Below are positions 1 through 64,000 of a DNA stretch of 64,000 nucleotides, piece after piece; position 1 is the stretch's first letter; each line of letters starts with the position of its first letter. The position numbers and the translations under genes were made by a program. Source of the DNA: Gilvimarinus xylanilyticus (GTDB lineage Bacteria > Pseudomonadota > Gammaproteobacteria > Pseudomonadales > Cellvibrionaceae); the NCBI RefSeq assembly GCF_024195295.1, contig NZ_JAMFTH010000001.1, forward strand, positions 434,001 to 498,000, given 5' to 3'. The notes under the pieces were generated by a model. The model did no database searches and was not told where the DNA came from. It saw only the letters and a program-made list of their open reading frames with translations.

Positions 1-845
1 TTGCCGCCGGCGAGCAGGAGGTTGACGATAATGGTCGCCGAGATAAAAAGTTAATTGCCGCGGTGTATTTGTTTGCCGCCACCGACGAGACGGTTTACCG
101 TGACTATGTCGATGCCAACAAGCCCAATATTTACTGGGTGTCGCCCTGGAACGAAGAGTTAAATCACGCGCTGCTGGTGTATGCCAGCTTGCCCAATGCG
201 ACAAAGTCGGTGGCCGATACTCTGAATCAGCAGTACCGTCAGTCGATGCAGGGCACCGAAAATTGGGCCGAGGTAAACAATAACACCGATGCCTACCGCG
301 CCTTTATTGGCGATGGCAACTTTACCTGGGGCAGCACCCGTACCATGGCGGTAAAAGGCGCCACTTTTTATCACCTGAAAAAGTTTGCCATTGCCAATGC
401 GTCGGATTCGGCGGTGGATAATGTCGCGATGGATTACTTGCACTATATTCACGGGGTAAACCCCTTAGGCAAAGTGTATTTATCCAATATGGGAGAGTAT
501 GGCGCCGAGGATTCGGTGGATAGTTTCTATCACAGTTGGTTTACCGACGGCAGCGCCAACTGGGACTCGGTGAGTGAGTCCAACTACGGTCCCGCGCCGG
601 GTTTTGTGGTCGGCGGCGCCAACCCGCAATACGGTTGGGACGGTTGCTGCCCCGACAGTTGCGGTGGCTCGGCTAATAACGCCCGCTGTGGTATGGCGCC
701 GCCTTCGCCGCCGGCCAACCAGCCGCCCATGAAGTCTTACGCCGATTTTAACGATGGCTGGCCGATTAACTCCTGGTCGGTGACCGAAAACTCGAACGGT
801 TACCAACTGGCCTATATTCGTCTGCTGTCAAAGTTTGTAGACTAA
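1..845 (+). CDS. Glycoside hydrolase family 9 endoglucanase, C-terminal part (5' truncated by window)
   Basis: The reading frame is open from base 3 with no stop, so the gene begins outside the window; the GTG at 63 is internal. About 280 residues are visible. The stretch YLHYIHGVNPLGKVYLSNMG, followed by a Cys-rich NPQYGWDGCCPDSCGG segment and the terminal WSVTENSNGYQLAYIRLL block, matches the C-terminal (alpha/alpha)6 barrel of GH9 cellulases, where the Glu in the ENSNG region is the expected general acid (family knowledge). GH9 enzymes cut beta-1,4-glucan, usually after secretion; the signal peptide and any carbohydrate-binding modules would lie upstream. A strong hairpin terminator follows directly. 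The family call is firm; endo versus exo action cannot be judged from this fragment. Confidence 0.85.
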   Translation, partial: AAGEQEVDDNGRRDKKLIAAVYLFAATDETVYRDYVDANKPNIYWVSPWNEELNHALLVYASLPNATKSVADTLNQQYRQSMQGTENWAEVNNNTDAYRAFIGDGNFTWGSTRTMAVKGATFYHLKKFAIANASDSAVDNVAMDYLHYIHGVNPLGKVYLSNMGEYGAEDSVDSFYHSWFTDGSANWDSVSESNYGPAPGFVVGGANPQYGWDGCCPDSCGGSANNARCGMAPPSPPANQPPMKSYADFNDGWPINSWSVTENSNGYQLAYIRLLSKFVD

Positions 846-858
846 AGAGTAAAGTTGT

Positions 859-889
859 AGCGAGCGCGGAATAACCGCGCTCGCTTTTT
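859..889 (+). terminator. Intrinsic terminator of the GH9 gene
   Basis: An 11-bp perfect stem (859-869 with 875-885), loop AATAA, followed by a run of T. It lies 14 bases after the GH9 stop. Confidence 0.9.
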
Positions 890-915
890 ATGGACAGGGA
901 ATTTACGGAGGATTT

Positions 916-1620
916 ATGCAATTTAAAACACTGGCGCTCGTTACCGCGATGGTCGTGTCTGCCCCGGCCTGGGCACAGGGAACCCAAGAAGATCTGCAAG
1001 AAGCCCAGCGTCTGCTTCAGGCGGGCGAGTACGCCGAGTCGCTTGAGGCCCATCAGACGTTTTTTGAGCAATCGAAGCGTGTCGATAGCATGACTGGGGT
1101 CAGGCTATCCTTTGCCTTGTCATCCTGGGCGGAGCTGGGCAAGGTTTACCCTCCGGCGCAAGCAGCCCTACAGTCTCTGGCTGATGGCCTAAAACAGCAG
1201 CTGTGGAACGGCGAGGGCGACTTTGATGTTATGGCAGATTATTCATCGATCAATACTTATCTTGGCGAGTCCCAGGCGACAGTGAAGGTTTTCCGTCATG
1301 TGGCGCAAGAGTATCCCGAGCAAGCCGACAGGCAGTTTATTGCGGTGCGAGACGAATTATTTGCCGCTCAGGAGTATGAGCTGATTGCGCGTTTTCTTGA
1401 CGATCCCGTCTTCGCGTTCGAGCAAGCCCGTAACGATAGGGAGCGAGATTTGAGTTATGTCCGCACAGGCCACAGGTATCAGCCAGATATTTTTTCCACC
1501 AACCAAAAATACAGTCAAAAGATCCATGAGCTTTTGCAGATGACCGAGTCTTTGGGCATGACCGAGGCCTACAGCGAAATCCAAAAGCGGCATAAGGCCT
1601 ATATGGCACTGCAAAACTAG
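916..1620 (+). CDS. Secreted hypothetical protein, alpha-helical
   Basis: The protein has 234 residues. A clear signal peptide (MQFKTLALVTAMVVSAPAWA, cleavage near residue 20) predicts export to the periplasm. The mature part is rich in Glu, Gln, Ala and Leu; its start (EDLQEAQRLLQAGEYAESLEAHQTFFEQ) resembles a TPR helix pair, but no complete repeat array is evident. The start is supported by an ACGGAGG-like ribosome site just upstream. It is preceded by a terminator and followed by an independent GST gene, so it is probably a single transcription unit. I do not recognise a specific family and propose no function beyond possible protein-protein contact. Confidence 0.7.
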   Translation: MQFKTLALVTAMVVSAPAWAQGTQEDLQEAQRLLQAGEYAESLEAHQTFFEQSKRVDSMTGVRLSFALSSWAELGKVYPPAQAALQSLADGLKQQLWNGEGDFDVMADYSSINTYLGESQATVKVFRHVAQEYPEQADRQFIAVRDELFAAQEYELIARFLDDPVFAFEQARNDRERDLSYVRTGHRYQPDIFSTNQKYSQKIHELLQMTESLGMTEAYSEIQKRHKAYMALQN

Positions 1621-1709
1621 GCTTAACAATTCTCAATGGTGGGGGCGCTTGAAGTCGTTCAATACAGCCCAATGTCATTGTTAATGAAATTTAACGGTGA
1701 GAGGTTGCA

Positions 1710-2570
1710 ATGTCCGATACTTATGTACCCCCCAAAGTCTGGACCCAAGACGGCGAGAGCGGCGGCACTTGGGGCAAGTTAAACCGCCCGGTGGCCGGTG
1801 CCACCTTCGAGCGGGATCTGCCTCGCGGGCAGCACCCCTTGCAGCTGTATTCCCTGGCAACCCCCAACGGGCAAAAAGTCACAATTCTGCTCGAAGAGCT
1901 ACTGGCCTTGGGGGAGCAAGAGGCCGAGTATGACGCCCATCTGATTAACATAGGTGAGGGGGATCAATTCTCGTCGGGTTTTGTGGAGGTAAACCCCAAC
2001 TCTAAAATTCCCGCCTTGCTGGACTTTTCTCGCGGTAAAGCTCTGCGAGTGTTTGAGTCCGGGGCCATTTTGCAGTACCTGGCCGAAAAACATGGTCATT
2101 TTCTCCCCGCTGATATTCATAGGCGTACCGAAACACTCAACTGGCTGTTTTGGCTGCAGGGCGCAGCGCCTTATATTGGAGGTGGCTTCGGCCATTTTTA
2201 CGCCTACGCCCCCGAGTATTTTGAATACCCTATTAATCGCTTCACCATGGAAGCCAAGCGTCAGCTGGATCTGTTAAACCAGCGTTTGGCCGAGCACCAA
2301 TATTTGGCCGGAGACGAATACACCATCGCCGATATGGCCACCTGGCCCTGGTATGGTGCGCTGGTGTTGGGCGAAGTCTACGATGGCGCCGCCACCTTCC
2401 TGGATGTAGACAGCTACCCCCACGTGCAGCGCTGGGCCCGCGAAATACTGGCGCGCCCGGCGGTGCAGCGCGGCCGTATCGTCAATCGCACTTGGGGAGA
2501 ACCCTGGGAGCAACTGCCCGAGCGTCACAGTGCGGACGACATTGACCGGGTTCTGGCGCTCGGCGCTTAA
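1710..2570 (+). CDS. yghU: Glutathione S-transferase family, GSH-dependent disulfide-bond oxidoreductase (YghU-type)
   Basis: The protein has 286 residues, the usual YghU length. An N-terminal extension (VPPKVWTQDGESGGTW) precedes the thioredoxin-fold GST domain, which carries the TPNGQKVTILLEEL signature of the Nu class. The glutathione-binding NPNSKIPALLD and ESGAILQYLAEKHG blocks follow, then an all-helical C-terminal domain with EYTIADMATWPWYG. Nu-class enzymes bind two GSH molecules and reduce disulfides or peroxides in the cytosol (family knowledge). A GAGAGG ribosome site lies 8 bases before the ATG. A hairpin without a clear T-run follows the stop. The family assignment is firm; the physiological substrate is unknown. 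Confidence 0.88.
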   Translation: MSDTYVPPKVWTQDGESGGTWGKLNRPVAGATFERDLPRGQHPLQLYSLATPNGQKVTILLEELLALGEQEAEYDAHLINIGEGDQFSSGFVEVNPNSKIPALLDFSRGKALRVFESGAILQYLAEKHGHFLPADIHRRTETLNWLFWLQGAAPYIGGGFGHFYAYAPEYFEYPINRFTMEAKRQLDLLNQRLAEHQYLAGDEYTIADMATWPWYGALVLGEVYDGAATFLDVDSYPHVQRWAREILARPAVQRGRIVNRTWGEPWEQLPERHSADDIDRVLALGA

Positions 2571-2593
2571 CACTTATTTAACAGCCTGTTAAG

Positions 2594-2626
2594 CCGGTCT
2601 GTGGTGCCCCTGGGGCCATAGACCGC
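2594..2626 (+). terminator. Hairpin between yghU and serC
   Basis: An imperfect stem with ends CGGTCT (2595-2600) and AGACCG (2620-2625). The T-run is weak, so this is either a poor terminator or just a stem-loop. A CATAAT sequence near 2642 could be the serC -10 box. Confidence 0.4.
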
Positions 2627-2727
2627 TTGCGCCTTTGCTGGCATAATCAGCCCCCGTTTTTCTAACCTACTGTCGGCGCGTAACACGCCGTGCAGCCGCA
2701 CCCTTACTGACAGTTCAGAGGATCGTC

Positions 2728-3843
2728 ATGCAACCTTCGGTAAAACCGCAAAACCCTAATTTTTCCTCCGGCCCCTGCAGCAAACGCCCGGGCTATGATG
2801 TCGCCAAGCTGGACACCTCGACTCTGGGCCGCTCGCACCGCTCGAGCATTGGTAAATCTGCGCTGGGCCGCGCCTGCGAACAAACCAAGCAGATGCTGGG
2901 TTTGCCCGAAGGCTACCGGGTGGGAATTGTCCCAGGCTCGGATACCGGCGCCGTGGAAATGGCCATGTGGTCCATGCTGGGTCAGCGCCCCGTGGATGTG
3001 CTGCAGTGGGAATCGTTCGGTAAAGGTTGGCTGACGGATGTCACCAAGCAGCTGCAATTAGACAATGTTAACGCCCTGGAAGCTGACTATGGCGAGCTGC
3101 CGGATTTAAGCAAAGTTAACTTTGATCACGACGTGGTGTTCACCTGGAACGGCACCACCTCGGGCGTTAAGGTGCCCAACGGCGACTGGATTCGCGACGA
3201 CCGTGAAGGCCTGACCATTTGTGACGCCACCTCGGCGGTGTTTGCGATGGAGCTGCCCTGGGAAAAGCTGGATGTGATTACCTTTAGCTGGCAGAAAGTG
3301 CTGGGTGGCGAAGGCGCCCACGGCGTGCTGATTTTAAGCCCCCGCGCGGTCGAGCGCTTGGAAACCTATACACCGCCCTGGCCTATGCCCAAGCTGTTCC
3401 GCATGACCAAAGGCGGCAAGCTGGTTGAGGGTATCTTTGAAGGCGCCACTATTAACACCCCCTCAATGCTGTGTGTGGCCGATTACCTGGACGCCCTGGA
3501 TTGGGTAGAGTCCCTGGGCGGTGTTAGCGCGGCGATTAAGCGCAGCGAAGAGAATCTGGCGGTGCTGGAAGAGTTTGTCGCTGAGAATAATTGGATTGAG
3601 TTTTTGGCGGCCGATAAAGCGACCCGCTCCAATACCAGCGTCTGCTTTAAATTAGATGCCACCCCCGAGCAGGGCAAGGCATTGGTGAAACTGCTCGATA
3701 GTGAAGGCGTTGCCTACGACATTGGCGCCTACCGCGATGCGCCTCCGGGGCTGCGTATCTGGTGCGGCGCTACCGTTGAAGCGGCGGACCTAAAAGCGCT
3801 AATGCCCTGGTTGAGCTGGGCCTATGAGCAGGTGACCGCCTGA
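2728..3843 (+). CDS. serC: Phosphoserine aminotransferase
   Basis: This 371-residue, PLP-dependent class V aminotransferase converts 3-phosphohydroxypyruvate plus glutamate to phosphoserine in serine biosynthesis. It opens with [14 protein letters not shown], contains [16 protein letters not shown], and has the Schiff-base lysine in [14 protein letters not shown] (K190). The sequence fits the longer subgroup typical of alphaproteobacteria, archaea and some gammaproteobacteria rather than the roughly 360-residue E. coli SerC. An AGAGGA ribosome site precedes the ATG. serA starts 55 bases downstream on the same strand, giving a serC-serA pair that covers two consecutive pathway steps. Confidence 0.9.
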
Positions 3844-3898
3844 TAAAGAATGACACGGCGCCCGCGGGCGCCCAAGCACTCAAACACTGGAAAGCACT

Positions 3899-5074
3899 AT
3901 GTATAAAATCAAAACCTACAACAAAATTTCGGTTAAAGGCTTAGACCGCTTTGACCGCGCCAAGTACGAAGTGGCCAGCGACATCAACAGCCCCGATGGC
4001 TATATATTGCGCAGCCACAAGCTGCACGACGAAACCTTGCCCGAGTCGGTTAAAGCCGTGGCTCGCGCCGGTGCTGGCACCAACAATGTGCCCGTGGCCG
4101 ATTACAGCAAAAAAGGTGTGGTTGTTTTTAATGCTCCCGGCGCTAACGCCAACGCGGTAAAAGAGCTGGTATTAACCGGCATGCTGTTGTCATCACGCGG
4201 CATTATTCGCGGTATGAACTGGTCTAACTCCCTGACGGATATGACCGATGCTGGCGAGATGAGCAAACTGATGGAAAAGCAAAAGTCGCAGTTTGCCGGC
4301 AGCGAGCTGATGGGCAAAACCCTGGGTGTTGTGGGGCTGGGCGCTATTGGTTCTATGGTTGCCGAAACCGCACTGGCGCTGGGAATGAACGTGATTGGCT
4401 ATGATCCGGCGCTGTCGGTCGAAGCCGCCTGGCGTCTGCCGAGCCAAGTAGCGCGGGCCGAAAACCTGCAGGCTCTCTTGTCGCGCTCTGACTTTATTAC
4501 CTTGCATGTACCGGCGATTGACGCCACCCACCACCTGATTAACGAAGAGTCGCTCAAATCCGTTAAAGCCGGAGCGGTGCTGCTCAACTTTGCCCGCGAG
4601 GCGATTGTGGATGCTCAGGCGGTAGTACAAAGCCTGGACGCCAAAAAACTGGGAATGTACATTTGCGACTTCCCCGAGCCGGTATTGCTGAATCGCGACG
4701 ACGTTTACGCCACCCCCCACATTGGTGCCAGCACCGCAGAGGCGGAAGAAAACTGCGCGATTATGGTGGCCGACCAGCTGATGGATTACCTGGAAAACGG
4801 TAACATCAAAAACTCGGTAAATTTCCCCGCCGTGCAAATGGAGCGCGCCGGTTCCGACAGTGCCCGCATTACCTTTTGCAATGACAATGTTTCGGGCGTG
4901 CTGGGCAATGTGCTGTCGGTATTGGCCGACCACAACGTCAACGTAATTGACATGGTCAACAAAAGCCGCGGTGAACTCGCCTACAATATTATCGATGTAG
5001 AGCAAACCCCCGCTGCCGATGTGGTTGCGGCGATTAAAGCGGTAGAGCATGTGATTACGGTGCGGGTTATATAA
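3899..5074 (+). CDS. serA: D-3-phosphoglycerate dehydrogenase
   Basis: The protein has 391 residues. It oxidises 3-phosphoglycerate with NAD to 3-phosphohydroxypyruvate, the first committed step to serine. The NAD-binding Rossmann motif is GLGAIGSMVAETALALG. The catalytic Arg-Glu-His positions fall in the LLNFAREAIVD segment and in TPHIGASTAEAEENCA. A single C-terminal ACT-like regulatory domain (about residues 318-391, HNVNVIDMVNKSRGELAYNI) suggests feedback control by serine. It is probably cotranscribed with serC. Its stop codon is followed at once by the dispersed repeat described at 5075-5143. Confidence 0.92.
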   Translation: MYKIKTYNKISVKGLDRFDRAKYEVASDINSPDGYILRSHKLHDETLPESVKAVARAGAGTNNVPVADYSKKGVVVFNAPGANANAVKELVLTGMLLSSRGIIRGMNWSNSLTDMTDAGEMSKLMEKQKSQFAGSELMGKTLGVVGLGAIGSMVAETALALGMNVIGYDPALSVEAAWRLPSQVARAENLQALLSRSDFITLHVPAIDATHHLINEESLKSVKAGAVLLNFAREAIVDAQAVVQSLDAKKLGMYICDFPEPVLLNRDDVYATPHIGASTAEAEENCAIMVADQLMDYLENGNIKNSVNFPAVQMERAGSDSARITFCNDNVSGVLGNVLSVLADHNVNVIDMVNKSRGELAYNIIDVEQTPAADVVAAIKAVEHVITVRVI

Positions 5075-5143
5075 ACGTCGGAGGTCTCATGTCGGATGTC
5101 TAAGGCGGGTGCGCGTCAGACTTCCGGCCTCCGACTTCAGACG
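5075..5143. repeat. Dispersed intergenic repeat, copy 1
   Basis: This stretch begins at the serA stop codon. It contains ACGTCGGAGGTC (5075-5086) and CCGACTTCAGACG (5131-5143). The same two words occur in the same order and also directly after a stop codon at 57949-58073. Intervening sequence repeats the theme (GTCGGATGTC, CGTCAGACTTCCGG), giving several weak inverted repeats. Confidence 0.6.
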
Positions 5144-5152
5144 GAGTGTCCC

Positions 5153-5464
5153 ATGTACAAATTCGTCTTCTTTGTTCCCGGCAGTCATTTGGAGACGGTT
5201 AAAGAAGCCGTTTTTGCCGCTGGTGCCGGGCGTATTGGCGACTATGACCAGTGCTGCTGGCAGGTAGAAGGGCTAGGGCAGTTTCGCCCGCTAGACGGCG
5301 CCAACCCCTACAGCGGCGAGCGCGGCAGCTTAAGTCGCGACCCGGAGTGGCGGGTGGAAATGGTTTGCAGCGATGACTGCATTCGCGCCGCCCGCGATGC
5401 GCTGATAGCGGCCCATCCGTTTGAAGAGCCTGCCTATGATATCTGGCAGCTCGCCGATGTCTGA
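5153..5464 (+). CDS. NIF3/YqfO C-terminal-like small protein
   Basis: The product has 103 residues from the ATG at 5153, preceded by a GGAG-containing ribosome site. A longer frame from 5096 would run through the dispersed repeat and is not used. The sequence MYKFVFFVPGSHLETVKEAV, then GRIGDYDQCCWQ, and the closing HPFEEPAYDIWQL match the CutA-like domain inserted in bacterial YqfO/NIF3 proteins and also found as free-standing proteins of about 100 residues. The molecular role of the stand-alone form is not established. The last 8 bases overlap the NUDIX start, so translation of the two is probably coupled. Confidence 0.8.
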   Translation: MYKFVFFVPGSHLETVKEAVFAAGAGRIGDYDQCCWQVEGLGQFRPLDGANPYSGERGSLSRDPEWRVEMVCSDDCIRAARDALIAAHPFEEPAYDIWQLADV

Positions 5465-6020
5465 CAGCTGGTGTACTCATCTGAGTAGCCAGCTGCTGCC
5501 CGCCCAGGTAGCCCGCCGCGAAGCACCCGCCCGGGGGCAGGCCGCGGTTTTAGTCCCCATCCTTTTTGTCGCCGACCAGCCCCATGTCATTCTGACCCGG
5601 CGCGCCGCTCACCTGCAGCACCACCCCGGCGAAATCGCCTTTCCCGGCGGCATGTGGGAGTCGGATGATATTAACCTTGCGCAAACCGCGCTGCGCGAGA
5701 GCTTTGAAGAAACCGGTATGCCCTCGGATGCTGTGCAGCTGCTGGGGCGTATGAAGCCTTTTTCAACCCGCCGCGGGGTTAGCGTCACCCCGGTGGTGGG
5801 GGTGGTGCACGGTACGCCTCGTCTAACCCCCGACCCCGCCGAGCTGGATTTAATTTTTCAGGTGCCTTTGGCACAGCTGACGCCCGAGGCCGCTGCGCGT
5901 TATGATACTTTTGATTACGCCGAGGGCCGGGTTAGAGTGCCAGTGTTTGAATCTCAGGGCCACACCATCTGGGGGCTAACGGCGGCTATTATCGCGAATC
6001 TGAATTCGCTGATCTGCTAA
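5457..6020 (+). CDS. NUDIX hydrolase, coenzyme A pyrophosphatase type
   Basis: The product has 187 residues from the ATG at 5457, which lies inside the preceding stop (ATGTCTGA overlap). The segment VILTRRAAHLQHHPGEIAFP followed by GGMWESDD and ALRESFEETGM combines the NuCoA motif (L..R....HpGE..FPGG) with the NUDIX helix REx2EExG, the combination seen in NudL/YeaB CoA diphosphatases. These cleave CoA and its derivatives into phosphopantetheine and 3',5'-ADP using Mg or Mn. The length is typical of the family. Substrate preference is inferred from the motif only. Confidence 0.85.
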   Translation: MSDSWCTHLSSQLLPAQVARREAPARGQAAVLVPILFVADQPHVILTRRAAHLQHHPGEIAFPGGMWESDDINLAQTALRESFEETGMPSDAVQLLGRMKPFSTRRGVSVTPVVGVVHGTPRLTPDPAELDLIFQVPLAQLTPEAAARYDTFDYAEGRVRVPVFESQGHTIWGLTAAIIANLNSLIC

Positions 6021-6095
6021 GCTTTAGGTTATGATCAAAGGGTGTCCATATCCGGCGGATAGGGACAACTTAAATACAATAAAGGAGACAGCGGT

Positions 6096-7700
6096 ATGAC
6101 TCTGGACTGCAATCGCACTATTGTCGATGTGTTCAATGAGGCCTGTGCCGAATTCCCCGACAGCCCCGCTTTTACCTGTCTGGGCCACACCCTGTATTAC
6201 CGCGATATTGAGCGTTTAAGCGCCCAGTTCGCAGCCTTCTTGCAGCACGAGAGCGGTTTGCAGCCCGGCGATCGTATTGCGATTCAGCTGCCCAATGTTC
6301 TGCAATACCCGGTGGCGGTGTTTGGAGCCCTGCGTGCGGGCATGATTGTGGTCAATACCAATCCGCTGTATACCGCTTCGGAGTTAAAGCACCAGCTAAC
6401 CGATTCGGGCGCCAAGGCGCTGGTGGTGCTGGCTAATGTGGCGGCCCAGGCGGCCGAGGTGATTGACGAGACGCCGGTGGAAAAGGTAATCGTCAGCGAA
6501 ATTGCCGACCTGCATCCCCCGCTTAAGGGCACCCTGATGAACTTAGCGGTCAAATACCTGAAAAAAATGGTGCCGCCGTTTTCTTTTAAGCACTCCTTGG
6601 CGTTTAAGCAGACTCTTAAAGTTGATGGAGGCCGCCTGACGCCCCATGTGGCGACCCCTGATGATGTCGCGGTGTTGCAGTACACCGGGGGCACCACCGG
6701 GGTGGCGAAAGGCGCGATGCTGACCCACCGCAACCTGGTCGCGAACATGCTGCAGGTAAACCTGCATATGCGCGATAGTTTCCGCAAAAATCAGGATTTG
6801 TTTGTCGCGCCTCTGCCTCTGTATCACATCTACGCCTACACCATTCACTGCATGTGCGCCTTCTCGCTGGGCAACGAGAATTTACTGATTCCCAACCCGC
6901 GGGATATTCCCGGGTTTGTAAAAGCCTTAAAAGGCGTTCCTTTTACCTGTTTTGTGGGCCTTAACACTCTGTTTAATGCGCTGTGCCGCAACGAGGATTT
7001 TAAAAATCTCGACTTTTCCCATATGCGGCTGTCGTCGTCTGGCGGTATGGCGCTGACTCAGGCCGCGGCCAAACGCTGGGAGGAGGTGACCGGTACACCG
7101 GTTTGCGAAGGTTACGGTTTAACCGAGACCTCGCCGGTGGTATGTATCAACCCGCGCTCGGGGATACGCCTGGGCACCGTGGGTTTGCCGGTGCCTGAGA
7201 CCGAGGTAAAAACCGTGGACGACGACGGCGCCGACTTACCCCTGGGTGAGGCGGGCGAGCTGTGTGTGCGAGGCCCTCAGGTGATGAAGGGCTATTGGCA
7301 CCGCGAAGACGCCACGGCGGAAATCCTCTCGCCCGACGGCTGGCTCAAAACCGGTGATATTGCGGTCATTGATGCCGAGGGCTATGTCAAAATCGTCGAC
7401 CGTAAAAAGGACATGATTAATGTCTCGGGTTTCAAAGTCTTTCCCAACGAAGTTGAAGACGCTCTCACCGCTCACCCGGATCTTGTCGAAGCCGCCGTGG
7501 TGGGTGTGGAAGACGAAGAAAGTGGTGAGCTGGTTAAAGCCTTTGTGGTAAGTACTAACCCAGCGCTCACCGAAAAAGAGGTGCGCGAGTTCGCCCGTCA
7601 GTCTCTGACTGCATACAAAGTGCCCAGTAGCGTCGAGTTTCGCGATGAGCTGCCCAAAACCAATGTGGGTAAGGTATTGCGCCGCAAGCTGAAAGAATAA
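6096..7700 (+). CDS. fadD: Long-chain fatty-acid-CoA ligase
   Basis: The protein has 534 residues. An AMP-binding enzyme of the ANL superfamily, it activates fatty acids to acyl-CoA through an acyl-adenylate. The P-loop is YTGGTTGVAKG (near residue 200), the A5 motif is GYGLTETSPV, and the C-terminal lid carries DRKKDMINVSGFKVFP and the catalytic lysine in ELPKTNVGKVLRRKL. A good AAAGGAG site precedes the ATG. It is slightly shorter than E. coli FadD (about 560) but aligns end to end by motif order. It stands alone on the plus strand, with a patatin-like lipase gene next to it that could supply fatty acids. Confidence 0.88.
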   Translation: MTLDCNRTIVDVFNEACAEFPDSPAFTCLGHTLYYRDIERLSAQFAAFLQHESGLQPGDRIAIQLPNVLQYPVAVFGALRAGMIVVNTNPLYTASELKHQLTDSGAKALVVLANVAAQAAEVIDETPVEKVIVSEIADLHPPLKGTLMNLAVKYLKKMVPPFSFKHSLAFKQTLKVDGGRLTPHVATPDDVAVLQYTGGTTGVAKGAMLTHRNLVANMLQVNLHMRDSFRKNQDLFVAPLPLYHIYAYTIHCMCAFSLGNENLLIPNPRDIPGFVKALKGVPFTCFVGLNTLFNALCRNEDFKNLDFSHMRLSSSGGMALTQAAAKRWEEVTGTPVCEGYGLTETSPVVCINPRSGIRLGTVGLPVPETEVKTVDDDGADLPLGEAGELCVRGPQVMKGYWHREDATAEILSPDGWLKTGDIAVIDAEGYVKIVDRKKDMINVSGFKVFPNEVEDALTAHPDLVEAAVVGVEDEESGELVKAFVVSTNPALTEKEVREFARQSLTAYKVPSSVEFRDELPKTNVGKVLRRKLKE

Positions 7701-7755
7701 TAGCGAACCACGTCTTGCGAATGACGGCTGGTTGACCGACCTGTAGAGATTTGAT

Positions 7756-8904
7756 TTGACGCAAACAGCATTAGTGTTATCCGGTGGCGGCGCTCGCGCC
7801 GCCTACCAAGTAGGGGTGCTGCAAGCACTGGCCGATATCTTACCCGATGGGGCTACCAATCCGTTCCCGATTATCTGTGGCACCTCGGCCGGTGCGATTA
7901 ATGCGATTGCCCTGGCGGCACACCCGGGTAACTTTCGCGAGGCGACGGCCCACTTGGCCCACTTGTGGTTGGACCTAAGCGTGGAACAGGTGTATCGCCA
8001 CGGCTGGTGGGATATCACCAAAAGCTTGTCCCGTTTAGGCGCCTCACTGTTTAACGATGGGGTGGGGCGCAAGCGTCCGCTGTCATTGTTGGATAACGGC
8101 CCCTTATGGGAGCTGCTGGCGGAAAAGATAAACTTCGCCAATATCGATAAGAATATCGCGGCCAACAAATTGCGTGCGGTTAGTATTACCGCTATGGGCT
8201 ATACCTCGGGCCAGTCGGTCAGTTTTTTTCAGGGGCAACCCGAGCTGCAATCCTGGGTACGCTTTCGCCGCGCCGGGGTAGCGACCCCGATTCGTTTGGA
8301 ACACTTACTGGCCTCGTCGGCCATTCCCACTATTTTCCCTACAGTACGTATTAATCGCGAATACTTTGGCGATGGTGCCCTGCGCCAGCTGGCGCCACTC
8401 AGCCCGGCGCTACATTTGGGGGCAGAGTCTTTGTTCGTGATCGGTGTCAGTGGCAACCGCAACCCCAAGCACTGGGGTAAGCGCGTTCCCGTGCGGCACT
8501 CGCCCTCGATGGCGCAGATTGTGGGGCATTTGTTGAACAGCGCGTTTATCGATGCATTGGAAAATGATGTCGAACATATGGAGCGGCTGAATCAATTGCT
8601 TGAGCTGATTCCCGAATCAGTGCGCCAGGCCGAAGGCATTGAGCTGCGCCCGGTGCAGAGTATGGTGGTCTCCCCCAGCAAAGCCGTGGATGCCATTGCC
8701 GGGCGCAAGGTGCGCTATTTGCCTTCCAGTGTTCGCTATTTTTTGCGTGCCACGGGTGCTACCGCGAAAGGTGGTGGGGCGACAGCGGCCAGCTATTTGT
8801 TATTTGCCAAACCCTTTATCAGCGAGTTGATCGAGCTGGGGTATCAGGACACCATGTGGGAAGCGGCGGGGGTGAGTCAGTTCTTTCAGCAGCCCGCGAG
8901 TTGA
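7756..8904 (+). CDS. Patatin-like phospholipase
   Basis: The protein has 382 residues and starts at TTG (7756). The only in-frame codon space upstream ends at a stop at 7744, so this rare start is forced; the ribosome site (TAGAGA) is weak. The oxyanion-hole motif LSGGGARAAYQVGVLQAL, the nucleophile elbow GTSAG (Ser44) and the GDGA dyad aspartate (Asp206) give the full Ser-Asp dyad of bacterial patatins, which hydrolyse acyl chains from phospholipids or other lipids. There is no signal peptide, so it is probably cytosolic or peripheral at the inner membrane. Its stop codon overlaps the FNR-type box of hemN. Confidence 0.88.
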   Translation: MTQTALVLSGGGARAAYQVGVLQALADILPDGATNPFPIICGTSAGAINAIALAAHPGNFREATAHLAHLWLDLSVEQVYRHGWWDITKSLSRLGASLFNDGVGRKRPLSLLDNGPLWELLAEKINFANIDKNIAANKLRAVSITAMGYTSGQSVSFFQGQPELQSWVRFRRAGVATPIRLEHLLASSAIPTIFPTVRINREYFGDGALRQLAPLSPALHLGAESLFVIGVSGNRNPKHWGKRVPVRHSPSMAQIVGHLLNSAFIDALENDVEHMERLNQLLELIPESVRQAEGIELRPVQSMVVSPSKAVDAIAGRKVRYLPSSVRYFLRATGATAKGGGATAASYLLFAKPFISELIELGYQDTMWEAAGVSQFFQQPAS

Positions 8905-8914
8905 TACAGATCAA
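8901..8914 (+). promoter_or_regulatory. FNR/ANR-type box upstream of hemN
   Basis: The sequence TTGATACAGATCAA is a perfect match to the FNR/ANR consensus TTGAT-N4-ATCAA. A TATATT -10-like element sits at 8937-8942. If transcription starts near 8949, the box centre (8907.5) falls at about -41.5, the class II activation position. The box overlaps the patatin stop codon. Confidence 0.8.
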
Positions 8915-8959
8915 ATAGGTTGAGTCCGGTTCGCGTTATATTTCCGCTGGGGGAATCAA

Positions 8960-10348
8960 ATGACACGCGACTCAATTTCTACAGCGCAATTGCGCGACTT
9001 GGTAAGCCGGTACGATTTATCGGGACCGCGCTACACATCCTATCCTACTGCTCCGCACTTTGCGCCCGATTTTGCCCCGGCGCAGTGGTTAAACGCTCAG
9101 GCACAAAGCCGGCAGAGTGGGCGGCCGCTATCACTGTATTTTCATCTGCCTTTTTGTCAAAGCCTTTGCTATTACTGCGGCTGTAACAAAGTGGTGACTC
9201 ACAATCGCGCCCGTGTCGATCAATACTTGAACAGCTTAGAAAAAGAGCTGCAAATACAGGCGCAATTGGCGGGCGAGCAGCGACGAGTGACGCAAATCCA
9301 CTGGGGTGGTGGTACACCGACCTATTTAAGTCACGAGCATATGCGGTATTTGATGGCGCTGACTCGCGAGTACTTTTTTGTGCCTCGCGATGGCAGTGCC
9401 GAGCTGGCGATAGAAATACACCCCGGCCAAACCGAGCTTGAAACGTTAAAAGTATTGCGCCAGTTGGGGTTTAACCGACTCAGTATGGGGGTGCAGGATT
9501 TCGCTCCCGAGGTACAGGCGGCGGTTAATCGGTATAACACCTATGAAGACGTAGAAGCTTTAATTGCGTATGCCCGTGAGCTGCGGTTTGGCTCTCTCAA
9601 TATGGATTTGATTTATGGCTTGCCACGTCAAACCCCCGCAAGTTTTGCGCAAACCTTAAAGACCGTCATAGCGCTGCGCCCTGATCGCTTAAGCTTATTT
9701 AATTACGCGCATATGCCCCGGCAGATTAAAAGCCAGCGTTTGATTAACGAGTCTGAGTTGCCCACCGCTGAGCAAAAGCTCAGTATCTTCAACCGCGCGG
9801 TGCAGCAGCTTAGCGATGCCGGATACAGACATATCGGTATGGATCATTTCGCCTTGGAAGGCGATAGCCTGGTGCAGGCTCAGCGCGACGGGCGTTTGCA
9901 GCGCAATTTTCAGGGTTATTCCACCGGTGCCGAATGTGATTTGATTGGCTTGGGTGTGTCCTCCATCAGCTCGGTGGGCAACGCCTACTGGCAAAACCAT
10001 AAATCGATTAAAGACTATGCGGTGGCGCTGGCAACTGGACAATTACCGATTGAACGTGGCATTACCCTAAGCCGCGACGACGAGATTCGCCGTTGGGCGA
10101 TTAACGAAATTCTCTGTCATTACCGGTTGAATTTTGCTGCGCTGGAGGCGCGCTTTGGGCTGCAGGTCTCCCATTATTTTTCCGCCGAGCTAGAGCAGCT
10201 AGAAATGTTGCAAGGCGACAACCTGGTACAAGTTGGGACAGAAGAGTTGGCGGTCACGCCGCTGGGGAAAATGGTTGTACGCCGTATTGCGATGGTCTTC
10301 GATCGGTACCTGCAGGGGCAAGCCCTGCAGTACTCTAAGGTTATTTAA
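8960..10348 (+). CDS. hemN: Oxygen-independent coproporphyrinogen III dehydrogenase
   Basis: The protein has 462 residues. This radical-SAM enzyme converts coproporphyrinogen III to protoporphyrinogen IX without oxygen, in haem synthesis. The iron-sulfur cluster cysteines are C66, C70 and C73 in FCQSLCYYCGCNK. The N-terminal YTSYPTAPHF motif is diagnostic of true HemN as opposed to the HemW paralogue. The GGGTPTYLS SAM-binding region and a C-terminal HemN domain (RWAINEILCHYRL) follow. A GGGGGAA ribosome site precedes the ATG. The perfect FNR/ANR box in the promoter points to induction under low oxygen, as known for hemN in Pseudomonas. Confidence 0.93.
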   Translation: MTRDSISTAQLRDLVSRYDLSGPRYTSYPTAPHFAPDFAPAQWLNAQAQSRQSGRPLSLYFHLPFCQSLCYYCGCNKVVTHNRARVDQYLNSLEKELQIQAQLAGEQRRVTQIHWGGGTPTYLSHEHMRYLMALTREYFFVPRDGSAELAIEIHPGQTELETLKVLRQLGFNRLSMGVQDFAPEVQAAVNRYNTYEDVEALIAYARELRFGSLNMDLIYGLPRQTPASFAQTLKTVIALRPDRLSLFNYAHMPRQIKSQRLINESELPTAEQKLSIFNRAVQQLSDAGYRHIGMDHFALEGDSLVQAQRDGRLQRNFQGYSTGAECDLIGLGVSSISSVGNAYWQNHKSIKDYAVALATGQLPIERGITLSRDDEIRRWAINEILCHYRLNFAALEARFGLQVSHYFSAELEQLEMLQGDNLVQVGTEELAVTPLGKMVVRRIAMVFDRYLQGQALQYSKVI

Positions 10349-10361
10349 ACGCTAGGCTCGG

Positions 10362-11084
10362 TTAAATCGCCCAGTGCTCCAGCTCCAGCGATTCGGGGGT
10401 GGCCACCAGGCACCAGGCGTTATCGTGCCAGTCGCCGAGAACTATGCGTTCGGCCGGTGTATGGTCGATATCCAGTTGATGACGGTGGGGCCTGTGGGTG
10501 TGGCCGTGAATCATCAAATCTACCCCTTGCTCGCGCATCAGCTCGGTCACCGCAGCGGGGGTCACGTCCATAATATCTTCGGCCTTAGAGCTGTTCATGG
10601 TTTTGCTTTTTGCGCGCAGCTCGGCGGCCAGCGCCCGTCGCACGGCTAGAGGCTGAGCCAGAATTTGTGCCTGCCACTGCTCGGAGCGAAGCTGCGAGCG
10701 CAGTGCCATATACTCGGTATCGCGAGTGCAAAGGCTATCACCATGCAGTAATAGCGCGGGGCGGCCGTATAAATCAATCAAGCTGGGGTCGGGCAGCAAA
10801 CGCGCTCCGGCGCGCTGGGCAAAGGTCTCGCCCAGCAGAAAATCCCGGTTGCCGTGCATTAAATAAATGGCTGTGCCAGTGCGAGCCAGCTTGGCCAGTT
10901 GTTCGGCAACCTCGTCTACCAGCGGGTCATCGTCGTCATCGCCAATCCAGGCATCGAAAAAGTCCCCCAGAATATACAGCGCTTCGGCGCCCTGGGCCCG
11001 CTCTTGTAAGAACTGATAGAACACCTGCGTCGCCTCCGGGCGGGAGGCGTGCAGGTGCAGATCGGAAATAAACAGGGTCGCCAT
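10362..11084 (-). CDS. lpxH: UDP-2,3-diacylglucosamine diphosphatase
   Basis: The protein has 240 residues. This metallophosphoesterase cleaves UDP-2,3-diacylglucosamine to lipid X in lipid A biosynthesis at the cytosolic face of the inner membrane. The metal site motifs are visible in order: FISDLHL (D8, H10), ILGDFFDAWIGDDD, MHGNRDFLLG, LLHGDSLC and HGHTHRPHRH, all matching the LpxH calcineurin-like fold. It lies 3 bases downstream of ppiB on the minus strand and is probably cotranscribed with it, a common gammaproteobacterial pairing. Confidence 0.93.
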   Translation of the reverse strand: MATLFISDLHLHASRPEATQVFYQFLQERAQGAEALYILGDFFDAWIGDDDDDPLVDEVAEQLAKLARTGTAIYLMHGNRDFLLGETFAQRAGARLLPDPSLIDLYGRPALLLHGDSLCTRDTEYMALRSQLRSEQWQAQILAQPLAVRRALAAELRAKSKTMNSSKAEDIMDVTPAAVTELMREQGVDLMIHGHTHRPHRHQLDIDHTPAERIVLGDWHDNAWCLVATPESLELEHWAI

Positions 11085-11087
11085 GGA

Positions 11088-11579
11088 TTAGGCAACAGTT
11101 ACTTTTTCGATCAGTACGGTTTCGGTAGGTACATCCTGGTGAAAACCGCTGGTGCCGGTGGGGACGTTTTTGATTTTCTCTACCACGTCCATGCCCTGGG
11201 TTACTTTACCAAACACACAGTAGCCCCAGCCCTGCATGTTTTTGCCGGTGTGGTTGAGAAAATCATTGTCGTTGACGTTGATAAAAAACTGCGCGGTGGC
11301 ACTGTGGGGGTCGCCGGTGCGGGCCATGGCCACTGTGCCTTTATCGTTTTTCAGGCCATTGTCGGCTTCGTTTTCAATGGGGGCGCGGGTTTCTTTTTGC
11401 TGCATGTTTTCATCCATGCCACCGCCCTGAATCATAAAACCGTCAATTACACGGTGAAAAATGGTGGCGTCGTAAAAGCCGTTTTCGGCGTACTCTTTAA
11501 AGTTGGCGGCGGTTTGCGGTGCCTTGTCAAAATCCAGCTCTAGGGTAATGTCGCCGTAGTTGGTGTGCAGGGTGATCAT
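11088..11579 (-). CDS. ppiB: Peptidyl-prolyl cis-trans isomerase B (cyclophilin)
   Basis: The protein has 163 residues, the usual cytosolic cyclophilin length, and no signal peptide. It catalyses isomerisation of Xaa-Pro bonds. Cyclophilin signatures are [15 protein letters not shown] (catalytic Arg), [20 protein letters not shown] and [18 protein letters not shown]. An AGAGGATTAATC ribosome region precedes the ATG on the minus strand. It is the first gene of a probable ppiB-lpxH operon, transcribed away from tmk. Confidence 0.93.
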
Positions 11580-11745
11580 GATTAATCCTCTGTGAGTCTA
11601 TATCCGGGCGTAATTCTACGATGCCCGGGGCGTCTAGGCTATGGTGCAAGCCGACAAATAACCGCTAAATGGGTAATGGCTGTTTAAAAAACAGGCAGTG
11701 TCCCAGAGATCCTAACTACCAACTGTTAGGCAGGGCAATGTATAG

Positions 11746-12408
<663 letters not shown>

Positions 12409-12426
12409 CGCTTGCTATTGAGGTTT

Positions 12427-13581
12427 TTAAAACCGAAATCCGAGTTGCAGCGAGGTGCCGTAGGTGTTTTTATCCCCGGCCATCAAGGTCAAGTCCAGGT
12501 TGACCGCATCGAAGGGGGCCAGGCCCAGCCCTAAGGTGTAGGTATCTTCCAGCGAGCTTTGAATGTCGGTTTTATAGCCCAAGCGCAGGCGCGCCCAGGT
12601 GTGGCTGCCAAACTCAACCCCCACGCGGGCAATTTGGGTTTCGTCCACTAACGCATAGTTTTTGGCGCTGTTAAGCTCTACTGCGGCATCCAGGTTCACC
12701 CACTCCAGCGAGTAGCCCACCGAGGCAATGGCCTGGGGTTCAATCGATAAATCCTCACCCAGAGCGACACTGTCGATATCCTGGCCGATCAGGTTGTTCA
12801 CCACCATGGCGTAGCGCATATTGCCGTTTAGGTAGGTAACCCCGGCGTCCATAGTGAAAAAGGTCTCGCTGATGGTTTGTTCGTCTTCTTCAATGTTGTC
12901 TTCGTCGAAATCGCTTACTGTATCGACGTAGAAAAAGGTTTCGGCTTCAACCTGCTTCGGGGTTACCCCCACCAGCCATTCACCGGATTGGGTAAAGTTA
13001 AACTTTTTCGCCAAAGCGATGCCTATCTCGGTAACCATAGACCCGCGAACGGCAACGCTGGAGTTAAGGTCGTCGGAGTCAAACTGGCCGCCGGTTTGAT
13101 TGGTAAGCGTGGCAAAGTCATTGGGATCAACCAGAGGTACAACACTGGCGTTCACATTTGAGCGCACAAAAACCGTCGCCGCCACGGTATTATTGGGAAT
13201 GGCAAAAGCGATATTGCCGCCGCCGCTGACATAGGCGTTAGCGCCCGATATGTCAGTCAGCAATTGGCTGATTTTATCCGCGTCATTAATGCTTAATTCG
13301 CGGCCGTTATCGTATTGATCCAACAGGTCAACCAAGTCCTCGCCGTTTTCAACCAACTCGTCCGGGTCGGTGGCAAACACACCGAAATTAAGGTTGAGGG
13401 CAAAGTCGTCCTCGTCTTTAAAATTCGCCGCCAGGCTGGGGTTCAGCAAAGCGCCGTCAATAAAATCACCTGTGCTATACGCACTTCCGGCTCTGCCCGA
13501 GGTCCGCCCATTGTTGTCGCCCTCGGCAAGGGCTGCGCTGGATAAGCTGGCGATTAAAAGAGCAGTTAGTTTATTTTTCAT
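12427..13581 (-). CDS. TraF-like outer membrane protein (PF13729 type)
   Basis: The protein has 384 residues with a signal peptide (MKNKLTALLIASLSSAALAE). The mature start GRTSGRAGSAYSTGDFIDGALLNPSLAA resembles the FadL/TraF_2 group of outer-membrane beta-barrels, with alternating strands throughout and a C-terminal aromatic residue (LGFRF) typical of a BAM signal. Automated annotation often names this family conjugal transfer protein TraF, but no conjugation genes are nearby, so that role is unlikely. It sits convergent to tmk and may be a later insertion between tmk and holB. The substrate or function is unknown. Confidence 0.75.
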   Translation of the reverse strand: MKNKLTALLIASLSSAALAEGDNNGRTSGRAGSAYSTGDFIDGALLNPSLAANFKDEDDFALNLNFGVFATDPDELVENGEDLVDLLDQYDNGRELSINDADKISQLLTDISGANAYVSGGGNIAFAIPNNTVAATVFVRSNVNASVVPLVDPNDFATLTNQTGGQFDSDDLNSSVAVRGSMVTEIGIALAKKFNFTQSGEWLVGVTPKQVEAETFFYVDTVSDFDEDNIEEDEQTISETFFTMDAGVTYLNGNMRYAMVVNNLIGQDIDSVALGEDLSIEPQAIASVGYSLEWVNLDAAVELNSAKNYALVDETQIARVGVEFGSHTWARLRLGYKTDIQSSLEDTYTLGLGLAPFDAVNLDLTLMAGDKNTYGTSLQLGFRF

Positions 13582-13673
13582 TCACATGACTCCATTTTTT
13601 GTGACGTGGTTCAAAAAAAGGGGCGATATTACGTGAATGATTTGGTTATGGGAATAGTGATTGTTTGGGGTTG

Positions 13674-14306
13674 TTAAAAGTTCGGCTCGCAGGTAATGGT
13701 CAAAATTTCTTCGCTTAGTGGATGGCGAAATTCAATATGACGGGCGTGCAAAAGCAGCCGGGGCTCGCGCTGAGCAATCTCGGGCGGTGCGTACAGATGA
13801 TCGCCCACAATCGGGTGGCCCAGCGAGAGCATATGCACGCGCAGCTGGTGCGAGCGACCGGTTACCGGGGTGAGAGAGATGCGGGTCGTGCTATCGCCTT
13901 CGCGGCGTTCTAACACCCGGTAGTGGGTGAGGGCGTTTTTACCGTTTTCATGGTCCACCATCTGTCGGGGGCGGTTGGGCCAGTCGCAAATAAGCGGCAG
14001 GTTTACCTGGCCACTGTCGGCGTCGACTAACCCTGCCACCACGGCAATATATTCTTTGCTGACCTGACGGGTCTCAAACTGACGACCGATATGTTTTAGC
14101 GCGGTATAGCTTTGCGGCACAATCACAATGCCCGAGGTGGGCTGATCTAACCTGTGCACTATGCGGCTGTTGGGGTAGGGCACCAGCAAGCGGTTAATCA
14201 GACAATCTTGCTTGTCGGGGCCCCGTCCGGGAACAGTGAGCAGCCCCGGTGGTTTATTGACCACTAGTAGGTGCTCATCTTTCCAGAGAATATCAATTGT
14301 CTGCAT
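13674..14306 (-). CDS. rluA: RluA-family pseudouridine synthase
   Basis: The protein has 210 residues. It isomerises uridine to pseudouridine in RNA. The catalytic aspartate is D54 in the signature HRLDQPTSGI, with VVNKPPGLLTVPGRG before it and GRSHQLRVHMLSLGHPIVGD after it. There is no S4 domain, and the short length matches E. coli RluA (219 residues), which modifies 23S rRNA U746 and tRNA position 32, so that specificity is likely but not proven. It is divergent from holB, whose start lies 84 bases away. Confidence 0.85.
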   Translation of the reverse strand: MQTIDILWKDEHLLVVNKPPGLLTVPGRGPDKQDCLINRLLVPYPNSRIVHRLDQPTSGIVIVPQSYTALKHIGRQFETRQVSKEYIAVVAGLVDADSGQVNLPLICDWPNRPRQMVDHENGKNALTHYRVLERREGDSTTRISLTPVTGRSHQLRVHMLSLGHPIVGDHLYAPPEIAQREPRLLLHARHIEFRHPLSEEILTITCEPNF

Positions 14307-14390
14307 TGTTTAGCCTGTCGCTTGTCATTTGGGGCGGCATTATCGCAAAACCCCATAGGCCTTGGTAAGCTGCGCAATAAAACCCAGTAG

Positions 14391-15401
14391 ATGAATTCCA
14401 TGAGTGATTTTCCGGCGCTGCCTTACCCTTGGCAGCAAGATGTTTGGCAGAGCTTTTTTCGCCAGTTTGAGAACGACCGTTTACCCCACGCGATTATGCT
14501 GGCCGGCCCCGCAGGGCTTGGCAAGCGTCACCTGGCGCGGGTACTGGCGCAGTTTACCCTGTGCGCTTCGCCGCGCGCCGAATCGGCCTGTGGCAAGTGT
14601 AAATCCTGCGAGTTAAATCGCGCCGGCACCCACCCGGACTTTCGCGTGGTGGCGCCGGCAGAGCCCGGCAAGGCGATTCGGGTGGACGATATTCGCCAGC
14701 TGGCCGAGGCCCAGGGCAAAACCGCTCAGCAATCGGGTTTCAAGGTGGTGATTCTCGAGCCCGCCGAAGCCATGAACGTCAACGCCGCCAATGCCCTGTT
14801 AAAAACCCTGGAAGAACCCGCCGCGCGCACCTTATTGCTATTGGTTAGCGATGCCCCCAGCGCCGTACTGCCCACCATTCGCAGCCGCTGTCAGATTCGC
14901 TCGCTCGCTATTCCTCCCGCCGAGCAAAGCCTGCACTGGCTCACACCTCTGGTATCGGGTACCGATTACAATGCCCGGGAGTTGTTGGCCATTGCCCGGG
15001 GTGCGCCTTTGGCGGCGCGCGACCTGATGCAGGGTGATGAGCTGGAAACCCGACGCCAGTGGCAGGATGACATTATTCAGCTGAGCCTGGGCCAGACCGA
15101 CGCCATCGCCGTGGCCGCCAAGTGGCAGTCGGGTGATGTGGCCGCCGAAGTTAATTGGCTAATTGGTTGGCTGCATGATCTGGCCCGCTGGCAGCTGGGC
15201 GTATCCGTGGCGCCACTGGAATCTTTGAACGATGCTAGCGCCTCGCTGTTTAAAGGGGTGCAGCCAAATTTGTTACACCGCTTTCAAGAAAAGCTGTTAG
15301 ATTGCAAAAAGCGTCTTGCCAGCGGCGCCAACCCCAATAAGCAGCTGCTGCTGGAAGAGATATTACTGGACTGGGGTGTCCTTATTAAACGACGGGCCTG
15401 A
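14391..15401 (+). CDS. holB: DNA polymerase III delta' subunit
   Basis: The protein has 336 residues. It is a clamp-loader subunit that helps load the beta sliding clamp. An N-terminal AAA+ module has GPAGLGKRHLARVL, a zinc module with four cysteines (CASPRAESACGKCKSCELN), the NAANALLKTLEEPA Walker B-like region and the sensor-like TIRSRCQIR (SRC motif). An alternative ATG at 14400 would remove three residues. It heads a plus-strand run holB-mltB-pilZ-tatD-dut with short gaps. Confidence 0.93.
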   Translation: MNSMSDFPALPYPWQQDVWQSFFRQFENDRLPHAIMLAGPAGLGKRHLARVLAQFTLCASPRAESACGKCKSCELNRAGTHPDFRVVAPAEPGKAIRVDDIRQLAEAQGKTAQQSGFKVVILEPAEAMNVNAANALLKTLEEPAARTLLLLVSDAPSAVLPTIRSRCQIRSLAIPPAEQSLHWLTPLVSGTDYNARELLAIARGAPLAARDLMQGDELETRRQWQDDIIQLSLGQTDAIAVAAKWQSGDVAAEVNWLIGWLHDLARWQLGVSVAPLESLNDASASLFKGVQPNLLHRFQEKLLDCKKRLASGANPNKQLLLEEILLDWGVLIKRRA

Positions 15402-15413
15402 TGGGAATTTGTT

Positions 15414-16460
15414 ATGAAGTATCCTTTTTTCTCCCCCTTGTACGCCATTCTTTTGTGTATGTTTTTGGCTGTAGCGCCGGTTTGGGCCGAAGAGGGCGAC
15501 AGCGATGATGCCGAGTTTTACCAATGGCTGGACGAGCTGCGCGCCGAGGCCCAGGATCAGGGCATCAGCGATGCCACGCTCGATCAGGCATTTTCCGAGA
15601 TTACCCCGCCGGTTAAACGAGTCATTAAGCAAGACCGCTCCCAGGCCGAGGTGGTGGAAACCTACGATATGTATCTGGGCCGTCGCCTCTCGGACTGGAA
15701 GCTTGAGACTGGCCGTAAATTAATGGTTGAACACGAGGATCTGCTCGCCCAGGTGGCCGAGCGCTACGGCGTGCAGCCGCGTTTTATTGTCGCCATCTGG
15801 GGCATGGAAACCAACTACGGCACCTTTAAGCTTAAAGAATCGCTGTTTAATGTGCTGGCCACCTTGGCCTATGACAAGCGGCGCGGGGCCTATTTTCGCT
15901 CGCAATTCTTATCCGCCCTGGAAATGATGGATTCGGGCTTTCCCACCTACGATTTAATGAAAAGCTCCTGGGCTGGCGCCATGGGTCAACCCCAGTTTAT
16001 GCCCGACAGCTACTTGCGTTACGCGCAGGACTTTGACGGCGATGGTAAAAAAGACATTTGGACCAACGAGGGGGACGTGTTCGCCTCAATCGCCCACTAT
16101 TTTAGCGTGCGCGGCTGGCGCAACGACCAAACCTGGGGCCGGGCCGTGCAATTGCCCGACGGTGGCGAGCAGAGTCTGCCCGCCGAGCAGAGCGCCGGGC
16201 TTACCCCGGATGCGGACTGCAAACGCTTTAAAAGCTTAGGCGTGTGGCGGGATTTACGCGAGTGGCAAAAGCTGGGGGTGCGCCGCGCCGATGGCTCGGA
16301 TCTGCCCGATGTATCCATTCCCGCCGCGCTGGTACTGGCCGATAAAGGCGATAACCAGGGTTATATCGTCTACCGCAACTTCTGTACGCTGATGAGCTAC
16401 AACCCGGCGTTTAAGTACGCCCTGTCCATTGGCCTGTTGTCCGATCAGGTCAAGCCCTAG
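15414..16460 (+). CDS. mltB: Lytic murein transglycosylase B family
   Basis: The protein has 348 residues. It cleaves peptidoglycan glycan strands to 1,6-anhydro-MurNAc products in the periplasm. The signal peptide (PLYAILLCMFLAVAPVWAEE) has no lipobox, so this is a soluble form. The catalytic glutamate is E132 in WGMETNYGTFK, and the family signature SSWAGAMGQPQFMPDSYL plus DFDGDGKKDIWTNEGDVFAS follow. It starts 13 bases after holB. Its position between holB and pilZ is unusual, since these two are adjacent in Pseudomonas. Confidence 0.9.
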   Translation: MKYPFFSPLYAILLCMFLAVAPVWAEEGDSDDAEFYQWLDELRAEAQDQGISDATLDQAFSEITPPVKRVIKQDRSQAEVVETYDMYLGRRLSDWKLETGRKLMVEHEDLLAQVAERYGVQPRFIVAIWGMETNYGTFKLKESLFNVLATLAYDKRRGAYFRSQFLSALEMMDSGFPTYDLMKSSWAGAMGQPQFMPDSYLRYAQDFDGDGKKDIWTNEGDVFASIAHYFSVRGWRNDQTWGRAVQLPDGGEQSLPAEQSAGLTPDADCKRFKSLGVWRDLREWQKLGVRRADGSDLPDVSIPAALVLADKGDNQGYIVYRNFCTLMSYNPAFKYALSIGLLSDQVKP

Positions 16461-16518
16461 ACTCGGTGGCGCTTATCTATTACTGTTAACGGCTCTAAGA
16501 ACTATTGGATTGACGCAT

Positions 16519-16869
16519 ATGCAAGCACTTGGCGGCGCCCGTAACGGCATACTCTCGCTGACCATTAAGGATAAGGCGGTCCTCTATGCCGCGTATATGC
16601 CCTTTGTGCAAAATGGCGGTCTGTTTATTCCCACCAACAAGCCTTACAAGCTGGGGGATGAAGTGTTTATGCTGCTCAATCTGATGGATGAGCCGGAAAA
16701 AATTCCGGTGGCGGGCAAGGTCGTATGGGTAACACCCCGGGGCGCCCAGGGCAACCGCGCCGCTGGCATTGGTGTGCAATTCACCGATGAAGACAACACG
16801 GCCATCAGCAAAATTGAAAACTACCTGGCGGGTTCGCTCGAGTCGGATCGCCCGACTCACACTATGTAG
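16519..16869 (+). CDS. pilZ: PilZ domain protein, type IV pilus assembly
   Basis: The product has 116 residues from ATG 16519; a TTG at 16510 (adding MTH) is possible and the ribosome site is weak. The sequence GILSLTIKDKAVLYAAYMPF, then NGGLFIPTNKPYKLGDEVFM and PVAGKVVWVTPRGAQGNRAAGIGVQF, matches Pseudomonas PilZ nearly throughout. PilZ is needed for type IV pilus assembly and, unlike other PilZ-domain proteins, lacks the RxxxR c-di-GMP motif; none is seen here. It lies between mltB and tatD, matching the known holB-pilZ-tatD order apart from mltB. Confidence 0.9.
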   Translation: MQALGGARNGILSLTIKDKAVLYAAYMPFVQNGGLFIPTNKPYKLGDEVFMLLNLMDEPEKIPVAGKVVWVTPRGAQGNRAAGIGVQFTDEDNTAISKIENYLAGSLESDRPTHTM

Positions 16870-16914
16870 TAACCCCCACCCACCGAAAACCGCAAACAGA
16901 GTATTGGCAAGATT

Positions 16915-17706
16915 ATGCTAGTGGATTCCCATTGCCATCTGGATCGTCTCAAGCTTGACCCCTACGAAGGCAAATTACAGGGCGCGATTGACGCCGCCCA
17001 CGAGCGCGGCATCGGGCAGATGCTGTGCATCAGTATCAGTTTGGATAACGTTGAAACCGTGCTGGATATCGCCCGGCAGCACCCCACGGTATTGGCCTCG
17101 GTGGGGGTGCATCCCTGCGATGTCAGTGCCGGCACCGCGACCCGCGAGCAGTTAACCGCCTGGTCCCAGCGCGATAAAGTGGTGGCCATTGGCGAGACTG
17201 GGTTGGATTACTACCACGAGACCGAGTCGGTAGCAGAGCAAAAAGCCAGCTTTGCCCTCCACCTGGAAGTGGCCGGTGAGCAAGGTTTGCCGGTGGTGGT
17301 TCACACCCGCGCGGCGCGGCAGGATACGCTGGATTTGATTAAAGCCCACGGCAACTCGGAGCATGCCGGTGTTTTGCACTGCTTTACCGAAAGCTGGGAA
17401 ATGGCCCAGGCCGCCATGGACATGAACTACTACATTTCCCTGTCCGGCATTGTCACCTTTAAAAACGCCAAAGAGCTGCAAGAGGTGGCCCGCAAAATGC
17501 CGCTGGATCGTCTGCTGGTAGAAACCGATTCACCCTATTTAGCGCCGGTGCCTTACCGCGGCAAGCCCAACGAGCCCAAAAATGTGCGCGAAGTGGCCGA
17601 GTTTGTCGCCGATATTAAAGGCATCAGCTATGACGAGCTGGCCGCCATTACCACCGAGAACTTCTATAAGCTCTTCTCGCACGCACAGCAACATCGCCCC
17701 CAATAA
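16915..17706 (+). CDS. tatD: TatD family metal-dependent hydrolase
   Basis: The protein has 263 residues. It is a TIM-barrel metallohydrolase; family members act as 3'-5' exonucleases or deoxyribonucleases. Metal ligands are in MLVDSHCHLD (H6, H8), GETGLDYYH, PVVVHTRAARQDT, VLHCFTE and LVETDSPYLAP. It resembles the YcfH subgroup that sits next to holB in gammaproteobacteria, as here. The ATG is 45 bases after pilZ, with the same orientation. The precise nucleic-acid substrate is not resolved by sequence. Confidence 0.9.
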   Translation: MLVDSHCHLDRLKLDPYEGKLQGAIDAAHERGIGQMLCISISLDNVETVLDIARQHPTVLASVGVHPCDVSAGTATREQLTAWSQRDKVVAIGETGLDYYHETESVAEQKASFALHLEVAGEQGLPVVVHTRAARQDTLDLIKAHGNSEHAGVLHCFTESWEMAQAAMDMNYYISLSGIVTFKNAKELQEVARKMPLDRLLVETDSPYLAPVPYRGKPNEPKNVREVAEFVADIKGISYDELAAITTENFYKLFSHAQQHRPQ

Positions 17707-17734
17707 CATCTTTTTTAAACACCGAGGAAGCCCC

Positions 17735-18364
17735 GTGTCACTGGATACCATCAAACAACAGACCCGCACCATGCTGCAATTGCAGGACGATATGAACAGC
17801 AAGGTGCACCCCGAGTGGCGCACCCAGAGCAACGCCTGGTACCGGGCCATCTGGATTGAGTGCGGCGAGCTGATGGACCATTACGGTTGGAAATGGTGGA
17901 AACATCAGAGCCCCGACACCGAACAGGTCGCTCTGGAGTTGGTGGATATCTGGCATTTCGGGTTAAGCATTCTGCTCGAATCCGGCGCCTCGGTCGATGA
18001 AATTGCCGAGCAGGTGGCCAATAACTTAGACATTAACACCGATCAGTCCGATTTCCGCCTGGACGTAGAGTCCTTTACCGCCGCCACCCTCGCCGATAAA
18101 CAGTTTCATCTGGAGCTGTTCGGCCGCTTAATGGCCGGGGTTAACATGAGTTACGCCGAGCTCTATCGCCGCTATGTGGGTAAAAACGTGCTCAACTTTT
18201 TCCGCCAGGATAACGGCTATAAAGACGGCAGCTACCGCAAACAGTGGTTTGATGGCCGCGAAGACAATGAGCATCTGGTTGAAGTCGTGGACGAATTAGA
18301 TGCCTCGGCAGCGGATTTTTCTAAGGCGGTTTATCGGGCGTTGGGAGAAAGGTACGCGAAGTAA
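17735..18364 (+). CDS. Dimeric all-alpha dUTP diphosphatase
   Basis: The product has 209 residues from a GTG at 17735, supported by GAGGAAG 5 bases upstream. The sequence NAWYRAIWIECGELMDHYGW followed by KWWKHQSPD and ALELVDIWHFGLS carries the ExxE...ExxD metal-binding helices of the dimeric dUTPase family (PF08761), related to MazG rather than to trimeric Dut. Family members hydrolyse dUTP and dUDP to dUMP, keeping uracil out of DNA. Genes of this type are best known from kinetoplastids, Campylobacter and phages, but occur in scattered proteobacteria. It is the last gene of the holB run. Confidence 0.85.
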   Translation: MSLDTIKQQTRTMLQLQDDMNSKVHPEWRTQSNAWYRAIWIECGELMDHYGWKWWKHQSPDTEQVALELVDIWHFGLSILLESGASVDEIAEQVANNLDINTDQSDFRLDVESFTAATLADKQFHLELFGRLMAGVNMSYAELYRRYVGKNVLNFFRQDNGYKDGSYRKQWFDGREDNEHLVEVVDELDASAADFSKAVYRALGERYAK

Positions 18365-18591
18365 TCTGGTGTTGCGGGAATCGCGTCCCTACCTGTGGGC
18401 GCAAATTATATTCAACAAAACTTTAGCGGCTAAAGCCAAAGGTGCAGTAAGCCTCACCTTGAGGATTAGGTGCCCGTCTGTCATCGACTTGGCCCCCGCT
18501 GTCTGCTAGCTTAAATGGTTGTTAATAGTGCGTCTGTTAGCAACCTAGGATTGCAAGCATGTTGTCTACTTCTTCAAACGGAGAATATACC

Positions 18592-20064
18592 ATGGAATGT
18601 AAACGTTTATTGTTAGTCGCCGCCTTAACCTTGGCAAGTGTACCGGCCTTGGGCCGCGATGCCGTCCCCCCGGGGCAAGTTCCGGCGCCGCAGTCGGCCG
18701 CTGATGTTCCCAAGCCAGTAGCCGGGGCCCCCGTCTCCAAAGAGTATGCCCAAGCCATTGGCCGCATGGCCTATATTTGGGGATGGCCTTTGGTGAATAT
18801 GCACAATCGTCAAACCTTGTTTGCCACCGCTCCGCATCCAGGCCTGTTGGGCGGGGTGTTACCGGTCGCGCCTCTCAATCACGTTAGCATGTTGTCGGAT
18901 TATCTGGCGCCCGAGCAGCGTTTTATTACCTCTCCTAACCAGGATGTCGTCTATGGCGCGGGTTTTCTCGAGTTAGATAAAGAGCCGGTAGTCATTCAGG
19001 TGCCGGATTTTGGCGACCGGTTTTGGGTGTATCAGATTGTCGACCAACGCTCCGACTCTTTTGCTGAAGTGGGTATCCAGTACGATACCGAGCCGGGCAT
19101 GTACTTGCTGGTGGGGCCGGATTGGGAGGGGAAAAAGCCCAAAGGTATTAACGCCGTGTTTCGCTCACAAACCAACTTAGGTGCGGTGTTTCCCCGTATT
19201 TTTATGGATGATACCGCTGAAGATCGCGAGGCTATTCAGCCGCTGATCGACCAGGTGTCAGCCTACCCCTTGTCCGAGTACACCGGCGAAATGAAAACCG
19301 TCGACTGGTCAGAGTCGCCCACTATTCCCAATCCCAATGAAGGTGGCGATGGTGAAACTCAGTGGGTTGTACCAGAGGAATTTTTTACGCTGTTGCCCGA
19401 GGTTATGGAAGAGACGCCCCCCTTACCCGGTGAGGAGGCACTTTACGCCAGCATTAAGTTTGTTTTAGAGGCGGCCCAGGACAACCCCGAGTTGCAGCAA
19501 GCTTTGCAAGAGGTGGCAGTCGCCACTGAGCAAGACGTTATTCAGCCCATGTTCGAATTCCGCAACAACGGGGTTGATGCCGGCAATGGCTGGCGCACGC
19601 AGAAAAACGCGGCGCGTTTCGGATTTGGTTATTTTCAACGTACCGCTACGGCTAAGGGCAATATGTTCTCCAACGTGCCCGAAGAAACCATGTATTTTGG
19701 TGCCGATTTTGACAGCGCCGGTGAGCGTTTACATGGCAAGGAAAAATACACGGTCACCTTCCCGGCAGGAGAGCTGCCTCCGGTGGACGGCTTCTGGTCG
19801 CTTACCCTGTACAACAAACAGCACTTTTTCTACCCCAATGAACTGGATCGTTACTCACTGGGTACCAAGAACAAGTCGCTGGTAAAAAATGACGACGGAA
19901 GCTTGACGCTGTATGTGCAAAACAAAAATCCGGGCGGCGCTAAAGAGGCCAACTGGCTACCCGCGCCCAAGGATGACTTCTCTTTGTATATTCGCGCCTA
20001 TTGGCCCCAAGAGGCGATTCCGAATGGCACTTGGGTTCCGCCAACCATTGAGCAGGTAGATTAA
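18592..20064 (+). CDS. DUF1254/DUF1214 secreted protein
   Basis: The product has 490 residues from the ATG at 18592, chosen because GGAGA stands 7 bases before it and the N-terminus is then a signal peptide (MECKRLLLVAALTLASVPAL). DUF1254 (about residues 45-180, including MAYIWGWPLVNMHNRQTLF and SPNQDVVYGAGFLEL) is followed by a C-terminal DUF1214 (DGFWSLTLYNKQHFFYPN onward). The family is exported and widespread but has no established reaction. It precedes a large multihaem cytochrome on the same strand, 230 bases away. A functional link is only suggested by proximity. Confidence 0.8.
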   Translation: MECKRLLLVAALTLASVPALGRDAVPPGQVPAPQSAADVPKPVAGAPVSKEYAQAIGRMAYIWGWPLVNMHNRQTLFATAPHPGLLGGVLPVAPLNHVSMLSDYLAPEQRFITSPNQDVVYGAGFLELDKEPVVIQVPDFGDRFWVYQIVDQRSDSFAEVGIQYDTEPGMYLLVGPDWEGKKPKGINAVFRSQTNLGAVFPRIFMDDTAEDREAIQPLIDQVSAYPLSEYTGEMKTVDWSESPTIPNPNEGGDGETQWVVPEEFFTLLPEVMEETPPLPGEEALYASIKFVLEAAQDNPELQQALQEVAVATEQDVIQPMFEFRNNGVDAGNGWRTQKNAARFGFGYFQRTATAKGNMFSNVPEETMYFGADFDSAGERLHGKEKYTVTFPAGELPPVDGFWSLTLYNKQHFFYPNELDRYSLGTKNKSLVKNDDGSLTLYVQNKNPGGAKEANWLPAPKDDFSLYIRAYWPQEAIPNGTWVPPTIEQVD

Positions 20065-20072
20065 TCGACTGC

Positions 20073-20105
20073 TACAACTGTCGCCCGCTTTGCGGGTGAC
20101 AGTGG
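20073..20105 (+). other. Stem-loop after the DUF1254 gene
   Basis: CTGTCGCCCGC pairs with GCGGGTGACAG around a TTT loop (about 20079-20103) just after the stop. There is no T-run, so termination is uncertain. Confidence 0.45.
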
Positions 20106-20296
20106 CGTACTCTTGTGGCGCTAACTCAGCCAGTGCCCCCATTTATCTGGCTCAATCATCTATCCGCCTTGTATATCCGTCCCCTGAATTACACGCGATT
20201 ACACCTTCAGGTATTTAGTTTTCTTATCGATTACACTCTGTGAGTCTCTGTTTAGGATAACGCGGGCTTTTGGCTCGATAACAAGGAGTCGCGGTG

Positions 20297-23200
20297 ATGC
20301 GTAATCGTTTTCTTTTCCATGTTTTGGCCGCATGGCTTTACTTGCCACTGTCGGTCAGTGCATCTCAAAGCGCCGGCCGCGAGGCGTTAGCGGTGGATTT
20401 GAACTCACTTGAATGCGCGCAATCGACATCTTCGCCTGACTTGCCTTTGCCCAGTTCGCTGCCGCTAGTGGACTATGAAAAAACGCTCTATTCCTGGATT
20501 ATCGATCGCCAATACGCCGATTTAGGCTGGTGCCACGATAAAGAAGTGCGAGATACCGGACCTTTTATCAATGGTCAGTATCACGGTACCCACCCCGCGG
20601 TACTTATCTATTACTCCCCCGAAATGATGCGCTGGCTGTTAAAGCGCAAGAAAGGTGTCGTCGGTCCCATACCCGACGGCGCGATTATTATTAAAGAAAT
20701 GTATGGTGCACCGGCGCAAATTTATCGCGATATTCGCAGGCTTAAAAGTGCCGAGGAATACGAAACCCTGCGCTTGCAGCAGCTATCGGACTGGACGGTA
20801 ATGGTGAAAGACGCCAGCGCCTCCCACGATGGTTGGTTTTGGGGCAGTGTGTCGGCGCCCACCATGGTTGATGGCAAGCTGCAAACCAAAACCGAGGCGA
20901 TTGAGGCCCAACTGGATACCCAGGCAAACAACAATAGGGAAAACTCCTATGTCGCCAACAACGGGGTTCGCTTGTCGGGTTTTGGGATGCCCTGTCTGCG
21001 GTGTCATTCCTCCGCCGAAAGTGAATTAACCTTTGCCAGTCTGCGCAATATTAAGGGGTTTGAAGCACAGGGCGATCCTCTGCGTTTTCTGGACGATAAC
21101 TCCTGGCGTACCGCCAGTCATTTCTCCCAATACCCTTTGTCTTTACTGCTGCAAGACCCTAAGCTTAAAGCGATATTCGATATTCCGCTGGAGCAGCTGC
21201 CCTGGGCTACGCAACAAAGCGTCAGACGTGCGCGGGTGAATGCCTCGTTTAACGAGCATGATCGCGATGCGCTGCTGGATGAGAACGAGTATGCCGAGCT
21301 TACGGCACAGTCCAAAAAAATCCCCGCAAATTATATAAACCAAGCGTTTCTTAAAACCTTTCCCCAGATTCCCGCGTTAAAAGCCTCAGAGGTCAAAAAA
21401 TTCCCTCAGCAATGGCTGGATCATGTGGTGCAGAAAACCGGCGAGCCGCAAGCGTATGTTACCTCGGATAACTGCATTGGCTGTCACGGCGGTTTAAGTG
21501 CCGATACTTTCGGAACCGAAATGTTTGTCGTCACCGGCCCCGACTATGGCGATGGTTTTGATTTGTCCGAGTATGGCGAATGGCGCTACTCGCCCATGGG
21601 CTTGGCAGGGCGCGATCCGATTTTTCACGCCCAGCTGGAAAGTGAAATGGCGATTTTGCGAAACGATGCTAAAAATCCGGATGCGTCGGGGTTAAAAGGA
21701 CCTTTAAAGGAAACCCAGCAGGCGGTGACCAATACCTGCTTAAGTTGCCACGGCGCCATGGGGCAGCGCCAGTTAAGTTTGGATGCCGAGCAAAATCCGC
21801 ACTTGGATCAAAATTTTAATACTGATTATTTTTATTATACCGAGCAGCTCTCTTCGGATGAAAAGCAAGGCGCAAAGGAAAAGCAATACCATCAATATGG
21901 CGCCCTTGCTCGCGAGGGCATCAGCTGTATGGTGTGTCATCGTATTCAAGAGCCAGACGCCAAGGCGGTGGCTAACTGGGCGCCACCGTCTGGCTGGGTG
22001 AATACGGAAACACCCGATAAAGAACTGGCGTATTTACTCTTTCATAACTCCACCGGGCGCTTTGACAGTGCCGAGCCGGGTAACATTTACGGCCCCTACG
22101 ATGTGGCGCAAAAACCCATGGAGCACGCGCTTAATCTGACGCCCAGCCATAGCGATTTTATTAAACGCTCGGAGCTGTGCGGAACCTGTCACACCATCAA
22201 TTTACCCAATATCGGCTCGACGGACACGAGCTTACCGGTTTTGCAGGCCGCCGAAACCAACCCGGCGTTTTCTGAGTATCCGCATTCGATTGAACAGGCG
22301 ACTTTTTTAGAGTGGCAGAACAGCGCCTTTGCCCGGGGCGATACCGCGCAAAGTTGCCAAGACTGTCATATGCCTTCTAATTTTGTCAGCGAAAGCGACA
22401 AGATAAACATTGATCAACTGATCAGTAAAATCGCCACCATTGAAGATAATAGCTACCCGGATGCCGACCACGGCCTGGCGAACAGCGAGCTGAAAGTGCC
22501 CTTGCGTGAAGAGTACAAGCGTCATACCCATGTGGGGCTCAACGCCTTTTTGCTGACTATGTTTAAACAGTTTCAGCCCATGCTGGGTGTAGCCCCCCAA
22601 AGCTATATGACCAGTGCGTCGAATCAGGGGATTGATCTCGCGCTGGCGAGTATGAAGCGCCAGGCGCGCGATGATACTGTGGCCATGAGTGTTGATCAGT
22701 TGACATTTGACGGCGACACTCTGGTGGTGGATGTGACGGCCAGAAATAAAGTGGGACACCGCTTCCCGAGTGGAGTTGCCTTTCGTCGCGGCTTTATCGA
22801 GTTATTGGTCAAAGACGGCGATAACCTGGTGTGGAGTTCGGGGCGCACCAACGACGCCGGGGTCATTGTTGATCACTCCGGTAAACCCTTGCCTACCGAA
22901 TTTTTGCCTGAAGGGGAGTGCGGTTACTCGGGTAATAAACCCGCCGGATGTTACCAGCCACACCATCAGGTGATTACCAACGATAAACAGGTACAAATCT
23001 ACGAAGAGTTGAACCGCGATAAATCCCATCACTTTACCACCAGTTTTGTGCATCGCGTGCACATTGTAAAAGACAACCGTTTGCTCCCCGATGGTTGGCG
23101 AGCGTCATCCTACTTTAAGCCCCAAGGTGAGGTAATGACGCAGTTTATGGAGGCTACCGACCCACACTTTGTCGGCGATGACCCGGATTATCGCGATCAG

Positions 23201-23476
23201 GGGATGGGGTTTGTGGGCAAAGATTCGCTGCAATACCGCATTGACCTGCCGCAAGAGTATCGGGGTAAGCCCCTGAAGGTCGAGGCTACCATGTACTACC
23301 AAGCCATTCCGCCTTACTGGTTAAAACAGCGCTTTGATCTCGCGCCAGAGGGTGAAGCGACGCGACGTTTGCACTATCTGGCCAGTCGCTTAAACCTGGA
23401 CGGATCTATTCTGGCGCAGTGGAAATTTAAAATTAATACCGCGACGGCCACGCTAGCGCCTGTTAATGCGCATTAA
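20297..23476 (+). CDS. Large secreted hexahaem cytochrome c
   Basis: The product has 1,059 residues from ATG 20297 (a GTG lies just before it; AAGGAG is 9 bases upstream of the ATG). A signal peptide (MRNRFLFHVLAAWLYLPLSV) predicts periplasmic export, where CxxCH motifs acquire haem. Six are present, with first cysteines at about 233 (CLRCH), 393 (CIGCH), 481 (CLSCH), 544 (CMVCH), 628 (CGTCH) and 687 (CQDCH). The roughly 370-residue C-terminal part is haem-free and beta-rich (VGHRFPSGVAFRRGFIELLV). I do not recognise a characterised family; an electron-transfer or redox-enzyme role is likely from the haems. No haem-lyase or partner genes are nearby except the DUF1254 protein. Confidence 0.8.
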   Translation: MRNRFLFHVLAAWLYLPLSVSASQSAGREALAVDLNSLECAQSTSSPDLPLPSSLPLVDYEKTLYSWIIDRQYADLGWCHDKEVRDTGPFINGQYHGTHPAVLIYYSPEMMRWLLKRKKGVVGPIPDGAIIIKEMYGAPAQIYRDIRRLKSAEEYETLRLQQLSDWTVMVKDASASHDGWFWGSVSAPTMVDGKLQTKTEAIEAQLDTQANNNRENSYVANNGVRLSGFGMPCLRCHSSAESELTFASLRNIKGFEAQGDPLRFLDDNSWRTASHFSQYPLSLLLQDPKLKAIFDIPLEQLPWATQQSVRRARVNASFNEHDRDALLDENEYAELTAQSKKIPANYINQAFLKTFPQIPALKASEVKKFPQQWLDHVVQKTGEPQAYVTSDNCIGCHGGLSADTFGTEMFVVTGPDYGDGFDLSEYGEWRYSPMGLAGRDPIFHAQLESEMAILRNDAKNPDASGLKGPLKETQQAVTNTCLSCHGAMGQRQLSLDAEQNPHLDQNFNTDYFYYTEQLSSDEKQGAKEKQYHQYGALAREGISCMVCHRIQEPDAKAVANWAPPSGWVNTETPDKELAYLLFHNSTGRFDSAEPGNIYGPYDVAQKPMEHALNLTPSHSDFIKRSELCGTCHTINLPNIGSTDTSLPVLQAAETNPAFSEYPHSIEQATFLEWQNSAFARGDTAQSCQDCHMPSNFVSESDKINIDQLISKIATIEDNSYPDADHGLANSELKVPLREEYKRHTHVGLNAFLLTMFKQFQPMLGVAPQSYMTSASNQGIDLALASMKRQARDDTVAMSVDQLTFDGDTLVVDVTARNKVGHRFPSGVAFRRGFIELLVKDGDNLVWSSGRTNDAGVIVDHSGKPLPTEFLPEGECGYSGNKPAGCYQPHHQVITNDKQVQIYEELNRDKSHHFTTSFVHRVHIVKDNRLLPDGWRASSYFKPQGEVMTQFMEATDPHFVGDDPDYRDQGMGFVGKDSLQYRIDLPQEYRGKPLKVEATMYYQAIPPYWLKQRFDLAPEGEATRRLHYLASRLNLDGSILAQWKFKINTATATLAPVNAH

Positions 23477-23865
23477 ATGGTGGCGCCTGCCGAGCGCCGT
23501 GAGCTGTGGGAAAGTCGCTTTGCCAGTCCCGCCTGGTAGGTGGTGGCCGCCGAAACCGGAACTGAGATAGTGTGCTTCGCTTGTGTTTATCGAGCAGAGC
23601 ACCCGCAGTAGGGCGCCTATTTGGATAGTTTACATGTGAAAAGCGAAAACCCGAGGCGGGGCATTGGCGAGGTGTTACTGGGTGCTGAGTTTCGCCAATG
23701 ATATCTTCGAGCGTCTGTGCCTGCTGGTTAACCAAGACAGTCGGCAGGCGCAAGCCTTTTTACCTGTCGCAGGGTGCGCGTAATACTCATGCTAATGTCT
23801 GGAATGCACCCGACGGCAGCGGGGTACCCAATTATTGGTTGACCTGGAAAAGCCTAACAACCTAG
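23477..23865 (+). pseudogene. Decayed GNAT acetyltransferase
   Basis: No intact frame exists, but conceptual translation across three frames gives a recognisable GNAT fold. The first part (ATG 23477) reads LWESRFASPAW, stop, VVAAETGTEIVCFACVYRAE, stop, then GAYLDSLHVKSENPRRGIGEVLLGAEF; the PRRGIG segment is the acetyl-CoA-binding (R/Q)xxGxG motif. A shift near 23690-23700 continues as FANDIFERLCLLVNQDSRQA, and a further shift in a T-run near 23757 gives AFYLSQGARNTHANVWNAPD and NYWLTWKSL, ending at 23865. At least two in-frame stops and two frameshifts show that it is inactive. It begins 1 base after the cytochrome stop. Confidence 0.75.
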
Positions 23866-23934
23866 GACGACCTCTCCGGTCTTACTGCCGCCCGAACCGA
23901 TGCCAGTGTGCTTTGAACAAAGCTGTAGTGCCTA

Positions 23935-23961
23935 TCCGAGAAATTAGGCGAATTTCTCGGA
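23935..23961. other. Perfect inverted repeat after gntR-1
   Basis: TCCGAGAAATT and AATTTCTCGGA pair over 11 bp around AGGCG, 8 bases beyond the gntR-1 stop (minus strand). There is no T-run; it could still end or protect the gntR-1 transcript. Confidence 0.5.
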
Positions 23962-23968
23962 CAGAACA

Positions 23969-24745
23969 CTAGTCGGTCGCGTACTGGATTCGATCCAGCG
24001 AGAAACGCTCGCGACGCGCGTGTAGCTGACGTTGAATTTCCTCTACAGCGCGAGCCTCGGTAGTGGCGTGGAGTGCATCGAGAGACCGAGAGAAGTGATT
24101 GCGCATGGCCAGTCGCGCGGCATGGGCATCATGTGCCTTGAGGGCGTCAAGTATCGCTTGGTGCTCGGCAATCCGGCGCGCGCCATCGGTCTTACAGACG
24201 GATTGGTGAGCCATTTTGATTTCAGGTAAATTGGCCTGTATATCCCACAGGTGCTGAATGATATTGATCAGCGGCCGGTTCTGGGTCGACTCGGCAATAA
24301 CGGCGTGAAATTTTCGGTCGGCCACCTCTGAGGTTAAATCCCCTTGGTCGTTTTCCCGGATCATCTCGTTTAGGGCCGCTTCCAGCTCTTCCAGCTGGGA
24401 TTCGTTAATAGTTGAAGCCGCTAGCGCGGCGGCTTGAGACTCGACCAACACACGAGCTTCGGTAATCTCAAACGGGCTGTAGTCTCGGGGGTTGTCGTTA
24501 GTCGCTTTAAACGCCTTGAGTGCGTAGACACCCGAGCCGGTCTGGACATCTACCCGTCCCATTACCTCGAGGGCAATAATCGCTTCGCGTATCGTCGGAC
24601 GACTCACTCCATAGCGCTCAGAAAGTTCGCGTTCGGGGGGCAGTCGGGCGCCTGCGGGGAATTCTCCCGAATCTAAGGCCGCCAGCATTTTTTGGGCAAC
24701 CTTGCGGTAGGTGCGTCGATTTCCGTTGCCACTGGTAGTGCTCAT
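23969..24745 (-). CDS. FadR-subfamily GntR transcriptional regulator (copy 1)
   Basis: The protein has 258 residues. The N-terminal winged helix (about 12-78) contains PPERELSERYGVSRPTIREA, and the C-terminal FCD ligand domain (about 95-240) shows metal-type ligands DRKFHAVIA and HQAIL...NHFSRSLDALH. FCD regulators of this kind (UxuR, ExuR, KdgR-like) respond to sugar acids. It is nearly identical in the DNA-binding helix to the second copy at 28230-29018. A shared 23-bp motif lies upstream of both, suggesting auto- or cross-regulation. By position it is the candidate regulator of the alginate genes, with KDG or a related uronate as inferred ligand. Confidence 0.85.
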   Translation of the reverse strand: MSTTSGNGNRRTYRKVAQKMLAALDSGEFPAGARLPPERELSERYGVSRPTIREAIIALEVMGRVDVQTGSGVYALKAFKATNDNPRDYSPFEITEARVLVESQAAALAASTINESQLEELEAALNEMIRENDQGDLTSEVADRKFHAVIAESTQNRPLINIIQHLWDIQANLPEIKMAHQSVCKTDGARRIAEHQAILDALKAHDAHAARLAMRNHFSRSLDALHATTEARAVEEIQRQLHARRERFSLDRIQYATD

Positions 24746-24815
24746 GAATGGATCTCCAACCGAACTGTTATTTAAGTGTTATTTCTATGTAACCGATATT
24801 AACACGAAATTGTAG

Positions 24816-24838
24816 ATTGGTAATACAGGTTGGTTGAC
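24816..24838 (+). promoter_or_regulatory. Candidate regulon operator 1 (gntR-1 upstream)
   Basis: ATTGGTAATACAGG followed by TTGGTTGAC: two (T)TGGT half-sites 13 bp apart. It matches the gntR-2 upstream site at 29088-29110 in 19 of 23 positions. On the minus strand it overlaps the spacer of a TACAAT -10 element that could serve gntR-1. Confidence 0.6.
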
Positions 24839-24870
24839 GGTGAAAAATCATTGGAGGTGAACGTATACTC

Positions 24871-24891
24871 AGGTATTCCTTTTGGTTGACA
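24871..24891 (+). promoter_or_regulatory. Candidate regulon operator/promoter 2
   Basis: AGGTATTCCTTTTGGTTGAC followed by A: GGT half-sites 12 bp apart, the second merging with a TTGACA -35 box. It closely resembles the minus-strand site at 51392-51411. It is one of three motif copies between gntR-1 and the dehydrogenase gene. Confidence 0.5.
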
Positions 24892-25435
24892 CTGTTTTAG
24901 CCCTAATTATGGACTCACGGGAATCTAAAGTGCCGGTTAACCTATTGATATCTATAGGGTAATTTCGGGGTCTTATATGGCCTTCGTTGGGTCCCGGTCC
25001 CAGGTTTGAGTATGAATCAAGTAATGGTTCAGCGTCACAGCTTTAAAGTTGTAATAATAATTGGTTGACACTTTTGTTGTACGGCTGCTAATCTTCGTTC
25101 AACCGTTGGTACTTGCCTAGTGGATGGCTGCGGCAGTGTATTTTCTAGCATTGATCTCGGCCGAAGCTCTCAGGGCTGCTCGTTAGATTTCATTTAGAAC
25201 CGGCAGTGTCAGCGTTTGTTTGGGTGTTAGGCATAATAAATAGAATGTTACGTGTTTAGTTCTTGGTTTATTTTCCTTATGTCCGACGCATGCCCTGCAG
25301 TTACCAGTCTTCGTGTCTGGGCGAAGAATCAATGCGTGTTATCTGTAGCCTATCGGTAGGGCTAGATTGTTGAATTTTTATGGTAAGTAGGCGCTGGTTT
25401 GCGCCAGGCGTTTAACAAATATTTAGGAGTCAGAT
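24892..25435. other. Intergenic leader region before the dehydrogenase
   Basis: Apart from the motif at 25047-25094, the region holds no convincing gene. A short stem (GGCGC/GCGCC) sits close to the ribosome site TTAGGAG at about 25421-25427. Confidence 0.5.
25047..25094 (+). promoter_or_regulatory. Candidate promoter of the dehydrogenase gene (regulon site 3)
   Basis: AGTTGTAATAATAATTGG runs into TTGACA (25065-25070); 18 bases later is TAATCT (25089-25094) as the -10 box. It differs from the PL6 promoter site by 3 of 23 positions. The gene begins about 340 bases downstream, leaving a long leader in which no terminator was found. Confidence 0.6.
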
Positions 25436-26314
25436 ATGACACAACCTGTCATCGGATTTATCGGCCTTGGCCTTATGGGCGGCAACATGGTCGAAAACCT
25501 ACAGAAAAAAGGTCATGAGCCTGTAGTAATGGATTTAAACCAAGAGGCCGTTGATGTGGTTTTGGCGCGCGGTGCAAAGCAAGCCAAAACGGCAAAAGAG
25601 TTGGCCGAGGCGAGTGACATTGTGATGTTGTGCCTTACCACCTCCGAGGTGGTGGAAAAACTGGTTTATGGCGATGACGGTATTTTGGCCGGTATTAAAG
25701 AAGGTGCGGTGCTGGTCGATTTTGGCACTTCAATCCCGGCGTCTACTCGAAAAATTGGCGCTGATCTGGCCAAAAAAGGTGCGGGTATGGTCGATGCGCC
25801 TTTGGGGCGCACGCCTGCGCACGCCAAAGACGGTCTGCTCAACATCATGGCTTCGGGTGATAAGGAAACCTTTGAAAAGGTCAAGCCTGTGTTGGAGCAA
25901 CAGGGTGAAAACGTTTTCTACTTGGGTGACTTGGGTGCTGGCCACACGACTAAGTTGATTAATAACTTTATGGGGATGACCACAGTTTGTGCCATGTCTC
26001 AGGCTTTTGCCGTCGCCGATCGCGCGGGCGTTGATCGTCAGCAGTTGTACGATATTATGTCCACTGGCCCCTCTGCATCACCGTTTATGAACTTTTGTAA
26101 AAACTATGCCGTAGACGGTGTGAGTGATTTGGGCTTCTCTATTGCCAATGCCAATAAAGATCTTGGCTATTTCCTGGAAATGGTTAAAGACCTGGACACT
26201 AAAGCGCCTATTGCTGAGGGGACGTCAAGCGCTCTGCAGGCGGCCTTTGATGCCGGTATGGGCAATGGCAATGTTCCCGAGATATTCGATTACTACCTTA
26301 AGCTAGAAAAGTAG
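25436..26314 (+). CDS. Beta-hydroxyacid dehydrogenase (3-hydroxyisobutyrate dehydrogenase family), candidate DEH or semialdehyde reductase
   Basis: The protein has 292 residues. The N-terminal Rossmann motif GFIGLGLMGGNMVENLQKKG, the substrate region DAPLGRTPAHAKDG and the catalytic-lysine helix GAGHTTKLINNFM identify the 3-HIBADH/tartronate-semialdehyde-reductase family; the lysine in TKLINN is the expected catalytic residue. In alginate-degrading bacteria, family members reduce the lyase end product DEH to 2-keto-3-deoxygluconate, so a role in this pathway is likely, but tartronate semialdehyde reduction is equally compatible with the sequence. It lies between the two regulator genes, behind a regulon-type promoter, and ends at a strong terminator. 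A separate SDR at 34400 is a second candidate for the same step. Confidence 0.82.
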   Translation: MTQPVIGFIGLGLMGGNMVENLQKKGHEPVVMDLNQEAVDVVLARGAKQAKTAKELAEASDIVMLCLTTSEVVEKLVYGDDGILAGIKEGAVLVDFGTSIPASTRKIGADLAKKGAGMVDAPLGRTPAHAKDGLLNIMASGDKETFEKVKPVLEQQGENVFYLGDLGAGHTTKLINNFMGMTTVCAMSQAFAVADRAGVDRQQLYDIMSTGPSASPFMNFCKNYAVDGVSDLGFSIANANKDLGYFLEMVKDLDTKAPIAEGTSSALQAAFDAGMGNGNVPEIFDYYLKLEK

Positions 26315-26328
26315 TTTACGTTTTCATT

Positions 26329-26368
26329 AAAAGCCGCGCTTTAACGTAAGTTAAAGCGCGGCTTTTTT
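26329..26368 (+). terminator. Intrinsic terminator after the dehydrogenase gene
   Basis: A 17-bp, nearly perfect stem (AAAAGCCGCGCTTTAAC with its complement) around GTAA, ending in six T. Confidence 0.95.
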
Positions 26369-26739
26369 GTGTTTGTGTGTTTCAGATTGTAGTCTTTAGT
26401 GGCTCTTTACTTCTTCCAGAACCTGCTCTGAAAAACGTTCTTATAAGCCTTTATTACAGGCATTTTAACGGTTGTTCTCTATGTCCGTGACTCGAGTCGG
26501 TTGAGAGGGGGTCGGCAAGCAGTGTAAGCAACCTGCGTTGCGGCTGCTTTGATCAAAAAAGCCTCATAATGCTTGTTGATTCGATGCGGTCTACGTTTGT
26601 TCGACCATATTCCCACGCTAGCTTTATGGGGCCGAGAGGCGCTCGCAACACCTTATCGTTCAGAAGCATTTTCGTCGGGCGAAGGGTGGGTTTGCGGTGT
26701 AGGCATAGGGACGGAGTCGCTAAATGTTACCTATCGTAT
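26369..26739. other. Intergenic, nothing recognisable
   Basis: About 370 bases between two terminators. Two short overlapping frames (26569-26812) have no ribosome site and no family resemblance. I see no gene, repeat or promoter here. Confidence 0.5.
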
Positions 26740-26779
26740 AAAAAAACGCTCGAGAGCAATGGCATGCTTCCCGAGCGTT
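26740..26779 (-). terminator. Intrinsic terminator of the MFS gene (minus strand)
   Basis: On the minus strand AACGCTCG (26779-26772) pairs with CGAGCGTT (26752-26745), followed by a run of T read from 26746 downwards. Confidence 0.75.
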
Positions 26780-26819
26780 CTAGTTGTCGCAGAGCCTTTT
26801 GATAAACTCTAGGGTGATT

Positions 26820-28124
26820 TTATTTCTTCGCTTTCAATGGCTCGACTGTCGGAATAAGAATCCAAACGGCGGCCAGGGCAATCAGCGCTAGGGAGGCCCC
26901 GATCACAAATGCTGGGGTATAGTTTCCGCCCTGAGTTAACCAGGGAACGAAAATAGTCAGGCCCCAGGCTGAAAATTTGGCGGCCATGCCGGCAAACCCA
27001 GACAGCGACCCTACAGACTTCTGGCTCAGCATATCGGCTGGCAGGGTTTGTACGCTACTGATAGTGGTCTGAAAGCCAAACAAGATGATGCCCATAAGAA
27101 GTACGGCGGTAACCGGGCCACCGGGGTTGGCCATCGCCAGCAGGGCAGGCAACATTAACAGGCAACCCAGGGTAATCACAAACTTGCGGGTTTTGTTAAT
27201 GGTCCAACCCGCATTAATGCGGTTTTGCGATAAAAGCCCGCCAAACCAAGCGCCGAACATGGCGCCTACATAGGGAACCCAACCATAGAGTGCGATGCCT
27301 TTAACATCCATATTGTAAACTTCGGCAAGGTAGGTCGGAATCCAGAAAACAAACAGCCACCAAATTGGGTCAATCGCCGCAGAGGCAATAATAACGCCCC
27401 AGCTTTGTTTGCGCGACAGCATTTCTTTGGTATTCGGAGCATACTCGGTTTCGACGTTATTATCGTCGGTAGCTGGGGTGGTTTTTTGACCCGTTAGAAT
27501 ATAATCGCGTTCTTCTTCGGTAATCCAAGGGTGCATCTTAGGTGGGCATTTAACCAGAATCAGCCAGGGGATTAACCAGAGCAGGCCGATTAAACCGACA
27601 ATGACAAAAATGGCTTGCCAGCTAAAATGAACGGCAAGATAAGCGATAATGGGAATAGAGACCAGTCCACCGATGGCGGCGCCAGAGTTAAAAATCCCCT
27701 GAGCCAGTGCACGCTCTTTGGAGGGGAACCACTCGGCATTACCCTTGGCGGCGCCGGGCCAGTTGCCGGCTTCAGCCACACCCAGCAAGCTGCGGAAAAT
27801 ACTTAAAGAGACAACCCCTTGCCCGAAAGCGTGCAGGGCAGTCGCAATAGACCAAACACCAATTGACAGAGCAAAACCGATACGGGTGCCGACCCAGTCG
27901 AAAATTTTACCGAAAATGGCTTGGCCCAATGCGTAGGCGAGAATGAAAAAGCCGGAAATTGTGCCGTAAATCGCTTTTCGACCGTCGGCGTCCAGTTCTG
28001 GGTACAGGTCTTCACCCATGCTTGTCGCCCACAATACGTTCATGGTCTGGCGATCGATATAGTTAATGATGGTCGCTAAGGCAATTAGGGCAATTACCCA
28101 CCATCTTAAGTTTTTCACTTTCAT
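26820..28124 (-). CDS. MFS transporter, anion:cation symporter family (hexuronate type)
   Basis: The protein has 434 residues and about 12 membrane segments. It starts with MKVKNLRWWVIALIALATII and NYIDRQTMNVL, contains the loop motif GKIFDWVGTRIGFALSIGVW and RSLLGVAEAGNWPGAAKGNA, all characteristic of the ACS family that includes ExuT and other sugar-acid importers of the inner membrane. In this setting it probably imports unsaturated uronate monomer or short oligomers released from alginate (inference). A CTTAGGGAG ribosome site precedes the ATG. gntR-2 lies 105 bases upstream on the same strand, so the two may share a transcript. Confidence 0.85.
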   Translation of the reverse strand: MKVKNLRWWVIALIALATIINYIDRQTMNVLWATSMGEDLYPELDADGRKAIYGTISGFFILAYALGQAIFGKIFDWVGTRIGFALSIGVWSIATALHAFGQGVVSLSIFRSLLGVAEAGNWPGAAKGNAEWFPSKERALAQGIFNSGAAIGGLVSIPIIAYLAVHFSWQAIFVIVGLIGLLWLIPWLILVKCPPKMHPWITEEERDYILTGQKTTPATDDNNVETEYAPNTKEMLSRKQSWGVIIASAAIDPIWWLFVFWIPTYLAEVYNMDVKGIALYGWVPYVGAMFGAWFGGLLSQNRINAGWTINKTRKFVITLGCLLMLPALLAMANPGGPVTAVLLMGIILFGFQTTISSVQTLPADMLSQKSVGSLSGFAGMAAKFSAWGLTIFVPWLTQGGNYTPAFVIGASLALIALAAVWILIPTVEPLKAKK

Positions 28125-28229
28125 TATTTTACTCCCTAAGAAGTTGTAGTGTGTTGTAAGCGGTGAATGTGGGCGAGTGAGCTGGTCTTATGTGACACCT
28201 AGGTTGATCACTCCCGGTTATGGGTTACT

Positions 28230-29018
28230 TTAGATTGATTCGGGTTTAGAGGTATATTGGATTCTGCTTAGCGAGAACCTCTCTCGCCGTTCATTGAGTT
28301 GTCGACGAACCTCCTCTACCGCACGTTCTTCTGTGGTTGTATGCAGTGCGTCCAGTGAGCGCGAAAAGTGGTTTCGCATAGCAACACGTGCGGCATGGCA
28401 GTCTCGATCTTTAAGGGTGTTTAAAATTGCCCGGTGTTCTTCAATTCTTTTTGAACCATCCGTGCGGCAAACTGATTGGTGTGCCGTTTTAATCTCGGGC
28501 AAATTGGCCTGTATATCCCACAGATGCTGAATAACGTTGATCAGTGGGCGGTTTTGAGTTGAGTGCGCAATAACAGAGTGAAATTTTCGATCGGCGACTT
28601 CGGATGTCAGGTTGCCGCTGTCGTTTTCCTCAATCATTTCTTTGAGCGCGCCTTCAAGCTCTGTAAGTTCTGCTTCAGTCATAGTTGAGGCGGCCAGTGC
28701 GGCAGCTTCAGACTCTATCAGTACCCGCGCTTCTGTAATTTCAAAGGGGCTGTACTCCCGTGGGTTGTCGCTTTTGGTCTGAAAGGATTTGAGTGCGTAG
28801 ACGCCGGATCCTGTTTGCACCTCGACCCGTCCCATCACCTCTAGGGCGATGATGGCTTCGCGAATCGTAGGTCGGCTTACGCCGTAGCGTTCAGATAGCT
28901 CACGCTCAGGCGGCAGCCTGGCGCCCGCTGGAAACTGTCCCGAATCCAAAGCCTTTAGCATTTTTTGGGCAACCCTGCGGTAGGTGCGCTGGTTTTTTTT
29001 GCCGCTGGCTGTGCTCAT
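28230..29018 (-). CDS. FadR-subfamily GntR transcriptional regulator (copy 2)
   Basis: The protein has 262 residues, aligning without gaps to copy 1 over almost its full length; the winged-helix core PERELSERYGVSRPTIREAI is identical. Differences cluster in the N-terminal dozen residues, the linker after the HTH, and the C-terminal tail (extra KPESI). The same recognition helix implies the same operators, while FCD differences could change ligand response. It is followed by the MFS gene on the minus strand and is divergent from the PL6 operon. The upstream motif at 29088-29110 lies about 70 bases from its start. Confidence 0.87.
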   Translation of the reverse strand: MSTASGKKNQRTYRRVAQKMLKALDSGQFPAGARLPPERELSERYGVSRPTIREAIIALEVMGRVEVQTGSGVYALKSFQTKSDNPREYSPFEITEARVLIESEAAALAASTMTEAELTELEGALKEMIEENDSGNLTSEVADRKFHSVIAHSTQNRPLINVIQHLWDIQANLPEIKTAHQSVCRTDGSKRIEEHRAILNTLKDRDCHAARVAMRNHFSRSLDALHTTTEERAVEEVRRQLNERRERFSLSRIQYTSKPESI

Positions 29019-29087
29019 TCGTTTGCTCCCCGCATTCTAATGACAGGTAATGACTCTTTGACCTGTACTCTAACATGATTTTTAATA

Positions 29088-29110
29088 ATTGGTAATACAT
29101 ATTGGTCAAC
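29088..29110. promoter_or_regulatory. Candidate regulon operator 4 (gntR-2 upstream)
   Basis: ATTGGTAATACATATTGG then TCAAC, nearly the same as the site upstream of gntR-1. On the minus strand it contains TTGACC, a plausible -35 box for gntR-2. Confidence 0.6.
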
Positions 29111-29277
29111 TTTGTGGCTTGAATCGATTCATTATTAGTGGATTGAGTCAATGAGTTCATGTGTCAGCGCATTAAAATGACAAAAACGGCGTTTGTAGCG
29201 ATGTTGTTGAGCGATTTAATCGTTTAAATAGCCGTCTCTCGGGGACAAGAGGGCAGATTTTATGGTTTGGTAGGTGT

Positions 29278-29325
29278 ATTGGTAATAATAAGTGGTTGAC
29301 ATGATTGTTGGGCGGTTGGTAGTCT
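29278..29325 (+). promoter_or_regulatory. Candidate promoter of the PL6 operon (regulon site 5)
   Basis: ATTGGTAATAATAAGTGG runs into TTGACA (29296-29301); the -10 box TAGTCT follows at 29320-29325 after 18 bases. The predicted start is near 29332, about 200 bases before the PL6 coding sequence. ACCAGATTGGT near 29330 is a further partial palindrome around the start site. Confidence 0.65.
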
Positions 29326-29486
29326 CTTAACCAGATTGGTCGACTGAGTCGGTGACGGTTGCTTCTCGTTTTGGCAGGAGATGGCGCGCCGGACATCCCC
29401 GCTTCGTCGCCGAAGCCAAGCAAGCTCGAGCACTGGTCCCTGTCAGAAATTGGCGATGCGCTGTTTCTGGCATGTGGCTCTCCTTG

Positions 29487-29523
29487 GGTCGGGCCTTCTT
29501 TTAGGAGGCCCGGCCGCTTTTTT
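29487..29523 (+). terminator. Intrinsic terminator inside the PL6 leader
   Basis: A 10-bp stem (29487-29496 with 29506-29515, one G-U pair), loop CTTCTTTTA-like, then CTTTTTT. It lies between the promoter and the PL6 start, so it would produce a leader RNA of roughly 190 nt unless read through. Confidence 0.75.
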
Positions 29524-29547
29524 AAGTGAAAGTGTGGTGTGTTTAAT

Positions 29548-31758
29548 ATGAATAATAAGTCTCCATTGCGTTCTAGTCTTTTCGTTCTCGCCCTGTTTCC
29601 TGCACTGTGTGCGGCTAAAGATTACTCTGTTTCCGATTTTTCCGAATACCAAAACGCTGTCGATCAGCTAGAGCCTGGCGATCGGGTTTTATTACAAGAT
29701 GGCGTGTGGAGCGATGTTGAATTCGTTTTCTCTGCTAGGGGCACCGCCGAGGAGCCTATTACCTTAGCGGCAGAAAACCCTGGAAAAGCGATCATAAGCG
29801 GTCGCTCCAACTTAAAGCTTGCCGGTGAGCATTTGGTGGTTCGCGGATTGGTGTTTAAGAACGGTTACACCCCGTCTGACACTGTTATTTCCTTTCGCAC
29901 CGCAAAGCCGAAGAGCGAGGAAGACTACTCGACGATTGCGATGAATACTCGGTTGACTGAAGTTGTTATTGATGATTTTAGCAACCCCGATCGGTATGAG
30001 ACTGATTATTGGGTAAGTGTTTATGGCAAGAACAATCGTATTGACCATAACCATTTCAGCTTTAAGCGCAATAAAGGCGTAACCATGGCAGTGCGGCTTG
30101 ATACCGAGCACAGTCGAGAAAATAACCATGTGATCGAATACAACTATTTTGGTCCGCGCCCGGTATTGGGGTCGAATGGCGGTGAGACTCTGCGTATTGG
30201 TACCAGTCATTTCTCTCTAAGCGACTCGCTCACAACCGTTGCACACAACTATTTTGAGCACTGCGATGGTGAAGTGGAAATTATATCCAATAAGTCGGGG
30301 AATAATGTCTTGAAAAATAATGTGTTTTTCGAGTCGCGCGGCACCCTAACGTTACGCCACGGCAATGGAAACTTAGTAGAAGGTAATGCGTTCATTGGTA
30401 ATGGGGTTGATCATACAGGCGGCATTCGTGTGATTAACGCCGATCAAATCGTAAGAAATAACTATATGTCTGGGCTTACAGGATCACGCTTTGGTGGTGG
30501 GTTGGTGGTTATGAACGGGGTGCCGAATTCGCCCATCAATCGCTACCATCAAGTCGATAATGCGCTTATAACAGGCAATACTTTGGTTAACGTCGACAGA
30601 ATTATCTTCGGTGCCGGTAGCGACGAAGAGCGAAGCGCTGCTCCTTCTAATAGCCGTTTTGAGAACAACACCATCGTTAATGACTCAGGCGAGTCACCCT
30701 TTGAGCTTCATGACAGTGTAAAAGGGATAGAATTTGATGGGAACAAAGCGAATTTTTCAGTCGCTAAAGAACTGAAGGAAGGGTTTACCAAAGTCGATAA
30801 CTTGGATGTTTCTGTACCCGAGCTGCCCGTTGAGAAAGATGAAGTCGGCGTTTCCTGGTACCCCAAATATGAAAAAACTGACCGCTTTAGTCGCAAAAAT
30901 AGCGTTAAGGTCGCGCCAGGCGCGGATACGGTTTTGGACGTTTACAGTGGTCTTGAGGACGCTGCCGAGCTAGTGCTTGATGAGGGGCACTATCATTTCT
31001 CCAAAACATTGATTCTAGATAAGCCGCTGGTTATCAAGGGTGCGGGAAAGGGGAAAACGACGTTAACGTTTGCTCGTAAATCCTTGGTGGATCTTATGAA
31101 TGGAAGTTCGCTTCGCCTTCAAGATCTGACGGTCAGCGGTGCACGCGCACCGGATGATAAGGCCAATGCCGTGATTCGTTCAGACAGCTCACCTATGACC
31201 AAAAACTTTCAGTTAGAACTTTTAGGTGTTGAAGTACAAGATCTAGATATCAATAAGGACTTTGACGTCATTAAGCTTCGCAAGAGCACCTTTGCTGATG
31301 AGGTTCTGATTAAAGATTCAAGCTTTAATAATATTAAAGGATCTGTACTTAAACTGGACTCGGAAAAAGACGATTATGGTATGTATAACGCCGAATACAT
31401 TACCGTTAAAAACTCTACAGTGAGTAATGCCACTGGCGGTTTGATGACGGTGTATCGCGGCGGCACCGATGAAAGTACATTTGGTCCTCACGTGCATGTT
31501 GCCGGTGTGACTATCGAGTCCTCTCCTGCAGCGGATTCAAGCGGGCATAGCATTTTATTGCATGGTGTTCAGCGCGGTCTTATTGAGAGTAATCATTTTG
31601 TAAATAGCGCGCCTGTCTTGATTCAGCATACGGTAGGCGGGCCGGTCATTCGCATTGAATCTAATACTTACAGCAATAAACCTTTATACAAGGTCGAAAG
31701 CGTGGTGTCGGGAATGGAGTCCACCTTCAGTGCTGATAATAATAATTTTTCTGAGTAA
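29548..31758 (+). CDS. Polysaccharide lyase family 6 alginate lyase
   Basis: The product has 736 residues from ATG 29548 (GTG at 29539 is possible; the ribosome site is weak for both). A signal peptide (MNNKSPLRSSLFVLALFPAL) predicts export. The mature protein is a right-handed parallel beta-helix of the chondroitinase-B type, with repeated N-rich turns such as NHVIEYNYFGPRP and NNVLKNNVF. The PL6 catalytic lysine and arginine fit K249 (NKSGNN) and R270 (RHGNGN), 21 residues apart as in characterised PL6 enzymes. A second helix-rich half (from about 450) makes it a two-domain PL6. It cleaves alginate by beta-elimination and is the first gene of the operon running to 40070. Confidence 0.9.
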   Translation: MNNKSPLRSSLFVLALFPALCAAKDYSVSDFSEYQNAVDQLEPGDRVLLQDGVWSDVEFVFSARGTAEEPITLAAENPGKAIISGRSNLKLAGEHLVVRGLVFKNGYTPSDTVISFRTAKPKSEEDYSTIAMNTRLTEVVIDDFSNPDRYETDYWVSVYGKNNRIDHNHFSFKRNKGVTMAVRLDTEHSRENNHVIEYNYFGPRPVLGSNGGETLRIGTSHFSLSDSLTTVAHNYFEHCDGEVEIISNKSGNNVLKNNVFFESRGTLTLRHGNGNLVEGNAFIGNGVDHTGGIRVINADQIVRNNYMSGLTGSRFGGGLVVMNGVPNSPINRYHQVDNALITGNTLVNVDRIIFGAGSDEERSAAPSNSRFENNTIVNDSGESPFELHDSVKGIEFDGNKANFSVAKELKEGFTKVDNLDVSVPELPVEKDEVGVSWYPKYEKTDRFSRKNSVKVAPGADTVLDVYSGLEDAAELVLDEGHYHFSKTLILDKPLVIKGAGKGKTTLTFARKSLVDLMNGSSLRLQDLTVSGARAPDDKANAVIRSDSSPMTKNFQLELLGVEVQDLDINKDFDVIKLRKSTFADEVLIKDSSFNNIKGSVLKLDSEKDDYGMYNAEYITVKNSTVSNATGGLMTVYRGGTDESTFGPHVHVAGVTIESSPAADSSGHSILLHGVQRGLIESNHFVNSAPVLIQHTVGGPVIRIESNTYSNKPLYKVESVVSGMESTFSADNNNFSE

Positions 31759-31764
31759 GCGATT

Positions 31765-33921
31765 ATGAGATTGATGCCCTTGATGACCAAAGCCTTCAGT
31801 ATTCTCTTGCTGCTTTTAGGTGTGGCTTCTGCGGCGGCCGCCTCTCCCTCGTTGGTACTTAACGAAGATGATATTGGCGCCTTGCGTGAGGCGTCGGGTG
31901 GTTTGCTCGAAACCTCGTTGCAAGCCAATAAAATCGTGGCTGATGAGGCGATCGCCGCCGGAATAGTCGTTCCCTGGCCCAAAGATGCTGGTGGTGGGTA
32001 TACCCATGAACAGCATAAGCGTAACTACAAGGCAATGTACGCTGCGGCTCTGCAGTATCAGATAAGCGGAGATACCCGCTACAGCCACTATGTGGCCGAG
32101 ATGCTTAGTGCGTACGCGGATATGTACCCACAGTTAGATTTGCATCCCGAGAAAAAAGAGCAAACCCCGGGAAAGCTCTTTTGGCAGAGTCTTAATGAGG
32201 CTGTGTGGTTGGTTTACACCAGCCAAGCTTACGATATGGTGGCAGAGACCTTTAGCGATGAGCTAAGGGATCGGTTAAAAAATAATCTCCTCTTTCCGGT
32301 GGCCGACTACTTATCGAAAGGCCAGCCTCAGACCTTTGATAAAATTCATAACCACGGTACTTGGGCTGTTGCCGCCGTTGGTATGGTGGGCTACGCGACA
32401 GGTCGAGACGATTATGTGGAGCAGGCTCTTAAAGGCTTGGATAGGCGCGGAAACTCTGGCTTTTATAAACAGCTGGACGAATTGTTTTCGCCCGATGGTT
32501 ATTACACCGAAGGGCCCTATTACCAGCGCTATGCGCTTATGCCGTTCGTATGGTTTGCCAAAGCTATTGAAACGAATGAACCGGATAAAGCCATTTTCAA
32601 GTATCGCGACGGTATTTTGCTTAAAGCCATCTACACCACGTTAGAGCTGAGCTACAACGGTTTATTCTTACCCATTAATGATGCCATTAAAGACAAAGGT
32701 ATTAAGACCGAAGAGTTGGTTCAGGCACTTGCCATTGCTTACGATATTACTGCGGACAAATCCCTGAGCGATATTGCTCGTCAGCAAGAGAGGGTAAGCT
32801 TAAGTGCAGGCGGAGTAGCGCTTTCGAAAATCATTGCCGAGGGGGAGGTGGTTCCCTATAACTACCCGTCAAAAGTCTATCGCGATGGTGCCGATGGCGA
32901 ACAGGGAGCATTGACGCTATTGCGTTCGGGAGATAATGAATCCGGAACCTTGGTGGTGGCGAAGAATACCAGTCAAGGAATGGGGCACGGCCACTATGAC
33001 CGTCTTAGCTGGCAATTCTATGATGATGGCCACGAAGTGGTCACCGATTATGGTGCTGCTCGTTATCTTAATGTCGAGGCAAAATACGGCGGTCATTATT
33101 TAACCGAGAACAAGACCTGGGCCAAGCAAACAGTTGCTCACAATACTTTGGTGGTCGACAAGGCCAGTCAGTTTGATACGGATCTAGATAAGGCCAATAA
33201 GAATCCTGCCGAACAGGTGGCTTTCATTCAAGATAATGTGGCTGATATTAGTATAGGCCGTATCAATACCGCTTATGAAGGCGTTCAACTTACTCGCATC
33301 CAGGCATTGGTTAAGCCGAAGTCGATAGAGCCGTTTGTTATCGATGTGGTGAGTATCGAATCTGACACGCAGCATTTATATGACTTGCCACTGCATTTTA
33401 ATGGACAAGTTATAGATCATAACCTAGAAAATTCCGAGTCTTTCAATATTTGGAAGCCTTTGGGAAAGAGTAATGGGTATCAACATATGCTGCTGCGCAG
33501 TGAAGGCAATAGCGCAACAACCAATAACCGTCTCACATGGTTAATGGGTGACCGGTTTTACTCTTATACCTATGGTTACCAGGCCGAAAGTGCAAAACAG
33601 GCGAACACCTTGTTCTTCCAGTTGGGGGCGAACGACCCTAATCATAACCTGCGTAGGGATCAAGGGGTGGTTAGACGCCTTAAAGCCGATAGCGCTGTTA
33701 TGTACGCGGTGCTTGAACCCCATGGTGAATACAATGGCACCGCCGAGTATGTACGAAACTCTTATAGCCGGGTTAATTCCTTAGATTATAAACCTACAAA
33801 AACAGGCGCTGAGTTAACTGTAGATATGGGGCAGGGGCTAACCTACACTCTAATTTTAACTAAAGGTGACGAAAATTCGTCTCTGGTTAAAGCAAAAGTT
33901 ATCGAATTATCAGAAAACTGA
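31765..33921 (+). CDS. Polysaccharide lyase family 17 oligoalginate lyase
   Basis: The protein has 718 residues. It shows exolytic oligoalginate lyase architecture: a signal peptide (to about residue 26), an (alpha/alpha) toroid domain, then a C-terminal heparinase II/III-like beta-sandwich beginning near TLLRSGDNESGTLVVAKN. The residues equivalent to those of Saccharophagus Alg17C are visible: Asn196-His197 in IHNHGTW and Tyr253 in YYTEGPYYQRY, with the same 56-residue His-Tyr spacing. It releases unsaturated monomer (DEH) from alginate oligomers, probably in the periplasm. The start lies 6 bases after the PL6 stop, so the two are probably translated together. Confidence 0.93.
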   Translation: MRLMPLMTKAFSILLLLLGVASAAAASPSLVLNEDDIGALREASGGLLETSLQANKIVADEAIAAGIVVPWPKDAGGGYTHEQHKRNYKAMYAAALQYQISGDTRYSHYVAEMLSAYADMYPQLDLHPEKKEQTPGKLFWQSLNEAVWLVYTSQAYDMVAETFSDELRDRLKNNLLFPVADYLSKGQPQTFDKIHNHGTWAVAAVGMVGYATGRDDYVEQALKGLDRRGNSGFYKQLDELFSPDGYYTEGPYYQRYALMPFVWFAKAIETNEPDKAIFKYRDGILLKAIYTTLELSYNGLFLPINDAIKDKGIKTEELVQALAIAYDITADKSLSDIARQQERVSLSAGGVALSKIIAEGEVVPYNYPSKVYRDGADGEQGALTLLRSGDNESGTLVVAKNTSQGMGHGHYDRLSWQFYDDGHEVVTDYGAARYLNVEAKYGGHYLTENKTWAKQTVAHNTLVVDKASQFDTDLDKANKNPAEQVAFIQDNVADISIGRINTAYEGVQLTRIQALVKPKSIEPFVIDVVSIESDTQHLYDLPLHFNGQVIDHNLENSESFNIWKPLGKSNGYQHMLLRSEGNSATTNNRLTWLMGDRFYSYTYGYQAESAKQANTLFFQLGANDPNHNLRRDQGVVRRLKADSAVMYAVLEPHGEYNGTAEYVRNSYSRVNSLDYKPTKTGAELTVDMGQGLTYTLILTKGDENSSLVKAKVIELSEN

Positions 33922-33988
33922 TACTTATTAATATTGACAGGGATGCATCATAAGTTTCCTTTATCCGTGATTGTTATAGGTGAAGATT

Positions 33989-34336
33989 ATGTTAATTGAA
34001 TCTAGCAAGTTTATTGAGATGGATACCATCGAAGAAGAAGATGTAGCCCCCGGCGTAAAGCGTCGCATTATGGGTTATAACGAACAAATTATGGTGGTTC
34101 GCGTAACTTTTGAAGAGGGAAGTGAGGGTTATGTGCATAGCCATTTTCACTCTCAGGTCGCTTATGTCGAGCGCGGTAAGTTTGAGGTTATGATCGACGG
34201 CGAGAAGAAAATCCTTAAAGGTGGTGACTGTTTTTACGTTCCGCCTAATGAAGAGCACGGCGCTGTTTGCCTTGAAGCGGGGATTTTGATTGATATTTTC
34301 AGTCCTATTCGAGCCGATATGGTCGGTGGAAAATAA
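33989..34336 (+). CDS. kdgF: KdgF-like cupin, unsaturated uronate linearisation
   Basis: The product has 115 residues from ATG 33989, with AGGTGA 5 bases before it (a GTG at 33980 lies inside the ribosome site). A single cupin barrel shows the metal ligands HSHFHSQ with a later His in PPNEEHGA. KdgF converts 4,5-unsaturated uronate monomers to the linear keto form (DEH or DKI) in pectin and alginate catabolism, following the lyases directly upstream. It has no signal peptide, so it acts in the cytosol. It lies 67 bases after PL17, in the same operon. Confidence 0.9.
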   Translation: MLIESSKFIEMDTIEEEDVAPGVKRRIMGYNEQIMVVRVTFEEGSEGYVHSHFHSQVAYVERGKFEVMIDGEKKILKGGDCFYVPPNEEHGAVCLEAGILIDIFSPIRADMVGGK

Positions 34337-34399
34337 GCAAGTCTCTCGTTAATCGGCATTTTGTAGAAAATGCATGCTAAATCCTTAGGTGGGTGTTTT

Positions 34400-35152
34400 A
34401 TGAAACTAAATAATCGTGTTTGTGTTATTACCGGCGGGGGACGTGATATTGGCCGTTCAATTTCACTGAAACTTGCCAAAGAAGGAGCCAAACTGGTTAT
34501 TAACTATTATGGTAGCCGGGAAGAGGCTGAAAAGACCCTGGCCGATGTTAAAGAGCTGGGCGCAGAGGCGATTTTGGTTCAAGGGGACATGGGTAAACCC
34601 GAAGAGGTACAGTCACTTATCAACAAAACCCAAGAAGCTTATGGGGAAAAGATTGACATTCTAGTCAATGTTGCGGGTGGTTTGGTAGAGCGAAAAACCA
34701 TTGATGAGATGGACCCGGACTTTTTTGATTTTGTGGTTCGCTTAAATCTCACCAGCACCTTTCTTCTGACTAAATATGTTACCCCTCATATGGAGAAGGG
34801 CGGTGCCATTATTAACTTCTCCTCCCAGGCCGGTCGCGATGGCGGTGGCCCTGGCGCCTCGGCTTATGCTACTGCAAAAGGCGCGGTAATGACCTTTACC
34901 CGTTCCATGGCTAAGGAACTCGGACCGAAAGGTATACGAGTTAATTCTCTATGTCCGGGAATGATCAGTACGACCTTTCACGATACCTTCACCAAGGATG
35001 AAGCGCGTAAAAACGTTGCGGGGGCCACGCCTTTACGTCGCGAAGGTTCACCCGATGAAGTGGCCGATGTGGTGGCTTATCTTGCATCCGATGAAGCATC
35101 TTTCCTGACCGGTTTGAATATGGATGTTAATGGCGGTTTGCTGTTTTCTTAA
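34400..35152 (+). CDS. Short-chain dehydrogenase/reductase, candidate DEH reductase
   Basis: The product has 250 residues from ATG 34400. The nucleotide-binding motif is TGGGRDIGRS, NVAGG replaces the usual NNAG, and the catalytic set is Ser in INFSSQAGRD with YATAK (YxxxK). The charged residues after beta-2 (YYGSREEAEK) favour NADP(H) or mixed use. SDRs in this position of alginate loci reduce DEH to 2-keto-3-deoxygluconate (as the Sphingomonas A1-R enzyme does), which fits its location between kdgF and kdgK. It could also be a KduD-type enzyme acting on DKII. Confidence 0.87.
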   Translation: MKLNNRVCVITGGGRDIGRSISLKLAKEGAKLVINYYGSREEAEKTLADVKELGAEAILVQGDMGKPEEVQSLINKTQEAYGEKIDILVNVAGGLVERKTIDEMDPDFFDFVVRLNLTSTFLLTKYVTPHMEKGGAIINFSSQAGRDGGGPGASAYATAKGAVMTFTRSMAKELGPKGIRVNSLCPGMISTTFHDTFTKDEARKNVAGATPLRREGSPDEVADVVAYLASDEASFLTGLNMDVNGGLLFS

Positions 35153-35166
35153 ATTATAGATAAGCA

Positions 35167-35190
35167 AGGCCTGCATTCCATGGCAGGCCT
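35167..35190 (+). other. Intra-operon stem-loop before kdgK
   Basis: AGGCCTGC and GCAGGCCT form an 8-bp perfect stem with an ATTCCATG loop, 24 bases before the kdgK GTG and without a T-run. Possible RNA-stabilising or processing element. Confidence 0.5.
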
Positions 35191-35213
35191 ATTCTCTACA
35201 ATAGAGGTATTTT

Positions 35214-36143
35214 GTGAAGATTGCAGCGATTGGGGAATGCATGCTGGAGATGTCCAGCGGTAGCTTGTCCGCTGACCTTTCCAAGGTTCCAGCGGTTATT
35301 GGATACGGGGGTGATACCCTCAATACCGCCGTCTATTTGGCAAGACTGGGTTCACAGTCGAGTTTTGTAACCGCTATGGGTGACGATCCGGCCAGTGAGT
35401 GGATGATGGCCCAGTGGAAGTCTAACGGCGTAGAGACCTCTTTAGTACGTAAAGATGAAGAGAAGCGTCCCGGGGTGTATCACATAAGCAACGATGAATC
35501 GGGCGAGCGCCATTTTATTTACTGGCGCAATGACTCGGCAGCAAAATATATTGTCGATAGCGATGCTAAGCGAGAGGCGCTTCAATCAGACCTTTCAGGG
35601 TTTGATTTTATTTACCTATCCGGTATTAGTCTTGCGATTATTGATGCGGATTCCCAGAATCGATTGTTTGAGATGTTACAAGCTCTGCAATCTGCGGGTA
35701 AGAAAATAGTTTTTGACGGTAATTATCGTCCTGTTCTATGGGAAAGCACTGATCTGGCTCAAAAGGCGTTCAGTAGGGCTTACGCCATCAGCGACATAGC
35801 CCTTCCCACCATAGATGATGAATCTCGATTATTTGGCGAATCCGATAAAGATGTCGTGCTTGATAGAATTCGGCAGTGCGGTGCCCGTGAAATTGTATTA
35901 AAAATGGGGGCTGAAGGTTGCTGTGTTGACGACGGCGTAACCCGTGCAATGGTGACCGGTCGCCGAGTAGAAGTGGTTGATACCACATCGGCGGGAGACT
36001 CGTTTAACGCTGCCTACTTGCATTATCGCTCGCAAGGGGAGAGCTTCGAGGTGTCTGCGCAGAAGGGGCATCTACTGGCCTCAACGGTAATCCAGTACAA
36101 AGGCGCCATTATCTCTGAAAGCGATATGCCCAGCTTTCAGTAG
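35214..36143 (+). CDS. kdgK: 2-keto-3-deoxygluconate kinase
   Basis: The product has 309 residues from a GTG (35214) with AGAGG upstream. This PfkB-family sugar kinase phosphorylates KDG to KDPG with ATP. It has the N-terminal GECMLEMSSG, the substrate loop GYGGDTLNTAVYLARLG and the C-terminal signature DTTSAGDSFNAAYL with the catalytic Asp in AGDSF. The family match to KdgK rather than fructokinase rests on the N-terminal motif and on its neighbours kdgF and the SDR. Its product KDPG would need Eda to be split; no eda is present in the window. Confidence 0.92.
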   Translation: MKIAAIGECMLEMSSGSLSADLSKVPAVIGYGGDTLNTAVYLARLGSQSSFVTAMGDDPASEWMMAQWKSNGVETSLVRKDEEKRPGVYHISNDESGERHFIYWRNDSAAKYIVDSDAKREALQSDLSGFDFIYLSGISLAIIDADSQNRLFEMLQALQSAGKKIVFDGNYRPVLWESTDLAQKAFSRAYAISDIALPTIDDESRLFGESDKDVVLDRIRQCGAREIVLKMGAEGCCVDDGVTRAMVTGRRVEVVDTTSAGDSFNAAYLHYRSQGESFEVSAQKGHLLASTVIQYKGAIISESDMPSFQ

Positions 36144-36185
36144 GCGCAGATACGAATTCTTCTCAACATTAAAAGAGAGTTATCC

Positions 36186-37259
36186 ATGATTAATAAACTG
36201 ACCCTGCCTGAAAATGTGATTCTGGGAGAGGCTGTTTCTAAGACCTTCACTTATGCAAAGTCTCAGCGCATGGCATTGCCAGCGGTAAATATTACCAGCT
36301 CTAGTACGGCTAATAGCGTAATGTCTGTGGCTGCCGAGTTGAGTGCGCCCATCATTATTCAGTTATCCCACGGTGGCGCTGCTTTCTACGGTGGTAAATC
36401 AGTGTCTAACTCGAATCACCAGGGGTCTATCAAAGGTGCGGTTTCTGCGGCTTTGCATGTCCACGCAATGGCACCTACCTATGGCGCCCATGTCATGCTG
36501 CATACCGATCACGCGGCACGTAAATTATTGCCTTGGATTGATGGGCTACTTGATGCGGGTGAAGAGTATTATCGTCAGCACGGCAAGCCGCTCTTTTCTT
36601 CGCATATGATCGATCTTTCTGAAGAGCCCATAGAAGATAACATCGAAACCTGCTGCGAGTACCTTAAACGTATGAGCGCAATGGGTATGACGCTTGAGAT
36701 AGAACTGGGTGTGACCGGGGGCGAAGAAGACGGTGTTGATAATACCGATGTAGATTCTTCACGTTTGTACACTCAACCTTCGGAAGTTGCCTACGCTTAT
36801 GAAAAACTGAGTAAAATTAGTGATAAGTTCACCATCGCAGCGGCATTTGGTAACGTTCATGGTGTCTATTCGCCCGGTAATGTCACCCTGCGTCCAGAGA
36901 TTTTGCGAAACTCTCAAGATCACTTAAGTGAGAAATTTGGTTTGAGCCACAACCCTGTCGATTTTGTTTTTCACGGTGGTTCGGGCTCGTCCGCAGAGGA
37001 CATCGCCCAGGGAATCGATTATGGGGTGATTAAAGTCAATGTGGATACCGACTTGCAGTGGGCTTATTGGAACGGTGTGCGCGAGTTTTACGAAGATCGC
37101 AAAGGCTATTTACAGGGACAGATCGGTAACCCTGAAGGCGCTGATGTACCCAACAAGAAGTTCTACGATCCTCGTGTCTGGTTGCGTAAAGCCGAAGAGG
37201 GCTTTTCTTCGAAACTGACAGACATTTGCCGTCAACTTAATTGCGAAAGCGCTTTTTAA
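36186..37259 (+). CDS. fbaA: Class II fructose-bisphosphate aldolase
   Basis: The protein has 357 residues, end-to-end similar to E. coli FbaA (class IIA), with HTDHAARKLLPWIDGLLDAG, SHMIDLSEEPIEDNIE, LEIELGVTGGEEDGVDN, FGNVHGVYSPGNV and FHGGSGSSAEDIAQG. These hold the zinc-binding histidines and the catalytic aspartate. It interconverts fructose-1,6-bisphosphate with GAP and DHAP. Its place in an alginate operon, directly before a fructose-1,6-bisphosphatase, points to gluconeogenic use. It has no obvious features of a KDPG aldolase. It starts 42 bases after kdgK. Confidence 0.93.
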   Translation: MINKLTLPENVILGEAVSKTFTYAKSQRMALPAVNITSSSTANSVMSVAAELSAPIIIQLSHGGAAFYGGKSVSNSNHQGSIKGAVSAALHVHAMAPTYGAHVMLHTDHAARKLLPWIDGLLDAGEEYYRQHGKPLFSSHMIDLSEEPIEDNIETCCEYLKRMSAMGMTLEIELGVTGGEEDGVDNTDVDSSRLYTQPSEVAYAYEKLSKISDKFTIAAAFGNVHGVYSPGNVTLRPEILRNSQDHLSEKFGLSHNPVDFVFHGGSGSSAEDIAQGIDYGVIKVNVDTDLQWAYWNGVREFYEDRKGYLQGQIGNPEGADVPNKKFYDPRVWLRKAEEGFSSKLTDICRQLNCESAF

Positions 37260-37292
37260 CGTTGCGCCTGATATTTGGTGAGCGATTGATTG

Positions 37293-38942
37293 ATGTCTAC
37301 ACAGCCCTACAAAGTTTTTATATCAGATTTGCACGGTCAGGGAGACGTCTTCGATTCACTGGAGAAGCAGAGATTTGGCGTTGTTGAAACGCTTTTAATT
37401 GATTATCTAAACGAGTATCCCCAGGCTCCACGCGAAGCTTTGCGGCACTATCTTTTGGGAGAGAGTTTGGCACGATCCGGGAGTTTCGATCACTTCCAGA
37501 ACCTCATTGCCATGATGGAGATCTTGCTTAAATTTAAGCAAGATCGTCGCTTTTGGCCAGTCGGGGTGGAGACCTTTTCCAGTTGCAGCTGGTTTTTGAA
37601 TGTTCTGGATGAGTTTGCCATTACCGGTGTTTTGGATGACCAGCGCCGCGAGGCTATTGCCTTACTGGACGACCAAGATCGAGAGCAGTTGTGTCGGTAC
37701 ATTGCTAAAGCTGTGCTCGCCCTTGTGAGTTACCGCCTGCATGTGGTTGGGGATATTTTCGACCGTGGTCCCGATGCGGCTCATATTCTCGACCGCCTGG
37801 AGCAGTTGCCACGAGTCAACGTTCAGTGGGGAAATCACGATGTATTGTGGATGGGGGCCGCCTCGGGGTCACTTGAATGTATTGCCACAGTGATACGGCT
37901 GTGCCTAAAGTATGGCCATACGGAAACACTGACACAAGATTACGACATTAGCCTCGATAAGCTTGCCGATTTCGCGTCGAAAGCCTATGGCTGCGACTCT
38001 TGCGCAAACTTTTCCACGCCCTTGAGCGACTCTACAGGTCGACCTTGGTCAGCTATGCACAAAGCTATAGCGATTATTCAGTTCAAGTTGGAAGAGCAGA
38101 TCATTGAGCGAAATACTAACTTCGCCATGGAGGCCAGAGCCATGCTTAGAAAGGTGGACTACGCCAGGGGCGTGGTTGCCTTAGATAACGCAGAAGTAAG
38201 CCTTACGGATACCGCTTTTCCCACGGTTAATCCAAACTCTACATCTTCCTTAACGGATGAGGAGTGGCGGATTGTCGAAGATCTCAAATTACAGTTTGTT
38301 CAGTCCGAAAGGCTGCATCAGCATATTAACTTTCTTTTCGCCAACGGCAGTCTACTGGGGGCCGACGAGCAATACACAATGTATCATGGCTGTCTTCCTG
38401 TTACCGAAGATCTCCAGTTGGCCGCGTTTAGGGTCAATGACAGGGCTTTGGAGGGAAGGGCACTATTTGATGCCTTCGAGCTGCAACTGCGTAAAGCCTA
38501 TTCTCGACGTAAAAGTACAAGTTGTCAGTATCTTTCGGATATTGCCTGGTATCTGTGGTGTGGCCCTCAATCTCCTTTGTTCGGGCGCCAGAAAATGACA
38601 ACGTTTGAACGCTATTTTGTCGCCGATAAGAAATACCACCGCGAGGGTAATAATCCATACTTTTCGGCCCGCAATAGCTTGAGCTTTGTGGGCAAGGTGG
38701 CTCGCGAGCTACGTGGTGATGGGAACAGTATTTTGGTCAATGGCCATGTCCCGGTAAAGCTTAAAGACGGAGAATCCCCCCGTTATGCTGACGGACGGTT
38801 AATCTGCATAGACGGTGGGTTTTCCAAAGCCTATCGATCTAAAACGGGCGCTGCCGGTATGGTCCTGGTGGCAAACGAGTGTCGAAACTACCTGTTTTCT
38901 ATTCAGCAAGACAATTCCGGGTTTCGTTTTCACGCAATTTAA
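37293..38942 (+). CDS. fbp: Fructose-1,6-bisphosphatase class III
   Basis: The product has 549 residues from ATG 37293 (TTG 37290 is the alternative). A metallophosphatase of the Bacillus/Bacteroidetes-type FBPase III, it shows FISDLHGQGDVFDSL, HVVGDIFDRGPDAAHILDRL, VQWGNHDVLWMGAASGS, VNGHVPVK and ICIDGGFSKAYRS. It hydrolyses fructose-1,6-bisphosphate to fructose-6-phosphate, the irreversible gluconeogenic step. It is shorter than B. subtilis Fbp (about 670), mainly at the N-terminus. The usual gammaproteobacterial enzyme is class I or II, so this gene may have arrived by transfer. It starts 34 bases after fbaA. Confidence 0.9.
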   Translation: MSTQPYKVFISDLHGQGDVFDSLEKQRFGVVETLLIDYLNEYPQAPREALRHYLLGESLARSGSFDHFQNLIAMMEILLKFKQDRRFWPVGVETFSSCSWFLNVLDEFAITGVLDDQRREAIALLDDQDREQLCRYIAKAVLALVSYRLHVVGDIFDRGPDAAHILDRLEQLPRVNVQWGNHDVLWMGAASGSLECIATVIRLCLKYGHTETLTQDYDISLDKLADFASKAYGCDSCANFSTPLSDSTGRPWSAMHKAIAIIQFKLEEQIIERNTNFAMEARAMLRKVDYARGVVALDNAEVSLTDTAFPTVNPNSTSSLTDEEWRIVEDLKLQFVQSERLHQHINFLFANGSLLGADEQYTMYHGCLPVTEDLQLAAFRVNDRALEGRALFDAFELQLRKAYSRRKSTSCQYLSDIAWYLWCGPQSPLFGRQKMTTFERYFVADKKYHREGNNPYFSARNSLSFVGKVARELRGDGNSILVNGHVPVKLKDGESPRYADGRLICIDGGFSKAYRSKTGAAGMVLVANECRNYLFSIQQDNSGFRFHAI

Positions 38943-38972
38943 ACCAACTACTCTCATTTGTAGGAGAAAAAT

Positions 38973-40070
38973 ATGATAATAAATCGCAAAACATCAGTGC
39001 GTCGATTAACCCTTGCCGCTGTGGCAATGGTGTCTTCAGTGACTCTTCTCACCGCGTGTGAAGGTACCGCTCAGACTAAAAAGCCGGCCTTTACCCCAGA
39101 GGATTTAGCGGGAAAGAAAATTCCGGGAACAGTAATGGATTTTTCCCATTGGAAAATCACACTGCCTATGGACAGTAATCGTGACGGTAAGATTGATGAG
39201 GTGGGACCCCCGCAAATAAGCCGTTTGCTTGAGCCGAGATTTTTTTACGCAAACGAGAACAATCAAGTGGTATTTGCAGCGCCTAATAAGGCGATTACCA
39301 CCGCCAATTCCACCAATACCCGAAGCGAACTTCGGCAAATGGTAGACCCGAAAGGATCTAAAACCAAAGCACCGGGTAACAATTTTTCACTGGCGGCACA
39401 CCCCAAAGCATCGCGTTATGGCTCTATAGGTGGTGAGTTATCGGCAACATTGGCGGTTAACCATGTGGCGGTTGAAGCGAAGAATCCCGACAAAAAGCCC
39501 GCATTCTCAGTCGTGGTGGGGCAAATTCATGCCGGTAAAGACAGTAAAATGGCCAGCGGTTTTGGGTACGGGAATGAACCATTAAAAATTTACTACAAAA
39601 AGTGGCCCAACCACGAATACGGATCGGTTTTCTGGACTTATGAGCGTAACCTCGAGAAGGACGATCCTAACCGTACGGACATCGCTTACCCCGTATGGGG
39701 GAATTTGTGGGATTCCTCTGAAGATCCCGGTGCCGAGGGCGTTAAGTTAGATCAGGCCTTCAGTTATACGGTAGACGTTGATGGTAACGTAATGAACCTT
39801 ACTTTTACCGCCGAAGGAAAACCTACGGTCGAGTATTCGGTGGACTTGTCTAACAATGTCGACCCCTTTGGCGAAGTGGACGAATTAGATAACCCGCGCG
39901 GATATTCTGGTGATTGGTTTTATTTCAAAGCCGGGGCCTATAACCAGTGCAGTAGTAAAGATCAGGACGGTATGTGGTATGCCGGATGCGCTGGAACCGG
40001 TGATTGGGCGCAGGACAAGGCAAATGGTCACTATGCTCAGGCAACTTTTTCGTCAATCGAGTTAAAATAA
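38973..40070 (+). CDS. Polysaccharide lyase family 7 alginate lyase, lipoprotein
   Basis: The protein has 365 residues. The N-terminus carries a lipobox (LLTAC, Cys29), so the enzyme is probably membrane-anchored. The three PL7 motifs are all present: TRSELRQM (R117, E119, R121), VGQIHAG (Q184, H186) and YFKAGAYNQ (Y323), giving the Gln-His-Tyr-Arg active centre of the jelly-roll lyase fold. VGQIHAG (QIH rather than QVH) is often linked to activity on guluronate-containing substrate. A GGAG site precedes the ATG. It is the last gene of the operon, followed by a large stem-loop. Confidence 0.93.
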   Translation: MIINRKTSVRRLTLAAVAMVSSVTLLTACEGTAQTKKPAFTPEDLAGKKIPGTVMDFSHWKITLPMDSNRDGKIDEVGPPQISRLLEPRFFYANENNQVVFAAPNKAITTANSTNTRSELRQMVDPKGSKTKAPGNNFSLAAHPKASRYGSIGGELSATLAVNHVAVEAKNPDKKPAFSVVVGQIHAGKDSKMASGFGYGNEPLKIYYKKWPNHEYGSVFWTYERNLEKDDPNRTDIAYPVWGNLWDSSEDPGAEGVKLDQAFSYTVDVDGNVMNLTFTAEGKPTVEYSVDLSNNVDPFGEVDELDNPRGYSGDWFYFKAGAYNQCSSKDQDGMWYAGCAGTGDWAQDKANGHYAQATFSSIELK

Positions 40071-40100
40071 GCCGCGCAACCTTCCGCAAGCACGGCTGTA

Positions 40101-40150
40101 GGGCAGCGGTACCGTCAGGAGTCTCTTAATTCTATGACGGTACCCTGCCT
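40101..40150 (+). other. Large stem-loop after the PL6-PL7 operon
   Basis: GGTACCGTC (40108-40116) pairs with GACGGTACC (40136-40144), extended by GGGCAG/CTGCCT. It is 30 bases after the last stop. There is no T-run, so it may be a processing or protection element rather than a classical terminator. Confidence 0.55.
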
Positions 40151-40286
40151 GCCAGACGCTGTTTTCTCCCTAGGGGCAGGGTAAACCTTCGCCTCCCTCT
40201 CTCTAAGCTTGGCCGATTTCTTTTTACGCCTGCTGTAAGCATATGATTTTATTGCTTAAATTGTAAGGCTCTTGAAGGTTTAAATA

Positions 40287-40344
40287 TTGGTATGCATAAA
40301 GTTCTGCAAACTGGTTGACAAAAATGTAGTCAGTTCGGTAGCCT
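40287..40344 (+). promoter_or_regulatory. Candidate promoter of the lipoprotein gene (regulon site 6)
   Basis: ATTGGT (40286-40291) lies 24 bp, GGT to GGT, before the second half-site, which runs into TTGACA (40315-40320); the -10 box TAGCCT follows at 40339-40344 after 18 bases. The 19-base word TGGTTGACAAAAATGTAGT (40312-40330) is identical to one in the TBDR promoter at 42969-42987. Confidence 0.65.
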
Positions 40345-40800
40345 TTACTCAACGATTGAATATCTGTCCCAGAATAATCATAAGCACGGGGGTAAAGAAT
40401 TGAACCGAAACGGTGAAACCGGATTGCTGAAGCCATTGCCGTTAATAGGGGCGGCAGGGTGGATGCATGTTGGGCGTCCGCGTCTAGTTGTAGCCACTGA
40501 GTATGTGGTCCTCTCCGATGGGTTAGCGAGAATGGTTAACCGAGTTTACGGGCTTCGCTAGAAGCCCGCTTTTTCCCACATGCCCCAGTCTGTTTTTTCG
40601 TTCGGACCCGAGGGCTGGTTTGAAGTCGGAGCTTCTAGGTCGCGCAGAAAGACGACTACTAAGGTTTCAACCGATCTGCCTCAGACGGTGCTGATGTTAA
40701 TTTATGGATAAGTCGAGAGGCCAGCGAGGCGCAAGAAGTTACCTAACCAATGAGTTTATTGAGTATCAAATCGTTAACTAACAATAAGGATACAGTCACT
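40345..40800 (+). other. Leader region of the lipoprotein gene
   Basis: About 450 bases lie between the promoter and the coding start. A terminator at 40549-40574 splits it. The first part would be a 224-nt RNA; the second (40575-40800) shows no clear element. The word TGGTTAACCG occurs at 40533-40542, next to the terminator. Confidence 0.5.
40549..40574 (+). terminator. Intrinsic terminator inside the lipoprotein leader
   Basis: A perfect 8-bp stem CGGGCTTC/GAAGCCCG, tetraloop GCTA, then C and five T. It precedes the coding start by about 225 bases. Confidence 0.85.
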
Positions 40801-42600
40801 ATGAAAATGAAAATATTAACGGCGTCTATTTTAGCTGCGACCCTCGTAGGGTGCGGCGGTGATGGTGATGATGTTTTTGATGTTCCGGATAATGGCGGTT
40901 CAAGCTCAAGTGCGGGACCGGTCGAAAATACTCCCGCAACCTTTAGCAGCTTAACCGGTGAGATTTCCAAGATTACCGAAGATCCGCTCCTGGGCTTGGT
41001 AACTGTAACCGACCCCGACGAGGGTGAAGCTGCTGTTACGCCTTTAACGGATGAAAGCACTGCCTATGGTACATTCTCAATTGAAGAAAGTGGCTCGTGG
41101 GAGTATGTCCTGGATACCCAAAACTCTACGGTTGCGGGTTTAGCCGGTCCAGATGATGTGGTAGTCGATAGTATTGAAATCGAATCTGTCGACGGCACCA
41201 CCGCTAATTTAGAAATTACCATTACGGGCGCTGAAGAGGAGGTTGAAACCTCTCAGGTGGCCAGAATTACCGATACTATGTTCGATGACGCCGGTGAGCT
41301 GCGTTATAAGTTTGGCGAGGCCATGGAAAGCGGCAAGCTGACGGCGTCATTTATGAAGGACGCAGATGCAGTAGACGAAGAAGGTTCTGCCAAAGACGCC
41401 TACATTGGCTTATACGGTTCTTCGACCAGTACCAGTCAGGCGTTGGTTGATTTGCGCATTCAGTCAGATCAATTCGTTATTCGCGATAAAGACGATATTG
41501 AAGTCGCGATTCCCTTTACTCCCGGTGTGTGGACTGATGTTGAGATGACTTGGGACGCGTCCGAGGCGAGTGCAGAGCAAACGCCGCTCGTTACGATCAC
41601 GATTAACGGTGTCAGTGTAACCACCGAGCCTTTCTCCTCGGCATCGTCTATCCCAACTACCGTGATGGACGGTGTTGAGGTTGTGATCTTCAAGTTTGGT
41701 GATGATAGTGCTGTAATCCCAGAGGCCGCTTACCACGTTGATAATGTGAAGGTTTATTCAGATCTTGAGGGAACAGATTTGGCCTTTGAGGATGATTTTG
41801 AAGGCTATGCTCCGGGGACCAAGCTTGATCCAGATGAAAATGCCGACTCTATCTACCATGGTAATAGCGCAGAAGTGGAAGTCGCATCGGTCGCCGTTAG
41901 TGGCACCACTGGCCCCGATGATGGTGGCCCCGAGTCAGGCCCGGGGGCAGCAGGCAATAAAGTCGCGCGAATGACTGACAGCATGATCGATGATGCCCCA
42001 GAGTTGCGCTACAAGCTTGAATCGCCTTTAGGTCAAGGTAAGGTTACTGCTTATTTCAATAAAGATGATAACGCGGTAACGGAAGATGGAAGCGCGAAGG
42101 ATGCCTACATTGGTCTTTATGGTGGCTCTACCAGCACCAGCGATGCTATCGTCGATTTGCGTATTCAAGCCGATCAGTACGCGCTGCGCGATCAAGGCGA
42201 CATTGATGTTGGCGTAGAGTACGAGCCCGGTGTTTGGAATCAGGTTGAAATGACTTGGGATGCATCGAGTGCCGATGACACTGTGACGCCAACGGTTACG
42301 GTAACCATTAATGGTCAGCCTGTTACCGTTGAGCCGTTTGTATCTGCATCTTCCTCGCCTGCAGACGTCATGGATGGGGTGCAATACGTGATCTTTAAGT
42401 TGGGCGATAACAGTTCAGTCTTGCCTGCCGCGCAATATCGCGTGGATGAGATTAAAGTTTACTCTGACTTAGAAGGTACAACCTTAGAGTACGAAGATGA
42501 TTTTGAGAGCTATGACGTCGGAATCTCTTTGGATCCAGATGAGAATGAAGGTTCTGTTTATCATAGCAACTCGGCTGAAGTGGTTGTCGATGTAGAGTAA
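40801..42600 (+). CDS. Surface lipoprotein with VCBS-like module and tandem-duplicated domain
   Basis: The product has 599 residues from ATG 40801 (AAGGA upstream). A lipobox (TLVGC, Cys18) is followed by a short Asp/Ser linker. Residues about 40-140 look like a VCBS/cadherin-type repeat (GTFSIEESGSWEYVLDTQNS). The rest is a direct duplication of about 190 residues: each copy contains GSAKDAYIGLYG-STSTS, VDLRIQ-DQ, VEMTWDAS, VMDGV, VIFK-GD and KVYSDLEGT, and ends DFE-Y...LDPDEN. These read as beta-sandwich, lectin-like folds; no catalytic signature is seen. Standing between the PL7 gene and a TonB receptor with a matching promoter, it is a candidate alginate-binding protein. No characterised family is recognised. 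Confidence 0.8.
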   Translation: MKMKILTASILAATLVGCGGDGDDVFDVPDNGGSSSSAGPVENTPATFSSLTGEISKITEDPLLGLVTVTDPDEGEAAVTPLTDESTAYGTFSIEESGSWEYVLDTQNSTVAGLAGPDDVVVDSIEIESVDGTTANLEITITGAEEEVETSQVARITDTMFDDAGELRYKFGEAMESGKLTASFMKDADAVDEEGSAKDAYIGLYGSSTSTSQALVDLRIQSDQFVIRDKDDIEVAIPFTPGVWTDVEMTWDASEASAEQTPLVTITINGVSVTTEPFSSASSIPTTVMDGVEVVIFKFGDDSAVIPEAAYHVDNVKVYSDLEGTDLAFEDDFEGYAPGTKLDPDENADSIYHGNSAEVEVASVAVSGTTGPDDGGPESGPGAAGNKVARMTDSMIDDAPELRYKLESPLGQGKVTAYFNKDDNAVTEDGSAKDAYIGLYGGSTSTSDAIVDLRIQADQYALRDQGDIDVGVEYEPGVWNQVEMTWDASSADDTVTPTVTVTINGQPVTVEPFVSASSSPADVMDGVQYVIFKLGDNSSVLPAAQYRVDEIKVYSDLEGTTLEYEDDFESYDVGISLDPDENEGSVYHSNSAEVVVDVE

Positions 42601-42625
42601 ATCTCCATACATTCCATAGCCTTTT

Positions 42626-42658
42626 ACCCGCCTTTGCTTATGCAGGGGCGGGTTTTTT
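42626..42658 (+). terminator. Intrinsic terminator of the lipoprotein gene
   Basis: ACCCGCC (42626-42632) pairs with GGCGGGT (42647-42653), followed by a T-run. Confidence 0.9.
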
Positions 42659-42759
42659 ATTTTTTGCTGTTATTTTTCTACAGCTTGCCCATCGTCCCTT
42701 CTTTAAGTCCTTGTCTTGATGGCTGGCGGCTCAGCTCAGTCATCGAATAGGTATGAAAT

Positions 42760-42773
42760 TAATTGGTTAACCG
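42760..42773. promoter_or_regulatory. Shared palindromic word TAATTGGTTAACCG, copy 1
   Basis: The 14-mer contains the perfect palindrome GGTTAACC. The same 14-mer is at 51627-51640, and the 10-mer TGGTTAACCG is also at 40533-40542. All three lie beside genes of the alginate locus. Confidence 0.5.
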
Positions 42774-42943
42774 CAAAGTCGTTTATGTGTGACCGTTATG
42801 GTTATTCTGAAAATATCTAATTGGGGTGATTTCGTTATCTAGCCACGGGTTTGGGTAGAAGTGTAACGCTCAATTTATGTATTTATATGTTTATAAGCTA
42901 TTGAATATTAAGTGAAATTTTATTTTGTGTGTCGGCATTAAAA

Positions 42944-43001
42944 TCGGTAATAATTAATGTATTCAAAGTGGTTGACAAAAATGTAGTGCATTGGTTAATG
43001 T
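42944..43001 (+). promoter_or_regulatory. Candidate promoter of the TBDR gene (regulon site 7)
   Basis: TCGGTAATAATTAATG, then a second TGGT 24 bp later (GGT to GGT), running into TTGACA (42972-42977); 18 bases on is TAATGT (42996-43001). It shares 19 consecutive bases with site 6. The predicted transcript begins about 50 bases before the start codon. Confidence 0.68.
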
Positions 43002-43056
43002 TCGCTATGACAATCGAGGTTGTTCTACCAATAAACATAATTAAGGAGTACGAGAA

Positions 43057-46014
43057 GTGAGCGACATAAACAAAATTAATTTGCCCAAAGCGGTAGCAGC
43101 TATTAGCAGCGCTATGGTTACCGCATCAGCTTTGGCGTTCAGCCAGGGTGCTCTTGCTCAAGAGCAAGAAACATCACCTATGTTGGAAGAGGTTGTTGTA
43201 ACTGGTATTCGTGCCAGCTTGCAGGCCGCTGTCGATGTGAAGCGTGACAGCGTGCAAATCTCTGACGCGATTGTGGCTGAAGATATCGGTAAGCTGCCCG
43301 ACAACAATATCGCCGAAGCTCTGCAGCGCATTACCGGGGTTTCCATTGTCCGCGATTTTGGTGTTGGTACCTCTGTTTCAATTCGTGGTCTTCCTCAGAA
43401 CCGTATTGAATTAAATGGCCGGTCTACCATTGGCGATGGTCGTGGTGGTGTGAGTCTGGAAGATTTTCCTTCCAGCTTCCTTAAGCAAGTAGAGGTGATC
43501 AAGTCACCCACTGCCGATATGATCGAGGGCGCTTTGGGTGGCACCGTTAGAATGGAAACCCGCAGCCCGCTGGAGCTGGATGGCCCGACCATCGCCGGCT
43601 ATCTGGCCGGTGAGTACACCGACAAAACCGAAAACTGGGGTCCGATTTTTAACGCGACTGCTGGCGACAATTGGGACTTGGGCGAAGCTGGTACCATCGG
43701 TGCCGTAGCGATGTTCTCTTACCAGGATCGCGAGCTGCGTCGCGATAGTTACTTTAACCGTGTTCAAGCTTTGGCAAAGTCTGACGCGGGCGATGGTTCA
43801 AACCCTGAAGATGCCATTCCGTTTGATGCCAACACGCCCAGCGGACGCTATATCGTGCGTGATCAGAACACCGTTGAGCAGTATGTCGAAGAACGTGAGC
43901 GTACCGCCTCATTCGTATCTGTTGAGTGGGCTCCAGCCTCAGAAGATGGCCATATATTCCTCGAATACAACACCACTAGCCGTGGCGGATACCAAGGTGG
44001 TAACTCCATTCTGGACGTAGGCGGTACCCGTGAGTACGATGCCAATACCGTTCAAGATGCTAACGGCCAAGTCGATAATTACACTCTGCCGGGCGTGTTC
44101 CAGATTCCTAAAACCTGGAGTGAGTTCCGCGAGACGGATACCGAAACGATCGCTTTTGGCGCCGATTGGGATCTGACCGATAAGCTGAACGTATTTGCTG
44201 AATATGTAGATGCCTCGTCGGAAAGTTCTGCACCGGATAACGAATTCAACTTGCGTCCTGTGCGTCGCGCCGACTTTGAAGCAGACGGCAGTATTAACAT
44301 GCAAACGGCCGATGCTGAATTTGACGGCACCAACGGTGGAATTCCCTCTATTGTCTACAGCGATCCTAACCTGTTGACCAACCCCAATAACTTGGCGCTG
44401 CGCGAATTCGAGGCTGAACTTAACGACACCACCAACGATGAGACTGCTTTCCGTATCGACGTTGATTATCGCGAGCCCTTCGGTATCGGCTGGATTAGCT
44501 CTGTTGAGGCGGGCTATCGCCAAACCGAGCGTGACTACTCCTTCCGTCGTGCCAAGTTTGAGCAGGCAGATGTTCACTCAGACACTTACTATCTGGATGA
44601 AAATGGCAACCCGACTGACGAGCAAGCCGTATTCTGGATTAACGATTACGAAGCAATGTTTCCCGGCAGTATCACCACGGTTAACTATGACAACTCGTTC
44701 GATCAAACCGGCTTAGCTGGGCAAAATGATCTGCTGACTTATCGTGTGTTTGATCCAATGCAGCTCCATAACATCGACGATGTGTTCTTGGATTGGCAGC
44801 AGCTCTATCAGGGTACCACGCTCGAAACTAGCGGTACTTTGAGTGACAACATGACCGACGATTTGGGGGCTTACCGGGATATCACGGAAGAAACCAGCGC
44901 TCTGTACGCCATGGCCAATTTGGACTTTGGTGCCGTTCGTGCCAATGTTGGTGTGCGCTATGTAGAGAGTGAAATTTCCTCTTCAGATGCAGACGGAGAT
45001 TCCGGCTCTAACGACTATGACGATGTTCTGCCCAGCGCTAACATTACCTACAGCGTGACTGACAACACCTTGGTTCGCTTTGCGGCAGCTAAAGTAATGC
45101 GTCGTGCAGGTTTTGAGCAGCTGGCGCCTTCAGCGGGTGTGGACGATAGTTACGTAACGGCGGAGCGTGGTGCTATCGATTTGGATCCGTTCCGTGCTAC
45201 CCAGTACGACCTGTCGGTAGAGCACTACTTTGGTGATACCAACATGATCTCGGCGGCCATCTTCTACAAAGATGTTTCGTCGTTCTTCACCACCTCAAGC
45301 AGCTGTGTGGCTGACTCGCGCACCCAGAGCGCTCCGCAGAACGTTACCGAGTACGGCAATGTTTGTTTGCTGAATTCAGCGGGCCAGAATAACCCAACAC
45401 TTGAGTATGTAGATTCGGCCAACTTTGCCAATGAGGCCGAGGGTATCGCCTATGTGGAAGGTTTGCGAGACCAGGGTCTAACCGGTATCCGGACTTACGC
45501 TCAAGAAAATGGCGACAGTGGTTTTGTGAAAGGTCTTGAATTGGGTTACCAGCAGATCTTTGATTTCTTGCCCGGTATGCTGTCCGGTCTGGGTATGAAT
45601 GCAAACTACACCTATGCCGACAGTGAAACCCCTGACGGTTCGCAAATGCTGAATATTTCTGAGCATACCATTAATACTCAGGTGTTCTGGGAGTATGAGG
45701 ATGTGTCGGTTCGCTTTGCTTACAACTGGCGCGATGACTTCCTGTTCAGCGAGCAAGAAAAACGCGTCGAGAATATTGGTGCACTAGCGACTAACAGTTC
45801 TCAGGATGATCCTACCGCCGGTAATAACTACACCGAAGCGCGTGGTCAGCTGGATTTCTCGGTTAGCTACGACATTAACGACAACATCAGTCTTGTGGGT
45901 AATGCCACTAACCTGACCGGTGAAAACACCGTTTTCATTACCGAGCTGGGTAGCCCTTGGCAGTACTATGAGTCGGATCGTCGCTACAGCGTAGGTGTTC
46001 GTGCGAAGTTCTAA
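43057..46014 (+). CDS. TonB-dependent receptor, predicted alginate oligosaccharide importer
   Basis: The product has 985 residues from a GTG (43057) with TAAGGAG 8 bases before it. A signal peptide (to about residue 35, GALAQEQ) leads to a TonB box-like LEEVVVTGIRASLQAA, then a plug domain (SDAIVAEDIGKLPDNNIAEA and SIRGLPQNRIELNGR) and a 22-strand barrel ending in VRAKF. The plug style is typical of the carbohydrate-type TBDRs of Cellvibrionales and Alteromonadales. Location among alginate lyases and the regulon-type promoter suggest transport of alginate oligosaccharides across the outer membrane; energy comes from TonB-ExbBD, not encoded here. Confidence 0.9.
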   Translation: MSDINKINLPKAVAAISSAMVTASALAFSQGALAQEQETSPMLEEVVVTGIRASLQAAVDVKRDSVQISDAIVAEDIGKLPDNNIAEALQRITGVSIVRDFGVGTSVSIRGLPQNRIELNGRSTIGDGRGGVSLEDFPSSFLKQVEVIKSPTADMIEGALGGTVRMETRSPLELDGPTIAGYLAGEYTDKTENWGPIFNATAGDNWDLGEAGTIGAVAMFSYQDRELRRDSYFNRVQALAKSDAGDGSNPEDAIPFDANTPSGRYIVRDQNTVEQYVEERERTASFVSVEWAPASEDGHIFLEYNTTSRGGYQGGNSILDVGGTREYDANTVQDANGQVDNYTLPGVFQIPKTWSEFRETDTETIAFGADWDLTDKLNVFAEYVDASSESSAPDNEFNLRPVRRADFEADGSINMQTADAEFDGTNGGIPSIVYSDPNLLTNPNNLALREFEAELNDTTNDETAFRIDVDYREPFGIGWISSVEAGYRQTERDYSFRRAKFEQADVHSDTYYLDENGNPTDEQAVFWINDYEAMFPGSITTVNYDNSFDQTGLAGQNDLLTYRVFDPMQLHNIDDVFLDWQQLYQGTTLETSGTLSDNMTDDLGAYRDITEETSALYAMANLDFGAVRANVGVRYVESEISSSDADGDSGSNDYDDVLPSANITYSVTDNTLVRFAAAKVMRRAGFEQLAPSAGVDDSYVTAERGAIDLDPFRATQYDLSVEHYFGDTNMISAAIFYKDVSSFFTTSSSCVADSRTQSAPQNVTEYGNVCLLNSAGQNNPTLEYVDSANFANEAEGIAYVEGLRDQGLTGIRTYAQENGDSGFVKGLELGYQQIFDFLPGMLSGLGMNANYTYADSETPDGSQMLNISEHTINTQVFWEYEDVSVRFAYNWRDDFLFSEQEKRVENIGALATNSSQDDPTAGNNYTEARGQLDFSVSYDINDNISLVGNATNLTGENTVFITELGSPWQYYESDRRYSVGVRAKF

Positions 46015-46066
46015 CAACTAACCAAGTTATTACTGTCTACAGTGATAGCTGCGTTGTAAAACTTTA

Positions 46067-46099
46067 ATAGCGGGCTTTTTCGGAGGCCCGCTATTTTTG
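46067..46099 (+). terminator. Intrinsic terminator of the TBDR gene
   Basis: ATAGCGGGC (46067-46075) pairs with GCCCGCTAT (46086-46094) and is followed by five T. Confidence 0.9.
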
Positions 46100-46196
46100 T
46101 ATAAACCATAATAAGGCCTCAAAAGCTGAACATCCGGCACGGAGTTGAGGAGATACGGCTGCAAATTTTGTAGCACAATCCTTTCGGAGTTATTCG

Positions 46197-47627
46197 ATGT
46201 CACGTAATTATGTCTATTTTTTAGCCTTACCTTTTGCGGTGAGTTTATTCACTGCCTGCTCTGGATCTTCGGATTCATCTTCCCCGGCAATCTCTTCCCA
46301 GTTCAGTTCTTCGGTATCCTCTTTGCCAAGTTGCACAAACTCGAGTGCCTTGATTATTAGTGAAGCCAGTGATGATGGTACTAACGACGGTCATGGCCCC
46401 GAAAATACAATCGACGGCAGCTTTGACAGTGAATCGCGCTGGTCATCCGAAGGGGATGGCAAAATCTTGCTTCTGGACTTGGGTGCTGAAGCCACAGCAA
46501 CACAGATTAAGACGGCCTGGCTTAATGCCGATGAGCGCACCGCGTATTACGAGGTAGAGGCTTCTGCGGACAATAGCAATTGGGTCACTCTGATTTCTAA
46601 TGGGCAGGCTGAAGGAACAGAAGAGTTGGTAACCGATAGTTTTGATCCAATCGAAGTCCGTTATTTTCGGATTATAGGAAGAGGCAACTCGGAAAACTTG
46701 TGGAACAGCCTTCTAGAGGTTGAAGTGCATGGTTGCGGGGGGCTGGATCAACCGCCTGTGCAGCCAAGTGGTCCGCCCGAGATAGGCGATCTTGATCCGA
46801 GTCAGCCTCCCTCCGAGAATTTTGATTTATCTCGCTGGTATGTCAGTGTGCCGGTGGATGACTTTGACCCCAATGGTCGTGCGGATAACATCAAAGAAGA
46901 CGATTTGAACGACGGTTTTGAGTTGCCAGGTTATTTCTATACTGGTGACGACGGCGCGATGGTCTTTAAAGTCGGGCCTACCGGGTTTAAAACCTCAACC
47001 AATACCAGTTATACCCGTGTAGAGTTGCGGGAAATGTTGCGTGCAGGTAACACCCATATTGATACTCAGGGGGTAAACCGCAATAACTGGGTATTTGGTA
47101 GTGCACCGGCTTCCGATCGCTCGGCCGCCGGCGGTGTGGACGGAAACATGCGAGCTACACTGGCTGTTAATCGCGTTTCCACTACCGGTGAGGACTACCA
47201 AATTGGTCGGGTCATTGTCGGTCAAATTCACGCCAATGATGACGAACCTATTCGTCTTTATTACCGCAAGTTGCCCGATAACACTAAGGGTTCTATTTAT
47301 TTTGCCCATGAGTTGAATGGCGGCGATGACACCTGGCATGAAATGATCGGAAGCCGGAGCAACTACGCCTCTAACCCCGAAGATGGCATCGCGCTGGATG
47401 AGAGGTTCAGTTACGAGATTGATGTTAAAGGTAACCTTCTAACCGTGTTTATTTATCGCGACGGCAAGCCCACGGTTACTAAATCAGTCGATATGAGCCA
47501 AAGCAATTATGACGAGGGTGGTCAGTATATGTACTTCAAAGCTGGTGCTTACAATCAGAATAATAGTGGTGAAGAGGACGATTATGCTCAGGTGTCCTTT
47601 TACGCGCTTGAGGTTTTTCACGACTAA
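46197..47627 (+). CDS. CBM32-PL7 alginate lyase lipoprotein
   Basis: The protein has 476 residues. A lipobox (LFTAC, Cys21) and a Ser-rich linker precede an F5/8-type C domain (CBM32, about 45-178: DGHGPENTIDGSFDSESRWS through NSLLEVEVHG), then a PL7 catalytic domain (about 205-476). Motifs: TRVELREM (R274, E276, R278), VGQIHAN (Q343, H345) and YFKAGAYNQ (from 446). The carbohydrate-binding module should hold the enzyme on alginate at the cell surface. A GGAGTT site precedes the ATG. It follows the TBDR terminator by about 100 bases and no regulon motif was found directly upstream, so its control is unclear. Confidence 0.93.
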   Translation: MSRNYVYFLALPFAVSLFTACSGSSDSSSPAISSQFSSSVSSLPSCTNSSALIISEASDDGTNDGHGPENTIDGSFDSESRWSSEGDGKILLLDLGAEATATQIKTAWLNADERTAYYEVEASADNSNWVTLISNGQAEGTEELVTDSFDPIEVRYFRIIGRGNSENLWNSLLEVEVHGCGGLDQPPVQPSGPPEIGDLDPSQPPSENFDLSRWYVSVPVDDFDPNGRADNIKEDDLNDGFELPGYFYTGDDGAMVFKVGPTGFKTSTNTSYTRVELREMLRAGNTHIDTQGVNRNNWVFGSAPASDRSAAGGVDGNMRATLAVNRVSTTGEDYQIGRVIVGQIHANDDEPIRLYYRKLPDNTKGSIYFAHELNGGDDTWHEMIGSRSNYASNPEDGIALDERFSYEIDVKGNLLTVFIYRDGKPTVTKSVDMSQSNYDEGGQYMYFKAGAYNQNNSGEEDDYAQVSFYALEVFHD

Positions 47628-48198
47628 CATCTAACCTTTCTACCCGGGAACTCAATGGAATATAAAGGGGCAGGGAATGCCTCGTGGGCGAGGCATAAAA
47701 GGCCTAAGTTAATGCCCTGGATAACATGGTAAAGGTCGAAAGGAATCTCTATTTCGCGAAGATCCAATCAATAGTGCCACCTTTTACGGTGTCAACTATC
47801 CATCATTTCTGTTGTATCAATTCATTCTCCCAATCAAGCCTCTTATACCGCTTTAAGGCGTGATCGGCTGCCTATTCACCGGTGCTGATCCTTATGCCGC
47901 ATCGTCGATACAAAGTTGTTGGCAAGAGTTGGTCAGGTTTTATGTTTGATTGGATCTGTGGGCATAGACTTCGTGAAGGGGCCTAGAGGCCGGGAGGACA
48001 AATATTTATATTGGGGTAGACGGTAAACCCGGGTATTGATCTTAAGGGGGCTATACCCTGAGTTGCTTGAAATCTCTGAAACAGACATTGCGGCCGACTA
48101 AATTCGAGCACGGGAGGGTCATCGTCGGTCTGGAAGTCTTTTAACCTATAGAATAACGCTGAGCATCAGTCAGCGTCGACACCGCTATTGACACCTAC
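47628..48198. other. Intergenic, no gene recognised
   Basis: About 570 bases between convergent genes. A stem ATGCCTCG/CGAGGCAT near 47676-47697 might end the PL7 transcript, though no T-run follows. Translation in six frames gives only short, unrecognisable pieces. Confidence 0.45.
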
Positions 48199-48221
48199 AA
48201 AAAAGCCCGCCGAAGCGGGCT
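48199..48221 (-). terminator. Intrinsic terminator of the minus-strand TBDR
   Basis: On the minus strand AGCCCGC-TTCG-GCGGGCT forms a 7-bp stem with a stable tetraloop, followed by six T and lying about 40 bases past the stop. Confidence 0.9.
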
Positions 48222-48257
48222 AAGGTAAATACCGCAAAGCGCGGTTAAGGGTCTTGA

Positions 48258-51200
48258 CTAGAAAAACTTCACTTTGGCGCCCAGGAAGATACGCGGACCG
48301 TAGCTGTTTAGCTCGCCCAGATAATCCCGGGTGTAGTGGTATTGACGCTTAGGCTCATCAAATAAGTTAATGGCTTTCAGGTCCAGACGAATATTGTCGG
48401 TGACATATTGAGAGACTTTGGCTTCCCAAACTCCGGTGTCACCCACAAAGCGCAGGCGGGTGCCATTGCTTGTGTAAGGCTGAAAGTATTCGCTGCGGTA
48501 CTTGTAGATTAAGCTGGCATCAAAGTCGCCTACCGAGTAATACAGCTGGCCCGAGAATACGTGCTCCGAGAAGCCCGGAACATTGCCTGGCTCTACGATT
48601 CCCTCGGTCTGGTACACGACATTGCCTTCATCGTCTCGTACCGTCAGGTCACCATAGTTACTGTCTTCAAACTCAAAGTCAGAATCGGCGTAGTTATAGC
48701 TTGCTTTAACCCCGAAGCCACTCAAGAAGCCCGGCAGGTAGGAGAAATTGTGGGTGGCCGTAATCTCAATACCGGTCAGGGCGCTGGTGTCGTCATTGGT
48801 TTCGGTCAGATCGAAGTCCGCGGGAATAGTCTGGCCGTCAATCAAGAACTCTTCGGTGGTGCGGGTTGTCTCAAAGCCGCCTTGGAAGTTCTTGTGGTAC
48901 AGGCCGAACGCCAGCAGGGTGTCCTGGTTGGGATACCATTCGATAGCTGCATCAAAGCTCCAGGAGGTAAGTGGCTGCAAGTTCGGGTTACCGTCGCCGC
49001 TCACATTCTGAATCAGTTCATCCAGCTCGGTAATGTCTTCTTCGCTGCTTACGGTAAACCCACGCTGATAGCTCATGTCGGCGGGCTCTGGACGAGACAG
49101 GCCGCGATATACGGCGCCGCGAAGCATCAAGTCGTCGGTTAAGTCCATAATTACGTTGATGCTGGGTAGAACTTCGGTGTAGTCGCCACCACCCACAACA
49201 CGTTCGAAATCTGCCCCTTCAACGGGTACCAGAGACAGAATGCCATCGTCTGATGTGGCAATGGTGTAGGGCGTGCGATAGCCAATCGATTCCACTTCGG
49301 TTTGTACGACACGAACACCAAAGTTACCGCGAACTGTTTTGCTAAATAGGCTGCTGTCAAAATCAGCCATCAGGTAAGCGGCGTTGGTGGTTTCAGTTAC
49401 GTCGGTAGTGTTGGCCTTAGACTCGGGCATTTCGGGGAAGTCGGTAGACTCGCCTTCGAAATCGGCCAACATACTAACGGCACAGGCCGTGTCAAAAGTT
49501 GCCCAGCTGTTGGTTTGTTTAACCACATTGCCTTCGTCGTCAAGCATAGTGAACAGGGCGCCGTCGCGCTCAGCTCCCATAAAGTCGCTTTCGGGGAACT
49601 CAATAGCACAACTATCTTTCACTTGCGACAGGAATTGATACTCTCCCACGGTCACTTCAAACTCATTACGAACGGTGGGGCCGGCATCCAGATATTCCAG
49701 CTCGGAGGCGCGGAAACCACCTTTAATGGCGGTAATGGTGCCGTCCAGACGCCAGTCGAAGTCGGCGCGGAAAGCTTCAATAGTGTTGGTGCGATCTACG
49801 TCACTGTCAATTCTGGCGCGCCAGCGATCAGAGAAAAGATTGTGGTCGGTAATATCAAACCCGGTAATTTCATACTGACGAATACCTGAGTCGGTGTCCC
49901 ATTGAACCATCGGGCGGTAGGTAGATACGTTCTCGCCGTTCAGGTCGTAGTCGTCGGACTGGGTGCGCAGCAGCATTTGGTTTTCAATGCGCGTGGTTTC
50001 AGAGAATGAGTAATCGGCTGAAACGGTTAAGTCGGGCGTAATGTCGTAGGCTATATTCAGACCATAGCCGGTGTAGTCTTCGTCGCGACGATACAGCTCG
50101 CTGTTGGACTCGATGGCGCTTTCACCTTCCCAGTTTAAAATAGCGCCGCCATCGGTAACCACCAGTGCCTCAGGTGTTACCCCCGGAGTGGTTCGCTTTT
50201 GGTTGGCAAAATTCAGGTCGTGGCGTTTCTCGGCTTGGATCCGCTCTGATTGCTGATAGTCGATATTGATGTCGGTTTTGTCGTTGGGCTGGAATTGCAG
50301 CGCGGCAAAAAAGGCTTCGCGTTCGTCAGATGTGTCATTTTGACGGTAGCTGTTCGAGCTGGGGGCAAACGCGTAATCTTTGCCGGCGTCATAGGCTTCA
50401 CCGGTCTCGGGATTGATTTCGGTGTTGTAGTCGCCCGAGTTAGAGGGGCCCTCCAGAGGGTCTTCACAGTCGCCAGCCACAGGCATGTAGTAACCGCGGT
50501 CGGTCACACTGGGATCGTTAATACAAGCGAACAGCGAGGTGCCGCTGGGGCTTGAGGCGCGCATTTCAGATTCCGGCTGAGAAATGTCGCTTTGTTCGTA
50601 GCCCAAAGAAATACCCACTGCCATACCATTGTCGAAGTCAAACTGATCGACATAGCTGGCGCTACCTTTAAACCCAATATCGCCCGACATGGAGTCTTCC
50701 AGGTTTTGTTGGTTGGGTTGATAGCCAATGCTTCCGTCTAATTGTAAGCGGCGCTTGTCGTAGTCCAGAGGTCTTAAGGTCTCAAGGGCAATCAAGCCCG
50801 CTACACCGCCTTCAATTAAGCTGGCATCTTGGGTTTTGTATATGGCGAGTTCGTTAATCAGCTCTGAGGGAAATTGCGAAAAGTTAACCGAACGGTCACC
50901 GCTGCCGTTACTGGCGTTACGGCCGTTGAAGGTGGTTGCGCTCAGGTACGGCCCCAGGCCGCGAATCGAGATTTCGGTGGCGCCGCCGTTTTCACGGTGC
51001 GAGGAGGCACCGGTAATGTTTTCCAAAGCTTCACCAATAGACAGTGCTGGCAAGTCGCCGATGTCGTTGGCTGACATGCCGTCGACAATAGTGGTGGAGT
51101 TGCGCTTAATGTCAATGGTGGTTTGGATGGTGGCACGAGTACCTTGAACGATGACCTCTTCCAGTGCCATAGACTGGCTGGCGCTATCTTGCTCTTGCTG

Positions 51201-51311
51201 AGCAAAAGCTAAGTTAGCACATGAAGCAGTGGCGATCGCGCTGACCAGAAGCGACTGTTTAAAGCCAGTTTTCTTGGTTTTTTTGATAGCGAGATTATTG
51301 TTATTTCGCAT
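48258..51311 (-). CDS. TonB-dependent receptor, second carbohydrate-type receptor of the locus
   Basis: The product has 1,017 residues from the ATG at 51311, chosen because GGAGGAAC stands directly before it. An open frame reaches 51419 but would run through the promoter motif at 51392-51411. The N-terminus MRNNNNLAIKKTKKTGFKQS is followed by a signal segment ending AFAQQ. The TonB-box region (MALEEVIVQGTRATIQTTID), plug (DIGDLPALSIGEALENITGA and SIRGLGPYLSATTFNGR) and C-terminal barrel strand (FLGAKVKFF) are intact. The type is that of Cellvibrio/Xanthomonas-like sugar receptors. Its motif-bearing promoter argues for membership in the alginate regulon; the substrate itself is inferred. Confidence 0.88.
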   Translation of the reverse strand: MRNNNNLAIKKTKKTGFKQSLLVSAIATASCANLAFAQQEQDSASQSMALEEVIVQGTRATIQTTIDIKRNSTTIVDGMSANDIGDLPALSIGEALENITGASSHRENGGATEISIRGLGPYLSATTFNGRNASNGSGDRSVNFSQFPSELINELAIYKTQDASLIEGGVAGLIALETLRPLDYDKRRLQLDGSIGYQPNQQNLEDSMSGDIGFKGSASYVDQFDFDNGMAVGISLGYEQSDISQPESEMRASSPSGTSLFACINDPSVTDRGYYMPVAGDCEDPLEGPSNSGDYNTEINPETGEAYDAGKDYAFAPSSNSYRQNDTSDEREAFFAALQFQPNDKTDINIDYQQSERIQAEKRHDLNFANQKRTTPGVTPEALVVTDGGAILNWEGESAIESNSELYRRDEDYTGYGLNIAYDITPDLTVSADYSFSETTRIENQMLLRTQSDDYDLNGENVSTYRPMVQWDTDSGIRQYEITGFDITDHNLFSDRWRARIDSDVDRTNTIEAFRADFDWRLDGTITAIKGGFRASELEYLDAGPTVRNEFEVTVGEYQFLSQVKDSCAIEFPESDFMGAERDGALFTMLDDEGNVVKQTNSWATFDTACAVSMLADFEGESTDFPEMPESKANTTDVTETTNAAYLMADFDSSLFSKTVRGNFGVRVVQTEVESIGYRTPYTIATSDDGILSLVPVEGADFERVVGGGDYTEVLPSINVIMDLTDDLMLRGAVYRGLSRPEPADMSYQRGFTVSSEEDITELDELIQNVSGDGNPNLQPLTSWSFDAAIEWYPNQDTLLAFGLYHKNFQGGFETTRTTEEFLIDGQTIPADFDLTETNDDTSALTGIEITATHNFSYLPGFLSGFGVKASYNYADSDFEFEDSNYGDLTVRDDEGNVVYQTEGIVEPGNVPGFSEHVFSGQLYYSVGDFDASLIYKYRSEYFQPYTSNGTRLRFVGDTGVWEAKVSQYVTDNIRLDLKAINLFDEPKRQYHYTRDYLGELNSYGPRIFLGAKVKFF

Positions 51312-51391
51312 TTGTTCCTCCAGGGCCGTTATTGTTGATATTGCTGTAAGCGCCTTTTGGCGCCCAATTCTAAGTAGTTGGCTGAACATAT

Positions 51392-51411
51392 TGTCTACCA
51401 AGTTGAATACC
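51392..51411 (-). promoter_or_regulatory. Candidate promoter/operator of the minus-strand TBDR (regulon site 8)
   Basis: Read on the minus strand: GGTATTCAACTTGGTAGACA, 16 of 20 positions identical to site 2 at 24872-24891, with half-sites 12 bp apart and TAGACA as -35 box. TAGAAT follows after 19 bases as a likely -10 box. Confidence 0.6.
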
Positions 51412-51626
51412 ATATGCAAGTCAAATGACCGAGAAAGTATCTGGTTTTGGCTAAAATTTAGTCGTATAAAAAGGGTCTTGTCGAAGCTATAAGCTAACTC
51501 TTTGATAAATAAGCAGTAATATTAGTCGAATGACAAAGGTCAGGAGTCCAAGTGTTTGGCTTGAGGTTTAAATAACATGACGTGGGTTGATTTTTCTTAA
51601 GCTTCTATTTCAGTTTTTTGGATGAA

Positions 51627-51640
51627 TAATTGGTTAACCG
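51627..51640. promoter_or_regulatory. Shared palindromic word TAATTGGTTAACCG, copy 2
   Basis: Identical 14-mer to 42760-42773, here in the divergent region between two receptor genes. It could act on either side. Confidence 0.5.
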
Positions 51641-51713
51641 TGACCTTGCTGAGATCTCCCGGCGTCAACCGCGAGCCCACTTATTGGTTTGTCGAAAGGG
51701 AATGTCCGAAGCA

Positions 51714-51734
51714 AATGATAATAGTTGTTATTTA
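51714..51734 (+). promoter_or_regulatory. Possible Fur box
   Basis: AATGATAATAGTTGTTATTTA has a perfect left TGATAAT half-site and a weaker right half relative to the Fur 7-1-7 consensus. It lies about 50 bases before the siderophore-type receptor gene. Confidence 0.45.
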
Positions 51735-51780
51735 TGTTATCGTGCGCCTCCGTTTTATTTACTGATGTCTGGAGTGCCTT

Positions 51781-53958
51781 TTGAAATCGATACGCTTGCC
51801 CTTGGCAGCGGCTGTGCTGCTGTGTTCCCACCCTCAATTCTCGCTGGCGCAGAGTTCTGCTGATTCTGCCAGCGAGCACACTGGCCCACAGGAAGGCGCT
51901 ATTGAAGAAATGCTGGTTACCGGCAAATACAGTGTGGAAAAAACGTTAAGTACTGCCACGGGCTTGGGATTAACCTTGCAGGAAACGCCTCAGTCGGTGT
52001 CCATTTTGACGTTTGAGCGGATGCAGGATCAAAACATCACCACGATTCTCGAGGCGGTAAACAATGCCGTCAGCGTTAGCTCCGAAGAAGTGGACAATGT
52101 ACGGAACAATTTTTACTCGCGCGGTTTTCGCATCGACAGCTACCAGATTGATGGGGTGCCCACCTCCTGGAGTTTGGGGGGCGATTCGGGTGAGACGGTC
52201 GCCGACACCGCCATTTACGAGCGCATTGAATTTGTGCGCGGCGCCACCGGGCTGTTAACCGGGGTGGGCGACCCCTCGGCGTCTATTAACCTGGTGCGTA
52301 AGCACGCCGATAGCCGCGATTTGACCGGTTTTGTGGATTTTGCCGTGGGCAGCTGGGATAAGCGTCGCATCACCGCGGATGTCTCTAGCGGTTTAAACCA
52401 AAGCGGCAGTCTGCGTGGCCGGGTGGTAGCGCGAGCGCTAGAGGGCGAATCCCACGTCGATTACTACGAAGACGATAAAAACATTTTCTACGGAGTGTTG
52501 GAGTCAGATTTGACCGATAGCACCCTATTGCGTGTGGGTGCCAGCTACCAGCACAGCGACCCCAAAAGTACCGTCTGGGGTGCTCTGCCTACGTTTTTCT
52601 CGGACGGCAGCAAAACCGATTGGGACGTTTCCAAAACCACCGCAATGGACTGGAACCGCTGGGAAACCACCAACACCAACTATTTCGCCAGCCTGAGTCA
52701 TGTGTTTAACAACGGCTGGGAGTTAAATGCCAATTACAATAAGCTGTTTTACGAAAAAGCCACCAAGTTGCTGTACGTGTATGGCTCGCTGGATAAAGAA
52801 ACCGGTACGGGGTTGAATGCCCAGCGCTATCGCAGCGACGGCGAGTCCGAACAAGACAGTATTGATGTGCAGCTGAGGGGGGACTACCAGCTCTTTAATC
52901 AGGTTCACGATTTTGCCCTAGGTGCGCTTTACAGCGATCAGTCCGCCGATACCTTTACCCAGCTACCCCTGGGCGGTGATATGAGTGGCGGGTTTGACCG
53001 TGTGGACGTGGGTAACTTTTATGAGTGGGGCGGCTTGTACGAGCCCGAGTGGTCCGACGAGCGCACCCAATCCCAGGCCAGCGAAACCGAGCAGCGTGGC
53101 TACTATGGGGTAACCCGCCTTTCGGTTACCGATAAGCTCAAGTTTATTGTGGGTGGCCGAGTGGCTACCTGGTTGCGCACCGGCTTTGATTGGAGCGGCA
53201 CGGTAGATTACGGCAATAAAGACGAGTTTATCCCCTACGCCGGGGCGCTTTATGATGTCACCGACAATCACCGGGTATACGCCAGCTATACGGAAATTTT
53301 TAAACCGCAAAATAACCGCGATGCGAATGGCGAGTTTCTCGAGCCGTTAGTGGGGGAGAGTTCTGAGATTGGCTTAAAAAGCCGTTTCTTAGACGACCGC
53401 TTGCAGACCACCGTGGCGCTGTTTGATATTCGCCAGGACAACCTCGCCCAGGTGGATACCAACTTTGAGGGCACTCCGGAGCAGCAGACCGCTTATATTG
53501 CTGCCCAGGGCGCCGAGAGCACGGGTATTGAAATTGAAGTGGTGGGTCAGCCCGTTGATGGCTGGAACATCAGCGCCGGTTATACCCAGTACGATATTGA
53601 GGATGCCGATGGCAACGACCTAAATACGGATATGCCCACCAAGCAGTTTAAGCTGTTTACCTCGTATCAGTTTAGTGGCGCCTTGTCGGGTTTAATGATT
53701 GGCGGTGGCGCCAACTGGCAGAATGAAACCTATTCGCAGGGTGAAAACCCCGCGGGCGAAGACGACCGTTTTACCCAAGAGGCCTACACCCTGGTGAACG
53801 CCATGGCGCGGTATGACTTTACCGATGCCTTAAGCTTGCAGCTTAACGCCGCCAACCTGACCGATGAAAAGTACTACACCCAAGTGGGCCAGTTCAGTTC
53901 ATTCCGTTATGGCACCCCGCGTAACTACACCCTGGGGGTTAATTACCGCTTTGATTAA
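51781..53958 (+). CDS. TonB-dependent siderophore receptor
   Basis: The product has 725 residues from a TTG (51781), forced by the frame and supported by GGAG 7 bases upstream. Signal peptide (to about SLAQSS), then MLVTGKYSVEKTLSTATGLG, the siderophore-receptor hallmark LTLQETPQSVSILTFERMQD and FYSRGFRIDSYQIDGVP, then ASINLVRKHA and a barrel ending in GVNYRFD. This subtype (FhuE/FpvA-like) imports ferric hydroxamate or similar siderophores. The possible Fur box upstream would fit iron control. No siderophore synthesis genes are in the window. A hairpin terminator follows. Confidence 0.9.
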   Translation: MKSIRLPLAAAVLLCSHPQFSLAQSSADSASEHTGPQEGAIEEMLVTGKYSVEKTLSTATGLGLTLQETPQSVSILTFERMQDQNITTILEAVNNAVSVSSEEVDNVRNNFYSRGFRIDSYQIDGVPTSWSLGGDSGETVADTAIYERIEFVRGATGLLTGVGDPSASINLVRKHADSRDLTGFVDFAVGSWDKRRITADVSSGLNQSGSLRGRVVARALEGESHVDYYEDDKNIFYGVLESDLTDSTLLRVGASYQHSDPKSTVWGALPTFFSDGSKTDWDVSKTTAMDWNRWETTNTNYFASLSHVFNNGWELNANYNKLFYEKATKLLYVYGSLDKETGTGLNAQRYRSDGESEQDSIDVQLRGDYQLFNQVHDFALGALYSDQSADTFTQLPLGGDMSGGFDRVDVGNFYEWGGLYEPEWSDERTQSQASETEQRGYYGVTRLSVTDKLKFIVGGRVATWLRTGFDWSGTVDYGNKDEFIPYAGALYDVTDNHRVYASYTEIFKPQNNRDANGEFLEPLVGESSEIGLKSRFLDDRLQTTVALFDIRQDNLAQVDTNFEGTPEQQTAYIAAQGAESTGIEIEVVGQPVDGWNISAGYTQYDIEDADGNDLNTDMPTKQFKLFTSYQFSGALSGLMIGGGANWQNETYSQGENPAGEDDRFTQEAYTLVNAMARYDFTDALSLQLNAANLTDEKYYTQVGQFSSFRYGTPRNYTLGVNYRFD

Positions 53959-53981
53959 TGGGTAGCTCCTAAGCCAATACA

Positions 53982-54014
53982 AAGCCACGCACCTGCCCAG
54001 ATGCGTGGCTTTTT
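53982..54014 (+). terminator. Intrinsic terminator of the siderophore receptor gene
   Basis: AAGCCACGCA pairs with TGCGTGGCTT (54002-54011), followed by T residues. Confidence 0.9.
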
Positions 54015-54333
54015 GCGTTTTAGGGGCAAACAAAATTTGGGAGTGGGTGCCGATAAGAGTCGACCGAATGCGGTAAGGGCTTATTCAGAGGTTTCTTAGG
54101 CAGGCGGGGCTTTGAGCGTGTTACCACTCTTATTTATACGGCTATTCACATTGTCGGGTGTGTTTGTGTTGCCCGGCCAATAGAAGCGGCTATTATGGGG
54201 ACATGGCTCGCTCATGGCGCAGGGTTGTGGCACAATATTCAACGTCCATAAAGAGCTACCGCCAGGCACATACCTTGGTCGCCGGGACCTGAATTGCCAG
54301 AATAGAATAAAACGCCAGTTATCAGGAGGCGCT
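54015..54333. other. Intergenic region before the diguanylate cyclase
   Basis: About 320 bases without a recognisable gene. An in-frame extension of the cyclase to 54214 has no ribosome site. No clear promoter element was identified. Confidence 0.4.
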
Positions 54334-55602
54334 ATGCCCGATTCGTTTCAACGCAGCTCGTCTCGTCCGCGCTCATTGCTGAGCTCTATTTATACGCTGT
54401 TGTTACTGGGCGGATTGGTCACCGTATTGGCAGTGCTGGCCTATGATTTTTTGCCCGAGCGGCGTCTGGAGCTGGATTCACAGGCGTTTATCTACGCCGA
54501 TAACACCAACAGCGTAGAGTTTATTGACTATGAGGCGCGGCGCTGGCGCTGTATGGTCCACCAGTCCCAAGATGGCTCTTTCTGCGGCATGAATCTGCAC
54601 CTGGGCAGCGATGCCTATGAAGGCGTGGATTTAACTCAGTTTCATTCCATACGCCTGCGGTTGGAGTACCAGGGCGCCTCGCCGTGGCTGCGCTACTACT
54701 TTCGCAACCGCGAGCCAGGCTTTTCCACCCAGGCTGATATGCAGACCCATAAATTCCTGCAAACTCACATTTCCACCGAGTTTTTAAACCAAGAGCTGGT
54801 GATTGGGTTGGATGAGTTCTATGTCGCCGAGTGGTGGCTCGCGGCCTACCAAGTGCCGCGCGAATTGAGCCGCCCTGATTTTAGTCACGTTACCGCTTTT
54901 GGCATTGATTTGTCGTATCCGCTGGTTGAGGGCGAGCATATTGGTCAATTGCACAGTGTCGAGCTGTTGGGCGACTGGATCAGCAAAGAGCAGTGGTATG
55001 GCGGCATTATTGCCATTTGGCTGGTGGCCTTGGTGGTGGTGGGGGTAGGCGGGCTGCTTGTGCTGCGCCGCGATATCCTGCGCGAGCGCAAGCGCAGTCA
55101 GCGCTATCGGGAGTTGTCGCACCATGATCAGCTTACCGGATTGCTAAACCGTCACGGTATCACCCGGGCCATTGAGGCGCTTTTTACCCGGCCCGATACC
55201 GCGCTGACGTTATTGATGTTGGATATTGACCACTTTAAATCACTCAATGATCTTCATGGCCATCATGCGGGGGATCAGGTGCTGACGCAGTTGGGGCAGC
55301 TATTGCCGGGCCGTGTGCGCAGCAGTGACAGCGTGGGGCGCTGGGGCGGTGAAGAGTTTATTGTTTTGTTGCCCGGCACCGGGCAGCAAGGGGCGGTTGA
55401 ATTGGCGGATAAGTTACGCTCGCATATTGCGCAGCAAGCTTTTGCCGGATTGAAGCCGCAGGCCGTCACCGTGAGTATTGGAATTGCCGAGCGCGCACCG
55501 CACGAGAGCTACCACGAGCTTTTTAAACGTGCTGATACCGCCCTATACCGCGCTAAAGCCCAGGGGCGCAACCAGTGTGTGGCGGCTGATGCTATCGCTT
55601 AA
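54334..55602 (+). CDS. Membrane diguanylate cyclase with periplasmic beta-rich sensor
   Basis: The product has 422 residues from ATG 54334, directly behind a consensus AGGAGG. One membrane helix (about 14-36) and a second (about 222-245) enclose a periplasmic domain of about 180 residues with alternating short strands (LDSQAFIYADN, SIRLRLEYQG, LRYYFRN, AFGIDLSY), which looks like a carbohydrate-binding-type beta-sandwich. The cytosolic GGDEF domain has HHDQLTGLLNRHG and an intact GGEEF active loop (338-342), with an RSSD inhibitory site (329-332) five residues before it. It should make c-di-GMP with product inhibition. The ligand of the sensor is unknown; a sugar signal is a guess from fold resemblance. 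Confidence 0.85.
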   Translation: MPDSFQRSSSRPRSLLSSIYTLLLLGGLVTVLAVLAYDFLPERRLELDSQAFIYADNTNSVEFIDYEARRWRCMVHQSQDGSFCGMNLHLGSDAYEGVDLTQFHSIRLRLEYQGASPWLRYYFRNREPGFSTQADMQTHKFLQTHISTEFLNQELVIGLDEFYVAEWWLAAYQVPRELSRPDFSHVTAFGIDLSYPLVEGEHIGQLHSVELLGDWISKEQWYGGIIAIWLVALVVVGVGGLLVLRRDILRERKRSQRYRELSHHDQLTGLLNRHGITRAIEALFTRPDTALTLLMLDIDHFKSLNDLHGHHAGDQVLTQLGQLLPGRVRSSDSVGRWGGEEFIVLLPGTGQQGAVELADKLRSHIAQQAFAGLKPQAVTVSIGIAERAPHESYHELFKRADTALYRAKAQGRNQCVAADAIA

Positions 55603-55819
55603 ACGCACCTGCTGTTGCGGTTGATGTCGGTTGGGGCAGTGGGGCGCCTCGGTGTTTCCGTATTAGAGAATCAACTCTTTAATCAAATGGTCTTTGTGAC
55701 CAATACTTGGTGTTGTTTTCTGCGTTTTGCGCGACGGGTGCGCCGCTTTCCTTATGGCTAGGGCTAGTGGCGAGGTGACTCATGTGCGTGTTATACCGAG
55801 GTAAATGTGAGGAGTTGAT

Positions 55820-56407
55820 ATGAGCCATAAAGATAAAATGCTAACTCAGGAATACTACATTAGCTGGGATGATGAGTTGGTGGCGGAGCGCGAGCGCGCC
55901 AAAGATGCCCTGTTTGAGTTTAATGCGATTCGGCCCTCCAAGCGGGATGAGCGCAACAAGCTGTTGTGCCAACTGCTGGGCTCGGTAGGGGAAAACCCCT
56001 GGGTGGAGTCGCCTTTTAATTGCGATTTTGGCTACAACATTTCCGTGGGCGATAATTTTTACGCGAATACCAACTGTACCATTTTGGACTGTGCCCCCGT
56101 ATCGTTTGGCGACAATGTGTTAATCGGGCCCAACGTCAGTTTTTATACTCCCAATCATGCATTCGACGCCCAGGAGCGAGCGGCGGGTTATGAGCGCTCA
56201 CTGCCCATACGTGTCGGTGACAACGTCTGGATTAGCGGCTCGGTCACGGTGGTGCCAGGCGTCACCATCGGCAGCAATTGCATTATTGGCGCCGGCAGTG
56301 TGATCACCCGGGATATTCCCTCCAACGTCGTGGCCGCCGGTGTGCCCTGCAAAGTCATACGTCCGATTACCGACCAAGATAAGCTGGGGCTCAAGCTCGA
56401 TTTATAA
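55820..56407 (+). CDS. maa: Maltose/galactoside O-acetyltransferase family
   Basis: The protein has 195 residues. It has an N-terminal Mac domain (ELVAERERAKDALFEFNAIR) and a left-handed beta-helix of hexapeptide repeats (ISVGDNFYANTNCTILDCAP, IGPNVSFYTPNHAFD, IGSNCIIGAGSVITRDIP). The catalytic histidine is in PNHAFD. Such enzymes acetylate the 6-OH of maltose, galactosides or other sugars using acetyl-CoA in the cytosol. A GGAG site precedes the ATG. It is placed just before a secreted GH43, but no operon is evident because the spacer is AT-rich and promoter-like. Confidence 0.87.
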   Translation: MSHKDKMLTQEYYISWDDELVAERERAKDALFEFNAIRPSKRDERNKLLCQLLGSVGENPWVESPFNCDFGYNISVGDNFYANTNCTILDCAPVSFGDNVLIGPNVSFYTPNHAFDAQERAAGYERSLPIRVGDNVWISGSVTVVPGVTIGSNCIIGAGSVITRDIPSNVVAAGVPCKVIRPITDQDKLGLKLDL

Positions 56408-56464
56408 GCTTGGGCGTGGAAAAACGGCCCTCGGATCCCTGGCACTGGTTGGTGCTGGCTTTTG

Positions 56465-56517
56465 TTGCTCTATTTGTATTATTATATTTTATAAGTAGTC
56501 GTTATTTATAAAAATAG
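56465..56517 (+). promoter_or_regulatory. AT-rich promoter region before GH43
   Basis: About 50 bases of very high A+T content with several TATAAT-like words (TATATTTTATAAG) between the acetyltransferase and the GH43 gene. A precise -35/-10 pair cannot be fixed by eye. Confidence 0.4.
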
Positions 56518-56534
56518 TCATTGGGAGAACAACA

Positions 56535-57935
56535 ATGCCAAGCTCACTGAAACGCACCCTGGGTGCCAGCCTGATAGGCTTGCTGGGGGCTACCAGCGCC
56601 CTGGCCGATAACCCCGCTATCACCGAGCGCTTTAGCGCAGACCCCGCCGCCATTGTGCACGACGGCAAGGTTTATTTGTACGTAGGCCATGACGAGGCGG
56701 CCACCGATGGCGATTTCTTTGTTCTGCGCGAGTGGAATATCTACTCATCCACCGATCTGGAAAACTGGACCTTAGAAGGCGAAGTGCCGCGCACTATTTT
56801 CGAGTGGGCCGAGGCGGATTCAGCCTGGGCGTCTCAGGCGGTGGAGCATGACGGCAAATTCTACTGGTACACCACCGTGCGCGGGGTAGACCCGGAAGAC
56901 GAGCTGGGTGGCTACACCCTGGGGGTCGCGGTATCGGACGACCCGGTCACCGGCTGGAAGGACGCTTTGGGTAAGCCCATGCTCAACCCCAACGAAACCG
57001 ATCCCGCACCGCATATGATTGAGCACAGCCACAGCTGGGACGACATCGACCCCTCGGTGTTTATCGATGATGACGGCGAAGCTTATTTGTACTGGGGTAA
57101 CTCGCATTTGTACTACGCCAAGCTCGCCGACAATATGATCGAGTTTGATGGCGAGATTCATAAGGTAGACATCCAGAACATGCCCGGCACCTTTACCGAG
57201 GCGCCCTGGGTGCACGAGAAAAACGGCACCTATTACCTAACCTTCGCCATGAACTACCCCGAAGAGCTGGCCTATGCCACCAGCGACAGTCCCACCGGCC
57301 CCTGGGAGTTTCAGGCGGTGATTATGGACACCCTGGAAGACAGCGGCACCAGCCACCAGGCAATTTTAGAGTTTGAAGGCGATGATTACTTTATTTATCA
57401 CACCGCTGCACTGCCCACTGGCGGTAACTTCCGTCGCTCGGTATCCATCGAGCACTTAAATTACAACCCAGACGGCAGCATTCAAAAAATTACCCCCACG
57501 GCTTCGGGTATTACCCACGCCGCCCAGGCGCTGCAAAGCGTGGCGGATACGGACGAATACATGCGCTACGACGACGATGCCTCGGTGGCAATGGATGAGC
57601 TGAACGCCGACGATCGCTGGAACTTCCAATGGCATTTGGCAGCGCTGGTAGAAGGCGACAACACGGTTTCCTTCCAGCCGGAAACCCGCATGGGCTACTA
57701 CCTGAGCAACCGGGACGGTGAGTTGAGCATCCAGCGTCACGATGGCACCGATGCCTTCGCCCGCAGCGCGACCTTCACGCAAGTGGACGGTTTGGCCGGG
57801 CACGGCAGCTCTTACCGTTTGCTGGATGACAGCTCGGTATACCTGATGACCGATGGCGACAGCCTGACCCTGGGCAAGCCCGGCACCAACGCCGAGCGCA
57901 AGGCAGCGAGCTTTATGGCGATGCCGGTGGAGTAA
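56535..57935 (+). CDS. Glycoside hydrolase family 43 with AbfB-like C-terminal domain
   Basis: The protein has 466 residues with a signal peptide (to about SALA, residue 24). The N-terminal five-bladed propeller shows the three GH43 acids: Asp36 (FSADPAA), Asp172 (DDIDPSVF) and Glu222 (FTEAPWV). Such enzymes act on arabinoxylan or arabinan as beta-xylosidase or alpha-arabinofuranosidase. From about residue 330, SVAMDELNADDRWNFQWHLA and TVSFQPETRMGYYLSNRDGE resemble the AbfB (CBM42) beta-trefoil, which binds arabinofuranose side chains. GGGAG lies upstream of the ATG. The gene is unrelated by position to alginate use and fits hemicellulose degradation. The dispersed repeat begins after the stop. 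Confidence 0.87.
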   Translation: MPSSLKRTLGASLIGLLGATSALADNPAITERFSADPAAIVHDGKVYLYVGHDEAATDGDFFVLREWNIYSSTDLENWTLEGEVPRTIFEWAEADSAWASQAVEHDGKFYWYTTVRGVDPEDELGGYTLGVAVSDDPVTGWKDALGKPMLNPNETDPAPHMIEHSHSWDDIDPSVFIDDDGEAYLYWGNSHLYYAKLADNMIEFDGEIHKVDIQNMPGTFTEAPWVHEKNGTYYLTFAMNYPEELAYATSDSPTGPWEFQAVIMDTLEDSGTSHQAILEFEGDDYFIYHTAALPTGGNFRRSVSIEHLNYNPDGSIQKITPTASGITHAAQALQSVADTDEYMRYDDDASVAMDELNADDRWNFQWHLAALVEGDNTVSFQPETRMGYYLSNRDGELSIQRHDGTDAFARSATFTQVDGLAGHGSSYRLLDDSSVYLMTDGDSLTLGKPGTNAERKAASFMAMPVE

Positions 57936-57948
57936 ATTGAACAGTCTG

Positions 57949-58073
57949 ACGTCGGAGGTCCGATGTCAGACGCTTTTTTGTTGTGTGTCCCCATTTGTGA
58001 CTCCTTTCGAGAAGCCATACAACAAAGCGCAATTGTTGTTCAGCGTCTGACGTCAGACATCCGACTTCAGACG
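57949..58073. repeat. Dispersed intergenic repeat, copy 2
   Basis: ACGTCGGAGGTC (57949-57960) and CCGACTTCAGACG (58061-58073) in the same order as at 5075-5143, here 100 rather than 44 bases apart. Neighbouring GTCTGACGTCAGAC forms a perfect palindrome near 58044-58057. Confidence 0.6.
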
Positions 58074-58112
58074 CTCCCCCCCACCAATAGATGAAATTTT
58101 TTCTCAATAGCC

Positions 58113-58118
58113 TATAAT
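58113..58118 (+). promoter_or_regulatory. Likely -10 box of mdh
   Basis: A perfect TATAAT; no good -35 box at 17 bases. It leaves a leader of about 170 nt before mdh with a GC-rich stem (GGCGGGCAGCGG...CCGCGGCCACC) close to the ribosome site. Confidence 0.5.
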
Positions 58119-58298
58119 ACCCGCCCGTCGCCGTGCTGCGGATTTATCCCGCATGCTCAGCCTGAGCCGATACCGGAGCCAACCGTGTTCTGGGAAGTGG
58201 GGTTCAGGCGGGTCTGTCAATTCACAGTAGCGGTTCTAACCTAATAACAGGCGGGCAGCGGCCATCCCGCGGCCACCTGCAAACTACGGAGATCTATC

Positions 58299-59279
58299 GT
58301 GAAAGCACCCGTTCGAGTTACCGTCACCGGCGCCGCTGGTCAAATCAGCTACTCACTTCTGTTCCGCATCGCCTCTGGCGCCATGCTGGGTGAAGACCAG
58401 CCCGTGATTCTGCAACTGCTGGAAATTACGCCCGCTCTGGAAGCGCTTAAAGGCGTAGCCATGGAGCTGGACGACTGCGCTTTCCCGCTGCTGGCCGGTA
58501 TGGTTTGCACCGATGACCCCAATGTGGCTTTTAAAGACACCGATTACGCTCTGCTGGTAGGCGCGCGTCCTCGCGGCCCGGGCATGGAGCGTAAAGATCT
58601 GCTGTCGGCCAACGCTGAAATTTTCTCCGTACAGGGTAAAGCGATTAACGATCACGCCTCGCGCGACGTTAAAGTGCTGGTCGTGGGCAACCCCGCCAAC
58701 ACCAACGCCCTGATTGCCCAGCGCAACGCGCCGGACATTAACCCCCGTCAGTTCACCGCGATGATGCGTCTGGACCACAACCGCGCCCTGACTCAGCTGG
58801 CTCAGAAAGCGGGCAAAACCATCTCTGACATCAAAAATCTGGTGGTGTGGGGCAACCACTCGGCCACTCAGTACCCGGACATCCACAACGCCACCGTTGA
58901 CGGTGCCGATGCCATGGGTCTGGTTGATCAGGCTTGGTACGAAAACGACTTTATCCCCACCGTTCAGCAGCGTGGCGCCGCGATTATTAAAGCGCGCGGT
59001 GCGTCTTCTGCCGCTTCTGCCGCTAATGCCGCCATTGACCATATGCGCGACTGGGCCCTGGGCAGTGCCGAAGGCGATTGGGTGAGCATGGGTATCTACA
59101 GCGATGGCAGCTATGGCATCGAAGAAGGCCTGATTTACTCTTTCCCTTGCGTATGCAAAAACGGCGACTGGGAAATTGTGCAGGGCGTAGAGACCAACGA
59201 TTTCTCTAAAGAGCGCATGAAAGCCACCGAGAAAGAACTGGCCGAAGAGCGCGATGCGGTTGCACACCTGCTGCCGTAA
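58299..59279 (+). CDS. mdh: Malate dehydrogenase, MDH type 2
   Basis: The protein has 326 residues. It interconverts malate and oxaloacetate with NAD in the TCA cycle. The N-terminal [20 protein letters not shown] is the Rossmann motif of the cytosolic-like MDH group; [20 protein letters not shown] holds the substrate-binding mobile loop, MRLDHNRA the catalytic Asp and [12 protein letters not shown] the catalytic His. The length equals that of other proteobacterial members of this type, distinct from the 312-residue E. coli Mdh. GGAG precedes the start codon. A strong terminator follows. Confidence 0.94.
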
Positions 59280-59319
59280 TGGATTGCTCCCGTGGCTTGA
59301 GATAAAGCCTGGAAAAAAG

Positions 59320-59344
59320 CCCGCGTTTTTACGCGGGTTTTTTT
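59320..59344 (+). terminator. Intrinsic terminator of mdh
   Basis: CCCGCGT and ACGCGGG (59331-59337) form the stem; seven T follow. Confidence 0.93.
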
Positions 59345-59379
59345 ATGGTCATACGATTTACCCTTAATACCCGGCTCTT

Positions 59380-59385
59380 TATAAT
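59380..59385 (+). promoter_or_regulatory. Possible -10 box upstream of the MITE
   Basis: A TATAAT stands 20 bases before the inserted element. It may be the original promoter of the BNR_4-GH105 gene, now separated from it by the insertion. Confidence 0.4.
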
Positions 59386-59404
59386 TAGTATTATAAAAAT
59401 TTTA

Positions 59405-59669
59405 GGGCACCTCTATTAATCCAGAATTGTCTCTGCGCGAGCCCAAAACGTTCACTCCGCACGGCGCTCTTCGCCGCTAATGGCCGTAGCCCTTAGCAAG
59501 AAGAGCAACACAGCGGATGGGCGTTTTGGCCGCGCCCTTCGGGGCTTTCAGGGCTTCCCGATCTCTGTGTTGGCTTTACTCGGCGGGCAACCAGCCCGAC
59601 GTCGCAAAGCCGCCTTGATCTCGGAAAGCCCTGAAAGCCAGAGGCAACTCTGGATTAATAGAGGTGCCC
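59405..59669. mobile_element. MITE, 265 bp, with 25-bp terminal inverted repeats and TTA target duplication
   Basis: The ends (59405-59429 and 59645-59669) are inverted repeats matching at 24 of 25 positions, starting GGGCACCTCTATTAAT. They are flanked by TTA on both sides (59402-59404 and 59670-59672), as expected for a 3-bp target duplication of the IS5 superfamily type. Internal subterminal repeats (GGCTTTCAGGGCTT with its complement; CCAAAACG with CGTTTTGG) also pair. No transposase is encoded, so it would move only in trans. Confidence 0.85.
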
Positions 59670-59691
59670 TTATATATAAAAAGGCGGAGCA

Positions 59692-62157
59692 ATGAAACCT
59701 ATCCGAATCAAACCTATGCTGGTACGCAGCGCCATTTTACTTGCCGTATTGCTTACCCTAATGCAGGCAAAAGCTGACGACACCGAATCAGTCCGCACTG
59801 CGCGTTTAGTACCTTTAACCGCTGAAGCCTACGCCGGAAGTTCGGTCAATGTGGTTGCCGGAGCCCAGCCTTTGTACACCGACAGTGTGCACCAGTACGC
59901 GGCTTTCTATAACACTGACGCCAAGCTGGTGTTGGCCAAGCGTCGCCTGGGCGAGGATGATTGGGATAGGTCGGTGACGCCGTTCAGTGGCAATGTCAAA
60001 GACGCCCACAACAGCATCAGCCTAATCGTCGATGGCGAGGGCTACTTGCACCTCGCCTGGGATCATCACAACAACCCACTCAATTACGCCGTTAGCGAGC
60101 AGCCCGGATCGCTCAGCCTCAAGCGCGCGTCCATGCTGGATAATCGTCAATCCAGTGTCACCTATCCGCAATTTTTGCGTCTGCCCTCGGGCGATTTACT
60201 GCTTTCTTACCGAGACGGCGGCTCGGGCAAAGGGAATCTCGTCCTCAACCGTTATCACATTAAAACCGGCCAGTGGCAGCGGGTGCAGAACAATTTAATC
60301 AGCGGCGAAGGTGAGCGTAGTGCCTATTGGGATTTAACCGTCGACAGCCAGGGTGGGCTGCACCTGGCCTGGACTTGGCGCGAAACCCCCGATGTGGCCA
60401 GCAACCACGACTTACTGTATGCCTATTCTCCCGATGGCGGACAGACCTGGCAAAACAGTGCCGCAAAGCCCTACAAGTTGCCGATAACCGCGCAAACCGC
60501 CGAAGTGGCCGCTGCGGTAGCGCAAAAAACCAATTTAATGAATCCGCCGCGTGTGGCGACCGACCGTTTGGGTAAGCCTTACATGGTTTCTTACTGGTCC
60601 CCCGCCGAGGGAGAGCCTCCAGCGTTTCATTTGGTGTACCAGAGCGATAACGGCTGGACGACCCTTAAAGGCCCCGCCGCCGGTGAAAACTTCACTTTAG
60701 CGGGGTGGGGCACTAAACGTCCGCCAATCTCGCGCGCTAGCTTGCTGATTGAGTACGATTGGGATAAAAGCTGGGCGCATATTATTTACCGCGACGACAC
60801 CGCCGGTGGGCGAGTCATTATTGCCACGGCAAACGATTTAACCCAGCCCGAGTGGCACAAGCGCTTTTTAACCCATCAGTCGGTGGGCGCCTGGGAGCCA
60901 AATAATGACCCGGCCCAGTGGGCGCGACTAAAGCAGGCGCATTTACTGGTGCAAAACGTGCGACAGCTGGATGGCGATGACAGTCGTGGTGCCGGTAGCG
61001 CCGGCGCACCGATTGATGTGCTGATGTTTAAACCCGACTGGGAGTCCCATCAGGCGCGTGAGGCAGCGGGTGATACGGCAGAGGTAAAGCGCCAAGAGCC
61101 CAAGCCCATTGACCCGAGTCAGGTGAGCGAACTGGCGCTGCGAGTGGCCGATTGGCAGTGGGCGAATATGCCCGATGGCTGGCACTTTCATCCTCAGGGG
61201 TGGGGCGTGTGCCCGCTGTATATCGGTATGTTGGATATGGACCCCTATCTTCCCCAGGGGCAATTACAAGCGCGGCTGACCCAGCGTGGCCGCGAGCTGG
61301 ACTTCGCCCCGCGCGATAACAATCCCTTTGATGCCGATGATTATTGTGTGTCCCAGGCCTGGATTCGTCTTTATCAGGACAGTGGCGATAAAGCCATGTT
61401 GACCCCGAGCCAAAAGTGGCTGGATAACATTTTGCAAAATCCACCCAGCCACTCGTTGGATTGGGGCTATGGCCACAGCCGCCACCGCTGGAGTTGGAGC
61501 GATTCGCTGTTTATGGGGCCCATGGCCTGGGTGTTAATGTGGGAGACCACGGGCGACGATAAGTATCTGGATTTTATGAATCGCGAGTGGTGGGCGACCA
61601 CGGCGCGTTTGTATCGCAGCGAAATCGGTCTGTATTTTCGCGATGAGTCCTATCTGGATGTGCGCGAGCAAAACGGTAAAACCGTGCACTGGTCGCGCGG
61701 TACCTCGTGGGTGATTGCGGGGCTGGCCCAGGTGCTGGAACACCTGCCGCAGGATTATCCGGATTACCCGCGTTATAAAGCCTTATTTCAGGAAATGTCG
61801 GCGGCGTTTTTGGCCGCGCAGCAGGACGATGGCCTGTGGCGCCCCGGTTTATTGGACCCCGATACCCATAACGCCCGCGAGACCAGCGGCAGTGGTTTTA
61901 TTGCTTTCGGGTTTGCCTCGGGTATTAACCAGGGGCTATTGCCCGCCGAGACTTATTTGCCCGCCGTGCAAAAGACCTGGGCGGCGCTAAGCGACAGTGT
62001 TCTGGAAAACGGCAAGCTGACCCAGGTGCAGCCGGTAGGGGCGGGGCCTCATGGTTTTGACCCGAATAATGCCGCCCCCTTTGCCAGTGGTGCCTTGTTG
62101 ATGCTGGCCAGTGAGTTGATGGAACTGTCTGAGACGGACGCTGATTTGCCAATGTAA
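59692..62157 (+). CDS. Secreted BNR_4 propeller (PL24/PL25-like) fused to GH105
   Basis: The protein has 821 residues. Signal peptide (to about residue 29, MQAKA). Residues about 45-455 form a BNR_4-type propeller; DAHNSISLIVDGEGYLHLAW followed by DHHNNPLNYAVS carries the paired histidines used by PL24/PL25 ulvan lyases, and NPPRVATDRLGKPYMVSYWS is a propeller blade. Residues about 475-815 are a GH105 unsaturated glucuronyl/rhamnogalacturonyl hydrolase; the catalytic Asp matches D604 in WSDSLFMGP. Lyase plus GH105 in one chain would cut a uronate polymer and remove the unsaturated sugar. Ulvan is the most likely substrate by family; pectic polymers are an alternative. A MITE ends 22 bases before the start. 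Confidence 0.8.
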   Translation: MKPIRIKPMLVRSAILLAVLLTLMQAKADDTESVRTARLVPLTAEAYAGSSVNVVAGAQPLYTDSVHQYAAFYNTDAKLVLAKRRLGEDDWDRSVTPFSGNVKDAHNSISLIVDGEGYLHLAWDHHNNPLNYAVSEQPGSLSLKRASMLDNRQSSVTYPQFLRLPSGDLLLSYRDGGSGKGNLVLNRYHIKTGQWQRVQNNLISGEGERSAYWDLTVDSQGGLHLAWTWRETPDVASNHDLLYAYSPDGGQTWQNSAAKPYKLPITAQTAEVAAAVAQKTNLMNPPRVATDRLGKPYMVSYWSPAEGEPPAFHLVYQSDNGWTTLKGPAAGENFTLAGWGTKRPPISRASLLIEYDWDKSWAHIIYRDDTAGGRVIIATANDLTQPEWHKRFLTHQSVGAWEPNNDPAQWARLKQAHLLVQNVRQLDGDDSRGAGSAGAPIDVLMFKPDWESHQAREAAGDTAEVKRQEPKPIDPSQVSELALRVADWQWANMPDGWHFHPQGWGVCPLYIGMLDMDPYLPQGQLQARLTQRGRELDFAPRDNNPFDADDYCVSQAWIRLYQDSGDKAMLTPSQKWLDNILQNPPSHSLDWGYGHSRHRWSWSDSLFMGPMAWVLMWETTGDDKYLDFMNREWWATTARLYRSEIGLYFRDESYLDVREQNGKTVHWSRGTSWVIAGLAQVLEHLPQDYPDYPRYKALFQEMSAAFLAAQQDDGLWRPGLLDPDTHNARETSGSGFIAFGFASGINQGLLPAETYLPAVQKTWAALSDSVLENGKLTQVQPVGAGPHGFDPNNAAPFASGALLMLASELMELSETDADLPM

Positions 62158-62200
62158 CCCGGCTCGACTAAAGTTCGGCACACAATTAAGGAGAATGTCT

Positions 62201-62752
62201 ATGAAAGGTTTTATCGGATGGCTTGGTTTTGGTTTGTTGGCTCTTTTGGTGGGTTGCTCATCGGGCGCCCCTAAAGAGCTGGCGGGCAGTGAGGGGCAAA
62301 CCTTTTACACCCAACTGAATATGTGGGTTTACAAAGACCAGCACCAAACCGTTAACTATGGGGTAGATCGCTTAATTCCCGTTAACACGGCGGTAAAGGT
62401 TCGCGATATTGGCGGAGAAGATGTGGAGTTTAGCTTGCTGGAGAACGGGCGCGAGCTAACGCTGGTGAATATTGAAAAATATACCCGCGAAGAGATGGGT
62501 GAGATCTTTAAGCGTTACTTCGGTCGCGACACCGTAAGCCTAGATTCTTTCAGTGCCGCTGAGCGCGAAGCCATTGCCGAAGGTAAGGTGGAAGTGGGCA
62601 TGAGCAAAGAGGCCGTACTAATGGCGCGAGGCTATCCACCCGCGCATGAAACCTACTCCATTGACGATGATCAGTGGAAGTACTGGACCTCGCGGTTTAA
62701 CACTAAAATAGTTTATTTTGAAAACGGTAAAGTCAGCCGGATTAAGGACTGA
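62201..62752 (+). CDS. Lipoprotein with SmpA/BamE-like C-terminal segment
   Basis: The product has 183 residues from ATG 62201 (AAGGAG at 62188-62193; the ATG at 62195 is too close to it). The lipobox is LLVGC (Cys19). A central beta-rich part is followed by AEGKVEVGMSKEAVLMARGY and DQWKYWTSRFNTKIVYFENG, which resembles the SmpA/OmlA (BamE) fold where a G(M)s.eeV...lG.P motif recurs. It is probably an outer-membrane-linked lipoprotein of unknown role. It is convergent to the CvpA-like gene. Confidence 0.7.
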   Translation: MKGFIGWLGFGLLALLVGCSSGAPKELAGSEGQTFYTQLNMWVYKDQHQTVNYGVDRLIPVNTAVKVRDIGGEDVEFSLLENGRELTLVNIEKYTREEMGEIFKRYFGRDTVSLDSFSAAEREAIAEGKVEVGMSKEAVLMARGYPPAHETYSIDDDQWKYWTSRFNTKIVYFENGKVSRIKD

Positions 62753-62761
62753 CTTTTAACG

Positions 62762-62792
62762 GCACTGAATTGCTTAGCAATACAGTGCCTAC
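62762..62792. terminator. Hairpin between convergent genes
   Basis: GGCACTGAATTGCTTAGCAA pairs in part with its downstream complement (TTGCTTAGCAATACAGTGCC). It lies between two stops and may end both transcripts; T-runs are weak. Confidence 0.5.
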
Positions 62793-63898
62793 TAATCTTC
62801 CACCGGCCGGTCCGAGTAGCGTACATTGCCGTTTTTATCGGTATAACGGTAAATGGTACCGGCCTCGTCTTCATTTACCGTGGCATCCTCGCCGCTTTCC
62901 ATGGTGCGAATCCTGTACTGGCTGTCTTGCTCTAAGGTGGCCAGGTTATCACTGCCTTCCTCAAAAATGATGCCTGCCAATTCGTTAAGTTTGGGGTTGG
63001 TTAACAGGGCCAGTTTGTTGGAAGCGTTTAGCTGCTGTTGAAATTCCGGGTCGTTGATAATTTCCTGCACCCTGGGGTCGTTTTTCATCACTTCAATACG
63101 CTGCCAGCCCAAAGACACTTTGCGTGCCGTCTCGCGGGCGCTGTCTTTATCGTTAATATCCATCCCCGAGGCTTGCATTAAATACTTCATATCAGGGTCG
63201 GCAATCAGACGCTTGAATTCGGGCACCTGCATCAGTTCATCAATCTCGCCACGGCGCAGCAAGCGCTGAGTGCGCCGATCATCCAGCATCTTTTTTAAGT
63301 CGGGGTTTTGCGTTACGCGATTCACCCGGTCCATATTGGCGACCGGGTCAGAGATAAAGGCTTCGCTTAACTGGATGCTGTTGTCACTGACGCCCGACAG
63401 AGCCATTAGCGCGCCGGCGGATTTACTGACGGTCAGCTTGGCGGCCTTGCTTATGGCATTGTTTGCAGGCGGTGGAGGTGTTTCGATGGCGTCGGCTTTA
63501 AGCTCTTTTGCCGAGGTATAAATGTCTAATGTGTAAACCAGCAAAAGGCCTATAAAACCGCCGATAAGTGCGCCAATAAGTAAGCCGCCCACGCGCGATA
63601 CGGTGCCTGGCTTGTCATTGGAGCCGGGCATCATCTGTTTAAGCAGCCAGAAAATCAGACGCAGGCCGAACATGGCGAGCACAAACAGGCCAATACTGCC
63701 CGCCAAATAGGCCACCGCACCCTCCAAAGGGGTGTGAGCTTTTACCAGGGCCGCCGCGTCTTTACTAAAATAGAAGGCCGCGCCGTAGGCCCCGATAAAG
63801 CTGACGCTGCGTGATAGCGACCCCCAAAAGCCGTTAAAGTAGCCGCGAATAGCGAAAAAACCGGTGATAACCAAAAATATAATGGTGGCAGTGGCCAT
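62792..63898 (-). CDS. CvpA-family membrane protein with C-terminal DUF4124
   Basis: The protein has 368 residues. Four N-terminal membrane segments (MATATIIFLVITGFFAIRGY, then SFIGAYGAAFYF, YLAGSIGLFVLAMFGLRLIF and GGLLIGALIGGFIGLLLVYT) match the CvpA/colicin V production family. A helical, charged middle part (NPDLKKMLDDRRTQRLLRRG onward) has repeated short helices. The last about 25 residues (IYRYTDKNGNVRYSDRPVED) form a DUF4124 motif, usually found near the N-terminus of periplasmic proteins. The function of this combination is unknown. It is the last gene before the window end. Confidence 0.78.
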   Translation of the reverse strand: MATATIIFLVITGFFAIRGYFNGFWGSLSRSVSFIGAYGAAFYFSKDAAALVKAHTPLEGAVAYLAGSIGLFVLAMFGLRLIFWLLKQMMPGSNDKPGTVSRVGGLLIGALIGGFIGLLLVYTLDIYTSAKELKADAIETPPPPANNAISKAAKLTVSKSAGALMALSGVSDNSIQLSEAFISDPVANMDRVNRVTQNPDLKKMLDDRRTQRLLRRGEIDELMQVPEFKRLIADPDMKYLMQASGMDINDKDSARETARKVSLGWQRIEVMKNDPRVQEIINDPEFQQQLNASNKLALLTNPKLNELAGIIFEEGSDNLATLEQDSQYRIRTMESGEDATVNEDEAGTIYRYTDKNGNVRYSDRPVED

Positions 63899-64000
63899 GG
63901 AAGGAAACCTTTTGTACTTTATTGGCGGAAGCCCCGATCATATACTACTGCTGATTTAGCTGCCAATGTGGGCGGCATAGCAAAGCGGGTTGAGACTTTA

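Follow-up and report, generated by a model that had tools for sequence, protein, structure and literature searches.

Conserved promoter-linked sites in the alginate locus of Gilvimarinus xylanilyticus as candidate operators of FCD-type GntR regulators

Alginate from brown algae makes up a large pool of marine carbon. In Vibrio sp. C42 several gntR genes lie inside the alginate locus, and gntR1 and gntR2 rise on alginate (PMC13390454). No paper describing an operator for an alginate locus under GntR control was found within the titles and abstract beginnings of the matches listed. For the FadR subfamily, the consensus TKGT-N2/3-ACMA with extra half-sites has been described, and the dyads of ExuR/UxuR-type regulons are of the GT-N2/3-AC kind, their arms being TKGT and ACMA; these regulons also have weaker additional half-sites close to the dyad and double sites in divergons, and they comprise uronate genes (PMC4494728). 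The E. coli NanR, an FCD-type GntR repressor, occupies tandem direct GGT half-sites, the operator (GGTATA)3, with several dimers side by side (PMC8012715). Atu1419 of Agrobacterium fabrum is an FCD regulator of hydroxycinnamate genes with the palindrome ATGTATACAT; two such palindromes are 190 bp apart, and a loop was seen by electron microscopy (PMC7797058).

The window analysed here is the 64,000-nt stretch 434,001-498,000 of contig NZ_JAMFTH010000001.1 from the 3.93 Mb genome of Gilvimarinus xylanilyticus (GCF_024195295.1), a marine bacterium that degrades seaweed. Similar to Vibrio sp. C42, it harbours gntR genes inside an alginate locus, which comprises the following genes.

23969..24745, minus strand, GntR1, GntR/FCD regulator (Pfam PF00392 and PF07729)
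25436..26314, plus strand, HIBADH-type reductase
26820..28124, minus strand, MFS transporter, on the same strand as GntR2 and 105 bp behind it
28230..29018, minus strand, GntR2, GntR/FCD regulator (Pfam), ~80% identical to GntR1
29539..40070, plus strand, likely operon: PL6, PL17, cupin, SDR, KdgK-like kinase, class II FBA, FBPase and PL7
40750..42600, plus strand, 616-aa protein; VCBS-type domain, weak match to laminin-G
43057..46014, plus strand, TBDT1, TonB-dependent receptor
48258..51419, minus strand, TBDT2, TonB-dependent receptor; the true start is below 51389, within the listed ORF

The genes from PL6 to PL7 probably form one operon because the gaps between them are short. Both GntR1 and GntR2 match PF00392 and PF07729 above the cut-off, which places them among the FCD (FadR-subfamily) GntR regulators. 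Their scores for the NCBIfam equivalogs of ExuR (124.7 and 126 bits, cut-off 396) and UxuR (110.9 and 114.3 bits, cut-off 442) are below the cut-offs.

A preliminary description of this DNA had claimed that eight sites share one operator-promoter motif, a (T)TGGT half-site followed by a second TGGT running into the -35 box, usually TTGACA, and had proposed a weight-matrix scan of the genome. Every string was found where it had been reported. Two profiles were used to search the entire 3.93 Mb genome, R1 built from 20 sites of six related Gilvimarinus genomes, with zero sites from the window, and R2 from 11 GntR-promoter sites of the relatives. The sites are as follows.

24816..24839, plus strand, site 1, ATTGGTAATACAGGTTGGTTGACG, putative operator over the GntR1 -35 box (TTACCA, minus reading); R2 E 2.8e-5
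24871..24891, plus strand, site 2, AGGTATTCCTTTTGGTTGACA, weaker extra site in the GntR1-HIBADH gap; R1 E 0.043 (window alone)
25047..25095, plus strand, site 3, putative operator with -35 TTGACA and -10 TAATCT, before the HIBADH-type reductase; R1 E 8.6e-10 (genome-wide)
29088..29110, plus strand, site 4, ATTGGTAATACATATTGGTCAAC, putative operator over the GntR2-MFS -35 box (TTACCA, minus reading); R2 E 2.2e-4
29278..29326, plus strand, site 5, putative operator with -35 TTGACA and -10 TAGTCT, upstream of the PL6 gene and those following it; R1 E 2.0e-6
40286..40345, plus strand, site 6, putative operator with -35 TTGACA and -10 TAGCCT, upstream of the 616-aa gene; R1 E 1.5e-6
42944..43002, plus strand, site 7, putative proximal operator with -35 TTGACA and -10 TAATGT, before TBDT1; R1 E 2.0e-6
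51389..51411, minus strand, site 8, TTGGTAGACAA, putative proximal operator of TBDT2

The eight sites are real and specific. Sites 2 and 8 are the weaker ones; at site 8 the left half-site, which starts one base beyond the range first given, is not conserved. The second TGGT runs into TTGACA at five out of the eight sites (2, 3, 5, 6 and 7), but site 1 has TTGACG, site 8 TAGACA and site 4 TGGTCAAC. Likewise, the first half-site agrees with (T)TGGT except at sites 2 (AGGT), 3 (TTGT) and 7 (CGGT). The spacing of 18 bases to the -10 box at sites 3, 5, 6 and 7 is correct, and in these four classes, the window and the relatives taken together, TAnnnT is found there in all 27 promoters. The most likely targets of sites 1 and 4 are the two minus-strand GntR genes, with the MFS gene behind GntR2. 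The profile search of the window gave no site match for the PL7 gene at 46197.

Genome-wide, R1 detected positions 25050, 29281, 40307 and 42960, corresponding to sites 3, 5, 6 and 7, at E <= 2e-6, and its sole further match at E <= 1 was G000:C9:244078 (E 0.338). R2 detected only 24816 and 29088, sites 1 and 4, at E <= 1. Thus, all six strong matches, four of the promoter type and two of the regulator type, lie within the alginate locus, and equally good matches in unrelated promoters, sought across the genome, were not seen. Sites 2 and 8 gave no match at E <= 1 genome-wide with either profile; on the window alone, site 8 reached E 1.7 with R1. Since the training promoters are orthologues gathered with the core motif of the preliminary description, these searches test specificity and are not an independent discovery. 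The pattern GGTA-N6..21-TGGTTGACA has five matches at four places (sites 2, 5, 6 and 7) in the 3.93 Mb, all in this locus, against one match for the reversed control. TGGTTGACA as such is not over-represented, with 14 places genome-wide versus 27 for its reversed control; five out of the 14, however, lie within the 26.6 kb covered by the preliminary description (expected 0.095; binomial P = 2.7e-8).

The sites form conserved islands amid poorly alignable DNA in the six related Gilvimarinus genomes, sites 1 and 4 each being such an island, and they are kept in the six relatives and partly also in other genera. Sites 3 and 5 are each kept in seven out of seven genomes; the comparison covered six genomes for site 6 and seven for site 7. 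Site 2 is present in three out of seven genomes. The -35 core TTGGT-NN-ACAA of site 8 is kept in all six orthologous TBDT2 promoters, in which the arms are constant and the centre, hence the -35 hexamer, occurs in four forms. GGT-NN-AC overlaps the -35 region in 33 out of 33 proximal sites, but four of the five classes had been collected by GGTTGACA. The full TKGT-NN-ACMA is present in 12 of the 33 (TBDT2 6/6, TBDT1 5/7, 616-aa class 1/6, HIBADH and PL6 0/14). TTGACA doubles as -35 hexamer and right arm of GGT-NN-AC. In most classes a second half-site is located 12-13 or 24-25 bp upstream; the half-sites at these steps read TTGGTAATA and TGGTTGACA.

This architecture resembles ExuR/UxuR-type regulons (PMC4494728) in the weaker extra half-sites near the dyad, the double sites in divergons and the link to uronate genes, and partly in the dyads and their arms; unlike in those regulons, the right arm is in many cases broken and merged into the -35 hexamer. 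As for NanR, tandem direct half-sites could accommodate several dimers of an FCD-type repressor side by side, whereas the unit here is irregular, with steps of 12-13 or 24-25 bp and additional palindromes, so that the half-sites do not form a (GGTATA)3-type operator (PMC8012715).

Control of a predicted alginate regulon by FCD-type GntR proteins is well supported because of the specificity of the sites, their conservation in relatives, their partial-to-full fit to the FadR-subfamily consensus, and the half-site ACCAAT before GntR genes. ACCAAT lies 66-142 bp before the matched GntR start in 16 out of 16 orthologues with 50-84% identity, spanning ten genera, Gilvimarinus included; the 16 loci were oriented by strand, and the count is limited to them, 13 further loci being below 50% identity. 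GntR1 and GntR2, proposed earlier as the natural regulators, are likely binders of the sites. Nevertheless, two other FCD regulators at hexuronate-type loci of the same genome have the SRPTIREA recognition helix in common with them, with TTGGTAATACC adjoining, and share the half-site: TTGGTAATACCAA and TTGGTAATACCAC near these regulators are the completed form of TTGGTAATACA of sites 1 and 4. The sites might be read wholly or partly by these two proteins, or all four might constitute one uronate network. We regard this as unlikely, considering that the alginate profiles leave the hexuronate loci unmatched at E <= 1, that ACCAAT precedes all 16 alginate-type GntR genes, and that genome G001, in which alginate genes may or may not be present, encodes an FCD protein of 46% identity and has zero profile matches. 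An array of half-sites upstream of the -35 box would also suit an activator, possibly of another transcription factor family, but the overlap with the -35 box fits a repressor, and the GT-N2/3-AC geometry together with ACCAAT before GntR genes in ten genera points to GntR proteins, which makes another family very improbable. The chance that the element is nothing else than a strong sigma-70 promoter with some common upstream sequence, requiring no dedicated regulator, is slighter still. The motif does include TTGACA and TAnnnT at 18-bp spacing; however, TTGACA is absent from sites 1 and 4, which overlap a promoter of the opposite strand. A plain promoter as full explanation was rejected, as R1 finds nothing comparable elsewhere and the TBDT2 arms stay while the -35 varies.

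The TonB-receptor promoters carry a further element, and the preliminary description did not list the distal palindromes of the TBDT1-type promoters. Two palindrome-like sites were found in the window.

42763..42774, no strand, TTGGTTAACCGC, 8/10 arm letters, centred at -201.5 relative to the anchor of site 7
51630..51641, no strand, TTGGTTAACCGT, 8/10 arm letters, between TBDT2 and TBDT3, with a spacing unlike that in the relatives

In TBDT1-type promoters, a TTGGTNNACCAA-like palindrome is centred at -199.5 to -204.5 in seven out of seven genomes, against at most three out of seven in 2000 shuffles, with a threshold of 8/10 arm letters that was set after the palindromes had been seen. The two putative operators of one promoter are about as far apart as those of Atu1419. 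The spacing stays within 5 bp in all seven while the intervening sequence has a mean ungapped identity of 0.30, and this near-fixed pairing across near-random sequence makes looping plausible. A reading without a loop, in which the distal palindrome serves as an operator in its own right (of a second upstream promoter, for instance) or as a reservoir site, has a little less than an even chance. It is favoured by the loose TBDT2 spacing (five out of six at 188.5-215.5 bp, the window at 236.5) and by the 12 hand-derived GntR-to-enzyme operator distances of about 166-248 bp, which have no common helical remainder, so that no looping is claimed there; the TBDT1-type spacing speaks for the loop. 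TTGGTTAACCGT is possibly the distal operator of TBDT2 (-236.5) or an operator of TBDT3. Promoters of the 616-aa gene showed no good distal palindrome except the sites at -20/-21.

From the sites, their specificity, conservation and spacing we infer binding, repression, looping and an inducer as follows. The sites probably act as operators in a regulon for alginate utilisation that is repressed by FCD-type GntR proteins, of which the duplicated pair GntR1/GntR2 is the most likely. A dimer bound on GGT-NN-AC at a structural gene would exclude RNA polymerase, since the right side is the -35 hexamer, and at most of these promoters the half-site 12-13 or 24-25 bp upstream may take a further subunit or dimer. 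At the regulator genes, ATTGGTAATACANNTTGGT covers their own minus-strand -35 box, suggesting negative autoregulation. At the TonB-receptor promoters, the extra palindrome ~200 bp upstream at a near-fixed distance suggests repression by looping. The repressor would be released by an intermediate of alginate breakdown (KDG, KDPG or DEH). More tentatively, and with limited confidence, four FCD regulators with practically one helix and half-site could be kept apart by operator architecture: single palindromes for hexuronate genes, and for alginate genes a tandem half-site together with a broken palindrome that merges into the -35 box, with the TonB-receptor distal palindrome ~200 bp away closing a loop, perhaps via GntR1/GntR2 hetero-tetramers. 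For a group of marine degraders, the sites provide concrete candidate operators that can be assayed. With the near-fixed 200-bp pairing, looping by FCD GntR proteins, reported for Atu1419, can be tested in a further lineage, and the helix common to the regulators of alginate and hexuronate genes raises a clear question of specificity.

Bare palindromes were counted in seven genomes, G004 being left out. In the G. xylanilyticus genome, TTGGTNNNACCAA occurs at nine places (control 7) and TTGGTNNACCAA at two (control 8); these counts show no enrichment. Of these 11 places, the locus contains one, within the TBDT1 gene (45230). In G002, G003, G005, G006 and G007 pooled, seven out of 21 TTGGTNNACCAA places fall within the alginate region; the control has 33 places overall. 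ATTGGTTRACM occurs 14 times in the genome against 11 for the reversed control; four are in the window outside ORFs >= 90 aa, and nine out of the ten others are inside ORFs. The window also contains ATTGGTTGACC at 23834..23844, plus strand, outside ORFs. Among the 27 promoters, GGT is frequent at -24/-25, -13, 0 and +24. A regular 12-bp array (-24, -12, 0, +12, +24) was considered and left as an idea, as +24 overlaps the extended -10 and +12 is degenerate. G is found at +13 in 96% and at +16 in 89% of these promoters.

The source genome of Gilvimarinus xylanilyticus (G000) comprises 3.93 Mb in 13 contigs. Its alginate region contains the following features.

23969-53958, regulation and uptake: two GntR/FCD regulators (GntR1 and GntR2), MFS transporter, three TonB-dependent receptors
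23969-53958, lyases and a 616-aa protein: PL6, PL17, two PL7 lyases
23969-53958, other: HIBADH-type reductase, cupin, SDR, KDG-kinase-like PfkB protein, class II FBA, FBPase

The best four relatives of PL6 among named contigs all belong to Gilvimarinus, with 79-85% identity. The FBPase is of Firmicute type (FBPase_2). It and the class II FBA lie within the alginate lyase cluster (36186-38942), a position kept in 6/6 relatives compared. The stretch 23477-23968 is without a long ORF, resembles decayed coding sequence by eye and contains one ATTGGTTGACC.

All eight TGGT-containing site strings of the preliminary description were found at their positions, and the -10 boxes placed 18 bases on are correct for sites 3 (25047, HIBADH), 5 (29278, PL6), 6 (40286, 616-aa gene) and 7 (42944, TonB-dependent receptor TBDT1). 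The second TGGT running into TTGACA is present in five of the eight; the left half-site TGGT does not hold for sites 2 (24871), 3 and 7, which deviate. Site 2 was found in 3/7 genomes, and site 8 (51389-51411, minus strand, TBDT2) has a left half that is not conserved.

The pattern GGTA-N6..21-TGGTTGACA gave five matches at four places genome-wide, all in the alginate locus (reversed control, one). TGGTTGACA occurs at 14 genome places, compared with 27 for its reversed control; five of the 14 fall inside the span of the eight sites, which is 0.7% of the genome (P = 2.7e-8). Profile R1 was built without the window, from six relatives that contributed 20 promoter sites (HIBADH 6, PL6 6, 616-aa class 5, TBDT1 3); TBDT2 and site-2-like sites were omitted from training, and three more TBDT1-type sites turned up later. 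Profile R2 was built from 11 GntR-promoter sites, also excluding the window. In the whole genome, R1 matched 25050, 40307, 29281 and 42960 (E 8.6e-10 to 2.0e-6), with one place outside the locus as next match (E 0.338), and R2 reached E <= 1 at 24816 and 29088 only; these E-values are rough because the searches scored the best 150 of 925 and the best 150 of 2192 first-look candidates and model calibration was shortened. With these profiles from relatives, strong matches in this genome were confined to the alginate locus. The PL7 gene at 46197 had no operator match. Among the other 24 genomes searched, matches below 1e-3 occurred only in the six Gilvimarinus with these GntRs, mostly the training sites themselves, and in a single genome of another genus, G038 (R1 before PL6, R2 before GntR). 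Genome G001, whose best FCD match has 46% identity, had no R1 or R2 match and counts as a weak control.

In PMC4494728, the FadR-subfamily consensus consists of TKGT/ACMA boxes whose GT and AC are separated by 3 or 2 bases; extra weaker half-sites are described 7-12 nt off the palindrome centre. Proximal sites, located at the -35 box, carry GGT-NN-AC in 33/33 and the full TKGT-NN-ACMA in 12/33; the uniform centre of four classes is partly selection, since most of the relatives' sites were gathered by exact GGTTGACA. The TBDT2 class is more telling, because two of its six sites were placed by homology: all six possess TTGGT and ACAA, with centre TG in three and AG, CA and CG in one each. Upstream of the proximal anchor, GGT is present at -13 in HIBADH (6/7), PL6 (2/7) and other genera (5/8), at -24 in the 616-aa class (5/6), at -24 or -25 in TBDT1 (6/7), and at -12 in site-2-like sites (3/3). 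No common left box was found in TBDT2 promoters, and the full right arm is missing from HIBADH and PL6 sites. In G005 and G006, the 616-aa-class site is separated from the 616-aa gene by a second PL6-like gene (32-35% identity; L050:49-1149, L052:7018-8115). Between -35 and -10, G is conserved at +13 (96%) and +16 (89%) in 27 promoters of the four main classes, for which a plain promoter gives no explanation.

Compared across seven genomes, the intergenic regions GntR1-HIBADH and GntR2-PL6 share few alignable islands besides their gene-adjoining ends. In both, the enzyme-side island is GTAATAATAATTGGTTGACA with the -10 box, and the regulator-side island is ATTGGTAATAC..TTGGT, except that the second box is poor at GntR1 in G002 and one base is lacking at GntR2 in G005. 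By eye, the minus strand reads TTACCA, 16 bases, TAATAT at the GntR1 island and TTACCA, 17 bases, TAGAGT at the GntR2 island. Judged by these boxes, sites 1 (24816) and 4 (29088) are most simply read as operators of the GntR1 and GntR2 genes; the MFS gene lies downstream of GntR2 on the same strand. All 16 GntR orthologues counted, six of them in Gilvimarinus and ten in other genera, at 50-84% identity, have ACCAAT 66-142 bp before the match start, with about 0.14 expected per 170 bp from the frequency of ACCAAT in those same loci.

TBDT1-type promoters possess a distal TTGGTNNACCAA-like palindrome (8-10 of 10 arm letters, centre -199.5 to -204.5) in 7/7 genomes. This set holds one promoter per genome, with promoter end and start codon region in common, although its members may not all be strict orthologues; the receptor gene adjoins GntR1 in G003 and G007 and lies on a separate contig in G004. 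Ungapped pairwise identity averages 0.30 (0.23-0.43) from -185 to -35, 0.70 at the proximal site and 0.33 in the distal segment, the last because the site moves up to 5 bp and the arms alone are kept. None of 2000 dinucleotide shuffles placed more than 3/7 in a single 6-bp bin, and four shuffles reached that number. TBDT2 promoters carry 10/10-arm palindromes at -188.5, -188.5, -196.5, -200.5 and -215.5, and the window counterpart has 8/10 arm letters at -236.5; proximal-distal spacing is loose in this class. In the 616-aa class, the only 8/10 palindrome near -200 is GC-rich and lies at -212.5 in G002. Bare palindromes were not enriched by count. Published descriptions of an FCD tetramer looping two palindromes 190 bp apart (PMC7797058) and of direct repeats occupied by three adjacent NanR dimers (PMC8012715) would make a DNA loop a reasonable mechanism at the TonB-receptor promoters. 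The TBDT2 leader (51310-51372, minus strand) contains a conserved AATTGGGCGCCAA followed by GCGCTTA, with a GC-rich hairpin fold in the window.

GntR1 and GntR2, previously proposed as the natural candidates to bind these sites, are not the sole ones, as two further FCD proteins of this genome, 43% and 35% identical to GntR1, share SRPTIREA with them, and TTGGTAATACCAA or TTGGTAATACCAC lies near their genes. Both genes sit in hexuronate-type loci: the FCD gene on contig C11 neighbours galactarate-dehydratase-, galacturonidase- and TonB-receptor-like genes, and that on contig C7 neighbours KDG-kinase-, fructuronate-reductase- and TRAP-like genes, with most of the model scores under the curated cut-offs. 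Cross-regulation between these regulators and GntR1/GntR2 may occur. No description of an alginate GntR operator was found in literature searched largely by title and abstract start, which is weak evidence of absence given this partial coverage; Shewanella algR is named in a table of PMC2996990, whose additional file may give the site.

In 6/7 Gilvimarinus genomes checked, the galacturonate-type FCD gene is followed by a perfect copy of TTGGTAATACCAA in one or the other orientation; in G006 it is absent at the place read.

L138:8046-8058 (G000:C11:74046-74058), TTGGTAATACCAA behind the galacturonate-type FCD gene
L176-L179, L181, L182, comparison loci for the same feature

In four of those six genomes TTGGTAATACCAA caps a long terminator-like hairpin, as though the same letters served operator and terminator.
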